From Bolinopsis microptera (Eukaryota > Ctenophora > Tentaculata > Lobata > Bolinopsidae), in contig NC_087076.1 in the NCBI RefSeq assembly GCF_026151205.1, positions 877,692 through 939,691 of the forward strand: a DNA stretch of 62,000 bases, written 5' to 3'. Made by a program: the position numbers and the translations under genes. This document shows, one piece after another, positions 1 to 62,000 of this stretch. The notes beneath the pieces were generated by a model that saw only the letters and a program-made list of their open reading frames with translations, was not told the DNA's origin and searched no databases. The stretch's first letter is position 1. Every line of letters starts with the position of its first letter.

Positions 1-1085
1 GTACTGTACCGGGGTGGGGGGTATTAGGTGCCGAGTACAGTACAGGGGGGTATTCAGGGCCGAGTCTGTACCGGGGGGTGGGGGGTGGGTTATCAGGTGC
101 CGAGGACTGTACCGGGGGGCGGGGGTGGGTATCAGGTGCATCGAGTACTGTACGGGGGGGGGGGGTATCAGGTGCGAGCGTACTGAACCGGGCGGGGTAT
201 CAGTGTGCGAGTACTGTACTGGGGGGTTATAGGTGCCGAGTACGTAATGGGGGGTATCAGGTGCGGTACTGTACTGTTCTGGGGGTATCAGGTGCCGAGT
301 ACTGTACGTACTGTGGAGGGGTAGCAGGTGCGTGTACTGTACCGTGGGGGGGTGGTATCTAGGGCAGTGTATCTGTTCCGGGGGGGGGGGTGGGTATAAT
401 ATGGTGCGTGTACTGTTACGGGGGGGGGTGGGTATCAGGTTGCCGAGAGTACCTGTACCGAAAGGGGGGGGGGGTATCAGGTGCGAGTTACTGTACGGGG
501 GGGGGGGGTATCAGGTGCCGAGTACTGTACGGGGGGGTATCAGGTGCCGAGTACTGTACCGGGGGGGGGGATATTAGGTGACCGAGTACTTGGGTACCTG
601 GGGGGGGGAGGTATTAGGTGCTGGTCTGTTCCGGGGGGAGGGGGTATGGTTTGGGGGTATTTGGTGCCGAGTACTGTACCGGGGGGGGGAGGTTATTAGG
701 TGCCGAGTTCTGTACCGGGGGGGGGGGAGGTATAGCGGTGCCGAGTACTGATACCGGGGGGGAGGGGTATTAGGTGCTGAGTACTGTTCCGGGGGGGGGT
801 GGGGAGGTATTAGGTGCTGAGTACTGTTACCGGGGGGAGGGTCATTAGGTGCCGAGTTACTGTACCGGAGGAGGGGGGTTATTTAGGTGGCTCGAGTACT
901 GTACCGGGGGGGGGGGAGGGGTATCAGGGTGCCGAGTACTGTACCGGGGGGGGGGGGGGTTTAAAACAATTAACAGTGCCGAAGTAACTTTTAACGGGGG
1001 GGGGGGGGGTAAATAGGTGCCCGACTGCCGCGGTACTGGGTCTCGCTGCTCCATTTTCCCAGCCCCCCCCCCCCCCCCCACCTGA
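1..1085. repeat. Degenerate G-rich minisatellite, about 33-bp unit
   Basis: The stretch is filled by imperfect copies of a unit of the form GTGCCGAGTACTGTACC followed by a run of 7-14 G and TATCAG. Copies differ by many single-base indels, especially in the G runs, and the array ends in a poly-C run near 1063-1080. Open frames here translate only to the repeat (glycine-rich) and I see no gene. Part of the indel noise may be sequencing error in homopolymers. Confidence 0.85.
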
Positions 1086-1914
1086 AAAACAGTTAGTTCA
1101 TGGTGTTTGACGAGGTTCGTTGTCAAAGGAACAAGATTAACTATGAGTATTTATTCTAGAATGTAGTAATAAAGATTTATACAAAAGAACTATAGGCATA
1201 GAGAAGATTAATACTGAACTGTCGATAACATGATCCTCTCAAATAATTTTAAAACGGACATACTTATATATGGTTATGACACGTGACGAATGATTCGTGA
1301 CTGGGGACATTGAAGCTACTATTTGATGGTTGTGAAAGTCGCGGTGAAGTGAACACCGTGACAATGACGAGTGATAAGTTGTTATGAATCTCACAAGGTG
1401 AAATGATCTGTGCTGATCCTTTGTGCATATGAAGTGAATGGTGCTGTATGTGGATTGTGCTAGGTGCTTGTTATTTGATGTGAAACATAATGTGCAGTGG
1501 AGCATGATGTGATTGTGATTTGTGACTACAGAATCCTTAAATCATCTAAAACAAATAACCATCTATTTAAACAATAAATATATTCTTGAAAACATAACAG
1601 TATACAACACTTGGTCTAAATAATGGGTCTTAGGTCTATTTGCCAAAAACTACTATACTTACTACTAAGTCGGAACTAAGTCTTTTAATGAGCTGTTCAA
1701 TGCAATTTCTGGGTGTGTATCTTATCTGTAATTACCCAAGACACAGTTAGTACCGCGATTTTTCAACATTTAGTACGGCAAAAGGGGATTGGTGTCTTAA
1801 TTATCATCCGAAAAAAACAGTTAGTACCGTGAAGGGCCGTGGGTGGGTTCTTTTGAAAAAATTCCAAAATTACAATTATCTATTCGACGTCACGTTTCAG
1901 ATACGATAGTACTG
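1086..1914. other. Unique AT-rich sequence, no gene recognised
   Basis: No exon with good splice sites or recognisable protein similarity was found on either strand. The missing first coding exon of the DMXL-like gene should lie somewhere left of 3025, but I could not place it here. Confidence 0.4.
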
Positions 1915-3024
1915 ATCCCCATCCTTGTTCAGAGTGGTTGTACTGTTTCAGGAACACAGGGTGTGATAATTGTTGTTTAACCCCTCCTTGTGAGGTGTAC
2001 TGTACAGGGTATGATATTGTTGTTATCCTCTTGTTGAGGTGTATGTACAGGGTGTGATCATGGTTGGTTAACCCCTCCTTGTTCAGGTGGTACTTACAGG
2101 GTGTGTTATTGTGTTAACACCTCCTTGTTCAGGTTTATGTACAGGTGTGATAATTGTTGTTTAACCTCTCCTGTTCAGGGTGTACTGTACAGGGTGTGAT
2201 ATTGTTGTTTTAACCCTCCTTGTCCTGGTGTACTGTACAGGGTGTGATATTGTTGAACCCCCTCCTTGTTCAGGTGTACTGTACAGGGTGTGATATTGTT
2301 GTTAACCCCTCCTTGTTCAGGTGTACTGTACAGGGTGTGATATTGTTGTTAACCCCTCCTTGTTCAGGTGTACTGTACAGGGTGTGATATTGTTGTTAAC
2401 CCCTCCTTGTTCAGGTGTACTGTACAGGGTGTGATATTGTTGTTAACCCCTCCTTGTTCAGGTGTACTGTACAGGGTGTGATATTGTTGTTAACCCCTCC
2501 TTGTTCAGGTGTACTGTACAGGGTGTGATATTGTTGTTAACCCCTCCTTGTTCAGGTGTACTGTACAGGGTGTGATATTGTTGTTAACCCCTCCTTGTTC
2601 AGGTGTACTGTACAGGGTGTGATATTGTTGTTAACCCCTCCTTGTTCAGGTGTACTGTACAGGGTGTGATATTGTTGTTAACCCCTCCTTGTTCAGGTGT
2701 ACTGTACAGGGTGTGATATTGTTGTTAACCCCTCCTTGTTCAGGTGTACTGTACAGGGTGTGATATTGTTGTTAACCCCTCCTTGTTCAGGTGTACTGTA
2801 CAGGGTGTGATATTGTTGTTAACCCCTCCTTGTCAGGTGTACTGTACAGGGTGTGATATTGTTGTTAACCCCTCCTTGTTCAGGTGTACTGTACAGGGTG
2901 TGATATTGTTGCTAACCCCTCCTTGTTCAGGTGTACTGTACAGGGTGTGATATTGTTGTTAACCCCTCCTTGTTCAGGTGTACTGTACAGGGTGTGATAT
3001 TGTTGTTAACCCCTCCTTGTCCAG
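1915..3024 (+). repeat. 47-bp minisatellite containing a 3' splice site and exon start
   Basis: More than 20 tandem copies; the left third is degenerate and the right two thirds almost perfect. Each unit reads GTGTACTGTACAGGGTGTGA, then TATTGTTGT, then TAACCCCTCCTTGTTCAG. The first 29 nt are identical to the first 29 nt of the DMXL exon that starts at 3025, and the last 18 nt are a good branch-point, polypyrimidine tract and AG acceptor. Every unit therefore carries the acceptor plus the exon edge. The unit is not a multiple of three. Confidence 0.92.
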
Positions 3025-6000
3025 GTGTACTGTACAGGGTGTGATATTGTTGTACTAGACGATGCGTTTCACAGAGTACAGCTTATAAGCAACATTAGCG
3101 GCTGCAGATCTCAGATAACAGCTATCACACTGTGTCCGCTATCTGGCAGGGTCAGTTACTTTTACACTCTTTTATTGACATGTCTCAATATTTAAATAAA
3201 TGTAGTGAAGTTGAGAAGCTTTGACTGTTCCATGTTTTCTCGTATTCAATTGCAAATAATTTAGAATCATTTAAAATACATTAATAAATACACAGATAAT
3301 AGATTAAGTTGGAATAATAACTTACACACCTGCCATCAGATCGGTGCTGTTTCGTCCCATTCAGTGTACATTCTATCAGCTCAGTCTTCAGTAGATGATG
3401 ATGTAAGTAATGGCCTATAATATTTGAATATTGAGGTACTTCAGGAGTTCAAATAGTTTTATTTCATAGAGTGTTTATATTATATTATCAGGTATTACAG
3501 TCCTCATAAGATGCGAATAAAATATATGTGTTTCCCATCTTGTCCAGCAAGTGTTGATCATATTCGCTTCTTTGAAATGTAAAAGTGTACAAAAACCAGG
3601 ATATAGATTATATTTTCCCGTTTCTCAGATTATAACATTCCAGGAATACCCCTACACGTGGAGTGTATCGTACACACTATCTATAGGGTCACGTGTAGCG
3701 TGTGCTACATTCAATAACGATGGAAGTGAGCTTATAGTGACGGGCACTGAGCTTCTTATCTACAGAACTGCAGATTGGAAGTGCGCCTGGAGTACCCAGT
3801 AAGTGTGGGGAGCGTTAAAAGGGTTACCAAGTGCTTATGCTTTGTTCTGTGTGTTTCTGTGTGTTACTGTGTGTTTCTGTATGTTTTCATACAAATGGGA
3901 ATAAAAGCAATTTAAGTTAACCCTGTATAATCCTAGTTTGACAGAAGAAACCAGCCAAGTAACTGTTTCTCCAGACGGCAGATTCTTTACAACCCTGTCC
4001 CGGAACTCTAAAGTTATAAAACTATGGAAGAAGATGAAAGGTACGGGAACAATTTTCAAAATAGCCAGGGAGGCAATGTATTCTCAATATTTGTGACACG
4101 CCTCCATTTATGGCACGCTTGCCCCCATCTATATCTGACGGCTCAATTCTCGATAAGCCAGAATAAGATAGGATAGGGTAGAATAATACTGGTAATAGGA
4201 CGGTAATAGGCAATTTAAAAGTGGCCGTGCCAGAAAAACCGAGAGTAAATACTCTGGAGGTATGCGGAAAACGGTCTACAGATGATGGTTGCAGGAATGC
4301 GCGGAGATGTTTATAATTAGTTGGTCGCGCGCACGTCACTTCATATTTTAAATTATGCAGCTCTATCAGATAAAAACGCCGTGAATTGTTATTTACATCT
4401 GCCATCTAGCCATTACATTTGATGTTGAGTGAGAAGACCGATAAGAAATTAGCTGTCACATTGAGTAATGTTGTCACGATAGAAAATGATGTTTTTCAGG
4501 AGGCAAGGATTACAGGAGTGAACTGATTCTGCATCCTGACGTTGTTATCGGAGCTTGTTGGCGGGCTGTCTCTCCTGAGCTCCCTGTGTAAGTTGTGAGT
4601 GTGTGTGAGTGTGGGGGGGGTGGGGTAGGGGAAAGCAAATCACGTGATTTCTAACATATATAAGTGATAACGTTTACAATAAGTATGCGAACTCTTTATG
4701 TTTTGCTAACGACCCTCATTTCCAGTGACTCAGTGAGACAAGTCCTCTTGACATCCTGTCACGACTGTATCGGGAGGATCTGGCTGGAGGCTCCAAGTGT
4801 TCATCCCTCTATTTCTGCTAGACATTCTATTACCAAGTCATTCGTGCTAGGTACTTTCTAGCTCATCTACATGTATTTCTATGGTTAATTAGGTTGAGTG
4901 CGAGTATTAGAGGTGATGATTAACGGTAATGAGTTATTTACTGAAATTGAAACACTCTCCAGGCACTGTGTTGGACCCATTAAAGGAGTCAACTGAAAAG
5001 AAGATTGAAGGATCTCCCTACATATTCCAATGGTTCAACAACAAAGCGCATTCTTACAGGTTATAGTCCAGTACATTCTTACAGGTTCCTTCTAGGTATT
5101 CCTTTCTTTCTAGAAACTTCCTAACTCCGCAACTAACACATCTGCTCATTTCCTCACTCTGCAACTAACACATCTGCTCACTTCCTCACTCCGCAACTAA
5201 CACATCTGCTCACTTCCTCACTCCGCAACTAACACATCTGTTCACTTCCTTACTCCGCAACTAACACATCTGCTCACTTCCTTACTCCGCAACTAACACA
5301 TCTGCTCACTTCCTTACTCCGCAACAAGTCTAACACATCTGCTCACTTCCTCACTCCGCAACTAACACATCTGCTCACTTCCTTACTCCGCAACTAACAC
5401 ATCTGCTCACTTCCCTACTCCGCAACAAGTCTAACACATCTGCTCACTTCAACATGTTTCAGTGTTTGTTTGGAGAACGCCCGGCTGAAAGGGGAGCTGA
5501 TGCTCTCTGAAGGATTGTCCGTCAGTTCCTACGATATTGCAGAGGAGGAGGACTTTGTTGTGTCTGACACTGACCAGCCTAATGTGCCGATAAAGAAGGA
5601 GATGTTGGAGCTGAAGATGGGAAAAGTCAAGGACATGAGAGAATACCAATACACTGAGTCTCAACTTCTCAAATACTGGTACAAGGTTAGTGACCATTTT
5701 ATTCTCAAAAGCCGTCTTATTTTTATATTTTTAAAAATATTTAACGTCCAACAATGGCGTTTCTCTTGTCGCTAATAGCTTCTCAGTTTGAATAATATTC
5801 CCCTCAGAGTTTCGACATGGTTGTTTGCGTGAGCCCTGCTACCGGCTCCTTTATGGGGTGGAGAGTTGAGAAGATTGATGTGGCTTACCCTTTTCAGGCG
5901 CTCACTACTAGATTCGTCCTTAAACTGCCTTGGTTAGTGCTTGAAATGGGGGCCGGGGTGGGGGTATATTGAAATAGAAATTGTTATCAATAACTACTTC

Positions 6001-9000
6001 AGTTGATGCATCGTTTAAAAAAACGAATAATATTATGCGTTGTTACCAACGTACGTAGTAAGTGTTCATTTGACCCGTTCTTAAATCAGAAACAATAACT
6101 ATCAGAAATAGAAATACCATTAGCACATTAAAAAACATGAAGATATATTACATCTAAATCTTCACCCAAGAAAATAAAGAGGAATCAATTACACGAGAAT
6201 CTGTTCAACAAAAATCATTAAAAACATCATGCAAAATAGTTGAAATCTTTGGAAAGATTTGTAAATTTAAAAAAGGTTGTAGCTTGTAATGCAAATATAA
6301 TTTTGACAAATGCAAAAAAAGTCGCGTGAAGCAGCCAAGTAAAAGAAAGTGTTATAAAGGTTTACCGACGCTACTCCAAATTGTTCGTTCTTAATTTTAA
6401 CAATTTGAGAGAAAAAAGTTAGTTTCCAGAATCTCTATTTAATTTTTGTCACCAAAAGGCCGAAGTAACATAAACCGCCACAGCCAGAGTAAAATAGTCA
6501 AACCAATTCCAGAGCTAATGAGTATGATTTAACAAGCTCGGCGGCCCGGAGTACGGTTAGTAGTGCGGATGCGTTGCTGTTTAGCCTGGTTGAAAGTAGA
6601 GTTGTGAGTCTTCCAAGCGTTTTTAGGGGTACTGGCTCTCCCGGCTGTAGCTGCAGCTTGGTGTTGTAGCAGCACCTCCTCTAGACTTAGCTTAGGTTTC
6701 TTAACGTGGTTTAACACGTTACTTCTCTCAGCAACTACAGTTTCCTGGGATAAATTTGTATTATAACCTTGCCTTGGGGATAAACAGTGCGCAGATCGCT
6801 ATTTATGCTAGAATCACAAATCTTCGATTTTTTCCATGGTGAAAGTTTTTTGCTATTTTCTCCGAAGATAAAATACAATGCATAATGCTGCCACTTGGCC
6901 TCTACTTTACTTGGCCTCTACTTTACTTGGCCTCTACTTTACTTGGCCTCTACTTTACTTGTCCTCTACTTTACTTGCCCTCTACTTTACTTGCCCTCTA
7001 CTTTACTTGCCCTCTAGTTTACTTGCCCTCTACTTTACTTGCCCTCTACTTTACTTGCCCTCTACTTTACTTGCCCTCTACTTTACTTGTCCTCTACTTT
7101 ACTTGCCCTCTACTTTACTTGCACTCTACTTTACTTGCCCTCTACTTTACTTGCCCTCTACTTTACTTGCCCTCTACTTTACTTGTCCTCTACTTTACTT
7201 GTCCTCTACTTTACTTGTCCTCTACTTTACTTGCCCTCTACTTTACTTGCCCTCTAGTTTACTTGCCCTCTACTTTACTTGCCCTCTACTTTACTTGCCC
7301 TCTACTTTACTTGCCCTCTACTTTACTTGCCCTCTACTTTACTTGTCCTCTACTTTACTTGCCCTCTACTTTACTTGTCCTCTACTTTACTTGCCCTCTA
7401 GTTTACTTGCCCTCTACTTAACTTGCCCTCTACTTTACTTGCCCTCTACTTTACTTGTCCTCTACTTTACTTGCCCTCTACTTTACTTGCCCTCTACTTT
7501 ACTTGCCCTCTACTTTACTTGCCCTCTACTTTACTTGCCCTCTACTTTACTTGCCCTCTACTTTACTTGCCCTCTACTTTACTTGCCCTCTACTTTACTT
7601 GCCCTCTACTTTACTTGCCCTCTAGTTTACTTGCCCTCTACTTTACTTGCCCTCTACTTTACTTGTCCTCTACTTTACTTGCCCTCTACTTTACTTGCCC
7701 TCTACTTTACTTGCCCTCTACTTTACTTGTCCTCTACTTTACTTGCCCTCTACTTTACTTGCCCTCTACTTTACTTGGCCTCTACTTTAAGTACCTGCAT
7801 GACGGGGTCTGGTGACTTGATATCTTCTACCACCACATTTTTTACCACCACATTTTCTACCACCACATCTTCTGTCCCCTTTGCCTTCTGGGATTGGTGG
7901 TATTAGTTATAATGAATTATATGGAAATGGGACGACTAAACCAGATGCTGAGATACTTTTTCCTTTACCCTAGCTGAACTTTAGTAATAATTCACCTGTT
8001 GTATAGTGTATATTGTATAATGTATATTGTATAGTGTATATTGTATAGTGTATATTGTATAGTGGGGGGGGGCCAATGGCATAAATGGAGAAAATGGAGA
8101 ATTACTCATAGGTTTTTCCATTTTCTCCATAGAAATAGTCTCCATTTTATGCCATTTTATGCCATTTTATGCCATTGAAAACCTGAAAAATTTAGAATTT
8201 CGAGAAAAATTATTTAAAAAAAAGATATTTTCGGCCAATAATGAACAGAGTATCATGAAACATGGAGAAAAGTGGTTTTCAGAAAGACTTTGAAAAATGT
8301 TGACTTAGAAAATTTTCGGTCCGAGTCATTTTCGATACGTACATCCCGTATCGAGAGCTCCCGATTCCGAGCTCGTGTTGCAAAGGGGAGGCCTGCCTTC
8401 CGAGATCGCATTACCTCGAGTCCAAAATTGTGTATCGAGGGGAAAAAAATATTTTCGGCAAATAATGAACAGGGTAGCATGAAACGTGGAGAAAAGTGTT
8501 TTTCAGAAAAACTTTGAAAAATTTTGACTAAGAAAATTACCCCTCGGTACACAATTTTGGACTCGAGGCTTCCCCCTGGTAATGCGATCTCGGAAGGCAG
8601 GCCTCCCCTTTGCAACACGAGCTCGGAATCGGGAACTCTCGATACGAGAGGAACGTATCGAGAATGGCTCGGGCCGAAAATTTCCTAAGTCAAAATGTTT
8701 CAAAGTTTTTCTAAAAACCACTTTTCTCCACGTTTTATGCTACCCTCTTCATTATTAGCCGAAAATATTTTTTTGGTTTTTCGGTTTATCGAAGTCTGCA
8801 CCTACCCCTCGATAGTCGATACACAAATTTGGACTCGAGGCTTCCCCCTGGTAATGCGATCTCGGAAGGCAGGCCTCCCCTTTGCAGTGCGAGCTTGTTT
8901 CGACTTTCGAGGATGTAGGTCTCACTTCTCAGTGCCTATTACTCTCCCCTATTACTCACTCCTGCTGTAGCCTGTAGAAATAACTTTACACTAGGCTTGA

Positions 9001-12000
9001 GTAATTATGAGTTTGCCTGAAGTGTGCCTCTACTAACCTAGTATAAGCATCTAGTAGCCTACTATGAGCTTTCATAAGCTTGTTACGCCCCTAGTAAGCG
9101 TAAATAAACATGTTAGGATGTCCAATTTAGGTGTTAAATGGTGTTAAAGATGAAATTTCGAAGACAAAATTCATGGCATAAAATGGAGAAAATGGAGAAT
9201 TACTCATGGGTTTTTCCATTTTCTCCATAGAAAAAGTCTCCATTTTATGCCATTTTATGCCATTGGCCCCCCCTGTATAGTGTATATTGTATAGTGTATA
9301 TTGTATAGTGTATATTGTATAGTGTATATTGTATAGTGTATATTGTATCTTTGTATTTACCTGTTCATGTTGTTCGGACGTCTGCTCGAGGTAGTCTTCT
9401 TCCTGAGATTAAATATGTTGGTTGACAAGATTAGCCATTTAGTTTCTTCGTGACTTTCATAGTGTTTTTATCTGTTAGATAATTCAATAAACACAGATTA
9501 ATCACCGGGGGGGGGGGGGGGGGGGGTTTGGTGCTTCACTTATCACGCTCTTTGTACCTTTAAAATCTCTATTTTCTCCAGTATTTTGATATGACGCTGT
9601 CCTAACAGTCTCGTCAGGCTTTCCCCAGTATGTCCCTTAGGAAACAACACGTTATGATTACGTCATCGTAATCAGAATCATTGCCATATAAAGTAATATA
9701 ACCATATAAGGTAATATTGAGTGAGGTAAAATTACCAAATGCTCGAGAGTGTACAATTTGAAATGTTACTACATACAGTACACGAGATAGTGTATAGTGT
9801 ATAGTGTGTGTATAGTGTATAGTGTGTGTATAGTGTAAAGTGTTATGTAGTGTATAGTGTGCAGTGTATATAGTGTATAGTGTATAGTGATAGTGTATTA
9901 TATAGTGTACAGTGTATAGTGATAGTGTACAGTGTATATTGTGTATAGTGTACCGTGTATACTGTATAGTGTATAGTGATAGTGTACAGTGTATAGTGTA
10001 CATCGTATAGTGTACAGTATATAGTGTATAGTGTATAGTGATAGTGTACAACGTTTCACCTTTGTAAAGAGCAAGGCTATACGTGTACCGTAAGCAGCCA
10101 TTATTACACCTCAAAATTACAGTTTAGTGAGGTAGAGTGTGTAAACTTTAGTGATATTTAAATTGTAATAATATACGATTTTATTATTATTCAATTCTCT
10201 CAAAGACGAAAGAATGATTATAGACACAACAACAACATCAGGCTCTAGCTACTTCCTCATCTTAGCCCGGTTCAAAGGAAAACGGTCTATTGAAATATCA
10301 AATATTTACGATAATAAAGTAGTGCTGGAGAAAATGTACGTTAAAATACCAAATATTTATTACTAAAATCAGGAGAAATAGCATGATTTACAACGTAACC
10401 TAACACGGTTAACGCAGTTAACACATTGACAAGTGCGAATCTTAAATAAGGAGTAATCATAACTCATGGAATTTCATATCAAATACAGGCAAGGAGCAGT
10501 AACGATCATTAGTAGTATGTGATATTCAGACCTGTATGCTCTTGAACAAATGCTCAGTTTGTACGATGTGAACGGAACTGCACAAACGCTCAGTTTGTAC
10601 GATGTGAACGGAACTGCACAAACGCTCAGTTTGTACGATGTGAACGGACCTGCACAAACGCTCAGTTTGTACGATGTGAACGGAACTGCACAAACGCTCA
10701 GTTTGTACGATGTGAACGGACCTGCACAAACGCTCAGTTTGTACGATGTGAACGGAACTGCACAAACGCTCAGTTTGTACGATGTGAACGGAACTGCACA
10801 AACGCTCAGTTTGTACGATGTGAACGGAACTGCACAAACGCTCAGTTTGTACGATGTGAACGGAACTGCACAAACGCTCAGTTTGTACGATGTGAACGGA
10901 ACTGCACAAACGCTCAGTTTGTACGATGTGAACGGAACTGCACAAACGCTCAGTTTGTACGATGTGAACGGAACTGCACAAACGCTCAGTTTGTACGATG
11001 TGAACGGAACTGCACAAACGCTCAGTTTGTACGATGTGAACGGACCTGCACAAACGCTCAGTTTGTACGATGTGAACGGAACTGCACAAACGCTCAGTTT
11101 GTACGATGTGAACGGAACTGCACAAACGCTCAGTTTGTACGATGTGAACGGAACTGCACAAACGCTCAGTTTGTACGATGTGAACGGAACTGCACAAACG
11201 CTCAGTTTGTACGATGTGAACGGAACTGCACAAACGCTCAGTTTGTACGATGTGAACGGAACTGCACAAACGCTCAGTTTGTACGATGTGAACGGAACTG
11301 CACAAACGCTCAGTTTGTACGATGTGAACGGAACTGCACAAACGCTCAGTTTGTACGATGTGAACGGAACTGCACAAACGCTCAGTTTGTACGATGTGAA
11401 CGGAACTGCACAAACGCTCAGTTTGTACGATGTGAACGGACCTGCACAAACGCTCAGTTTGTACGATGTGAACGGAACTGCACAAACGCTCAGTTTGTAC
11501 GATGTGAACGGAACTGCACAAACGCTCAGTTTGTACGATGTGAACGGAACTGCACAAACGCTCAGTTTGTACGATGTGAACGGAACTGCACAAACGCTCA
11601 GTTTGTACGATGTGAACGGAACTGCACAAACGCTCAGTTTGTACGATGTGAACGGAACTGCACAAACGCTCAGTTTGTACGATGTGAACGGAACTGCACA
11701 AACGCTCAGTTTGTACGATGTGAACGGACCTGCACAAACGCTCAGTTTGTACGATGTGAACGGAACTGCACAAACGCTCAGTTTGTACGATGTGAACGGA
11801 ACTGCACAAACGCTCAGTTTGTACGATGTGAACGGAACTGCACAAACGCTCAGTTTGTACGATGTGAACGGAACTGCACAAACGCTCAGTTTGTACGATG
11901 ACGTGTGAGAAATTTCAAAAAGGGTCAGCCAGATGGACGAGTACAAGTAAAATAAACAGTAATAATAAACAGACAATAGTACTCTGAACTGACAAACAGC

Positions 12001-13471
12001 GAGTTTTTGGCATTCCAATGTAGTACACAATGTGACAAAGCCTCTAAGCTTTGTACAGACACACGACAAAAGTCACTAAAGTCACGTACCAGGCTATACA
12101 AAACCCACATACAACGTCCTCCCGTTATGAAACACGTGTAATCTAATTATAGCTTGCTGAATGCTGTGTGGAGCATCCCGGTAATCTCAACACGCTTCTA
12201 ACGCTCCGAACAATTACCCAACCCTCCTTGGTCCTCAACAATATATTATATTATAATATGTTTTCTGGTGGAGATGGTCCTCAGTTGATTTGGCACATTT
12301 AGGAAATACATCTTACCACCACAGACAGTATCTATATTCTACAGTATTGATTAATTATAATATAAAAACGTATTTATCAACCGCCCACAGCTTGTACTTA
12401 CTTAACTTGATTATTAAACTAGAGCGTTACAGAGCGTTACATTACACACAGCTTGTACTTACTTAACTTAATTATTAAACTAGAGCGTTACAGAGCGTTA
12501 CATTACACACAGCTTGTACTTACTTAACTTAATTATTAAACTAGAGCGGTACAGAGCGTTACATTACACACAGCTTGTACTTACTTAGAGCGTTACATAG
12601 CGTTACATTACACACAGCTTGTACTTACTTAACTTAATTATTAAACTAGAGCGTTACAGAGCGTTAGAGACTTTATGTTACAGGTGTTTCACCAGTAGCT
12701 TTCTTTTCAATATTGCCTCCCCCCCCTACATAAGTACATTTAAGGAGGCCGTTTTTTGACGATTTTTACAGGTCCAAGATTTTTAAAATTTAATAACAAA
12801 TTTTCTAAGGCCTATCTTAAAATTCTGGCCTGACAATCTCTTCTAAATGGTCCTTAGAACATATCCTGAAAGTTTCAGGGTGATTGCTCAACAAATGTAG
12901 GAGAAGATAGATTTTTAGACTCGATTTTCAGGGCGCGCGATTGAAAATCGTTCGTGCAATACAAATTACAATTACAAATAAGCGCTGACCTTTGACCGGC
13001 AATAATTTCGGCTAGGAACAATTTTTTTCCATGGGATCAAATACAGCTGATAGACATAACTCCCCTCTATCAGAAACAACTATAAAGTCAATTTCGAGAG
13101 AATTTTGATGAAGACCCCCCCCCCCCCCCCCGGCCCCTTAAATACCACTCATTAGAACGAACTGTAGTTAGGGCTTCTACTTGTTAATTCATATCAAATT
13201 CTTTTTAGTTGTCCAAACAATCAGAAATCAGGTATCAAAAGTAACAAAAAAATGCAATAGATACAGTAAGAATAAAAGTAAAACTTAAATATTATACTAA
13301 ATATCAATATTTCTCAGGTCCCTATCATACGCCGACGCAAGACAGCTGAAACCCTCCTTCTGTATCTTCAACACTAGGAAGATATACTCGAACTGTCACA
13401 AGGACCGGCCAGTGCTCAGGAATGCAAATCATCACTCTAAACGAACGTCGACAGTCACTGTTCCTGATCTA
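3025..13471 (+). CDS. DMXL: DmX-like protein (rabconnectin-3 alpha), N-terminal WD40 region, partial
   Basis: Nine exons join in phase to 431 codons: 3025-3150, 3548-3798, 3937-4040, 4500-4587, 4726-4850, 4963-5059, 5463-5685, 5808-5932, 13318-13471. All introns are GT-AG. The protein matches the start of DMXL1/2: GCDIVVLDDAF, then DWKCAWST, VSPDGRFFTTLS, a VLLTSCHDCIGRIWLE block (human LLTSCHDNVCRLWVE) and LPWSLSYADARQL (human IPVAFPTGDANSL). DMXL proteins are about 3000-residue WD40 scaffolds that bind V-ATPase V1 and promote its assembly and vesicle acidification. The first exon (about 30 residues) and everything after codon 431 are not seen on this strand. The 7.4-kb intron 5933-13317 contains an opposite-strand gene. 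Family identity is secure; exon ends are read by eye. Confidence 0.85.
5049..5086 (+). repeat. Two-copy duplication of a splice donor (25-bp spacing)
   Basis: The exon end CATTCTTACAG followed by GTT occurs at 5049-5061, the donor used in the exon model, and again 25 bp downstream at 5074-5086. The second copy is a potential alternative donor. Its use would insert 25 nt and shift the frame. Confidence 0.7.
5116..5449 (+). repeat. 32-bp minisatellite just upstream of an acceptor
   Basis: About ten copies of a pyrimidine-rich unit containing CTCCGCAACTAACACATCTG, some with a 5-bp insertion (AAGTC). The array stops about 12 nt before the AG at 5461-5462. Each copy has a CTAAC branch-point-like motif and pyrimidines but no AG of its own at the exon edge, so it multiplies branch-point sequence rather than the junction. 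Confidence 0.85.
5933..6528. other. AT-rich intron sequence
   Basis: This is the start of the 7.4-kb DMXL intron. I see no exon, RNA gene or repeat beyond AT-rich simple sequence. Confidence 0.5.
6529..10101 (-). CDS. Unidentified small protein, five exons, nested antisense in the DMXL intron
   Basis: Exons 10101-10060, 9635-9558, 9402-9361, 7887-7795 and 6744-6529 (stop included) are all phase 0 with GT-AG borders. They give a 156-residue protein starting MAAYGTRIALLFTK. The second exon has a heptad-like stretch (RLLGQRHIKILEKIEILK), the third is acidic, and the fourth holds three VVV-E/K-N/D repeats (VVVENVVVKNVVVED). The last exon is basic, with PKLSLEEVLLQHQAAA and an Arg/Thr-rich tail. 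No transmembrane segment or signal peptide is visible. I do not recognise the family. The agreement of phases across four introns supports a real gene; the short first exon is the weakest part. Every intron is stuffed with minisatellite or transposon, placed right after the donors. Confidence 0.6.
6890..7791 (-). repeat. 16-bp minisatellite abutting a splice donor
   Basis: About 56 copies of CTCTACTTTACTTGCC (plus-strand reading), with T/C and G/A variants. On the minus strand it starts three or four bases after the donor GTAC of exon 7887-7795 and fills most of that intron. Three frames stay open over long distances only because the repeat lacks stops; I reject these as genes. Confidence 0.92.
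7988..8066 (-). repeat. TATAGTGTATATTG array, left half
   Basis: Short tandem array of 14-bp TATAGTGTATATTG-type units. It is the left part of an array split by the insertion 8067-9273; the right part is at 9274-9348. Confidence 0.8.
8067..9273. mobile_element. Foldback-type nonautonomous element with G/C-run ends
   Basis: The left end is a G run followed by GGCCAATGGCATAAA; the right end is CCATTTTATGCCATTGGCC plus a C run, an inverted copy. Each end is itself a hairpin: TGGAGAAAATGGAG pairs with CTCCATTTTCTCCA nearby. The interior has a large inverted repeat (roughly 8230-8440 against 8500-8760) including AGGCAGGCCTCCCCTTTGCA. It has split a TATAGTG array, and TGTATAGTG on both sides is a plausible 8-9 bp target duplication, though ambiguous inside a repeat. 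No transposase frame is seen. Confidence 0.75.
9274..9348 (-). repeat. CACTATA-type array next to a donor, right half
   Basis: TATAGTGTATATTG copies. On the transcribed minus strand the array begins about 12 nt after the donor at 9360 (GTAAATACAAAG). Confidence 0.8.
9507..9526. repeat. Poly-G tract (20 nt)
   Basis: An uninterrupted run of 20 G in AT-rich surroundings, inside an intron of the nested gene. Confidence 0.95.
9787..10050 (-). repeat. CACTATA-type minisatellite next to a donor
   Basis: Irregular TATAGTG and TACAGTG units. In the sense of the nested minus-strand gene it reads CACTATAC and starts about 10 nt after the donor at 10059. Confidence 0.85.
10102..10549. other. No gene seen
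   Basis: Unique AT-rich sequence between the first exon of the nested gene and the 36-bp array. A promoter for the nested gene would be expected here, but no clear motif is visible. Confidence 0.4.
10550..11905. repeat. 36-bp minisatellite, about 37 near-perfect copies
   Basis: The unit is CTCAGTTTGTACGATGTGAA followed by CGGAACTGCACAAACG. The only common variant is GGAACT to GGACCT, seen in about six copies. Because 36 is a multiple of three and the unit has no stop in three frames, 450-530 codon open frames result on both strands; these are repeat artefacts. Homogeneity implies recent expansion or conversion. Confidence 0.95.
11906..12384. other. No gene seen
   Basis: Unique sequence between two arrays, with no supported exon on either strand. 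Confidence 0.4.
12385..12668. repeat. 61-bp tandem repeat, about five copies
   Basis: Units contain CAGCTTGTACTTACTTAACT and AGAGCGTTACAGAGCGTTAC. One copy is shortened by loss of the TTAACTTAATTATTAAAC part. Confidence 0.85.
12734..13146. mobile_element. Possible MITE with short inverted ends
   Basis: The left end ACATTTAAGGAGGCCG and the right end CGGCCCCTTAAATACC are imperfect inverted copies enclosing about 400 bp of noncoding sequence with an internal poly-C run near 13115-13130. No coding capacity. No clear target duplication was identified. Confidence 0.45.
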
Positions 13472-13666
13472 GTAAGTTATAGTCTCTGTTTCTTCAAGCT
13501 CATTGTATAAACATCTCTGATTTTAAATCATAAATGGCTATAATATAATATGCTTTGAAAGACCGACCTTTGCTATGCCATAAAAGCTTAAAAGTTTAAA
13601 GCAACAAATCAAAGTTTGTGCGAATATCGAAAGGACAATTCAGTATTGGAATGAAAAACATTTAGT

Positions 13667-15031
13667 TCATGATTTTCCCTTTGCCGAATGCTGAATTTGT
13701 TCGTTCTGCCGTAAATTGTTCAAGAAAGATTGATCAAGGGGCTGCACAGTTATAGTGTCGTTACTAACTCTGTTATCTTTAAAACACTTGAAAGGACTAG
13801 CAACCTGATTGCCCAGCGTTCCCTTAGCAACCTGATTCCCCAGCGTTGTTTTACTGTTTGATTTCCGAGCAGGGGATTGCAGTTCTGATTGTGAGTTTGT
13901 GTAAAACTGTATTGTAGGTTGACCGGGTTTAATGAGAGAAAACAGTTGATTCTTTAAGAAAACCTTAAACCTTTCGTTAACAACAGTGTAGATAATGGGG
14001 TTACCAAAGATACTCAGCTCGTAAAACATGATATCAGGTCTCATGGGCCAGTTCAGATCCTTCTTAGTTACAATCATGACAATCTTCCTGGCAATATAGG
14101 GCAGCCAGGAGACAGTGAAGAGAACAGAGACAGCTCCAATTGTAACAAGAGCCTGTCGAGCAGACTTACCAAGCCGAGCAGCGGACTTCCTGGCGATACA
14201 ATAGAGCCAGATATTACAGGTGATGAGGCCCAGGAAGGGTACTACAACATAAGGGCCGGCTATAACGAGGTTAACCAGTCCCTTCCTCTGGAACACTACC
14301 TCACAGTCTGAAGTGAGAGGCTGGAATACAGCCTGAGTGTTATGACACAGGTACACCACACTAGGTACCACTGACCACGCCCACACTACTATACTGAACA
14401 CGTTAGCTTGCTTGATACTTATAGTCTCCCTGAACTGGAAGGGGAACTTGCAGGAGAGGAGCCTGTAGAGGGAGATGGAGAAGATAAAGGCCATGTTAGC
14501 GGCCCCGGGTATGTAAACTGCGTGCGCGGATATGAAGCAGCACGTGGGCCCTAGTATCCACTGGTGGGAGTTTAAACGTACTGCAATGTCCGGGACTACC
14601 TGCGGAGGGGGGAGTTAGTCAGATGTATAGTGTTACAAACAATACCACGTGCACGCAAACTCGCGCACAGAACTGACGAATATATGTCCACACACTGTTG
14701 TTAGCAATAGTTGTATACTAGTGTAGGTTATTTTAATTAGCTTTCCCGCCCGTTAATAGCTAATTAAGTTAGTTTGAATTATACCAGTGTTATATTGTAC
14801 AATAATTAAACATACCTGTATCAATATGTACAACAAATCAGCAATCGCCAAGTTCCTCACAAACACTATGGATATATTGTCACCGCTGAAGGCTTTACGA
14901 TACATGGTTGCTATGGTAACGAGGGTGTTGCCAATGAAGCCGAACACACAGACGAACATTATAACGAGGAGGAGAAGATAGTGTTCAAACTGAGAGGAAC
15001 ACACTCCGTCATAGCTACTGGAGTTAGACAT
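13667..15031 (-). CDS. Class A (rhodopsin-like) G-protein-coupled receptor
   Basis: Exons 15031-14816 and 14599-13667 join in phase 0 to a 382-residue seven-helix receptor. The N-terminus is short (MSNSSS, a possible glycosylation site). TM1 carries GNTLV and TM2 LAIADLLY, the usual class A LAxAD form. The TM3 cysteine pair lies at residues 92-93, with a likely disulfide partner at Cys171. The DRY position reads LYR at 116-118, so the acidic residue is missing. TM6 has SWLPY at 236-240 and TM7 has NPIIY at 272-276. The tail is about 100 residues, Ser/Asn/Gln-rich, with an internal duplication of the type LGNQVA. The ligand cannot be told from sequence; loss of the Asp/Glu is common in expanded invertebrate receptor families. 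Confidence 0.9.
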
Positions 15032-15526
15032 CCTGCAACATTCCCGGGCTTAGTCATGTTAACAAAGAAAACTAAAAGTAACAATTTAAAATTTAGTTAA
15101 AAGTTGCATCCCATCGAATGAGTGTACATTTATCAAAGCTTTGAACAATTGTAATTTAATTTTTACACCATGAACAGCGACTAATGAATTAGCTACAAAA
15201 AGTAAGCAATGATGTCAAGGAATATTAATAGTTATTTTAATTATCTAAATATTAACTTCATGAGGTCACTCCTCATGGAGGTAAAAGTTGAAAATTAATG
15301 ACATTTTTTAGTAACAGTAAAGTTAAGTTTTTCTCATTAACTGGAATTTGACTTTATTAAAATGATTTTTATCGAAATGTTCGAAAAAACTCTCTTTTTT
15401 AACTTATCGTTGACCAGTTACACTTATGTTTCCCCACAACGCATACTTTTAAAAGTTGTGAGTGACAATGTTCCAACTTTTCACCAAACTGTAACCGGAG
15501 ACGTGACAGTCTGTATGGTAGTAGAG
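15032..15526. other. Upstream region of the GPCR, no gene seen
   Basis: AT-rich sequence that would hold the receptor promoter. No distinct element is recognised. Confidence 0.4.
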
Positions 15527-15564
<38 letters not shown>

Positions 15565-15591
15565 ACCCCCGCCCCCCCCCCCCCCCCCCCC
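15527..15591. repeat. Poly-C tract, 65 nt
   Basis: 65 bases of almost pure C (one A, one G). It is the longest of many G or C runs in this AT-rich window. Confidence 0.95.
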
Positions 15592-18109
15592 TAGTAGATC
15601 ATCATGATGTCTGGTTAGGTAGGATTCCTTCATTAATTGTTGACGTCTCATGATGCGCGTGAAGTTGTCTCAATATACACACCTGTGTCCTGTACTGTGT
15701 ACGTGCTATTATACGACACAAATTGCGCTGCTCTCTAATGAGACGTATTATAATAAAGAGCCAAATCGAGGACCAGTGAAAATCGAAACGCACGGAAATT
15801 TGGGTCTTAGAACTCTAAATTTACAATTATTTATTACCTTCGTTAAATTCGCACCCTAAGCTAAGAAAAAGAACACCTGATGGTCGCGTGACAGCTGTGT
15901 TGTGAGTTGTAACACACTGTGTACGTGTTATTATTGAAGTTATTATTAAAGTATAATGCTTTGTTGTTGTGTACCGGGGTGTTCCGTCCTTTTTTTTTTT
16001 TCTTTTTTTTTTAATATTTTTTTTTTTATTTAAAGAGAGGCTGGGCATAGAAAGCCCACTAGAGGATAGCATTAAGATGCTTTGCCTACCTCTGGGATGA
16101 GGGGGGGTTTATCGGAGACAACAGTGTGAATTGTGGAGGACGGTGGTGGTAATGATCTGAATGGGAATACCGCGCTTTGGTACCAGATGAGTTTATAAAT
16201 CAGTTAGGCAAGGCTGCATATGTAATGTGTTAATGCGCTAAGTTACGCCAGTCTGATCCAGTTCTTCTGGTACTATTAAGCGTTTGGTGCGGTTTGTGAA
16301 GTTGACGATTGTGTTCCGTCCTGTGGAACAGGAGAAGTAGAAATAGCTACAAGTACTATTGAACAACAACAAGTGGTAACACTACAGTAACAGCAAGTGG
16401 TACAGCGAGACAGACACTACAGTAACAGCAAGTTATGTAGGAACAAGACGTTTCCAATGAGGATCAAACTTCACACTCTCCAATCACATTCTTAAACAAT
16501 TAACTGAATTGGAGTCAATTCATTGAATTGTTGGTTCACCTAAAATAATTCTTAACAAAACAAACAAAAGATCTGGCATTCGTCCCCCCCCCCCCCCCCC
16601 CCCCTGCTCCGCTGGCAGTATTTTGCACCCAAAATATTAGATTACCAATCATATAATCTAGATGAACTGGATGAAGAAAGAAAACTATAAAACTGATGAC
16701 CAAGTAAAGGTATTAAAATATTAGTCTGGTTGTCCAGAGCCGTCACAAAGCTTTATTTCCGGTCAGTTACCGTAACATGTATACAGTAACAGACTGCCCA
16801 ATAAGCTAATACCCGGAATTGCTCTTGTGAGCAGGTAAACTAATGGGCACCCGAGAAACTGTTAGCTATTACGATTACCTAATATCGCACACACAATGTG
16901 TCGTCAACATTCAGCGCACTTACCAACTTAGTTTACAAGAGTTAGATAAAAGGCGACTCATTGTGTTCGACTGGGAAATACTAAGGAAGTGATGTGATAA
17001 TGTACACGTGCACATTGTATGTGCACGTGCATATTGTATGTGCACGTGCATATTGTATGTGCACGTGCTGTCAAAATGAATAGTTTCTGCCTACTACAAT
17101 AACGATATCAACCTGACTTTTAAAAAGTGCAGCGCTGTTTTACCAGCCAGGTGTTTGATAAATACCTGCTTTGTTTATGGGGATTCAAAGAGAGCTCTCA
17201 ACAAAAAGATGAACATTATCAGATTTCATAAAACGCCAAATAAGCCATTATACTTGTTAAAGTGATTATTTTTTAAACCAATTACAACACTAAAAATATA
17301 TTACATTTATTAAGAATGTAAACTAATTAAAACACTAAAAATCTATTACATTTATTGAGGACGTTACAGAAGGAATTAATTTAATGTAGTTGAAGAGTCC
17401 TCACTTTCCGCAAAAACCGTAAAAGATATACAGCTGAAACCTTTTTGATGGTTTCAGCAAATGCTTTAATGGCCTCCAAATCAGCATGAAAAAATAAAAA
17501 ATTGGACAAGGAATAGGAGTTTTAGAGCCCAAAATTTGGACCCCCAAGTGGTGTCAAAAACGTGAATTAAATAGGTAATAATTATTTTAGTCTTTTGAGT
17601 CTTGACACCGTTTTAGGGTTATACGCGTTCCTGCTAGTATGTATGATATTTAAAGGAAACTACCCTATAAAAGCAGAATAAAACAAATAAAGTACAGTTA
17701 CAAGAAATAAAACACATAAAGACATGACAACCCCGCGGGCACAAGCTCCTCGAAAGTTCGGTCAGTTTGTTGAGCAATTACTACGCTGGTAAGTACAGGT
17801 GAGCTCTGGACAACAACACTTAGTCCACGTTGTTGACAGGTCAGTCACATCAATTAGCATTGACTAGTTACAAGAACTTAATGAGAAGCAGGAATTACTG
17901 TATCTAAACTTAAAGAAAAAAGCAAGTATAATCACAACGCAACGATAACTTTCCGAGAAAGGTTTTAGTGAACAACTTGGTGACAGGACACTATTTACTA
18001 CAACAACCCTGGGAATACACTGATACTCTATTTTTTGAGCGGGCTTCGAGCGAATATTTTAGAATGATGAGATACTAATGAGATCATCAGTTACTGGACA
18101 ACTTGAAAT
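15592..18109. other. Intergenic, no supported gene
   Basis: Contains a T-rich run at 15990-16030, a poly-C run near 16585-16603 and a short 20-bp repeat at about 17000-17070 (GTGCACGTGCATATTGTAT, with CACGTG palindromes). No exon with convincing similarity was found on either strand. Confidence 0.5.
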
Positions 18110-18240
18110 TGGGAACTGTTTTACACGAGTTTACTTTCTTATCAAACGCCTCTTCCACCACACTAAACGCCTCTTCCACTCCACTACACTCCTCTTCCAC
18201 CTCACTACACGCCTCTTCCACCCCACTATATTCGACACTG
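18110..18240 (-). repeat. 24-bp repeat encoding VEEA-type units
   Basis: Four to five copies of a unit containing CGCCTCTTCCAC. On the minus strand it lies in an open frame of 64 codons (18281-18087) with repeated SGVEEA/SEVEEE motifs. It may be a short acidic exon or only a minisatellite; there is no supporting neighbour exon. Confidence 0.4.
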
Positions 18241-18720
18241 AACCCCTCTGAGAAGTAGTAACCTCTCGATAAGTTTGTCATATTAACTTATCGAGTTACC
18301 CGAAGGCCTATTTATGAGGATTCGTGTTCAAAAGAAAGAAGATAAGCTTTCTGTTTCTCTGCATCACAAACATCCCCCCCCCCCCCAAGATAATTAATAA
18401 TAAGCTGCTGATAGATGCTGGGTATTATTATCAGAGTCTAATGAGCTTTAGAGATCCTGTGGGATCCCACAACAGATGCCTTCATTAGCCGTGTAGTATG
18501 AGGTGGTGTTAGGAGAGTTGATAAGTGCTATGATCAATTTTCCCTACGATGTAGTTGTACCTTTAATTCTTTTGAGTGAAAAAGTGTGACTGGAAAAAAG
18601 TGAAACATATTTACAATTTACATACTATGTTTTTTATAAATGAGTGGGATTCGTGCATGGTAAAATTGCGGAAAATAACTTTGCGAAGGAGGAATTTCAC
18701 GGTAATTAATTAACACATGT

Positions 18721-18820
18721 NNNNNNNNNNNNNNNNNNNNNNNNNNNNNNNNNNNNNNNNNNNNNNNNNNNNNNNNNNNNNNNNNNNNNNNNNNNNNNNN
18801 NNNNNNNNNNNNNNNNNNNN
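18721..18820. other. Assembly gap (100 N)
   Basis: Exactly 100 N, the usual placeholder for a gap of unknown size. Order and orientation of the sequences on either side depend on scaffolding. Confidence 1.
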
Positions 18821-19002
18821 AATGTAGACTAACTTTTCACGCTTGATCTTTCTCGGTAAATGAGGCTAATTTTATCACTGTTCAAAATTTAGTCGGAGGC
18901 CATGAATAGCAGAAATCTGATCCTTTCAAGAAGGTGTTATACGGCGTGGGTCCCTGACACCACCTCGTATAATACCTCCAACCTCTCATAAAACGGCCAT
19001 AC

Positions 19003-21184
19003 GTATATGGACACGTTCATTTGAGTTTGAGGATATTGGTAAATATAAGTGACCCTATTAAATGGCACAGTGTAGTTGAATTTGTCACACTATGAAATTA
19101 CATAAACCCTTGATGGTTAGGATAATCGTATCATCCTCTAGGCTAACTTTGTCACATAACGATATCTTAATCAGGTGATAAGATATCGCTTAAATACGGC
19201 CGGCACGGAAATGGTTACATTGTCACACTATAAACATGTGACGGAGTAAATATGGACCCCTTGCTGCCGTTTTTGACCAAATTTTTGAGTGTTCAGTTGA
19301 TTGGATGGGTACATATGACCATTACCTACATATTTGACGACTTTTTTCGTTAGATGGTGCACTCAGGTTTACTCTGTCACACATTAAAGAAAATATGTGA
19401 TGAATGTTTAGGGCACCCTGATAAGCAATGCTGAGTAGTGTAGGTTTATTTGATGGCCTGAAAGTGCTGGGAATTGTTATTATATCATATAGTCGTAAGG
19501 AATTAAAACACAGAAGGCACAACCAAGTTTACTTTGTCACATAATCTTGATGATATCTGAACATGTGTGAAATTGAACAAATAATGATATACCAGCTTAA
19601 ACCCCTTATATTACGTACTATGGATCAAACAACACTGCTAGTACCATGCACCAGTCACATGAATCATTATCAGGTGGTAATATGTTAACAGTGTCACAAT
19701 TAAACTACCACAACATGGTCAAAAATAGGATAATTTCGTCACAAAAAAATTATTATAACTCTGTTAGCTCCTTGCTGGCAAAATAACTAGTTTATCGAAA
19801 AATTTTTGATGATTAAGTTTCATAGTATTCTAATAGAGTATAGTTCTTCAAAATAGGGGCAAGATATGTTTACTTGGTCACATCAGTTATTATAAGAGTT
19901 AGGTAATCGTCATCAGATTAAAAGATATTTTTCGTAGTTTGGATCGATTAATATACCTGTAATAAAGCACCCTTTGCCAATTTTAACGTGCACTATCTTG
20001 ATATTGTTGGGGCAGGGAAAGTTAATTTTGTCACATTTTCAGTGTCATTGACAAATCAATCTAAAATTGTTAAAATTGAGCTCTGATGTTCTGGACAATA
20101 TTCTTCCAATCGTTTCTGAAAGAATGTTGAATTCTAATAGAGTTATAGATCTTCAAAATAGGGGCAAGACATGTTTACTTTGTCACATCAGTTATTATAA
20201 GAGTTAGGTAATCGTCATCACATTAACATATATTTTGTAGTTTGGATTGATTTCTATAGGCAATAAAGCATTCTAGTATGCCAATTTTAACACACTATCT
20301 TGATATTGTTGGGGCAGGGAAAGTTAATTTTGTCACATTTTTAGTGACTTTGACAAATTTAACCTAAAATTGTTAAACTTAAGAATGTTGAATTCTAATA
20401 GAGGTATAGAATATAGATCTTCAAAATAGGGGCAAGACATGTTCACTTTGTCACATCAGTTAATATAAGAGTTATCATAAGAGACTATTTCATTCTATAA
20501 TCATTGTTTTAAACCTATTTACGATTTCGTATAATTTCTTGTGACAATGTAAACATCAACTGATCTTAACTCGCATCAACTACATTGTCATCATATAAAG
20601 TTTTCCCGCCTTTCAAACCAAAATCAGATACATTAAATAATTCGCCCAAAATTTAAAATTTCATATATTGTGACAGAATTAACCTCATTTCCCAATAACC
20701 AAGTGCCTGTATTAGCTAACTATTCAAAACGATATATTTTAGGGCTATGATTGGTAGAGCAACCATCAAATAATGAGTTGAAAGGGTTTTTAGGACACCT
20801 CACATTAGAATAGAGGTATGGTATCATGAGTGTGACAAAGTTACCCAAATATTGCCTTGCAACCGTTCGATCCGTGCCCATTAACCAATGTTGTATCATA
20901 ATTGTAAGATTGACCTAATTTACTGTATTTCAGACCAAGGAATGATAATTAGACAACTGCAGTTAACTAAGTCACACAAAATGTGACATTTGAACCATTA
21001 TAGTGCCTAACAACAATAGATTTTCTTTCTGAGCGGTGCATATGGGAGTAAGGGTTACGTGGCTAATGTTCAGAACTTCTGAACATGCTAGGTTAATAGA
21101 TGTCAAAATTAAGCCACTATCGTCGAAAACGCTATTATTTTTGTTTACCAATATCCTCAAACTCAAATGAACGTGTCCATATAC
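19003..21184. mobile_element. 2.2-kb nonautonomous element with 41-bp terminal inverted repeats
   Basis: The 41 bp at 19003-19043 (GTATATGGACACGTTCATTT...) recur almost exactly inverted at 21144-21184. The interior is non-coding and built from diverged repeats, each with a TTACTTTGTCACA or TGTGACA motif. About 290-bp units around 19830, 20130 and 20390 share GGGGCAAGA and TTGTTGGGGCAGGGAAAG. It lies in the Porcupine gene just downstream of exon 4, toward the gap. Confidence 0.8.
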
Positions 21185-21276
21185 ATGCATATATACATAT
21201 ATACGCATATACGTAATTTATAAGTTAGAAACTGTAATCCGACAGAAGGAAAACATGATCCTTTTTTAAAACTTAC

Positions 21277-22618
21277 AAATATGGCAAGTTTGCTTTTCTT
21301 GTAATCAGGGAGGGTAACGAAAGGACCGAATACAAGTGAGACGGGAGAGAGACTGTAACCAGAGAACAGAAGCAGAGAAGGAGGATCCACTACACCTGCA
21401 TCAATATCAAACCCTACAGAGGTTGTTTTCATCAGTAGCAAGATTATTGTGCCACGGATCTGGTGCCACTGTTCAGGTGCCACAACCAACAACTCACTGA
21501 AAAGGCAGAGGTTAAAATATCACGATGCCCGATTTTAATAAATGGAGAAAAAACATTATCAGTTACTGAACGTCAGGCACCTGGTTTAAAATTTTCTAGA
21601 TAATATCTCGCGTAGTTCTTACCAGATAAAAACAAAAGCTAAGTTTATGAGAAGAATAGCAGCACCACACTTTCCACTGCTAGAGGAGAATATCAGGACA
21701 GCATACGATATCACAACTAAAAACACTGAGGGAGAGATCGTTATTTTTTAAGAGGAAATTGTTTAATTTTTTTCTAGAATGATTGCATGTTAGATAGAAG
21801 TGGCAAAACGAGTAAATAAGTTTAATTGTAAGTCAAATGTCTAGATTGAAATTACAATATTTCCAACTTAGAATTAATCAATTCTAAGTGGTATCTACTC
21901 AAGATCATATAATTGTAGATCTGTCTAAACTACTTGATGTCTTAACGTATACTTAATGTTTACTTAATGTTTACTCGCTACTTAATTTCTAATCAATAAG
22001 GTCCATCTGAATTCTGATGGCAATTGCACGATCGTCAATTTCGAAGTTTTAAGGTTTATTATCGATAAAAGCATTTAATTTAAACTGAAGACATGATAGT
22101 AAGTCAAAACTGTATAATAAGTTACTACCTATAAAGAGGGTACTGGACTGATAGAACAGAAAAGCACACAGAATCCCGAGCAGCGTGTCTACGATGAAAG
22201 TCAACTTCTCCAATTGTAGCTGATTTAATATGCTTACCTGCGACAAATAGTAGTAAACCTTAATTGGCGAATAAATTGTTGGAAAATTTAGGGTCAATTC
22301 TAGTAGTTCAAGCTAATTGATATTGAACACTGTTTATCTTAACAATTTAGCTTTACCTGATGACTTTCTCCACAACTGACTTCAAAATTTTAGTTTCATA
22401 CCATGAATATTTTGAGCTGATGAATAAGTATAATCTGATATACTCACGATTGCAGCAAGACCAAAGAGTTTGAGAAAGACAGCAGTAACCTGTCCTACAA
22501 CCGGTAATACACAGTAGTGTAGAGTGGACTCCAATACGTTGTCATGGTAACTATCATCATTGTAACTGTCTTCATAGTAAGCGTTGTCATGGTAATATTC
22601 GTTGTCATCAGCTTCCAT
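21277..22618 (-). CDS. PORCN: Porcupine-type membrane-bound O-acyltransferase, N-terminal part
   Basis: Four exons (22618-22448, 22219-22129, 21725-21623, 21496-21277) join in phase to about 195 residues. After an acidic, Tyr-rich N-terminus (MEADDNEYYHDN) come several hydrophobic helices. A block then matches human PORCN: EQWHQIRG (human TWHKMRG), MKTTSVGFDID (human MKAVSLGFDLD), FSGY and FGPFVTLPDY (human FGPWISFHSY). Porcupine is the ER multipass enzyme that attaches palmitoleate to Wnt proteins. The second half, with the catalytic Asn/His and most of the MBOAT core, is not found. Downstream there is a 2.2-kb inverted-repeat element and then the N gap, so the gene is either cut by the assembly or truncated. 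It is divergently placed from no clear partner; GLOD4 lies upstream on the same strand. Confidence 0.85.
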
Positions 22619-22902
22619 GACTAAATGTTTATGATAGTTTAATGTTATCAGATTATGGGTGAAATTTTATGAGACAATAATGGGCAGCCAGTTAAAGCTA
22701 TGAATTTATAAGTACACATGACCCAGTATTTAGAATTCATTGTTGCGGTAACTCAATTGATATTGAAACACTGTATCAATCAGAAAGTTATAAAAAATCA
22801 AAACAATTTAAACATTGAAAGGAACAAAAAGAATTTTGGATTAAAATAATCAAAGTTGAGTAATTTTATAAACACAGTCTACCGATTTAAGCTCATATGA
22901 GT

Positions 22903-22908
22903 TTTATT
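22903..22908 (-). terminator. AATAAA polyadenylation signal of GLOD4
   Basis: AATAAA on the minus strand about 47 nt beyond the GLOD4 stop codon. Confidence 0.6.
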
Positions 22909-22954
22909 TTATGACATATATATAAATACAGCTATAATGTTATTTCCATTTTTT

Positions 22955-23948
22955 CTATGCAGATGATTTTGATTTTCCTTTCTTGGCAAACCACTCATTG
23001 CTTTTGTCCTCGTCGATTGCTTTGTCGAGAAGATTGCTGCCCTCAGGGTCAAACTGAGACAAATCTCTGAAACCCTCATCTCCAACAAAACATATCTCAT
23101 ACCCATCAGGATCACTAAAGATAACAACTGAGACATCTGCTTTACCATCAGTTTTGAGTGTTACAAATGGTGTTAAAATTGTGAACCCTTTCTCAATAGC
23201 AAGTTGTTCAGCATCAGCAAGCACAGAAATAGGTACAGAAAAAGCAACACGTCCATATGCCTTAGCATGATTGATCTCTGCCTGGTGCACAAATTTAACA
23301 TAGGCTTGCGATTGATCAATTCCAAGAGTAGCACTGGTTTCAGATTGATCAAACACAGTCAAACCGAGTATTTCGTTCCAGAAACTGACAGTAGCTTGTA
23401 TGTTAGTTGAAGCAAGAGTAATTCCTGCAACTGGACCCCCAGATGAAGCATTCTTGTTTTCCAAATGAAACAAATATCCATCAGGAGACTCTAACATCTT
23501 ACTGCCATCACCAGTGACCTCTTCCTTAGCTGCAGCAAAAACATCACTTGACTCGATGTGCAAACCTAGGAAATCGTTTCCTAACTCGTACTTGTCAATC
23601 CCATAGTTATATGTCAGTTCAAGCACAAAGTTGGTGTCCTCCACCCCATATCCTATCATTGTCTTACTCCAACGACCCTGATAAGGTCCATTGCACGATG
23701 CATCACAACCTGATTAAATTATTGTCTGTGATTGGAACAAAAGTAAAGCCAAATCTCAAAGAAAAAACTTATGGTCGTCAATAAAATTATAGATAACTAT
23801 AAACGATTGAATAAGACAAGAGTATATAGCTACCTTCTTTGAACTCCTCATGCCGGAGAACTTTCATTCCTAGATGTCTCAGAAAGTTAACAGATTGGGC
23901 TCGATCTCCAATTTTAAACACCCAGTGTAAAGCTCGTCGTGTGGTCAT
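22955..23948 (-). CDS. GLOD4: Glyoxalase domain-containing protein 4
   Basis: Two exons, 23948-23834 and 23709-22955, give a 289-residue protein (human GLOD4 has 298). The start RRALHWVFKIGDR, GMKVLRHEEF, NGPYQGRWSKTM and ELTYNYGID, and the end ADVSVVIFSDPDGYEICFVG, DPEGSNLLD and DKSNEWFAKK are all near-identical to animal GLOD4. It has two glyoxalase/VOC folds (about residues 5-125 and 135-255). The family resembles glyoxalase I, but enzymatic activity is not established; mitochondrial association has been reported for the mammalian protein. The gene looks intact and conserved, with one 124-bp intron free of repeats, unlike the DMXL introns. Confidence 0.96.
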
Positions 23949-24946
23949 GGTGCTTATAAACCTAAAGATTAAGTTATCTGATTGAACATGCAAGGGAATT
24001 GTACGGCTGAATAGAACAAACTTTTTAAATTATTCAGCTGCCATCACAGAAACGAGAAAGGGGATACTAGGTACTAAATTATAGTACAACAATAATAATG
24101 AGTATCAATTGAAAAGGTAAATGCCATTGTTTTCTGATGTAAAATTTGCTTTGGTGGTACCGTGATTGAAGGTTAAATGAGGAGGGGCCCTGCCAAAAGA
24201 TCAGGAATCTTACTCAATGAAACAAGAAATTTAATGAAACCTGTCTGTTAAAGGTACATTTTAAATCAATATGTGTATTGTGTAATCATTTGATTTCAGC
24301 TGTTATGTAATATGTATCTGGTTTGCAGGAACCATATATTAATTTAACAAAACAAACATCTCCGTTAACTCCGTTACCATTTTACATGTCTCTGTGTGAA
24401 CTAGGCCTTCTCCGGACAAGGCCTTTTACGGACAGTTTTCGGGCGACATTTGCGCGACATTCTTACAATTTCGTTTACAATTTTGCTAGAACACCTCCTC
24501 ACAGATTCACTGTCCATAGTTTGTAACAAAATCCAAAATTTACAACAATATCCTTCTCACTGTAACACTTGGAAAGAGAGTGAAAAATGAGACGAAGATT
24601 GAATACTAAGACGGAGAATGAACACTGAAACAGAGATTGAACAGTGAGACAGATAATTAACTCTGAGATAGAGAATGAACAGTGGGACGGAGATTGAACA
24701 GTGAGACAGAGATTAATTTGTGAGACAAAGAATGAACACTGAGATGAACACTGAGATGAACACTGAGATGAACACTAATCACTAAGGGATACGAAGATTA
24801 AATACCGAGAAAGAGATTTAAAATACTGAGATAAAAAGTTAACCGTGAGTGCGGTAGAATATCATTACATGGTTATTGGTTGGCTTAATATCTAAGAAAA
24901 TGAGTGCTCGACTTTTAAAGTAATATATTATCAAACAGAAGACGTA
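23949..24946. other. Intergenic with a degenerate repeat
   Basis: No gene recognised. 24570-24830 holds degenerate copies of GAGACGGAGATTGAACAGT-like units, ending in three perfect GATGAACACTGA copies around 24743-24775. Confidence 0.55.
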
Positions 24947-25239
24947 TCAGTTTCTTTTGTAAATATAGGTTGCCATATCATTGGCGGTATCTGACAGTTT
25001 CTTTAAAAACAATGCACGGACATCATCGTCCATCACGTCAAACTCGGGATCATTAATGAAGGAAGTTATTCTGTTTGAATACTCCCGCCAATCTCCTTTA
25101 TAGTCTATATCCCGTTTCTTCTTTCTCTTATTCCTATTTTTTCCAACCTCATCATCTTCTACTTCTTCATCCTTATCTTCTGATGCTGGATAATCACAAC
25201 ATTTGTTTACATCAGCTGGACATACCCCAATATCACTTC
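24947..25239 (-). CDS. Unidentified protein, C-terminal exon
   Basis: A terminal exon of 293 nt with a good acceptor (TTTTTTGCAG, exon from 25239) and a stop at 24949-24947. It encodes 96 residues: a CPADVNKCCDYP cysteine cluster, an acidic stretch (EDKDEEVEDDEV), a basic patch resembling a nuclear localisation signal (NRNKRKKKR), then a probably helical domain with WREYSNRITSFINDPEF and ALFLKKLSDTANDMATYIY. The composition and preserved frame look like a real protein, but I do not recognise the family. Upstream exons were not found within the next 3 kb on this strand. Confidence 0.55.
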
Positions 25240-25654
25240 CTGCAAAAAACAATATTGAATTTTTCATTTCGACTATTATAAGAATAGGAAGCAAAGGAAA
25301 AAAAAACAGGAAAAAAAGGCAAAACCTGCGGTGTGATTTATGACTCTGATGTCAGAGAGTGATTACCCACTTTAACAGACAAAACCATCTTTGCCTGTCT
25401 AACCCTGATAACAACCAGGGTTCACACGGATTCCTTGCCTCGGAGGTCGAGCTAATGCCTTGCTTTTTTTTACATGCTAGGGTCAGCTGACTGATCACTG
25501 ATGGTGTCATAATCAAAGCTGATTTTACCCAACTTGCCGGTTTATGGCTCGCTACCAGCTTTTCACGAATACTATAATATTATTAATATTATAATAGGGG
25601 AGGGAGAAGTGAAACAAATCACAAATCCGCGCAGAGTGACGTGATTAGATTTGA

Positions 25655-25775
25655 AACTGGGGTCAATTGTCGCGAAATCTAAGGCTTAGTACGACAATTG
25701 ACCCCCGACAATTGACCCCCCGACAATTGACCCCCGACCATTAACCCTCGACCATTAACCCCCCGACAATTTACA
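25655..25775. repeat. CAATTGTCG inverted/tandem element, copy 1
   Basis: GGGGTCAATTGTCG, then CGAAATCTAAGGCTTAGTA, then CGACAATTGACCCCC, followed by three more CGACAATTGACCCC-type copies. The same hairpin and flanking arrays recur inverted at 48260-48926, so this is a dispersed element. Confidence 0.75.
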
Positions 25776-28611
25776 GGGTTGGGAAAATCGTTTTGTTGCA
25801 TTTTTTAAAGAACCGGCGTATTTTGCGTTTTTTAAAAGCCCTGCAGTTTCTTTTCGTTTAAATCGTAAATTCGCGCGCAAAAATTTCACCGGCGCGCCTT
25901 CCATTAATGATGCATTAGACACATACATTATAAGCATCGAGTGTGTTTAACGGACGGTCACTTGCGCCGCGCGAAATATGAATAGCATAGCGATCAATTA
26001 TGTGTCAACACTTACAATTTAATATTATATTGTGTTGTAAGATTTTTTTGTATAATGAGCCAATTTATGTTTTAAATTGATGAGTAATAATAGTTTTTGT
26101 TATTTGTTATTGACAAATACGCGTTCAATTCAATGTTGTGTGTTGATAAATATGGTAGTAATATGTAATATTGAATATGATTTTAAATATATGACACAAG
26201 TATCATTCTTACATTACATTAGAATTATATAAATATATAATTCTGGTTTTGCATCAAAAAGGAAGTAACAAATGTTTTTTCTGCAATCATATTTAAGTTA
26301 CAAATCACTAAACTGTAAACTGAAAACACAAATGACAAAGCCACGCGCCGATTTGTACGGCATTTTGTCATTATAACAACTTTTTAAATATCACAAATTC
26401 TGCCCTGTTCATTTTTCTTATAATTAGTATTGAACATAACTTTTGTGAAATAATGATTTGATATTAACTCCAAGTATCATTCGTTAAATTTTAGTCCAAG
26501 ATTGGTTTTTTATTTTCAGATGCGCGCATGTTTTGCTTGATTTCACAATCTGCAATCTTGGAATATCCTCCGCATAACTTCGGCTTGGAATTTACAAAAG
26601 TGTGCTGCTAGCTGTACAGTAGCAACGAATTTAAAACCTGTTTTGTCAAACACAAATTTGATTAAATTCATTTTAACTGCGTTTGTTGTTTTTCAATAAT
26701 TATTTCTATTGACTTGACAAGTCAAAACGTTAGTTAAATATCGGTTTTATGAAAATTTTCAAGTATTGCTACAGGGCCTTTGGAATGACTTTAGATGGTG
26801 CAAATTTAAACTATTGCCAGGAACTTCATGTGTTTTGAAATGTCAAATTTAAATTATTTGCAGCTTCCCTTTTTTGATCGTTTTTTGCTCATTAATGTTC
26901 AATGACTAAAATCCAGATAAAACGGATTTTAATTTATATTTCATTAGTAAAACAAAGTAATAGTCTGTCGAAAGACTGTTACTCATTGCAATAAAGTTGT
27001 AATTCTACTAACGTGTACAAATGGCTCTGTTCCGTAATTTTATTATCTTCAGCTGTATGTGTGCAGCTGGTTATGAAAAGTTGAGAACCGTTTGGTGTTG
27101 ATTTAATTTACGGGATCAACTCTATTTTAGGATTCAAATTCATTCATGCCCTTGTTAACTACATTTAATAAAGATCAATGTGGCAAGAAAACTTAAGTGC
27201 TTTTAATTTATTGTAAAACCAATAAATCTTCAATTAGAATGAACACACGACCGGCACTTCACACGGTGAAAGACAACCTTGGCATTCATCAGCAGATAAC
27301 ATGCATCAGCAGATAACCCTTACTCTTCAGATTATTTGATAATCATGAGGTATTTACTAATCACTTATAACTTATAATTATAATTCGTAAGTTCGTTTAT
27401 ACTTTGATCTATGAAAAGCTCTGTAATTACTACTTTCATAAAAATTTGCTTTTAAACCTTACCTAAGTTGGCACATGATATCATGAATATTGGATAATTT
27501 GTATTTTAACAGTTTAGCCAGTTTTCCTATCAGATCATTTTAAATGCATCTTAAACTGACAAACTCAATTTTGAGCCTAATGTAGCCTGGTATTAATTAT
27601 TATGGCGTAAGTGGCTGTTTTAGTGGTTTATTTGATTGCTATACCATAGTCATAGCAGCTTCATAATTGATTATTACTGTAAGTTCTAAGGTGTCGATAA
27701 TTGGTGGTTAATATTGATCAAAACCGACCATTTGTTGACAATTAGTCACATATTTTATTCAATTTATTGTAATTCGTGTACCAAATGTGGTTTAAAAGAT
27801 ACCATATATGTGCTGAAAACAGCGGTTAAATTGGTTTGAAACGTGCAATTACCCACATATATGAAACCACGTATCTACATTTGATACGTATCCTCCCTTA
27901 ACAATTATTCTGACGTACTGAGTTGAATTTCAGAGCTTAATCATCGCTTGAATGACTTAAATGTACATCTTTGTTGGGTATATTTTAATGTCGAAGCGTG
28001 TAATAAATGTTAGAATTTATTTATTTATTTATTAAAATATGGCTATTTAGGTGGTTTATCTATCTGTATACTCACATGTCATGATACGAGCTTCATTATT
28101 CATTTGTACTGATAATAATGAAGTGCTGTAAAATGGTGGTTAATAATGATCCAGAGAGATATTATTCTATCATTTATGTAGAATGTAGATCATTGTTTAA
28201 TAAGTCTGAATGGATGTACAAAATTTTGTAAATTTGCAGCCGTCTCACATGTCACTATAAAGTGCTTGTCACTATATAGTCCTGTCCCTATATAGTGCAG
28301 CAATCCTCAAATGTATCTAACCATCTCATTATAGCTTGTTGTGCTCTCTATAGTACTGGCTATTATGGCAAGTGAACTCCAATCCGTAGCAGAATCTACG
28401 GTAAAACTTTTCTTGTCAACTAATTTTAGATTTTAGTACTGCCAAAATGAGTATATCCTCAATATTCTGCTTCTCAATTTGTAAGCAGTAAATTCTAATG
28501 TAGGAATCAACATTATCATAGAAGTGTTGAAAGTAAACCCTTTTAATGCTTTCAACACAGCTGTGATCTAAACCAGGTATTATCTGGCAAGCTAATAACC
28601 TGATGTTTCAG
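25776..28611. other. AT-rich region with no supported gene
   Basis: Nearly 3 kb of AT-rich sequence. I found no exon with acceptable splice sites and protein similarity on either strand, and no array. Confidence 0.5.
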
Positions 28612-28737
28612 AAATGGAAGATGTTCTTCCCAGTGACCTTCATCATGTCCATCCTGTGGATCGCAGTATTCTCCTACCTCATGGTTTGGTGGACTGAGAC
28701 ACTCGGCCGAACTCTTGGCTTGGGAGAGAAACCAGAG
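28612..28737 (+). CDS. Lone exon of an SLC24-type Na+/Ca2+,K+ exchanger
   Basis: A 126-nt exon (42 codons, phase 0 at both ends) between acceptor GATGTTTCAG and donor GTTTGT. The protein contains FFPVTFIMSILWIAVFSYLM, followed by VWWTETLGRTLGLGEKPE. This matches a conserved block that opens the second exchanger domain of NCKX proteins (human form FPVTFxMSIxWIAVFSYxMV...GxTLGIP). These plasma-membrane exchangers extrude Ca2+ in exchange for Na+ with K+ co-transport. The preceding and following exons, including the next with the second alpha-repeat, are not found nearby. It may be an exon of a gene with very long introns, or a stranded copy. Confidence 0.7.
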
Positions 28738-31078
28738 GTTTGTCTACACTTCAAATAGTTTGTTAAACTCTTACTTTTTGTGTGTGTTCTTTACACAGTG
28801 AACACACAAGTTCAAGTCATTACCTTCGAAGGTCTAAATTAGATTAGTCTCATGAAACTTAGATTTGAAACAAAAGAAAACAGATGCGATTTTGACGTCA
28901 CAATTGTTGTGACCTTATATAGTGCAGAGAGTACAGAACATTCTATAGTTATTACAATGTATGTATAGTGTATACATCAATATCCTTGGAACACTCCGAC
29001 TCATTGTAATATTTCCATTATTTCCATGGTTAGGTTCGCAAATCAAGTTCCCTGATTATTTTTTCCATCCTAACATGCACTTTTTAGTCTGGAAAGTAGA
29101 CGTAAATTCTACGTCTACTTTCTAGTAGATGTTTCTAGTAGTTACTTTCTGCTACCTCCATGCCAACTTTACCCAGCTGCCACTGCACCAGCACGTTATA
29201 ATTGTATTAACCTCTGAATGGTACCCTCTGCTTGTTGGTAATTGTAAGAGATACTACTTTATAAATTCATCTACTATTTCTCTGCGCTGACGTTTTATTA
29301 TGACTTTACTCATGCCATCACCTTTCTTTTATCTGTCATCTAACATTTTCACCCTTCTCATCAGCTGGTAACCTGCTACTCCTTTAAGTTTTAACATATT
29401 ATGGATATACTTCTAATTTAGATTCTGTTTTTGGTCACTTATTTTACAACTTAAGTCGGCAGAGTCTTATTGCTCGCGCATTTGCTTGCTTAAATTTTAG
29501 CCCTCTTTACTCTCGCTTGCGCTCCCCTTAGTGTCACAAACACTAGTGTAGGGCTCCTTTTCGACTGAGTCCTGTTTCCCTTGCTCATGCTCGCTAGTTA
29601 GTGCCGCATATTTGTTCACACACTCCCGCGCACGTAGCATTTTATTTTTTACAGCTAGGCACTGGAAGATGTCTTCACTTTGCACAGTGTAAACATTCAA
29701 TCGAAGTACAGCACAACTACGGTGCACATTAAAAACAATGTTAAATTAGGCCTTCTTTCGGACTTCTCCTCAGTGATTAAAGTGCTTCTACCTAGCCCTG
29801 CCTACCATTGAACTGTAATTCAAAACGTTCTTTTGATGTTGCCATACTGCACTGATCTCTCCTCGTTCACTTGCCTGGCCAAGTGCAGTGTGGTGGCTCC
29901 TTAACTACTATTGTAGGCTTTGTGTGTATATTTTAGGCCATATAAAATTGGCTGGACAGCTCTTGACCACCCATCACAACATGCACCTCAACCTCTCCCA
30001 CGTAACCTCCATGTGGACCACTCTCTAGTAAACACTTTACCACTATAATTATCCCACTATTACTGTTTTCCCCAATCTTCAATATATTCGGATTTCATAT
30101 TGTGCACACTCTTTTAGTGTTATGTTTCAATCTCCATTGCGACATGTTTACAAGTTAATAGCTTCAGCCCACTTATTATCTTTAGTAGTTTAATTCCCCC
30201 TTACTCTGTGCCTAGCACTTCACTCTCATTAGTCTGCATTTAATGTTTAAGCCATTAGTAACCCTTCTCTCCTTGTTTTCACTGTCCGTTTACCCAGCAT
30301 CGTGATAATTACCTGCTACTTTATTTATTCTACCTCCTCCCACACGAGGAATTCTTAACACGTGGCTTCATCACGAGTTACCCAGCTTAGTGATATTTAC
30401 CGGTTATTTTAATTTTTCTCGACAATTTGTCCCTCTTTGTTGTGATATGTTTCTTTCTCTATAACGACTTGTTAACCAGTTATTAGCTTCAGCCCACTTT
30501 TATCTTCTAGTAGTCTTTTTCTCCCTTACTCTGTACTCCATTTAGTGATTAAGCCATTACTGTTTAAGCCATTAGTATCCCTTCTCTCTTTGTTTTCACG
30601 GTCCATTTACCCAGCATAATGTTAATTACCTGCTACTTCAATTATTCTCGACTTTTAGTGATTAGTCCCTCTTTGTTGAGATATGTTTCAAGCTCTATTG
30701 CGACATGTTTACAAGTTAATAGCTTCAGCTCACTTTATCTTACTCTGTGCCTAGCACTTCACTCCCATTAGTCTGCAATTAGTGTTTAAGCCATTAGTAC
30801 CCCTTCTCTCCTTGTTTTCACGGTCCGTTTACCCAGCATCGTGATAATTTCCTGCTACTTTATTTCAACCTCCTCCTTCACGAGTAATTCTTAACACGTG
30901 GCTACATCACGAGTTACCTCCTCTCTGTTCCTCTGTTTCCAATTTGTTTTAATACTTGCACCTAATTCGGTTGCAACTGTTAGCTTTAATTGTTTCATAG
31001 AATTTACGGTTTTCAGTTTTACCATCTTATCTTTATTTTATACTCACGACTCTGTACAGAGTTATTTTATCTCCAGCT
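28738..31078. other. No supported gene; degenerate direct repeats in the right half
   Basis: From about 30130 to 30930, segments with CCCAGCATCGTGATAATTACCTGCTAC, CACTCTCATTAGTCTGC and TAACACGTGGCT recur two to four times at irregular spacing. This suggests an old duplicated element. A 76-codon frame at 29727-29497 (-) lacks support. Confidence 0.45.
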
Positions 31079-31615
31079 ATGGATACACTGGATGGTATTC
31101 CACTCGAACATTCTTTTTCCTCATTTTGGCACCTAGACGGTATGCCCATGAACTCTCAAGATGAGTCAGTTATAACTACCCAACCACACCAGCTTTTACA
31201 GTCCAATACTGTTTCCTCTCCCTCGGACGTCTGCAACAACTGGGATATTGACGGCACACCACTGTATGAGAATGAAATACATACTGGCTCACTCGCTGTT
31301 TGCAAATCTCCCAACATTATGGACGCACCAATGGAAGACCTTCCAGTACCCACCCCCTCTACAACGGCTACGCATCCTCCCTTGGCCAACGAGAGCCCAC
31401 AATCTCAAGGACCCGGGAATTCTGATAAGTTCCTCAAAGCCCTCGATACCGCCATCCACCAAGCAAGACTTTCGACCGGTTCCTCATCTCACCTCACCAA
31501 TGAATCCAATATCATCTGCCACCAACTCAACTGTCACAGATCTGTTGGTCCTATCGATAACCTTCAATCTATCATAGCTTCGTCCTCCTCCCCTGCTCCT
31601 TGGGTGTTTTCTTAG
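31079..31615 (+). CDS. Uncharacterised 178-residue open frame with DGxP motifs
   Basis: An uninterrupted frame with ATG, rich in Ser, Pro, Thr and His. It has three short acidic motifs LDGIPLE, LDGMPMN and IDGTPLYEN, and no membrane segment or recognised domain. DG-x-P-L/M motifs of this kind occur in some splicing-associated proteins, but that is a weak resemblance. It directly follows the direct-repeat region, so it could belong to an old mobile element or be part of a spliced gene. I cannot decide from sequence. Confidence 0.35.
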   Translation: MDTLDGIPLEHSFSSFWHLDGMPMNSQDESVITTQPHQLLQSNTVSSPSDVCNNWDIDGTPLYENEIHTGSLAVCKSPNIMDAPMEDLPVPTPSTTATHPPLANESPQSQGPGNSDKFLKALDTAIHQARLSTGSSSHLTNESNIICHQLNCHRSVGPIDNLQSIIASSSSPAPWVFS

Positions 31616-32293
31616 TGCTTCTACTTGTGAAGAAACCAAAGGTTGAGTTCTTCTCTAACCAGTTTTACCCTTTTGAAGTAGTGAGATTAACTATAGAACG
31701 ACCTAAAATGAAGCGGTTTATAATGCGCAAAAATTGTGAACGCGCCTTTGTGATATATTTAGGAAGAAATTCGGAGTTGGCGGGATAATCACAGACATTG
31801 CATACGATGTATTTCCCGCCCTAAAGAATATACTAGAAGTTCTGGGAGAGTTTTCTACATGTTTGTCAGTCACAATTATCTTTCTGCCGAACGGAAAAAA
31901 AATTGTAAGCAATTCTTCCGCTGGCGCCTAGCAACCACGCGCAATATAACCGAGCCGCGCGCAATAATTGATATCATATTGATGTAATTAATTATTTTAG
32001 CGTATCCAAGCTTCCAAAATCGACCATAACTTGACTTCTGATGATAAATTTACTAATTCATTAATATCATTCTAGAGGTAATCGTTTAAACTTCAATTCA
32101 GTTTCAAAGTTTAGTCCGAAAGAAGGTAAATTTTGTCTAAAATCGCCACTAAAGAGAAAAATTCGGATTTGTGTATAGAAAATAAACATTTTGGCAGAAC
32201 TTTCGAAGTCTTCAGCATTCTCTCTGGTATTAAACTGTTCAATTTCTCAGGTTTATACAACCCCCGGAAGTACAGACAACAAAGCAGACATAA

Positions 32294-32713
32294 TCTGGAA
32301 TATCGATAACCTCTAAAGCTCTAAGTGGACCCAAAATAAAAGCAACTCCTGGAGGCTGGGATTATGAAAGATTTCCACGAAACTCACGCCAGCTGCTTCA
32401 CACATTGAAAATTAAGATCAGAGAACTGAAAAGTAAAAGCGGATCTTGGCGTTTCAACAATTCCTCTAGACTCGTGTCTGCTGCTTTACGGCTTAAAAAT
32501 TATGAGAACTGGTGGATCAAAAGTAAGTAGAGTTTAACAGTTTGAGATTTACTAGATTTTTCTCCCAACACTCAGATTTTAACTCTAATATCAACCGTTC
32601 ACCTTATCGTTATTTAGTTCCTTATCCTTATCTGAGAATCTGTTTCAGATATGGACGGTATAGATAAAGGACGTCTAGAAATGAGCAGCCTTGACCTTTC
32701 TTTCCCACCGTGA
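32294..32713 (+). CDS. Unidentified gene, last two exons
   Basis: A frame open from about 32294 ends at a strong donor (A|GTAAGT, exon end 32522). The next exon starts after TCTGTTTCAG at 32649 and restores the frame, ending at TGA 32711-32713. AATAAA follows at 32724-32729. The predicted end includes GGWDYERFPRNSRQLL, LKIKIRELKSKSG, NYENWWIKN and MDGIDKGRLEMSSLDLSFPP. The match of phase, strong splice sites and the polyadenylation signal support a real 3' end. The start of the first of these exons is uncertain (an acceptor between 32295 and 32340 is needed), and the family is not recognised. Confidence 0.45.
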
Positions 32714-32723
32714 CAGGCAGAAT

Positions 32724-32729
32724 AATAAA
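32724..32729 (+). terminator. AATAAA polyadenylation signal
   Basis: AATAAA eleven bases after the TGA of the preceding two-exon model. Confidence 0.45.
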
Positions 32730-33069
32730 GCTATCAAAGCTATCAAGTATTGGCAACTGATCTTCACCCAGCAGACTCTCAATTTTTAAACCAGATAGAA
32801 ACAACTGTTAGCAAATCAGTTTCGGCCCAGTGCAAAACTGGGCCAAATCATATAAAAACTGCTAATATCTGCTATAACAGATCCGGCTTTGTTTCACGCC
32901 GCCGTTTTCCTCTTAGTCTTATACAATTAATTACTTCCCAGGTCTTTTTACTATTCCGGCTATTTTCTGCAAATTTACCAGATACAGAGAAGTATTCTGT
33001 TTTCACATTTTTACGTGTTTTCTTTAGGACTTTTCTGTTGAAATAACTTGTTTCAATAAAAATTTAATT

Positions 33070-33145
33070 TTGGCCAAGACAGGGAGTCGAACTCAGTGCC
33101 ACTGAGCCAGTCGCCCTCTCAGCCAACTAGGCTATCAAGCCGGAG
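33070..33145 (-). other. tRNA-like sequence, probably tRNA-derived SINE
   Basis: On the minus strand TAGCCTAGTTGG (33134-33123) matches the polymerase III A box and GTTCGACTCC (33092-33083) the B box, with tRNA-like spacing of 30 nt. The acceptor and anticodon stems do not pair properly, so a functional tRNA is unlikely. A tRNA-derived short interspersed element or decayed tRNA fits. Confidence 0.5.
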
Positions 33146-33512
33146 GCCGAAAATCAAAATTAACTACCATATTGATGACACCACGCACTGCCTATGCAAA
33201 GTTATTCTACGACGATGCACATTTTTAGCCATATTTGGGGGCTTGCGCGGCGCGAAAGCTTTAAGCTTTCATAACTCTACCCAGGAACAGTCCCCAGAAC
33301 TGGTTAAGGATGCGATGTCCGAGTTAGAGCATGTACTTTAAGAGGATGTATGATTTATCACAGCTACGTCCACACAGTGGCATCGCAAATGGGTATAGTC
33401 GCGAACGCGAAGAAACCGCAGGGAGACGAATTTGCGTTATTGAAAATGCCAGAAATCAACAAATTTCTGAACATCACGCAACCAGCGGTAGTTAAACATT
33501 TTTAAATTTTTG

Positions 33513-34470
33513 TAGCGCGATGCACTACTGGGTCGCGCGCGCATCAAATAATGCTTCTCGCAACCACTTCGGTAGATCGGCGAAGTGCACCACTGTGCCT
33601 CACCGAGCTGCGAAGGATTGACATCGTGAATCAAGTGATATGACCGTATAATAGGTAGTGCGCCATCGACAGTGAGCCGCGCGTGCCGACTGTAGGATGG
33701 TTTTTTAGCGCTAATTTCGGCCAGCACAATTTTCTTCAAACAAATAGATATTGAGTATCCTTCCCGACCTCCAATTGCAACAAAAATTTGTAAGCTTACT
33801 TAAAGACTTACAAGGAAAGTGTCCGAAAAATTTAAAGCATATCCAACCATCAAACATTATGTTACAGCTAAAAGTAGCGTATTTTGCCCCATTTTGATCA
33901 CTATATCAACTCCGATATCCACAAAATTTTTCGGACAGTTGTGAAAGCCCTATTGGAAGGTCGTCGCCAATTTCCAGAATGATCTCATTGAAGGAACTGA
34001 AGATAAATCCAAATAATACGACAAAAATGGTCAAATTTGGACAAATTTGGTCAAATTACGCGACTTTTACAGCTACTTTTGCTCCAAAAGCCGCGCACCA
34101 TCAAATATGGCACCTAGGCGAAACTCACTGATCTTTCCAAAAAGGTATGACAAATTTGGTATTGTGGAAATTCTCACAATCTTTAGAAAACAGTGGTACA
34201 AAAATTTTTAAAATCCGAGCAAGTTTATTTTTATCGTGCACCTCCTACGTATAAGGAAGTTAGTCTAATTTCTCGTTAGGGTTAGGGTTTCAGCATATGC
34301 TTTTGTTATGGATTGGGTTAGGGTTAGGGTTGGAATCAGACTAGAGGGTTAGGGTTTCGAATAGTCTTTCAGGGCCAGCTAGAGAACGGGTTGAAAAAGT
34401 CACGTGACAGTCGAGTGTAGAGTGATTAATCATCATCCAGCTCGGTGAGGACCAGTAGCGCATCGCGCTA
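33513..34470. mobile_element. Possible element bounded by inverted GC-rich arms
   Basis: TAGCGCGATGCACTACTGG at 33513 and CACCGAGCTG at 33601 recur inverted at about 34450-34470 and 34438-34447. The interior is AT-rich without an open frame. The spacing of the two arm segments differs between the ends, so the boundary is uncertain. Confidence 0.35.
34275..34355. repeat. Interstitial telomere-like TTAGGG tracts
   Basis: Three short blocks of two to three GGGTTA units (near 34278, 34316 and 34348). This is the common animal telomere motif at an internal position. A further pair lies at about 48332-48344. Confidence 0.65.
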
Positions 34471-34515
34471 CAAGTTATCGGCAACATGAGGCAAGTGCTA
34501 CGACGCTGAAGTAGC

Positions 34516-35524
34516 GCACGCCGGGTCAGTCCACTAAAAATGGACAAAACGTTCCAAAAAGTTCGATCATGGATTTGTGCATTTTACTTTAATGTTTAAA
34601 TAATTACGTCTTACCATTAAAATCGAAATCAGCATTTACAAATGTACATAGAACGGACAAAAGCTATTTGTTAAAAGTTCACATTGTCAAAAAAACATTT
34701 AACGGGTGTTACTCGTAAAATATTTGTTCCAAATATTAGGCACAGTAATGAAAACCCAAGTCACGCGACAGCGCGCTGGCGAGTGAATTAGTTTGTAGTT
34801 AAACTTAAAGCCACTGCCAGTGATACACTGCGGTACTGTGCAGAGTCGAGCTCCAAATGATTTACATTGTTTATCATCTATCAACTATTCATAATTATCA
34901 ATTATGTTAGACGACATTCACACAAAAGGACAACAGATCAAGAATTGCATTTGACAAGCTATTATCTGATGACGTCATGAAACTGAGCGTGCCGTTCCTT
35001 ATTTGCGGGCGTGCTTGTAAGTCTTGTGACTGCAAACTTGAAGCCATCGTGACATGCAAACTTTTTGTGTGGCATAAACTTAAAAATTCAAACTCATTTG
35101 CACAATTAACAGGCTGTGGTAGTTTAATCGTTAATTTCATGACATGCAGCTTTAGTTGCTTCCGATTTTTGTCATTTAAGTTTAGTTGCAATGTTGCATC
35201 ACATTTAATTGTAGTTGCAATGTTTATCGTTATCAAAAAGCAACAGATGCGTGACGCTAGAGTTTACACTTTTGATGCAGTTAGCATGGTTAGTCACAAT
35301 TTCGACTCTTAAACATTAAATAGCCTGGCCAGATATTTAGGTAGTTTCGTTTGTTCACATAATATTAATAATTTGACAATTTTCCTTTGAATCTTTATCG
35401 TAGTTTACCTTAGTGAATGAAACTCAATTACTGTTCTGAGTAAACTACATATTAAATTCATGCTGCATGTATTGTCTTGACTCGGCGGTTTGATATTTAC
35501 AGTGCGGTTTTGAGTGTATTGAAT
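34516..35524. other. No supported gene
   Basis: AT-rich sequence. Open frames on both strands overlap at 34907-35312 without recognisable similarity or splice context. Confidence 0.4.
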
Positions 35525-38500
35525 GTAAGACTAATAAGAGTAAGAACAATAAAAGTAAGACTAATAAGAGTAAGACTAATAAGAGTAAGACTAATAAGAG
35601 TAAGACTAATAAGAGTAAGACTAATAAGAGTAAGACTAATAGGAGTAAGACTAATAAGAGTAAGAACAATAAGAGTAAGACTAATAAGAGTAAGACTAAT
35701 AAGAGTAAGACTAATAAGAGTAAGACTAATAAGAGTAAGACTAATAAGAGTAAGACTAATAAGAGTAAGACTAATAAGAGTAAGACTAATAAGAGTAAGA
35801 ACAATAAAAGTAAGACTAATAAGAGTAAGACTAATAAGAGTAAGACTAATAAGAGTAAGACTAATAAAAGTAAGACTAATAAGAGTAAGACTAATAAGAG
35901 TAAGACTAATAAGAGTAAGACTAATAAGAGTAAGACTAATAAGAGTAAGACTAATAGGAGTAAGACTAATAAGAGTAAGACTAATAAGAGTAAGTCTAAT
36001 AAGAGTAAGACTAATAAGAGTAAGACTAATAAGAGTAAGACTAATAAGAGTAAGACTAATAAGAGTAAGACTAATAAGAGTAAGACTAATAAGAGTAAGA
36101 CTAATAAGAGTAAGGCTAATAGGAGTAAGACTAATAAGAGTAAGACTAATAAGAGTAAGGCTAATAAGAGTAAGACTAATAAGAGTAAGACTAATAAGAG
36201 TAAGACTAATAAGAGTAAGACTAATAAGAGTAAGGCTAATAGGAGTAAGACTAATAAGAGTAAGACTAATAAGAGTAAGTCTAATAAGAGTAAGACTAAT
36301 AAGAGTAAGACTAATAAGAGTAAGTCTAATAAGAGTAAGACTAATAAGAGTAAGACTAATAAGAGTAAGACTAATAAGAGTAAGACTAATAAGAGTAAGA
36401 CTAATAAGAGTAAGGCTAATAGGAGTAAGACTAATAAGAGTAAGACTAATAAGAGTAAGACTAATAAGAGTAAGACTAATAAGAGTAAGACTAATAAGAG
36501 TAAGGCTAATAGGAGTAAGACTAATAAGAGTAAGACTAATAAGAGTAAGACTAGTAAGAGTAAGACTAATAAGAGTAAGACTAATAAGAGTAAGGCTAAT
36601 AGGAGTAAGACTAATAAGAGTAAGACTAATAAGAGTAAGGCTAATAGGAGTAAGACTAATAAGAGTAAGACTAATAAGAGTAAGACTAATAAGAGTAAGA
36701 CTAATAAGAGTAAGACTAATAAGAGTAAGACTAATAAGAGTAAGGCTAATAGGAGTAAGACTAATAAGAGTAAGACTAATAAGAGTAAGTCTAATAAGAG
36801 TAAGACTAATAAGAGTAAGACTAATAAGAGTAAGACTAATAAGAGTAAGACTAATAAGAGTAAGACTAATAAGAGTAAGACTAATAAGAGTAAGACTAAT
36901 AAGAGTAAGACTAATAAGAGTAAGACTAATAAGAGTAAGACTAATAAGAGTAAGACTAATAAGAGTAAGACTAATAAGAGTAAGACTAATAAGAGTAAGA
37001 CTAATAAGAGTAAGACTAATAAGAGTAAGACTAATAAGAGTAAGACTAATAAGAGTAAGACTAATAAGAGTAAGACTAATAAGAGTAAGACTAATAAGAG
37101 TAAGGCTAATAGGAGTAAGACTAATAAGAGTAAGACTAATAAGAGTAAGTCTAATAAGAGTAAGACTAATAAGAGTAAGACTAATAAGAGTAAGACTAAT
37201 AAGAGTAAGACTAATAAGAGTAAGACTAATAAGAGTAAGACTAATAAGAGTAAGACTAATAAGAGTAAGGCTAATAGGAGTAAGACTAATAAGAGTAAGA
37301 CTAATAAGAGTAAGACTAGTAAGAGTAAGACTAATAAGAGTAAGACTAATAAGAGTAAGACTAATAAGAGTAAGACTAATAAGAGTAAGACTAATAAGAG
37401 TAAGACTAATAAGAGTAAGGCTAATAGGAGTAAGACTAATAAGAGTAAGACTAATAAGAGTAAGTCTAATAAGAGTAAGTCTAATAAGAGTAAGACTAAT
37501 AAGAGTAAGACTAATAAGAGTAAGACTAATAAGAGTAAGGCTAATAGGAGTAAGACTAATAAGAGTAAGACTAATAAGAGTAAGTCTAATAAGAGTAAGA
37601 CTAATAAGAGTAAGACTAATAAGAGTAAGACTAATAAGAGTAAGACTAATAAGAGTAAGACTAATAAGAGTAAGACTAATAAGAGTAAGACTAATAAGAG
37701 TAAGGCTAATAGGAGTAAGACTAATAAGAGTAAGACTAATAAGAGTAAGTCTAATAAGAGTAAGACTAATAAGAGTAAGACTAATAAGAGTAAGACTAAT
37801 AAGAGTAAGACTAATAAGAGTAAGACTAATAAGAGTAAGACTAATAAGAGTAAGACTAATAAGAGTAAGGCTAATAGGAGTAAGACTAATAAGAGTAAGA
37901 CTAATAAGAGTAAGACTAGTAAGAGTAAGACTAATAAGAGTAAGACTAATAAGAGTAAGGCTAATAGGAGTAAGACTAATAAGAGTAAGACTAATAAGAG
38001 TAAGGCTAATAGGAGTAAGACTAATAAGAGTAAGACTAATAAGAGTAAGACTAGTAAGAGTAAGACTAATAAGAGTAAGACTAATAAGAGTAAGGCTAAT
38101 AGGAGTAAGACTAATAAGAGTAAGACTAATAAGAGTAAGACTAATAAGAGTAAGACTAATAAGAGTTAGACTAGTAAGAGTAAGACTAATAAGAGTAAGA
38201 CTAATAAGAGTAAGGCTAATAGGAGTAAGACTAATAAGAGTAAGACTAATAAGAGTAAGACTAGTAAGAGTAAGACTAATAAGAGTAAGACTAATAAGAG
38301 TAAGGCTAATAGGAGTAAGACTAATAAGAGTAAGGCTAATAGGAGTAAGACTAATAAGAGTAAGACTAATAGGAGTAAGACTAATAAGAGTAAGACTAAT
38401 AAGAGTAAGACTAGTAAGAGTAAGACTAATAAGAGTAAGACTAATAAGAGTAAGACTAATAAGAGTAAGACTAATAAGAGTAAGACTAGTAAGAGTAAGA

Positions 38501-39350
38501 CTAATAAGAGTAAGACTAATAAGAGTAAGGCTAATAGGAGTAAGACTAATAAGAGTAAGGCTAATAGGAGTAAGACTAATAAGAGTAAGACTAATAGGAG
38601 TAAGACTAATAAGAGTAAGACTAATAAGAGTAAGACTAGTAAGAGTAAGACTAATAAGAGTAAGACTAATAAGAGTAAGACTAATAAGAGTAAGACTAAT
38701 AAGAGTAAGACTAATAAGAGTAAGACTAATAAGAGTAAGACTAATAAGAGTAAGACTAATAAGAGTAAGGCTAATAGGAGTAAGACTAATAAGAGTAAGA
38801 CTAATAAGAGTAAGTCTAATAAGAGTAAGACTAATAAGAGTAAGACTAATAAGAGTAAGACTAATAAGAGTAAGACTAATAAGAGTAAGACTAATAAGAG
38901 TAAGACTAATAAGAGTAAGACTAATAAGAGTAAGGCTAATAGGAGTAAGACTAATAAGAGTAAGACTAATAAGAGTAAGACTAGTAAGAGTAAGACTAAT
39001 AAGAGTAAGACTAATAAGAGTAAGGCTAATAGGAGTAAGACTAATAAGAGTAAGACTAATAAGAGTAAGACTAATAAGAGTAAGACTAATAAGAGTTAGA
39101 CTAGTAAGAGTAAGACTAATAAGAGTAAGACTAATAAGAGTAAGGCTAATAGGAGTAAGACTAATAAGAGTAAGACTAATAAGAGTAAGACTAGTAAGAG
39201 TAAGACTAATAAGAGTAAGACTAATAAGAGTAAGACTAATAAGAGTAAGACTAATAAGAGTAAGACTAATAAGAGTAAGACTAATAAGAGTAAGTCTAAT
39301 AAGAGTAAGACTAATAAGAGTAAGACTAATAAGAGTAAGACTAATAAGAT
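35525..39350 (+). repeat. 15-bp satellite, about 255 copies
   Basis: The unit is GTAAGACTAATAAGA (also written TAAGACTAATAAGAG). Variants are AAT to AGT, GAC to GGC or GTC, and AAG to AGG, arranged in higher-order blocks that recur along the array. Each unit contains GTAAGA (5' splice-site-like) and CTAAT (branch-point-like). The long open frame (VRLIR)n exists because the unit is a multiple of three without stops; no start, domain or flanking exon supports translation. The array begins exactly at a possible donor, TTGAAT|GTAAGA. Confidence 0.95.
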
Positions 39351-39605
39351 ACTATAAGAGATGCCGCCTGTCTGAACGACAGACATATAATAAGGATTGC
39401 GCTCTCAATCGCACTGTGATTTTAACATGCAAAAACAATTGACCGCGGAGGATGGGAAATAGCTTACCATTTGTTTCTCAATATTAGGATATATTATCTG
39501 GATATCTGCTTACGTTTAAGATTTGTGAAGACGCCTCCTTGTAGTGTCTCAGAAGATCGCCTCAACTAACCGAAATAAGATATGGTGAGACTACAAAGTT
39601 ACTTG

Positions 39606-39650
39606 CGTATAGTACATTATACATTATACATTATACATTATACATTATAG
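39606..39650. repeat. ACATTATACATT repeat
   Basis: Five copies of the 10-mer ACATTATACA before the SMKR1-like gene. Confidence 0.85.
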
Positions 39651-39782
39651 AATAGTCCTGTTTTTTAGTGCTGTGGTTATTTGAATCTTCACATATATTA
39701 CTGGTCCCCAGGTAACACATATAGTGCTCCGTTTTCTTATGCATATCCAGCATTTTTAATTTTCGATCTGCCCAACTGTACC

Positions 39783-40157
39783 ATGATGTGTATTCTTCAG
39801 GCGACGATCCACAAGCCACCGGATAGGTCCGGAGCTAAAAGTGCTAGTGCTGCTCTGGAGGATCTCATGAACAAAAACACCGCTGCAACTAAGGACCCCA
39901 GGAAGACAAAAAGCGCTAAATCTAAGAAAGGTAAAGGGAAGAAGGGGAACAAGGGAGGAAAGAAAGGGAAGAAGAAGCCCAAGACTCCACCACTTACCTT
40001 AGAGCAACTGAAATCACCCTCCGCCATGACTAACGCTTATTTTATCTGTCACAATGCTCCAGACTTTCTGCACGTGAGAGGCTTTAAGTTTAAACCAAAG
40101 TCTGCATGGGAATCAGTACCTCCTGCTATCAAGATGAGGATTCTAGGATACTGTTAA
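39783..40157 (+). CDS. SMKR1: Small lysine-rich protein 1-like
   Basis: From the ATG at 39783 the frame gives 124 residues. A central block is almost pure Lys/Gly (KGKGKKGNKGGKKGKKK), followed by a conserved end: LKSPSAMTNAYFICHNAPDF and LHVRGF. This matches the SMKR1 signature (human [25 protein letters not shown]). The C-terminus extends beyond the human 65 residues with WESVPPAIKMRILGYC. Function of the family is essentially unknown. ATTCTTCAG|GCG at 39800 is a possible acceptor, so the true first exon may lie upstream, perhaps across the 15-bp satellite. In that case the first six codons would be intron. Confidence 0.75.
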   Translation: MMCILQATIHKPPDRSGAKSASAALEDLMNKNTAATKDPRKTKSAKSKKGKGKKGNKGGKKGKKKPKTPPLTLEQLKSPSAMTNAYFICHNAPDFLHVRGFKFKPKSAWESVPPAIKMRILGYC

Positions 40158-41346
40158 CAGAAACAGGAACACAAACTAGTAATTAGTATTTCAGAGTTAT
40201 CATACTGCTCATTGCAGGTTACATTCACTCAACTTTTTAATCTAAACCGTGAGCCATCAATTTGATTGGGAGCGAGTGTATTTTAATGTATTAGGCAATA
40301 AGCCCAATTTGTATGTGACATGCGTAGTATAGTGTACTGATGTGTACAATTATATAACATGAGTATAGATCACTTTTTGCTTACAATTTCTTAAATTACA
40401 GATAAAAATTAAGTTCTACGGCAATTGAATTGAATCACAAGTGTTTCCCTATTTAAAACATAATGTTCATATTATTGATTGAGCTGTATTTGAAGTGAAT
40501 GGAAATCTAGCGTCCGCTACAACGAAAAAACGGGCGCAATTCTTGTTAAAGTTACATTTTCTTGATTGTTGATAATGTTAAAACTGGAGCGAGAGAAGCT
40601 ACCTTTACATTGATTACAAGCAGCATTATGCTACTTGCTAAGTGTTGTGCAACTTGAGGAGTGTAGTTTTATATCCGGGAAAGTGTTGTGTATATTTTAC
40701 AGCGTTGTTAAATAACTTAACAATTTGTTAAGTGTCGTTCTAATTTTGAACGTTTTACAAAATATAACATTTCCTTATTACAGTCTCAAAAGATCAAATT
40801 GTTTATAACATTCCAGAATTCAACAATCAAAACAGAAATTTTATATCAGTTTTAATTTCAAAACAATTATCATGTACTCTTAAACCTCTAGAAAACTTTT
40901 TTTCCGAACATTAATTAAAATTAAATCAAAATTTTTTCATGAAAACATGCCTGAATCAATCAGAACAGAATAAAGCAAAATCATCGAAATACTCCCGAAC
41001 AAAATTTAAATCTGAATTGTATACTCGTATTTTAAAGTACATAATAACTTGTTATCAAGATCTCAATCAATAAATTGTAACAATAGTCCCATAACCTTAG
41101 TATTGCTGAAATATCATGAGAAATTCGTCAAATTGCAACTGTAGAGTGTAGAGGGAAAAGACAATTTCCTAATTATCAAACTTTAGACACTTTATAAATA
41201 TAATTAGCAGTCTCCAGTAAAATACGCTTATCAATGATCACAAACGAGGATTCTTTCTTAAGATCAAATCACGGAGACGTAAATCCCAAAATCGAGAATG
41301 TTTTTTGTTCAGAAAACTAAATCTAGAAATGTTATTGGTGGTCAGA
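40158..41346. other. 3' intergenic region between convergent genes
   Basis: AT-rich sequence between the ends of the SMKR1-like gene (+) and the DMXL C-terminal gene (-). No gene or array seen. Confidence 0.5.
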
Positions 41347-44300
41347 TCAAATATCAGAAATTAGTCGTATCTTAACTTCACCATCAGCTCCACAGGAAAC
41401 AAGGTGGTTAGTCGAGTCTACCTGAAGCTTCATCACTCCTGAAACAAGGTGGTTAGTCGAGTCTACCTGAAGCTTCATCACTCCTGAAACAAGGTGGTTA
41501 GTCGAGTCTACCTGAAGCTTCATCACTCCTGAAACAAGGTGGTTAGTCGAGTCTACCTGAAGCTTCATCACTCCTGAAACAAGTTGGTTAGTCGAGTCTA
41601 CCTGAAGCTTCATCACTCCTGAAACAAGGTGGTTAGTCGAGTCTACTCCTGAAGCTTCATCACTCCTGAAACAAGTTGGTTAGTCGAGTCTACCTGAAGC
41701 TTCATCACTCCTGAAACAAGGTGGTTAGTCGAGTCTACCTGAAGCTTCATCACTCCTGAAACAAGGTGGTTAGTCGAGTCTACTCCTGAAGCTTCATCAC
41801 TCCTGAAACAAAGTGGTTAGTCGAGTCTACTCCTGAAAGTATTGAAGTAGTAAAACTACATTTGTATGAATATGTGATCACCACAGTACAAACCACCTTA
41901 CTGATGCAGCAGCCCCCGAACCCCCGAACCCCCGAACCCAGATCCCACATACCTTTCAGAGATCCCCCAGGCAGGTTTGAGAAGAGTTTTGTGCTTTTGT
42001 GGCCCTCTGCAAAACTGAAGCTGTGCTGATCACCTCCAGATCCACCAAAACTCCAGCTCTGATAGGGAAATGTATTAGAGTAGTGTATAGTGTATAGTGT
42101 ATAGTGTGTAGTGTGTAGTGTGTACTGTGTAGTGTATAATGTATAGTGTATAGTGTGTAGTGTATAGTGTGTAGAGTATAGTGTATAGTGTATAGTGTAT
42201 AGTGTGTAGAGTATAATAGTGTATAGTGTATAGTGTATAGTGTATAGTGTATAGTGTGTAGGAAGATATGGAGCAAGGGACATTTATTACACGCTAAGCA
42301 TGGGAAAGTAGTGCACAATGTTACCTTGATTACACGCTAAGAATGGGAAAGTAGTGCACAATGTTACCTTGATGTCCCCCTCTGAGCTGCCGGTGAAGTA
42401 CTGCTCTTCGTCAGGGCTGAGACAAATACTCCTTATTGCACTGTCGTGAGCTGTGGGGAGACAATGTTATATATTACTTCTCACATTCACGTGACTACTC
42501 GGCATGCAACCACCTGGTTTTTATTTTAAAATTCGTCTACCAACGGCCAAGGCGCCGACTGAAAACCTTAAACCCTCTATCAAGCCGTAAAGATAAAATT
42601 AAAAGTGTATTTTAACGAACCAGTGAACATGTGCTGAAGCTTCCTCTGTCTAACATCAAATATACAGACGTCTCCTTTAGAACCCGCGCTAATGAGAACC
42701 TGCCTCTTGGAACTGTAGCAGCACACCATAGCTCCCATCTCGTGGGCCTGGAACTTCTTTACTGCACACTCAGTGGGGGGCAGCAGTGTGTCCCATATCA
42801 CCACATTCCTGAAGGGGACACATTAGGGGGGGGGGGGGGGGGCAGCAGTGTGTCCCATATCACCACATTCCTGGAGGGGACACATTAGGGGGGGGGGGGG
42901 GGTGCAGCAGTGTGTCCCATATCACCACATTCCTGGAGGGGACACATTAGGGGGGGGGGCAGCAGTGTGTCCCATATCACCACATTCCTGGAGGGGACAC
43001 ATTAGGGGGGGGGGGGGGGGGTGGGCAGTAGTGTGTCCCATATCACCACATTCCTGGGGGGATACATTAGGGGGGGGGGGGGGGTAGCAGTGTGTCCCAT
43101 ATCACCGCATTCCTGGAGGGGACACATTAGGGGGGGGGGGCAGCAGTGTGTCCCACATCACCACATTCCTGGGGGGGGGGGGCACATTAGGGGGGGGGGG
43201 GGGGTAGCAATGTGTCCCATATCACCGCATTCCTGGGGGGGACACATTAGGGGGGGGGGGGGGGGCAGCAGTGTGTCCCATATCACCACATTCCTGGAGG
43301 GGACACATTAGGGGGGGGGGGGGGGGGGGCAGCAGTGTGTCCCATATCACCACATTCCTGGGGGGACATATTAGGGGGGGGGGGGGGGGCAGCAGTGTGT
43401 CCCATATCACCACATTCCTGGGGGGGGGGGGGACACATTAGGGGGGGGGGGGGCAGCAGTGTGTCCCATATCACCACATTCCTGGAGGGGACACATTAGG
43501 GGGGGGGGGGTGCAGTGTGTCCCATATCACTACATTCCTGGGGGGGACACATTAGGGGGGGGGGGGCAGCAGTGTTTCCCATATCACCACATTCCTGGAG
43601 GGGATACATTAGGGGGGGGGGCAGTAGTTTGTCCCATATCACCACATTCCTGGGGGGGATACATTAGGGGGGGGGGGGTAGCAGTGTGTCCCATATCACC
43701 GCATTCCTGGAGGGGACACATTAGGGGGGGGGGGGGGCAGCAGTGTGTCCCACATCACCACATTCCTGGGGGGGGGGGCACATTAGGGGGGGGGGTAGCA
43801 ATGTGTCCCATATCACCGCATTCCTGGGGGGGACACATTAGGGGGGGGGGGGGGCAGCAGTGTGTCCCATATCACCACATTCCTGGAGGGGACACATTAG
43901 GGGGGGGGGGGGGCAGCAGTGTGTCCCATATCACCACATTCCTGGGGGGACATATTAGGGGGGGGGGGGCAGCAGTGTGTCCCATATCACCACATTCCTG
44001 GGGGGGACACATTAGGGGGGGGGGGGGGGGCAGCAGTGTGTCCCATATCACCACATTCCTGGGGGGGGGGGGACACATTAGGGGGGGGGGGGGGGCAGCA
44101 GTGTGTCCCATATCACCACATTCCTGGGGGGACACATTAGGGGGGGGGGGGCAGCAGTGTGTCCCATATCACCACATTCCTGGAGGGGACACATTAGGGG
44201 GGGGGGGGCACATTAGGCCACTACAATTCTTCATGTAGTGCATTCTGGGTTTGGACAGGATATGCCCGTTTAAAATATTTCCATCACGTTACATTACATA

Positions 44301-47300
44301 CTTCTATATTATATAGTGTAAATATTAAATAGTGTATAGTGTATAATGTATAGTGTATAGTGTATAGTGTATTATATACCTGTTATTAGAGCTGCTGCCC
44401 ACACTAGCTAACACAGAAGCAGAGCCCAGGAAGGCAAAGTCTCTAGTAGCCCTGTCGTGGCAGTTGAGTACACAGTACGGTGTCAGAGAGCTGACTGTCG
44501 TGTGCCACAACCCTATCCCTCCGTTTGTATCTGGGAGTGGCACATTTGTATTATAGACCTTTTCTACTTTCCTATCAGCAGTAGTGTTTGGTGGGGGGGG
44601 GGGGGGGGCAGCAGTGTTTGGTGGGGGGGGGGGGGGGGCAGCAGTGTCTGATGAGGGGGGCAGCAGTGTCTGGTGAGGGGGGGGGGGGCAGCAGTGTTTG
44701 GTGGGGGGGGGGGGGGGGGCAGCAGTGTCTGGTGAGGGGGGGGGGGGCAGCAGTGTTTGGTGGGGGGGGGGGGGGGGGGCAGCAGTGTTTGGTGGGGGGG
44801 GGGGGGGGGGCAGCAGTGTTTGGTGGGGGGGGGGGGGGCAGGCAGCAGTGTCTGGTGAGGGGGGGGGGGGGGGCGCAGGGTCTGGCGAGGGGGGCAGCAG
44901 TGTCTGGTGAGGGGGGGAGGGCGAAGTGTCTGGTGAGGGGGGGGGGGGCAGCAGTGTCTGGTGGGAGGGGGGGGGGCAGCAGTGTTTGATGGGGGGGGGG
45001 GGGGGTGCAGTGTCTGGTGGGGGGGGGGGGGGGGCAGCAGTGTCTGGTTTACCTGACAGTCCGAACTTAGCCCCCAGAGGACCGAATCTGACACTGGTTA
45101 CGCGACCTCTAGTGCCACTGAGACCGTACTTCGCCAGGTGGTGAGGGTAACCAAACTCCCACAGCTTCACGTATCTGAAACAGACAGTCAAGGTACAACA
45201 GCACTGAGCAGAGGTAGCAACTACCAAACAAGGATAAAGATGAGAGGAATGAGAAGTGTGTGGGCAGTGTAGTGTATAGTGTATAGTGTATAGTGTGTAT
45301 AGTGTGTATAGTGTACAGTTTACTGACCCGTCAGTGTTGCCGGTAAGGTAGAGAGGTAGTTCACTGTGGGCAGTGGAGCACCTTACTCCGGACTCCTGGC
45401 GCTTCAGGAGCTGAAATCAGTCCGCTTTAGTAACCTGTAGTCTCTCTCTCTCTCTACAGGTACAGAGAGAGAGAGAGAGAGAGAGAGAACCTGTAGTAAT
45501 CACAGGATTCATATAACTGTTCACAATTCAGAAACATTTTAGTCTCAATAAATCTAGGTAAAAACCTGGTTAAAAACTTCAACGTGACTGTCGGAGCTGA
45601 TCGACGACTGTTCTGATATATGATGATTTTTTCTTGGCTTGTTGTCATCATTCGAAACTGAAAAGAATCACGTTTTAACCTCATCTTCTGTCATAATGAA
45701 ATAAAAGATATCCTTGTGTTTGAAGCACAAGCAATCCACGTGGTTACTAAGGTTACTAACGTGGTTACTAAGGTTACTAACACGTGGTTACTAAGGTTAC
45801 TAACGTGGTTACTAAGGTTACTAACACGTGGTTACTAAGGTTACTAAGGTGGTTACTAAGGTTACTAAGGTGGTTACTAAGGTTACTAACTGATAACAAA
45901 GGGCGAGTTGTTCCCCTCCTCGTTTCCCTCCTCCTTCACTCCTCTGTCTCTATCTAGACAGGTCTTCACATCTATCTCTAGAATCTCTCTGAGTGTTGTT
46001 ACCACCATCATGTTCACTCGGTTCTGTAAGACAGCTAACTTAATATCACTAATCATCACTAATCATCACTAATCATCACTAATCATCACTAATCATCACT
46101 AATCATCGCATTCCTGGAGGGGACACATTCCTGGAGGGGACACATTAGGGGGGGGGGGGGGCAGCAGTGTGTCCCACATCACCACATTCCTGGGGGGACA
46201 TATTAGGGGGGGGGGGGGGCAGCAGTGTGTCCCATATCACCACATTCCTGGGGGGACATATTAGGGGGGGGGCAGCAGTGTGTCCCATATCACCACATTC
46301 CTGGGGGGGGGGGGGGGGGGGGGGGGGACACATTAGGGGGGGGGGGGGGGGCAGCAGTGTGTCCCATATCACCACATTCCTGGAGGGGACACATTAGGGG
46401 GGGGGGGGTGCAGTGTGTCCCATATCACCACATTCCTGGGGGGGGACACATTAGGGGGGGGGGGGCAGCAGTGTGTCCCATATCACCACATTCCTGGAGG
46501 GGACACATTAGGGGGGGGGGGGGGGTGGGCAGTAGTGTGTCCCATATCACCACATTCCTGGGGGGGATACATTAGGGGGGGGGGGTAGCAGTGTGTCCCA
46601 TATCACCGCATTCCTGGAGGGGACACATTAGGGGGGGCACATTAGGGGGGGGGGGGGGGGGGGTAGCAATGTGTCCCATATCACCGCATTCCTGGGGGGG
46701 ACACATTAGGGGGGGGGGGGGGGGGGGCAGCAGTGTGTCCCATATCACCACATTCCTGGAGGGGACACATTAGGGGGGGGGGGGCAGCAGTGTGTCCCAT
46801 ATCACCACATTCCTGGGGGGACATATTAGTAATCATCACTAATCATCACTAATCATCACTAATCATCACTAATCATCACTAATCATCACTAATCATCACT
46901 AATCATCACTAATCATCACTAATCATAACTAATCATAACTAATCATCACTAATCATCACTAATCATCACTAATCATCACTAATCATCACTAATCATAACT
47001 AATTATCACTAATCATCACTAATCATCACTAATCATCACTAATCATCACTAATTATTACTTGTGCCCGATTCAATCCTAGTATAAACTGATCTAGCAAGC
47101 ACAACCTTAATTCCATATTAACCTATATATAATAATATATCGTTTTATTTTTCATTTCTAGTAATTCACAGCTATAAAAGGGACAAAACTCTTGAGATCT
47201 GTCACTCAGAACTTGATACATCAATTATCAAATACAATTCTATTAAAGTCTCTGTTTTCGTATTGTTTGAAGACAAGAGCCATAAAGTATATTCTCTTGA

Positions 47301-50300
47301 GAAAGTTTATGTGTATTGTGTCAGTCGGTCTGTTGGTTTATTCGTCTGTTCATTGTCAGCATGTCGGTCTAATTTCACATTTCATCGTCAGATTCAGATG
47401 TCAAATAAGATAAAATATCTTCAAAGAACGACTTTCGTCGCACCCTTTTCTTCGCTACCTGTCAAAATGCAGATTAATGACATGCTGCAAGAGGAGGAGC
47501 GAGTTAAATATCTTATATCTTATTACTTTACTCCTAGTACCTGGTAGCAGGAGAAGGAGGAGACCCCGTCTGTTCCTCTAAAAGCGGTCCTAACTCCGTG
47601 AGAACAAGGCTCCTCTCCTAACACCTGGTAGAGTAAGGGTCAGGTGTAAATATACAGCAGCTTAACATACAAAATGGTCATAACTCAGCCAAATTTTGAG
47701 CAATGAACTTGAAACTTTGGGAACGGTTTTAAATTAGCAAGCCAAATGTGTGAAAAAAATTGTGAGTTCTTAGCTTAAAGCGTTCTCATTTTATGAAGAC
47801 AATAGTGAAAAAGAGGGAGTGCCACGCCACGCCCACTGTAATTGGGCGTGGCTTACAAAACTTTCAGGAAATCTAAGTTTGACCCATATGTATAATCTCT
47901 GAAATTTTGGTGCAATTTGGAGACGAATTACGTGAGTTATTAAGAAGTTAAGAGGTTGCGTAGTCACTTTTGGGCCACCCTGTATAAACAGTCAGATGTA
48001 ACCAACACCAGCTTAACATTATCCTGTCTAACTGAAGAAGAACAATTTTTACCTCTGGTTCTTTAGTCTGCAGATAGTCGGTTATCGGTGTCTCTGTTGC
48101 CAGTTTGTGCCACAACATCCTAGCTTGCAATGACGTCTGAAACAAAAATATAAATGTCAAATACTCACATTTAAGAACAGACATATAGAAGAAGTGAAAG
48201 TATTGATGCAGACAGCAGGACCCCCCCCCCCCCCCCCCCCATACAGAACTATATTGCTAACGGTACCGCGACAATTGACCCCTCGACAATTGACCCCCCG
48301 ACAATTGACCCCCCGACAGGGTCAGGTTCAGGGTTAGGGTTAGGGTCCTGGGTCAGGGTCAGGCCCTGGCCCTGGACCTTGACCCTGATCAGGGTCAAGG
48401 TCAGGGTCAGGGTCAGGGTCAGGGTCAGGGTCAGGGTCAGGGTCAGGGTCAGGGTCAGGGTCAGGGTCAGGGTCAGGGTCAGGGTTAATTGTATTAAATT
48501 ATATTGTCGGGGGGTCAATTGTCGGGGGGTCAATTGTCGGGGGTCAATTGTCGGGGGGTCAATTGTCGTATACTAAGTCCTAGATTTCGCGACAATTGAT
48601 CCCAGTGTAATTACATAGGGGGTCAATTGTCGGGGGGTCAATCGTCGGGGGGTCAATTGTCGGGGGGGGGGGGGGGGGGTCAATTGTCGGGGGTCAATTG
48701 TCGGGGGTCAATTTTCGGGGGGTCAATTTTCGGGGGGTAATTGTCAGAAGGTCAATTGTCGGGGGGTCAATTGTCGGGGGTCAATTGTCGGGGGGTCAAT
48801 TGTCGGGGGGTCAATTTTCGGGGGGTCAATTGTCGGGGGTTCAATCGTCGGGGGGTCAATTGTCGGGGGGGTCAATTGTCGGGGTCAATTTTCGGGGGGG
48901 TCAATTGTCGGGGGGTCAATTGTCGCCCACCCATCGCTGACCTGAGTGTGCTGTCTGAAAGGAGAGCAGTTAGGTTCCGCAAGACTCTGCTGTAAGGAGT
49001 AGCCAGGTGCTAACGGAGGAAGCAAGTCAGAGGGACATCCCTCAGGGTAAGCTCCTTCTAGTTGTTCTAGAAGGTTCTCCGCCCACCCGTCCAGAGTCTT
49101 CATACTGCACGCTAGCAAGGGGGACATCCCTGCTAAATCTACGGAGGTGCGTATTTTTAGAAATGCATAATCATTCGTATTTGCCAAATCTGACCGATTG
49201 AGATTATTCTACATGGGCAAGTCTTGCCGAGAATTTAACACAAAATCTGTCTACATCGAGACTCAAGCGAAAAGAATAGTAACCTGAGGGAATGATGCCG
49301 ATATCGGTTAAGAAGGAAAGTATCTTGTCCTGGACGTGTATTACAGACATGAGTCTCATGAGGCGCCAGCTGTAGCAACTGTAATCCTCTGGATCATCCC
49401 CTTCATCGTCCAGCGTCTCCTAGCAACGTTATTTTACATTTTATATCTTAACATTATTCTACAGCGTCTCCTAGTAACGTTATTTTACATTTTATATCTT
49501 AACATTATTCTACAGCGTCTCCTAGCAACGTTATTTTACATTTTATATCTTAAAATTATTCTACAGCGTCTCCTAGCAACGTTATTTTACATTTTATATC
49601 TTAACATTATTCTACAGCGTATCCTAGCAACGTTATTTTACATTTTATATCTTAACATTATTCTACAGCGTCTCCTAGCAACGTTATTTTACATTTTATA
49701 TCTTAACAATATTCTACAGTGTCTCCTAGTAACGTTATTTTACATTTTATATCTTAACATTATTCTACAACGTCTCCTAGCAACGTTATTTTACATTTTA
49801 TATCTTAACATTATTCTACAGCGTCTCCTAGCAACGTTATTTTACATTTTATATCTTAACATTATTCTACAGCGTCTCCTAGCAACGTTATTTTACATTT
49901 TATATCTTAAAATTATTCTACAGCGTATCCTAGCAACGTTATTTTACATTTTATATCTTAAAATTACTCTAAAACGTCTCCTAGCAACGTTATTTTACAT
50001 TTTATATCTTAACATTATTCTACAGCGTCTCCTAGCAACGTTATTTTACATTTTATATCTTAAAATTACTCTAAAACGTCTCCTAGCAACGTTATTTTAC
50101 ATTTTATATCTTAACATTATTCTAAAGCGTCTCCTAGCAACGTTATTTTACATTTTATATCGTAACATTATTCTACAGCGTATCCTAGCAACGTTATTTT
50201 ACATTTTATATCTTAACATTATTCTACAGCGTATCCTAGCAACGTTATTTTACATTTTATAACTTAACATTATTCTACAGCGTCTACTAGCAACGTTATT

Positions 50301-53300
50301 TTACATTTTATATCTTAACATTATTCTACAGCGTCTCCTAGCAAAGTTATTTTACATTTTATATCGTAACATTATTCTACAGCGTATCCTAGCAACGTTA
50401 TTTTACATTTTATATCTTAACATTATTCTACAGCGTCTCCTAGCAACGTTATTTTACATTTTATATCTTAACATTATTCTACAGCGTATCCTAGCAACGT
50501 TATTTTACATTTTATATCTTAACATTATTCTACAGCGTCTCCTAGCAACGTTATTTTACATTTTATATATTTTATATCTTAACATCTTACTACCTTATCG
50601 GACCTTATTTGGACGGACATTACATGAACGGACATATATATAATATATAATATATATATATATAATAATTATGAACGGACATTAATATGAACGCTCGAAG
50701 GCATTCAAAACCATCAAAAATCCGAATTTTTTTCAATTTTTTTGACGTTTTTTCAATTTCAGCAAATGATTTTTGAATCCATTTTTTATACAGTAAGTAA
50801 GGAAAGCAGTCATTGAGCAGTAAAAATGTTAAAATATATGTACATGATCAGTGTCTAATATCACATATCATCTTCATCAAATGGGGTTTCGTGCATGAAA
50901 TAGTCCATGCTTAAAGCATCAGTGATTTCTAGCTTTATCAAACTACCCCGGTCCTGCATTTCAGTGTTAACTTTTACAATCCATTCGGCGTGAAGTGGTT
51001 TTATCATAGACAACTTTAGGTTAACCTTAACATCACGTGGAGCTTTCCTAGCACTGTTCCATTACCGCCCCCGAGTAATATGAACTATAACAACGTCGGA
51101 AAATGTCCTTGGAAACACGATTTACCGTAATATCTAGAGGCTGGAACAAGTTTGTCATGTTGGCGGGGACTAGTTCATGAACTATGTTGTTGAGTGCCAT
51201 AATTTCGTTGACTTTTTTCCGCCAAGTCATGACCCTTGAAAACATCATATACTAGTAGAGTTTTCTGTGCCTCCGGCAGACCAAGGAGAAACTTTCCATC
51301 GTTAACTTACGGCACAATAAAGTTCTCAAAGTTGTCATACATCATATTCTGGACAAAAAGTTCGAAATATGGAAAAATTTTAACGGACTTTAACTTGGAC
51401 GGACATTAATTGAACGGACTTTATTTGAACGGACATTAAGATGAACGCTAGGGCCTCCAGCGTTCAAGTAATGTCCGTCCAAATAAGGTCCGATAAGGTA
51501 TATATAAAGCGAGACGATATTCTACCAGACCCAATTGAAAACCCTTGAGCGTTATGGGGGTATGAACACCCTCGATAGTAACCACATCCTTTTTAAATCC
51601 GCTGGAGCTTAGTGTTTAGTTTATTTATTTTATTTAACATGATCTTAGCCTATAAACCCGTGTTTAGTTTACAATATTGCTATCAGAGACGTGTTATATT
51701 CATTACTATTTAATTATTTTTACTGTTTGATTCAGAGAAATCTAGCTTTTTCCGAGAAACTAATTTTTAATAGATTAGATAAGATGTACTCAGCCATTCT
51801 TTTCGTTTGATTATTACTCAGTATGTTTTAGTTTTGTACCGTTTTAAGTCACATAGTTTTGTACGTCTTCCTAAGATTTGTTTTCCTTTCCTAGTTTGTA
51901 AGTTATTTTAAAGATTTGTGTATATTCCAGTTGCTTTTAAAACAATTTTATCTCAGATAACGATGTTTAATAAATGATGCAAAGAATTTCGAAGATCTAA
52001 TCAACACCGAATTTTAATGTGTAGGAGTACAGCAACGAAATATATATATATATATCTGTTACCATTTAACTGATACCACGACTTCAAGTTTAACAAGACT
52101 TTCTGCAAAACCCGTGGGAGATATACTTTTGAAATTTTTTTGGCTGGGTCGAATGAATTTATGGCCTTTTGGTCAGTATTATGGCCAAGGAATAAATTAT
52201 TTATGTCCCGAAAATGGATCCAAAACTTTTCGTTTTGTTAATATTTCTGCTGTGAGCTTCCTCCGACCCAAATCAAACTTCCAGCACCTCAATCGTGTCA
52301 TTTGCCATCTATAGTTGACTGACTAATTGATTTCGGGTCAGAAATTCGGTCAAAACTGTAAAATTTCGGCCCTGGAAATTTCAGCTTCAAAAACTGAAAA
52401 TGGGACAGAGTATGGGACAGTATGAATTTCCACTTTTTTTCGAGATTTCGACTTCCAGTACCCCAATTTGGTTTCATACCATCATCAATTAACTGACTAA
52501 TTGGTTTTTGAGCAAAAATTTCATCCAATCTGTCAAATGTGTCATCAGAAATGTTCATATCTGAAAATGGGACAGACTTTTGAAAATACAACTTTTCGTT
52601 TTGTTAAACTTTCTGCTGTCAGCTTCCTCCGACCCAAATCAAACTTCCAGCACCTCAATCGTGTCATTTGCCATCTATAGTTGACTGACTAATTGGTTGC
52701 GGGTCAGAAATTCGGTCAAAACTGTAAAATTTCGGCCCTGGAAATTTCAGCTTCAAAAACTGAAAATGGGACAGAGTATGGGACAGTATGATTTTCCACT
52801 TTTTTTTCGAGATTTCGACTTCCAGTACCCCAATTTGGTTTCATACCATCATCAATTAACTGACTAATTGGTTTCTGAGCAAAAATTTCATCCAATCTGT
52901 CAAATGTGTCATCAGAAATGTTCATATCTGAAAATGGGACAGACTTTTGAAAATACTACTTTTCTTTTTGTTAAACTTTCTGCTGTCAGCTTCCTCCGAC
53001 CCAAATCAAACTTCCAGCACCTCAATCGTGTCATTTGCCATCTATAGTTGACTGACTAATTGGTTGCGGGTCAGAAATTTGATCAAAACTGTTAAATTTC
53101 GGCCCTGGAAATTTCTTCTTCAAAAACTGAAAATGGGACAGTATGATTTTCCAATTTTTTTCGAGATTTCGACTTCCAGTACCCCAATTTGTTCATACCA
53201 TCATCAATTAACTGACTAATTGGTTTCTGGGAAAAAATTTCATCCAATCTGTCAAATGTGTGATCAGAAATGTTCATATCTGAAAATGGGACAGACTTTT

Positions 53301-53843
53301 GAAAATACAACTTTTCGTTTTGTTAAACTTACTGCTATCAACTTCCTCCGACCCAAATCAAACTTCCAGCACCTCAATCGTGTCAATTGCCATCTATAGT
53401 TGACTGACTAATTGGTTGCGGGTCAGAAATTCGGTCAAAACTGTAAAATTTCGGCCCTGGAAATTTCAGCTTCAAAAACTGAAAATGGGACAGAGTATGG
53501 GACAGTATGATTTTCCAATTTTTTCGAGATTTCGACTTCCAGTACCCCAATTTGGTTTCATACCATCATCAATTAACTGACTAATTGGTTTATTTTTTGG
53601 GAGATTTTCAGCAAGATCAGATTTCCAAAGAAATGGGAACAAAGTATAATAAAAAGGGTAGCTCTTTAAAACAATGCTGAACTGAAACGGTAGCTAACCT
53701 CACAGTCGCTATCAACTTCAAACATGTTGGAAGTATCAAGATGTTGCTCTCTGTTGAAGAACTCGACCAGTGACATGCAGGGTGGTAAGAAGGTCTCCCT
53801 CACCGTCACAACACCCTCTTGAGAGATACGAGGTCCTTTCACT
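41347..53843 (-). CDS. DMXL: DmX-like protein (rabconnectin-3 alpha), C-terminal region with WD40 repeats, partial
   Basis: Thirteen exons: 53843-53699, 49419-49284, 49138-48942, 48136-48053, 46038-45891, 45657-45566, 45410-45328, 45174-45053, 44530-44380, 42808-42621, 42450-42368, 42058-41953, 41438-41347. All borders are GT-AG, every phase agrees, and together they give 542 residues plus stop. Matches to human DMXL1/2 include SPLLACSMKTLDGW, ARMLWHKL, LYLTGNTDGYVKLWEFG, CHDRATRDFAF, VVIWDTLLPP, LISAGSKGDVCIFDVRQRKL, DEEQYFTGSSEGDIK and the end LVSCGADGEVKIRL. These are the C-terminal WD40 blades of the V-ATPase regulator. The start of exon 46038 is uncertain (46023 is an alternative), and a small exon between it and 48053 may be missed. 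The preceding exon lies right of the window. Nearly every intron edge carries a minisatellite. Confidence 0.9.
41391..41836 (-). repeat. 45-bp minisatellite carrying the last acceptor and exon start
   Basis: About ten copies (42-47 bp). In gene sense the unit is GAGTGATGAAGCTTCAGGTA followed by GACTCGACTAACCACCTTGTTTCAG. The first 36 nt match the start of the final DMXL exon (GVMKLQVDSTNHLVS), where the last copy reads TTTCCTGT instead of TTTCAG. Each unit therefore has an acceptor and exon edge. It also contains CAG|GTAGAC, so every copy is bounded by donor- and acceptor-like sequences. 45 bp keeps the frame; some copies carry a 2-bp insertion. Confidence 0.9.
42075..42262 (-). repeat. CACTATA-type array before an acceptor
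   Basis: TATAGTGTATAGTG and TGTAGTG units on the plus strand. In gene sense it reads CACTATAC and ends about 17 nt before the acceptor at 42059-42060. Confidence 0.85.
42292..42373 (-). repeat. Two-copy 43-bp duplication containing a splice donor
   Basis: The exon end ATCAAG with donor GTAACATTGTGC at 42368/42367 is repeated 43 bp into the intron (ATCAAG|GTAAC at 42325/42324) with the intervening sequence TACTTTCCCAT and TTAGCGTGTA. It is a minimal two-copy junction duplication. Confidence 0.85.
42811..44213 (-). repeat. About 58-bp minisatellite carrying an acceptor and 34 nt of exon
   Basis: About 23 copies. In gene sense each has a C run, CCTAATGTGTCCCCTCCAG, then GAATGTGGTGATATGGGACA and CACTGCTGCC followed by a C run. 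The part after AG is the start of exon 42808-42621 (NVVIWDTLLPP). The C runs vary from about 9 to 20 nt, giving variable unit length. Open frames of up to 259 codons across it are repeat artefacts. Confidence 0.93.
44310..44378 (-). repeat. CACTATA-type array directly after a donor
   Basis: In gene sense the donor at 44379 reads GTATATAATACACTATACAC and continues as CACTATA units. Confidence 0.85.
44585..45050 (-). repeat. C-rich minisatellite starting at a donor
   Basis: About 17 copies of CAGACACTGCTGCC plus a C run and A. The array starts four bases after the donor of exon 45174-45053 (GTAAACCAGACACTGCTGCC), so the first copy overlaps the donor region. Variants have AAACACTG. It shares ACACTGCTGCCCCCC with the neighbouring array 42811-44213. 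Confidence 0.9.
45263..45316 (-). repeat. CACTATA-type array after a donor
   Basis: Gene-sense CACTATACACACTATAC units beginning about 12 nt after the donor at 45327. Confidence 0.8.
45440..45488. repeat. Inverted dinucleotide tract (TC)n and (GA)n
   Basis: TCTCTCTCTCTC and GAGAGAGAGAGA flank CTACAGGTACAG, forming a near-perfect hairpin framed by ACCTGTAGT copies. Confidence 0.8.
45735..45890 (-). repeat. Minisatellite of donor-like GTTAGTAACC units
   Basis: In gene sense the donor of exon 46038-45891 is GTTAGTAACC, and the array repeats GTTAGTAACCTTAGTAACCA-like units with CACGTG spacers. The donor-like GTTAGTAAC is thus present several times; the array starts at the donor itself. Confidence 0.85.
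46047..46107 (-). repeat. Decamer array AATCATCACT, exon-proximal part
   Basis: About six copies next to exon 46038-45891. In gene sense TGATGATTAG resembles the exon edge TGATATTAAG. The array is split by the insertion 46108-46826. Confidence 0.85.
46108..46826 (-). repeat. Ectopic copy of the 42.8-44.2 kb array
   Basis: Eleven units of the same repeat as 42811-44213 (TGTGTCCCATATCACCACAT with G runs), embedded in the decamer array of another intron. The acceptors within it point in the gene's direction, so they are potential decoy splice sites two introns upstream of the true exon. Confidence 0.9.
46827..47060 (-). repeat. Decamer array AATCATCACT, distal part
   Basis: About 23 copies with a few AATCATAACT and AATTATCACT variants; continuous with 46047-46107 apart from the inserted block. 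Confidence 0.9.
47061..48052. other. DMXL intron sequence, possible decayed element
   Basis: No clear exon, although a short DMXL exon may hide here. About 47640-47990 is unique noncoding sequence ending in GGGCCACCCTGTATAAAC; TACAGGGTGGCCC-type ends are typical of some DNA transposons, but no matching left end is evident. Confidence 0.35.
48222..48240. repeat. Poly-C tract
   Basis: Run of about 19 C beside the CAATTGTCG array. Confidence 0.9.
48265..48926 (-). repeat. CAATTGTCG array, copy 2, with (GGGTCA)n core
   Basis: Tandem GGGGTCAATTGTCG units (14-17 bp). An internal block of about 20 GGGTCA hexamers runs from about 48385 to 48485, and GGTTAGGGTTAGGG lies at 48332. In gene sense it starts about 13 nt after the donor at 48941. 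The unit TCAATTGTCGTATACTAAGT, with TCCTAGATTTCGCGACAATTG after it, is the inverse of the hairpin at 25.66 kb. Confidence 0.9.
49420..50577 (-). repeat. 51-bp minisatellite carrying an acceptor and 9 nt of exon
   Basis: About 23 copies. In gene sense each unit ends AATAACGTTGCTAG and the next begins GAGACGCTG, which are exactly the acceptor and first nine bases (ETL) of exon 49419-49284; then TAGAATAATGTTAAGATATA follows. 51 bp is 17 codons, but the unit contains a TAG in the exon frame, so copies cannot be translated through. Confidence 0.9.
50593..51498 (-). mobile_element. Degenerate pogo/Tigger-like DNA transposon
   Basis: The ends are about 38-bp inverted repeats (CCTTATCGGACCTTATTTGG..., right end inverted) flanked by TA on both sides, as expected for pogo/Tc1 insertions. 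A 66-codon frame at 51248-51048 (-) contains VHELVPANMTNLFQPLDITV and NRVSKDIFRR. This resembles the C-terminal part of DDE-superfamily transposases (pattern VPANxTxxxQPLDxxVN). The rest of the transposase is missing, so the copy is nonautonomous. Confidence 0.85.
51499..52219. other. Intron sequence, no feature seen
   Basis: AT-rich sequence in the DMXL intron between the pogo-like element and the 365-bp repeats; includes a short (TA)n at about 52042. Confidence 0.45.
52220..53592. repeat. 365-bp tandem repeat, just under four copies
   Basis: CGACCCAAATCAAACTTCC recurs at 52266, 52631, 52998 and 53350. Each unit contains two related halves with TTGACTGACTAATTGGTT-type sequence. A frame on the minus strand (NISDDTFDRLDEIFAQKPIS) is shared between copies but broken, so coding is unlikely. 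Confidence 0.9.
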
Positions 53844-53929
53844 CTGTGTGATTAACTATATTACCATCCACATTATCATTCATTATCCATATTTAATCCT
53901 AGCCAGAAATCACATTTGTTCAGTTAAAA

Positions 53930-56900
53930 GATCTACATACCTGATCCTCTCCCCCATCATAGAGATTAGAGACCCTCTTGTTAGGGGGTCTAGGAGAGTT
54001 AGTGTCTACATACCTGATCCTCTCCCCCATCATAGAGACCCTCTTGTTAGGGGGTCTAGGAGAGTTAGTGTCTACATACCTGATCCTCTCCCCCATCATA
54101 GAGACCCTCTTGTTAGGGGGTCTAGGAGAGTTGGTGTCTACATACCTGATCCTCTCTCCCATCATAGAGACCCTCTTGTTAGGGGGTCTAGGAGAGTTAG
54201 TGTCTACATACCTGATCCTCTCCCCCATCAAAGAGACCCTCTTGTTAGGGGGTCTAGGAGAGTTAGTGTCTACATACCTGATCCTCTCCCCCATCATAGA
54301 GACCCTCTTGTTAGGGGGTCTAGGAGAATTAGTGTCTACATACCTGATCCTCTCCCCCATCATAGAGACCCTCTTGTTAGGGGGTCTAGGAGAGTTAGTG
54401 TCTACATACCTGATCCTCTCCCCCATCATAGAGACCCTCTTGTTAGGGGGTCTAGGAGAGTTAGTGTCTACATACCTGATCCTCTCCCCCATCATAGAGA
54501 CCCTCTTGTTAGGGGGTCTAGGAGAGTTAGTGTCTACATACCTGATCCTCTCCCCCATCATAGAGACCCTCTTGTTAGGGGGTCTAGGAGAGTTAGTGTC
54601 TACATACCTGATCCTCTCCCCCATCATAGAGACCCTCTTGTTAGGGGGTCTAGGAGAGTTAGTGTCTACATACCTGATCCTCTCCCCCATCATAGAGACC
54701 CTCTTGTTAGGGGGTCTAGGAGAGTTAGTGTCTACATACCTGATCCTCTCCCCCATCATAGAGACCCTCTTGTTAGGGGGTCTAGGAGAGTTGGTGTCTA
54801 CATACCTGATCCTCTCCCCCATCATAGAGACCCTCTTGTTAGGGGGTCTAGAGAGTTAGTGTCTACATACCTGATCCTCTCCCCCATCATAGAGACCCTC
54901 TTGTTAGGGGGTCTAGGAGAGTTAGTGTCTACATACCTGATCCTCTCCCCCATCATAGAGACCCTCTTGTTAGGGGGTCTAGGAGAGTTAGTGTCTACAT
55001 ACCTGATCCTCTCCCCATCATAGAGACCCTCTTGTTAGGGGGTCTAGGAGAGTTAGTGTCTACATACCTGATCCTCTCCCCCATCATAGAGACCCTCTTG
55101 TTAGGGGGTCTAGGAGAGTTAGTGTCTACATACCTGATCCTCTCCCCCATCATAGAGACCCTCTTGTTAGGGGGTCTAGGAGAGTTAGTGTCTACATACC
55201 TGATCCTCTCCCCCATCATAGAGACCCTCTTGTTAGGGGGTCTAGGAGAGTTAGTGTCTACATACCTGATCCTCTCCCCCATCATAGAGACCCTCTTGTT
55301 AGGGGGTCTAGGAGAGTTAGTGTCTACATACCTGATCCTCTCCCCCATCATAGAGACCCTCTTGTTAGGGGGTCTAGGAGAGTTAGTGTCTACATACCTG
55401 ATCCTCTCCCCCATCATAGAGACCCTCTTGTTAGGGGGTCTAGGAGAGTTGGTGTCTACATACCTGATCCTCTCTCCCATCATAGAGACCCTCTTGTTAG
55501 GGGGTCTAGGAGAGTTAGTGTCTACATACCTGATCCTCTCCCCCATCATAGAGACCCTCTTGTTAGGGGGTCTAGGAGAGTTAGTGTCTACATACCTGAT
55601 CCTCTCCCCCATCATAGAGACCCTCTTGTTAGGGGGTCTAGGAGAGTTAGTGTCTACATACCTGATCCTCTCCCCCATCATAGAGACCCTCTTGTTAGGG
55701 GGTCTAGGAGAGTTAGTGTCTACATACCTGATCCTCTCCCCCATCATAGAGACCCTCTTGTTAGGGGGTCTAGGAGAGTTAGTGTCTACATACCTGATCC
55801 TCTCCCCCATCATAGAGACCCTCTTGTTAGGGGGTCTAGGAGAGTTAGTGTCTACATACCTGATCCTCTCCCCCATCATAGAGACCCTCTTGTTAGGGGG
55901 TCTAGGAGAGTTAGTGTCTACATACCTGATCCTCTCCCCCATCATAGAGACCCTCTTGTTAGGGGGTCTAGGAGAGTTAGTGTCTACATACCTGATCCTC
56001 TCCCCCATCATAGAGACCCTCTTGTTAGGGGGTCTAGGAGAGTTAGTGTCTACATACCTGATCCTCTCCCCCATCATAGAGACCCTCTTGTTAGGGGGTC
56101 TAGGAGAGTTAGTGTCTACATACCTGATCCTCTCCCCCATCATAGAGACCCTCTTGTTAGGGGGTCTAGGAGAGTTAGTGTCTACATACCTGATCCTCTC
56201 CCCCATCATAGAGACCCTCTTGTTAGGGGGTCTAGGAGAGTTAGTGTCTACATACCTGATCCTCTCCCCCATCATAGAGACCCTCTTGTTAGGGGGTCTA
56301 GGAGAGTTAGTGTCTACATACCTGATCCTCTCCCCCATCATAGAGACCCTCTTGTTAGGGGGTCTAGGAGAGTTAGTGTCTACATACCTGATCCTCTCCC
56401 CCATCATAGAGACCCTCTTGTTAGGGGGTCTAGGAGAGTTAGTGTCTACATACCTGATCCTCTCCCCCATCATAGAGACCCTCTTGTTAGGGGGTCTAGG
56501 AGAGTTAGTGTCTACATACCTGATCCTCTCCCCCATCATAGAGACCCTCTTGTTAGGGGGTCTAGGAGAGTTAGTGTCTACATACCTGATCCTCTCCCCC
56601 ATCATAGAGACCCTCTTGTTAGGGGGTCTAGGAGAGTTAGTGTCTACATACCTGATCCTCTCCCCCATCATAGAGACCCTCTTGTTAGGGGGTCTAGGAG
56701 AGTTAGTGTCTACATACCTGATCCTCTCCCCCATCATAGAGACCCTCTTGTTAGGGGGTCTAGGAGAGTTAGTGTCTACATACCTGATCCTCTCCCCCAT
56801 CATAGAGACCCTCTTGTTAGGGGGTCTAGGAGAGTTAGTGTCTACATACCTGATCCTCTCCCCCATCATAGAGACCCTCTTGTTAGGGGGTCTAGGAGAG

Positions 56901-59710
56901 TTAGTGTCTACATACCTGATCCTCTCCCCCATCATAGAGACCCTCTTGTTAGGGGGTCTAGGAGAGTTAGTGTCTACATACCTGATCCTCTCCCCCATCA
57001 TAGAGACCCTCTTGTTAGGGGGTCTAGGAGAGTTAGTGTCTACATACCTGATCCTCTCCCCCATCATAGAGACCCTCTTGTTAGGGGGTCTAGGAGAGTT
57101 AGTGTCTACATACCTGATCCTCTCCCCATCATAGAGACCCTCTTGTTAGGGGGTCTAGGAGAGTTAGTGTCTACATACCTGATCCTCTCCCCCATCATAG
57201 AGACCCTCTTGTTAGGGGGTCTAGGAGAGTTAGTGTCTACATACCTGATCCTCTCCCCCATCATAGAGACCCTCTTGTTAGGGGGTCTAGGAGAGTTAGT
57301 GTCTACATACCTGATCCTCTCCCCCATCATAGAGACCCTCTTGTTAGGGGGTCTAGGAGAGTTAGTGTCTACATACCTGATCCTCTCCCCCATCATAGAG
57401 ACCCTCTTGTTAGGGGGTCTAGGAGAGTTAGTGTCTACATACCTGATCCTCTCCCCCATCATAGAGACCCTCTTGTTAGGGGGTCTAGGAGAGTTAGTGT
57501 CTACATACCTGATCCTCTCCCCCATCATAGAGACCCTCTTGTTAGGGGGTCTAGGAGAGTTAGTGTCTACATACCTGATCCTCTCCCCCATCATAGAGAC
57601 CCTCTTGTTAGGGGGTCTAGGAGAGTTAGTGTCTACATACCTGATCCTCTCCCCCATCATAGAGACCCTCTTGTTAGGGGGTCTAGGAGAGTTAGTGTCT
57701 ACATACCTGATCCTCTCCCCCATCATAGAGACCCTCTTGTTAGGGGGTCTAGGAGAGTTAGTGTCTACATACCTGATCCTCTCCCCCATCATAGAGACCC
57801 TCTTGTTAGGGGGTCTAGGAGAGTTAGTGTCTACATACCTGATCCTCTCCCCCATCATAGAGACCCTCTTGTTAGGGGGTCTAGGAGAGTTAGTGTCTAC
57901 ATACCTGATCCTCTCCCCCATCATAGAGACCCTCTTGTTAGGGGGTCTAGGAGAGTTAGTGTCTACATACCTGATCCTCTCCCCCATCATAGAGACCCTC
58001 TTGTTAGGGGGTCTAGGAGAGTTAGTGTCTACATACCTGATCCTCTCCCCCATCATAGAGACCCTCTTGTTAGGGGGTCTAGGAGAGTTAGTGTCTACAT
58101 ACCTGATCCTCTCCCCCATCATAGAGACCCTCTTGTTAGGGGGTCTAGGAGAGTTAGTGTCTACATACCTGATCCTCTCCCCCATCATAGAGACCCTCTT
58201 GTTAGGGGGTCTAGGAGAGTTAGTGTCTACATACCTGATCCTCTCCCCATCATAGAGACCCTCTTGTTAGGGGGTCTAGGAGAGTTAGTGTCTACATACC
58301 TGATCCTCTCCCCCATCATAGAGACCCTCTTGTTAGGGGGTCTAGGAGAGTTAGTGTCTACATACCTGATCCTCTCCCCCATCATAGAGACCCTCTTGTT
58401 AGGGGGTCTAGGTGAGTTAGTGTCTACATACCTGATCCTCTCTCCCATCATAGAGACCCTCTTGTTAGGGGGTCTAGGAGAGTTAGTGTCTACATACCTG
58501 ATCCTCTCCCCCATCATAGAGACCCTCTTGTTAGGGGGTCTAGGAGAGTTAGTGTCTACATACCTGATCCTCTCCCCCATCATAGAGACCCTCTTGTTAG
58601 GGGGTCTAGGAGAGTTAGTGTCTACATACCTGATCCTCTCCCCCATCATAGAGACCCTCTTGTTAGGGGGTCTAGGAGAGTTAGTGTCTACATACCTGAT
58701 CCTCTCCCCCATCATAGAGACCCTCTTGTTAGGGGGTCTAGGAGAGTTAGTGTCTACATACCTGATCCTCTCCCCCATCATAGAGACCCTCTTGTTAGGG
58801 GGTCTAGGAGAGTTAGTGTCTACATACCTGATCCTCTCCCCCATCATAGAGACCCTCTTGTTAGGGGGTCTAGGAGAGTTAGTGTCTACATACCTGATCC
58901 TCTCCCCCATCATAGAGACCCTCTTGTTAGGGGGTCTAGGAGAGTTGGTGTCTACATACCTGATCCTCTCCCCCATCATAGAGACCCTCTTGTTAGGGGG
59001 TCTAGGAGAGTTAGTGTCTACATACCTGATCCTCTCCCCCATCATAGAGACCCTCTTGTTAGGGGGTCTAGGAGAGTTAGTGTCTACATACCTGATCCTC
59101 TCCCCCATCATAGAGACCCTCTTGTTAGGGGGTCTAGGAGAGTTAGTGTCTACATACCTGATCCTCTCCCCCATCATAGAGACCCTCTTGTTAGGGGGTC
59201 TAGGAGAGTTAGTGTCTACATACCTGATCCTCTCCCCCATCATAGAGACCCTCTTGTTAGGGGGTCTAGGAGAGTTAGTGTCTATATACCTGATCCTCTC
59301 CCCCATCATAGAGACCCTCTTGTTAGGGGGTCTAGGAGAGTTAGTGTCTACATACCTGATCCTCTCCCCCATCATAGAGACCCTCTTGTTAGGGGGTCTA
59401 GGAGCGTTAGTGTCTACATACCTGATCCTCTCCCCCATCATAGAGACCCTCTTGTTAGGGGGTCTAGGAGAGTTAGTGTCTACATACCTGATCCTCTCCC
59501 CCATCATAGAGACCCTCTTGTTAGGGGGTCTAGGAGAGTTAGTGTCTACATACCTGATCCTCTCCCCCATCATAGAGACCCTCTTGTTAGGGGGTCTAGG
59601 AGAGTTAGTGTCTACATGATACCTGATCCTCTCCCCCATCATAGAGACCCTCTTGTTAGGGGGTCTAGGAGAGTTAGTGTTTACATGATACCTGATCCTC
59701 TCCCCCATCG
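53930..59710 (-). repeat. 66-bp minisatellite carrying a donor and 50 nt of exon
   Basis: About 87 near-identical copies. In gene sense: CCCCCTAACAAGAGGGTCTC, TATGATGGGGGAGAGGATCAG, then GTATGTAGACACTAACTCTCCTAG in separate pieces. The unit encodes PNKRVSMMGERIR up to a consensus donor ATCAG|GTATGT. Phase 2 at that donor fits the next exon (53843) exactly. The 24 nt from GTATGT end in CTAAC plus CTCCTAG, which looks like a miniature GT-AG intron; the unit is 22 codons, or 14 if the 24 nt were removed. Several copies lack one base. The array resumes at the right window edge. Confidence 0.93.
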
Positions 59711-59804
59711 GGGGGGGGGGGGGGGGGGGGGTGTCATGTCCGTCTATGTCCGCCTATGTCCTGTCCTTTTTGGATTCTATGAGACAACGGACGTGCTTTT
59801 GGGA

Positions 59805-59965
59805 CATTGGCGGACACGGACGGACATTGGCGGACTCGGACGGACATTGGCGGACTCGGACGGACATTGGCGGACTCGGACGGACATTGGCGGACCCGGA
59901 CGGACATTGGCGGACTTGGATGGACATTGGTGGACATAAGCGGACATTGGTGGACATTAGCGGAC
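59805..59965. repeat. GGACATTGGCGGACTCGGAC repeats
   Basis: Subterminal 24-bp tandem repeats of the element; the CCTATGTCCG repeats at 61855-61930 are their counterpart at the other end. Confidence 0.85.
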
Positions 59966-59999
59966 AAACATTTTGAGGACTGAAGAGTACTGAAGAGTA

Positions 60000-61690
60000 C
60001 TGAAGAGTACTGAGGAGGATGGCTGAGAAGGATGGCTGAGGAGGATGGCTGAGGAAGATGACTGAGGAGGATGACTGAGGAGGATGACTGAGAGGGAGGA
60101 GAAGGATCAGGAAGACCCAGGAGGAGGAGGAGGAGGAGGACCCAGAAGGAGGACCTAGGAGGAGGAGGAGGAGAACTGAGGAGGATGACTGAGGAGGAGG
60201 AGGACTCAGGAGGAGGACTCAGGAGGACTGAGAAGGAGGAGGACTGAGGAGGATGGCTGAGGAGGATGGCTGAGGAGGATGACTGAGAGGGAGGAGGAGG
60301 AGGAAGAGGACTGAGGAGGAGGAGGACTCCTCCTCCTCCTCAGTCCTCTTCCTCCTCTTCCTCCCTCTCAGGGGTTCTAAAAAACCCACTTCCCGATGCT
60401 CCTGAAACCTGAAACTTTTTTTGCAGTCGATTTTGTCAACGTCTAGACGCCCTGAAAAATTTCAGATCTCTAACTCAATTTTAACATGGTTTTTAAGGCA
60501 CCTGAATATGGCGATTTTGGGTTTTTTACCGAATTTCGTATAACAGTGCTGGCGAGTATTTTATCTGGAGGAGAAGGACTGAGGAGGAGAAGGAGGACCC
60601 AGGAGGAGGAGGACCCAGGAGGAGAAGGACCCAGGAGGAGGACCCAGGAAAAGGCCCCAGGAGGAGGAGGAGGACTGGGGAGGAGGAGAACTGTTGAGGA
60701 CTGACGAGGAGGACTGAGGACGAGGAGGAAGAGTAGGAGGAGGACTGAGGAGGGGAGGAGGAAGAGGACTGGGGAGGATCAGGAAGACCCAGGAGGACCC
60801 AGGAGGAGGAGGAGGAGGAGGACCCAGTAGGAGGAGGAGGACTGAGGAGGACTGAGGAGGAGGACTGACGATGACTGAGAAGGAGGAGGACTGAGGAGTA
60901 CTGAGGAGGATGGCTGAGGAGGATGGCTGGGGAGGATGGCTGAGGAGGATGACTGAAGAGGATGACTGAGAGGGAGGAGGAGGAGGACTCAGAAGGAGGA
61001 CTCAGAAGGAAGAGGAGGAGGACTCAGGAGGAGGACTCAGGAGGAGGACTTAGGAGAAATGAGAAGGAGGACTGAGGAGAACTGAGGAGGAGGAGGAGGA
61101 GGAGGACTGAATAGGAGGAGGAGAAGGAGGGGGACTGGGAGAGGACTGGGGAGGAGGAGGACTGATGAGAAGGATGAGGAGGAGGACCCAGGAGGAGGAC
61201 TGAGGACCGAGGAGGAAGAGGAGGAGGATGAAGAGGAGGAGGAGGACCCAGGAGGAGGAGGACTGAGGAGGACTGAGGAGGATGGCTGAGGAGGATGGCT
61301 GAGGAGGATGACTGAGAGGAGAGGAGGAGGAGGAGGAGGAGGACTGAGAAGGACTGAGAGGAGGAGGAGGAGGAGGAGGACTGAATAGGAGGAGGAGGGG
61401 GACTGGGGGAGGACTGAGGAGGAGGATGGAGGACTGAGGAGAAGGATGAGGAGGAGGACTGAGGACTGAGGAGGAAGAGGAGGAGGATGAAGAGGAGGAG
61501 AAGGACCCAGGAGGAGGACCCAGGAGGAGGACTCAGGAGGAGGAGGAGGACTGGGGAGGAGGAGGACTGTTGAGGAGGACTGAGGACGAGGAGGAGGAGT
61601 AGGAGGAGGACTAAGGAGGGGAGGAGGAAGAGGACTGAGGAAGATCAGGAAGACCCAGGGGAGGAGGAGGAAGAGTAGGAGGAGGAAGCA
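60000..61690. repeat. Purine-rich GAGGA/GGACTGA block
   Basis: About 1.7 kb of almost pure purine with GAGGAGGACTGAGGAGGA-type units. It is interrupted at about 60370-60560 by AT-rich unique sequence and contains a perfect hairpin near 60310-60350. Confidence 0.9.
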
Positions 61691-62000
61691 TCTAAATTTT
61701 ATTTCCATTTTTGTCCGTTTTTGTCCATTTTTGTCCGTTTTTGTCCGCTCTATTTTTTGTCCGTTTTGAAAATATAGGGTACAGAACGGACAAAAAACAT
61801 GATCCCCCTATAACAGCAAAATTGAACATTTTATTTAGCAATTTAGGTGTCCATTAATGTCCGCCTATGTCCGCCTATGTCCGTCTATGTCCGCCTATGT
61901 CCGTCTATGTCCGCCTATGTCCGCCTATGTCCTGTCCTTTTTGGATTCTATGAGACAAGCGGACATAGACGGACGTGACACCCCCCCCCCATCATAGAGA

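Follow-up and report, generated by a model that had tools for sequence, protein, structure and literature searches.

Tandem arrays whose repeat unit crosses an exon/intron boundary, with the splice site and the adjoining exon bases included, were found in the ctenophore Bolinopsis microptera, both in the window (the whole stretch of 62,000 nucleotides that was analysed) and in other genes. Our results suggest that these arrays are very probably minisatellites of the mirage type, born by a repeat-mediated duplication over a splice site, tolerated by selection and then expanded. Splice junctions were hit 2.4 to 3.6 times as often as uniform placement of the arrays predicts.

Arrays in the DMXL/Rav1 gene

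The minus-strand gene of the window is DMXL/Rav1, as a Rav1p_C match lies just outside the window (E 1.2e-77), and one large exon matches a single solved structure, yeast Rav1, at E 0.001. The plus-strand exon at 3025-3147, which reads VYCTGCDIVVLDDAFHRVQL..., presumably resembles the DMXL N-terminus, and exons v and x translate, as judged by eye, into WD40-like sequence similar to vertebrate DMXL. It had been proposed that several DMXL genes lie here; the pieces fit one, and it looks like a single gene split by an inversion or a scaffolding error.

The minus-strand exons a to x were placed by anchors, and the reading frame is unbroken across the join b/c and from f through p. This settles the donor positions of exons b, f and j as well as the acceptor positions of h and l. 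The exon edges at the six joins from j/k to o/p are therefore genuine. Past exon p the joined frame is lost and some borders are shifted by a few bases, and the frames of q to x were judged by eye; by that reading exon v (NVVIWDTLLPP) and exon x (CGADGEVKIRLISDI) are in frame with their neighbours. The borders of exons d and w2 are a few bases off and the donor of exon p is uncertain. At the a/b join there is a one-base frame mismatch, and a homopolymer error is likely, because a run of six C in the exon-proximal copy corresponds to five in the other copies.

Tandem Repeats Finder (TRF) recovered the five arrays of the original prediction near their expected places, and each unit holds a true splice site together with exon bases. 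On the plus strand, the acceptor array of the exon at 3025 (1956-3053) has a 47-bp unit made of the intron end and the first 29 nt of the exon. The other four are on the minus strand. The acceptor array of exon x (41396-41830) has a 45-bp unit, of which 43 nt come from this last exon (first exon base 41438), while that of exon v (42775-44208) has a unit of about 59 bp with 34 nt from exon v (42808-42621) and 21 copies by pattern, and that of exon l (49411-50568) has a 51-bp unit with 9 nt from exon l (49419-49284). The fifth array lies at the donor of exon j, and its intron-distal block (53930-59710, TRF span 53967-59709) has a 66-bp unit with 53 nt exonic. The exonic shares (29, 43, 34, 9 and 53 nt) were measured up to the first mismatch.

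The arrays reach farther and are more numerous than the five first named. The donor array of exon j continues past 59710: other repeats interrupt it for about 2.3 kb, and it then restarts as an exon-proximal block (78-1054 of the neighbouring stretch L001, almost wholly outside the window) that ends in exon j, meeting the exon at L001 1054. In L001 the unit repeats the end of exon j, ...GTCTCTATGATGGGGGAGAGGATCAG, followed by gtatgtagacac..., and exon k (53699-53843, minus strand), downstream of the intron with this array, is in frame with exon j. Over the whole DMXL/Rav1 gene, junction-spanning duplications were found at 11 of the 65 splice-site sides given by 8 plus-strand and 25 minus-strand exons, namely at six acceptors (the exon at 3025; exons b, h, l, v and x) and at five donors (5059; exons b, f, j and w). 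The duplication at the 5059 donor (5049-5087, plus strand) has a 25-bp unit with 11 nt exonic and a partial second copy of 14 nt, and that at the exon-w donor (42286-42373, minus strand) consists of two 43-bp units with 6 nt from exon w (42450-42368). The 5059 copies (1.5) and the two copies at exon h, with a short array between them, were found by reading; the repeat finder had missed them. Arrays lie at both the acceptor and the donor of exon b, and an array of 13 copies there matches at 100%. Two further minus-strand arrays, at the donors of exon t (44578-45048) and exon q (45737-45890), abut the junction and do not span it.

We counted junction words, defined as exon edge plus splice site with at most one mismatch, in the 71.8 kb formed by the window and L001, and obtained 17 for the exon at 3025, 9 for x, 35 for v, 20 for l and 100 for j; on the opposite strand of the same 71.8 kb the words of these five arrays occurred 0 times. 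With a second pattern the exon-v junction gave 32 copies, of which 21 belong to its array. The remaining 11 form a displaced block at 46.2-46.8 kb (46109-46829, minus strand), which lies in a different intron of the same gene. Edge copies differ from the homogenised inner copies at exons b and j. The window lies 0.88-0.94 Mb from one end of C5, and arrays cover 37% of the extended 71.8 kb. A gap of 100 N lies inside the window.

This gap, together with the one-base a/b mismatch at a C run, might suggest that the tandem copies are spurious products of assembly. We consider such an artefact highly improbable, since most of the tested arrays carry diverged variants and many loci, on different chromosomes, have units of their own, even though the exact copy numbers may be wrong in the assembly.

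Proposed birth of an array

A pair of loci, L035 and L036, was found to show one junction in two states. They are copies of one myosin-like gene on C11, mutually inverted and about 145 kb apart, and are either paralogues or unmerged haplotypes. Their matching blocks are 91 to 98% alike, and the exon on the junction side is identical across 64 bases. There is one acceptor junction in L035 and there are three in L036. The 10-bp direct repeat CAACTATTTC, whose intronic and exonic arms are 69 bp apart in L035, flanks the stretch that is multiplied in L036, where the later units are 72 bp, 3 bases longer. This is the pattern expected if L035 shows the state before, and L036 the state after, a duplication mediated by short direct repeats, and the unduplicated L035 is likely the ancestral state. 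A tandem-duplication origin of the intron itself does not fit this pair, as L035 already has the intron with one junction.

Direct repeats of at least 3 nt were present at the breakpoints of 8 of the 12 arrays picked for readable ends, which were entered by hand, compared with 5.5% of random cut pairs at similar junctions; the other four had repeats of just 1 or 2 nt. Examples are TGTAGA in the 66-bp array and TTTC in the 45-bp array, and the repeat of L037 was counted as 3 nt and is actually 5, above the threshold either way. The repeats at 8 of 12 arrays suggest a microhomology-mediated duplication, which agrees with the earlier proposal that slippage or repair seeds the arrays.

Based on these observations, we propose the following course. 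By chance a short direct repeat flanks a splice site, its exonic and intronic arms being about 20 to 70 bp from each other. The sequence between the arms, which contains the splice site, is then doubled by slippage or microhomology-mediated repair; the before/after pair and the breakpoint repeats show this step, and the pathway itself is our inference. The duplicate would come to lie on the intron side, so that the exon-proximal site could keep the old mRNA and selection would tolerate the change, as the frame and the conservation of the exon edges suggest. Finally, the array may expand by the usual minisatellite instability to between 2 and about 100 copies. The exon edges are conserved and in frame, which argues for the direction from exon to array. 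The opposite direction, in which an intronic minisatellite existed earlier and the exon edge shifted into it, likewise predicts identity between unit and exon edge. It is scarcely credible here, given that the exonic parts of the units encode conserved-looking residues and that the L035 exon is present with a single junction.

Properties of the units and reading of internal copies

The units span about 8 to 72 bp. When 24 units were compared in 253 pairs, the best local score was 14 against 12 for shuffled sequences, which bears out the claim of a recurring process without a single repeat family; the 24 units are mutually unrelated, and no introner-like single element family at many introns was found among them. 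The nominal lengths of these 24 units, from DMXL and other genes, include 8 multiples of 3, the chance share; for the arrays of exons b, f and v and for KIN_C12a, where units vary, the length is nominal. The persistence of the arrays had been ascribed to selective tolerance, and our data support this. The reason given, that any copy yields the same mRNA, proved wrong: this is so for the exon-proximal copy only, and use of any other copy inserts whole units, of which just those 8 of 24 nominal lengths are multiples of 3.

It might also be argued that the arrays are functional, serving as alternative splice sites or as variable coding repeats, for example repeats of 22 residues in the case of the 66-bp unit. 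This unit is indeed in frame and open, and the variants in 97 copies were 14 synonymous, 18 non-synonymous and 0 stop, against 43, 150 and 5 possible. Likewise, in seven arrays the splice dinucleotides were altered at 2 of 444 positions versus 171 of 11511 positions elsewhere; the copies are not independent. Neither count is a sound test of function, because the copies share ancestry; homogenisation by itself could account for intact copies, and the unit lengths are multiples of 3 at no more than the chance share. We therefore regard a functional role as very unlikely, while the low numbers of altered dinucleotides and stop variants are compatible with internal copies being used at times.

Occurrence in other genes and near chromosome ends

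The assembly that was searched has 13 large scaffolds, which hold 258.07 of 264.65 Mb (97.5%). Four families were surveyed, the chaperonins (CCT), myosins, kinesins and dyneins, with 46, 83, 136 and 87 listed matches, respectively; of these 352 listed exon matches 228 were entered, and 227 lay within the fetched stretches. A kinase search was dropped because most of its matches lay in a single open frame. Genes were picked blind to arrays, kinesins and dyneins by their distance from the chromosome end, and three interior kinesins partly for their long introns.

A tandem array overlapped 14 of the 227 exon matches by at least 6 bp, and 11 of these, in CCT/myosin, kinesin and dynein genes, were genuinely spanning when read. 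The overlaps at KIN_C12b, L053 and L031 were rejected, being abutting or intronic on reading. Three further spanning arrays, at L036, L066 and the donor of KIN_C13int, lie outside the 11. By distance from the end, spanning arrays were found at 4 of 27 exons within 1.05 Mb, 1 of 33 at 1.05-3 Mb and 6 of 167 farther away, so that the near-end share (4/27) exceeds that of the rest (7/200; Fisher P 0.03). Mean TRF cover was 0.40 in the five regions less than 1.05 Mb from an end and 0.043 in the 43 others (P 0.003). The cut-off of 1.05 Mb was set post hoc, and the near-end group consists of five regions, one of them (L052) without arrays. The rank correlation over the 48 regions was non-significant (P 0.26), so that no graded telomere effect was seen.

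From CCT and myosin alone, the phenomenon seemed to be limited to the window: 0 of 82 kept introns had a recurring true junction word. In this screen 34 of 116 introns had been dropped, the match at L027 was a locus-edge artefact, and the sole match at L031 lay in a doubtful intron. The impression was a sampling effect, because the filter had removed L037 and L035/L036, and near-end kinesins did have arrays.

Probable preference of the arrays for splice junctions

As a null model, each array was collapsed to one unit and placed uniformly, and we determined how often a junction was spanned. The intron set comprised the calls of a spliced aligner and the DMXL introns, with flank scores of at least 8 for CCT and myosin or at least 1 for kinesin, and L035/L036 were excluded. 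Twelve aligner calls were set aside as spurious, among them L031 131-1335, which had good scores and no array. Two introns, L037 1905-2932 and KIN_C7int 551-8951, were added by hand, and the dynein loci, which had no reference protein, were excluded.

With 75 arrays in 161 introns, 17 spanned a junction versus 7.2 expected (P about 1e-4). The same direction was found for DMXL alone (7 versus 3.9, P 0.049), near-end kinesins alone (4 versus 1.6, P 0.063), interior loci alone (6 versus 1.7, P 0.002) and the non-DMXL loci together (10 versus 3.3, P 6e-4). Eight unseen kinesin loci served as a replication. Of their 44 introns 12 were dropped, and the 32 kept ones had just 2 arrays, 1 of them spanning versus 0.4 expected; these numbers are small. 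GC content is 0.486 in intron-internal arrays against 0.364. We rejected GC bias as an explanation of the overall excess, since the composition-adjusted expectation was 5.0 versus 17 observed; the adjusted values without the DMXL gene and L037 were 9 versus 2.7 (P 0.002), and those for DMXL alone were 7 versus 3.6, which is not significant (P 0.08).

The earlier idea of a process acting at splice junctions is partly supported by this excess over uniform placement, but the excess is gone if introns were about 165 bp long when the arrays were born. Provided that splicing uses the exon-proximal site, a spanning duplication may be harmless, and some spanning arrays are expected without any junction process. 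Tolerance alone could then be the whole explanation: duplications would arise evenly, selection would remove the ones that change the protein, and spanning arrays would be common because introns were short (about 165 bp) and units relatively long. With all introns set to 165 bp, the expectation rises to 14.5 spanning arrays and 29.3 near or spanning ones, compared with 17 and 32 observed; array-free introns have a median of 180 bp, and introns below 200 bp have 5 spanning arrays versus 4.8 expected, as this explanation predicts. However, the same short introns have 19 arrays that span a junction or lie within 12 nt of one versus 9.6 expected, and the excess is found in introns of at least 500 bp (8 versus 1.5), with 4 versus 0.9 at 200-500 bp. 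Moreover, the arrays of L037 (22 identical copies) and exon b (13 copies at 100%) look young, so much of their intron is probably older than the array, which favours a real preference. We give tolerance alone a substantial chance, somewhat short of even. A junction preference is likely, and its reading is tied to intron length at the birth of the arrays; a junction-specific process is possible.

If such a process exists, it may be that damage coupled to splicing or transcription, such as R-loops or a polymerase that pauses at splice sites, turns junctions into duplication hot spots. The junction excess over all introns is unexplained by base composition, and near-or-spanning arrays comprise 21 donors and 11 acceptors, as might be expected from this source. 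The spanning arrays themselves (10 donor, 7 acceptor) show no strong polarity, and we regard coupled damage as unlikely. On the most far-reaching reading, junctions would be true hot spots of minisatellite birth, by a junction-linked mutational process that is strongest near chromosome ends and whose origin or exposure was independent of that in amphioxus. In lengthening introns and multiplying splice sites, it would constantly feed intron growth and the formation of new exons and introns. We put this forward tentatively, as it is more doubtful than probable. Our preferred reading remains that of mirage-type minisatellites born by repeat-mediated duplication.

Comparison with known systems

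Intron growth and intron origin are a long-standing question, and these arrays offer datable cases in progress. If junctions exceed tolerance as hot spots, DNA instability would be tied to gene architecture, and mirages in a ctenophore would make the phenomenon general. Splicing research would gain naturally occurring genes in which nearly identical donor sites number up to about 100.

Among known intron-associated repeated DNA, introners resemble our arrays, but they copy themselves into many genes, whereas the units here are unrelated. Tandem genomic duplication of AGGT-containing exon sequence has been described as a source of introns (PMC3443670). There, as here, the duplication bears splice signals and the coding sequence can remain unaltered. 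In that system an exon-internal duplication makes a new intron, whereas here the edge of an existing intron is copied into the intron. The dual-specific splice sites of polyubiquitin UBC (PMC10809524) are similar in that every tandem unit has a splice-site motif. In UBC, however, the units are coding sequence with AGGT at their limits, whereas many junctions here lack AG|GT and most units are non-multiples of 3.

The closest system is that of the "mirages", boundary-spanning minisatellites carried by the globin genes and Adh3 of amphioxus (PMC3087553). RT-PCR suggested normal splicing of these genes, and their length was unstable, also somatically; in our material copy number differs in one gene pair, three in L036 versus one in L035. 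In both systems the unit crosses the exon/intron boundary with exon bases included, 5' and 3' boundaries are affected (here 10 donor and 7 acceptor), unit length varies between genes, AG/GT is intact in many copies, and edge copies deviate while inner copies are homogenised, as at exons b and j.

In the titles and abstract beginnings of the open literature, with subscription papers mostly outside, boundary-spanning minisatellites were reported for amphioxus only (PMC3087553, PMC3902484) and none for a ctenophore; the words "tandem" and "minisatellite" are absent from the ctenophore chromatin paper PMC12221973. As far as the searched literature shows, the kind is already known from amphioxus, and what is new is the ctenophore host, the counts and the before/after pair. 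Compared with PMC3087553, the host there is a cephalochordate and here the ctenophore Bolinopsis microptera, the copies number 6 in the globin case and up to about 100 here, and in the present genome the arrays are denser near chromosome ends and their frequency, junction excess and breakpoint repeats have been counted.

Repeats and Open Frames

A block with 11 copies of the junction unit of exon v, a minus-strand DMXL exon, was counted by pattern at 46109-46829. It lies within DMXL but not in the intron that holds the source array of this unit, from which it is separated by about 2 to 4 kb. This is a block of the exon-v array that was relocated or copied into another DMXL intron. Another tandem array, which extends over 3.8 kb at 35525-39349 with a 95% match, is built from the 15-bp unit GTAAGACTAATAAGA, and the donor-like GTAAG is present within its consensus. 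An open frame on the plus strand (39669-40157) contains a lysine-rich stretch followed by a tail that looks conserved, and we presume that it is similar to small lysine-rich protein 1.

In L063, another stretch of the same genome, a reverse-transcriptase-like open stretch on the minus strand (~3900-5500), presumably of the non-LTR type, is flanked by two blocks of one tandem array with a 19-bp unit.

Duplicated Exons and Genes

In L030, also from this genome, one myosin exon occurs twice side by side (2813-3004 and 3056-3286), which makes it a tandemly duplicated exon. Closely similar gene copies are paired on the same chromosome, as found for the myosin-like copies L035 and L036, and the kinesin matches on C11 (11.30 and 11.34 Mb) and C13 (4.98 and 5.07 Mb) are likewise closely similar pairs. 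These paired copies are either segmental duplications or unmerged haplotypes.

Organization of DMXL

The plus strand carries the DMXL N-terminus at 3025-5935, and the remainder of DMXL is carried by the minus strand from 71674 to 41350 in the joined coordinates of the window and the neighbouring stretch L001. Reading by eye, the N-terminus was not found in 6 kb of L063 upstream. DMXL looks like a single gene that was broken by an inversion or by a contig placed in the wrong orientation. The run of 100 N at 18721-18820, either a scaffold gap or sequence that was withheld, may mark one of the two ends of the inverted or wrongly turned piece. Heterozygous inversions have been described from a ctenophore (PMC8527503).
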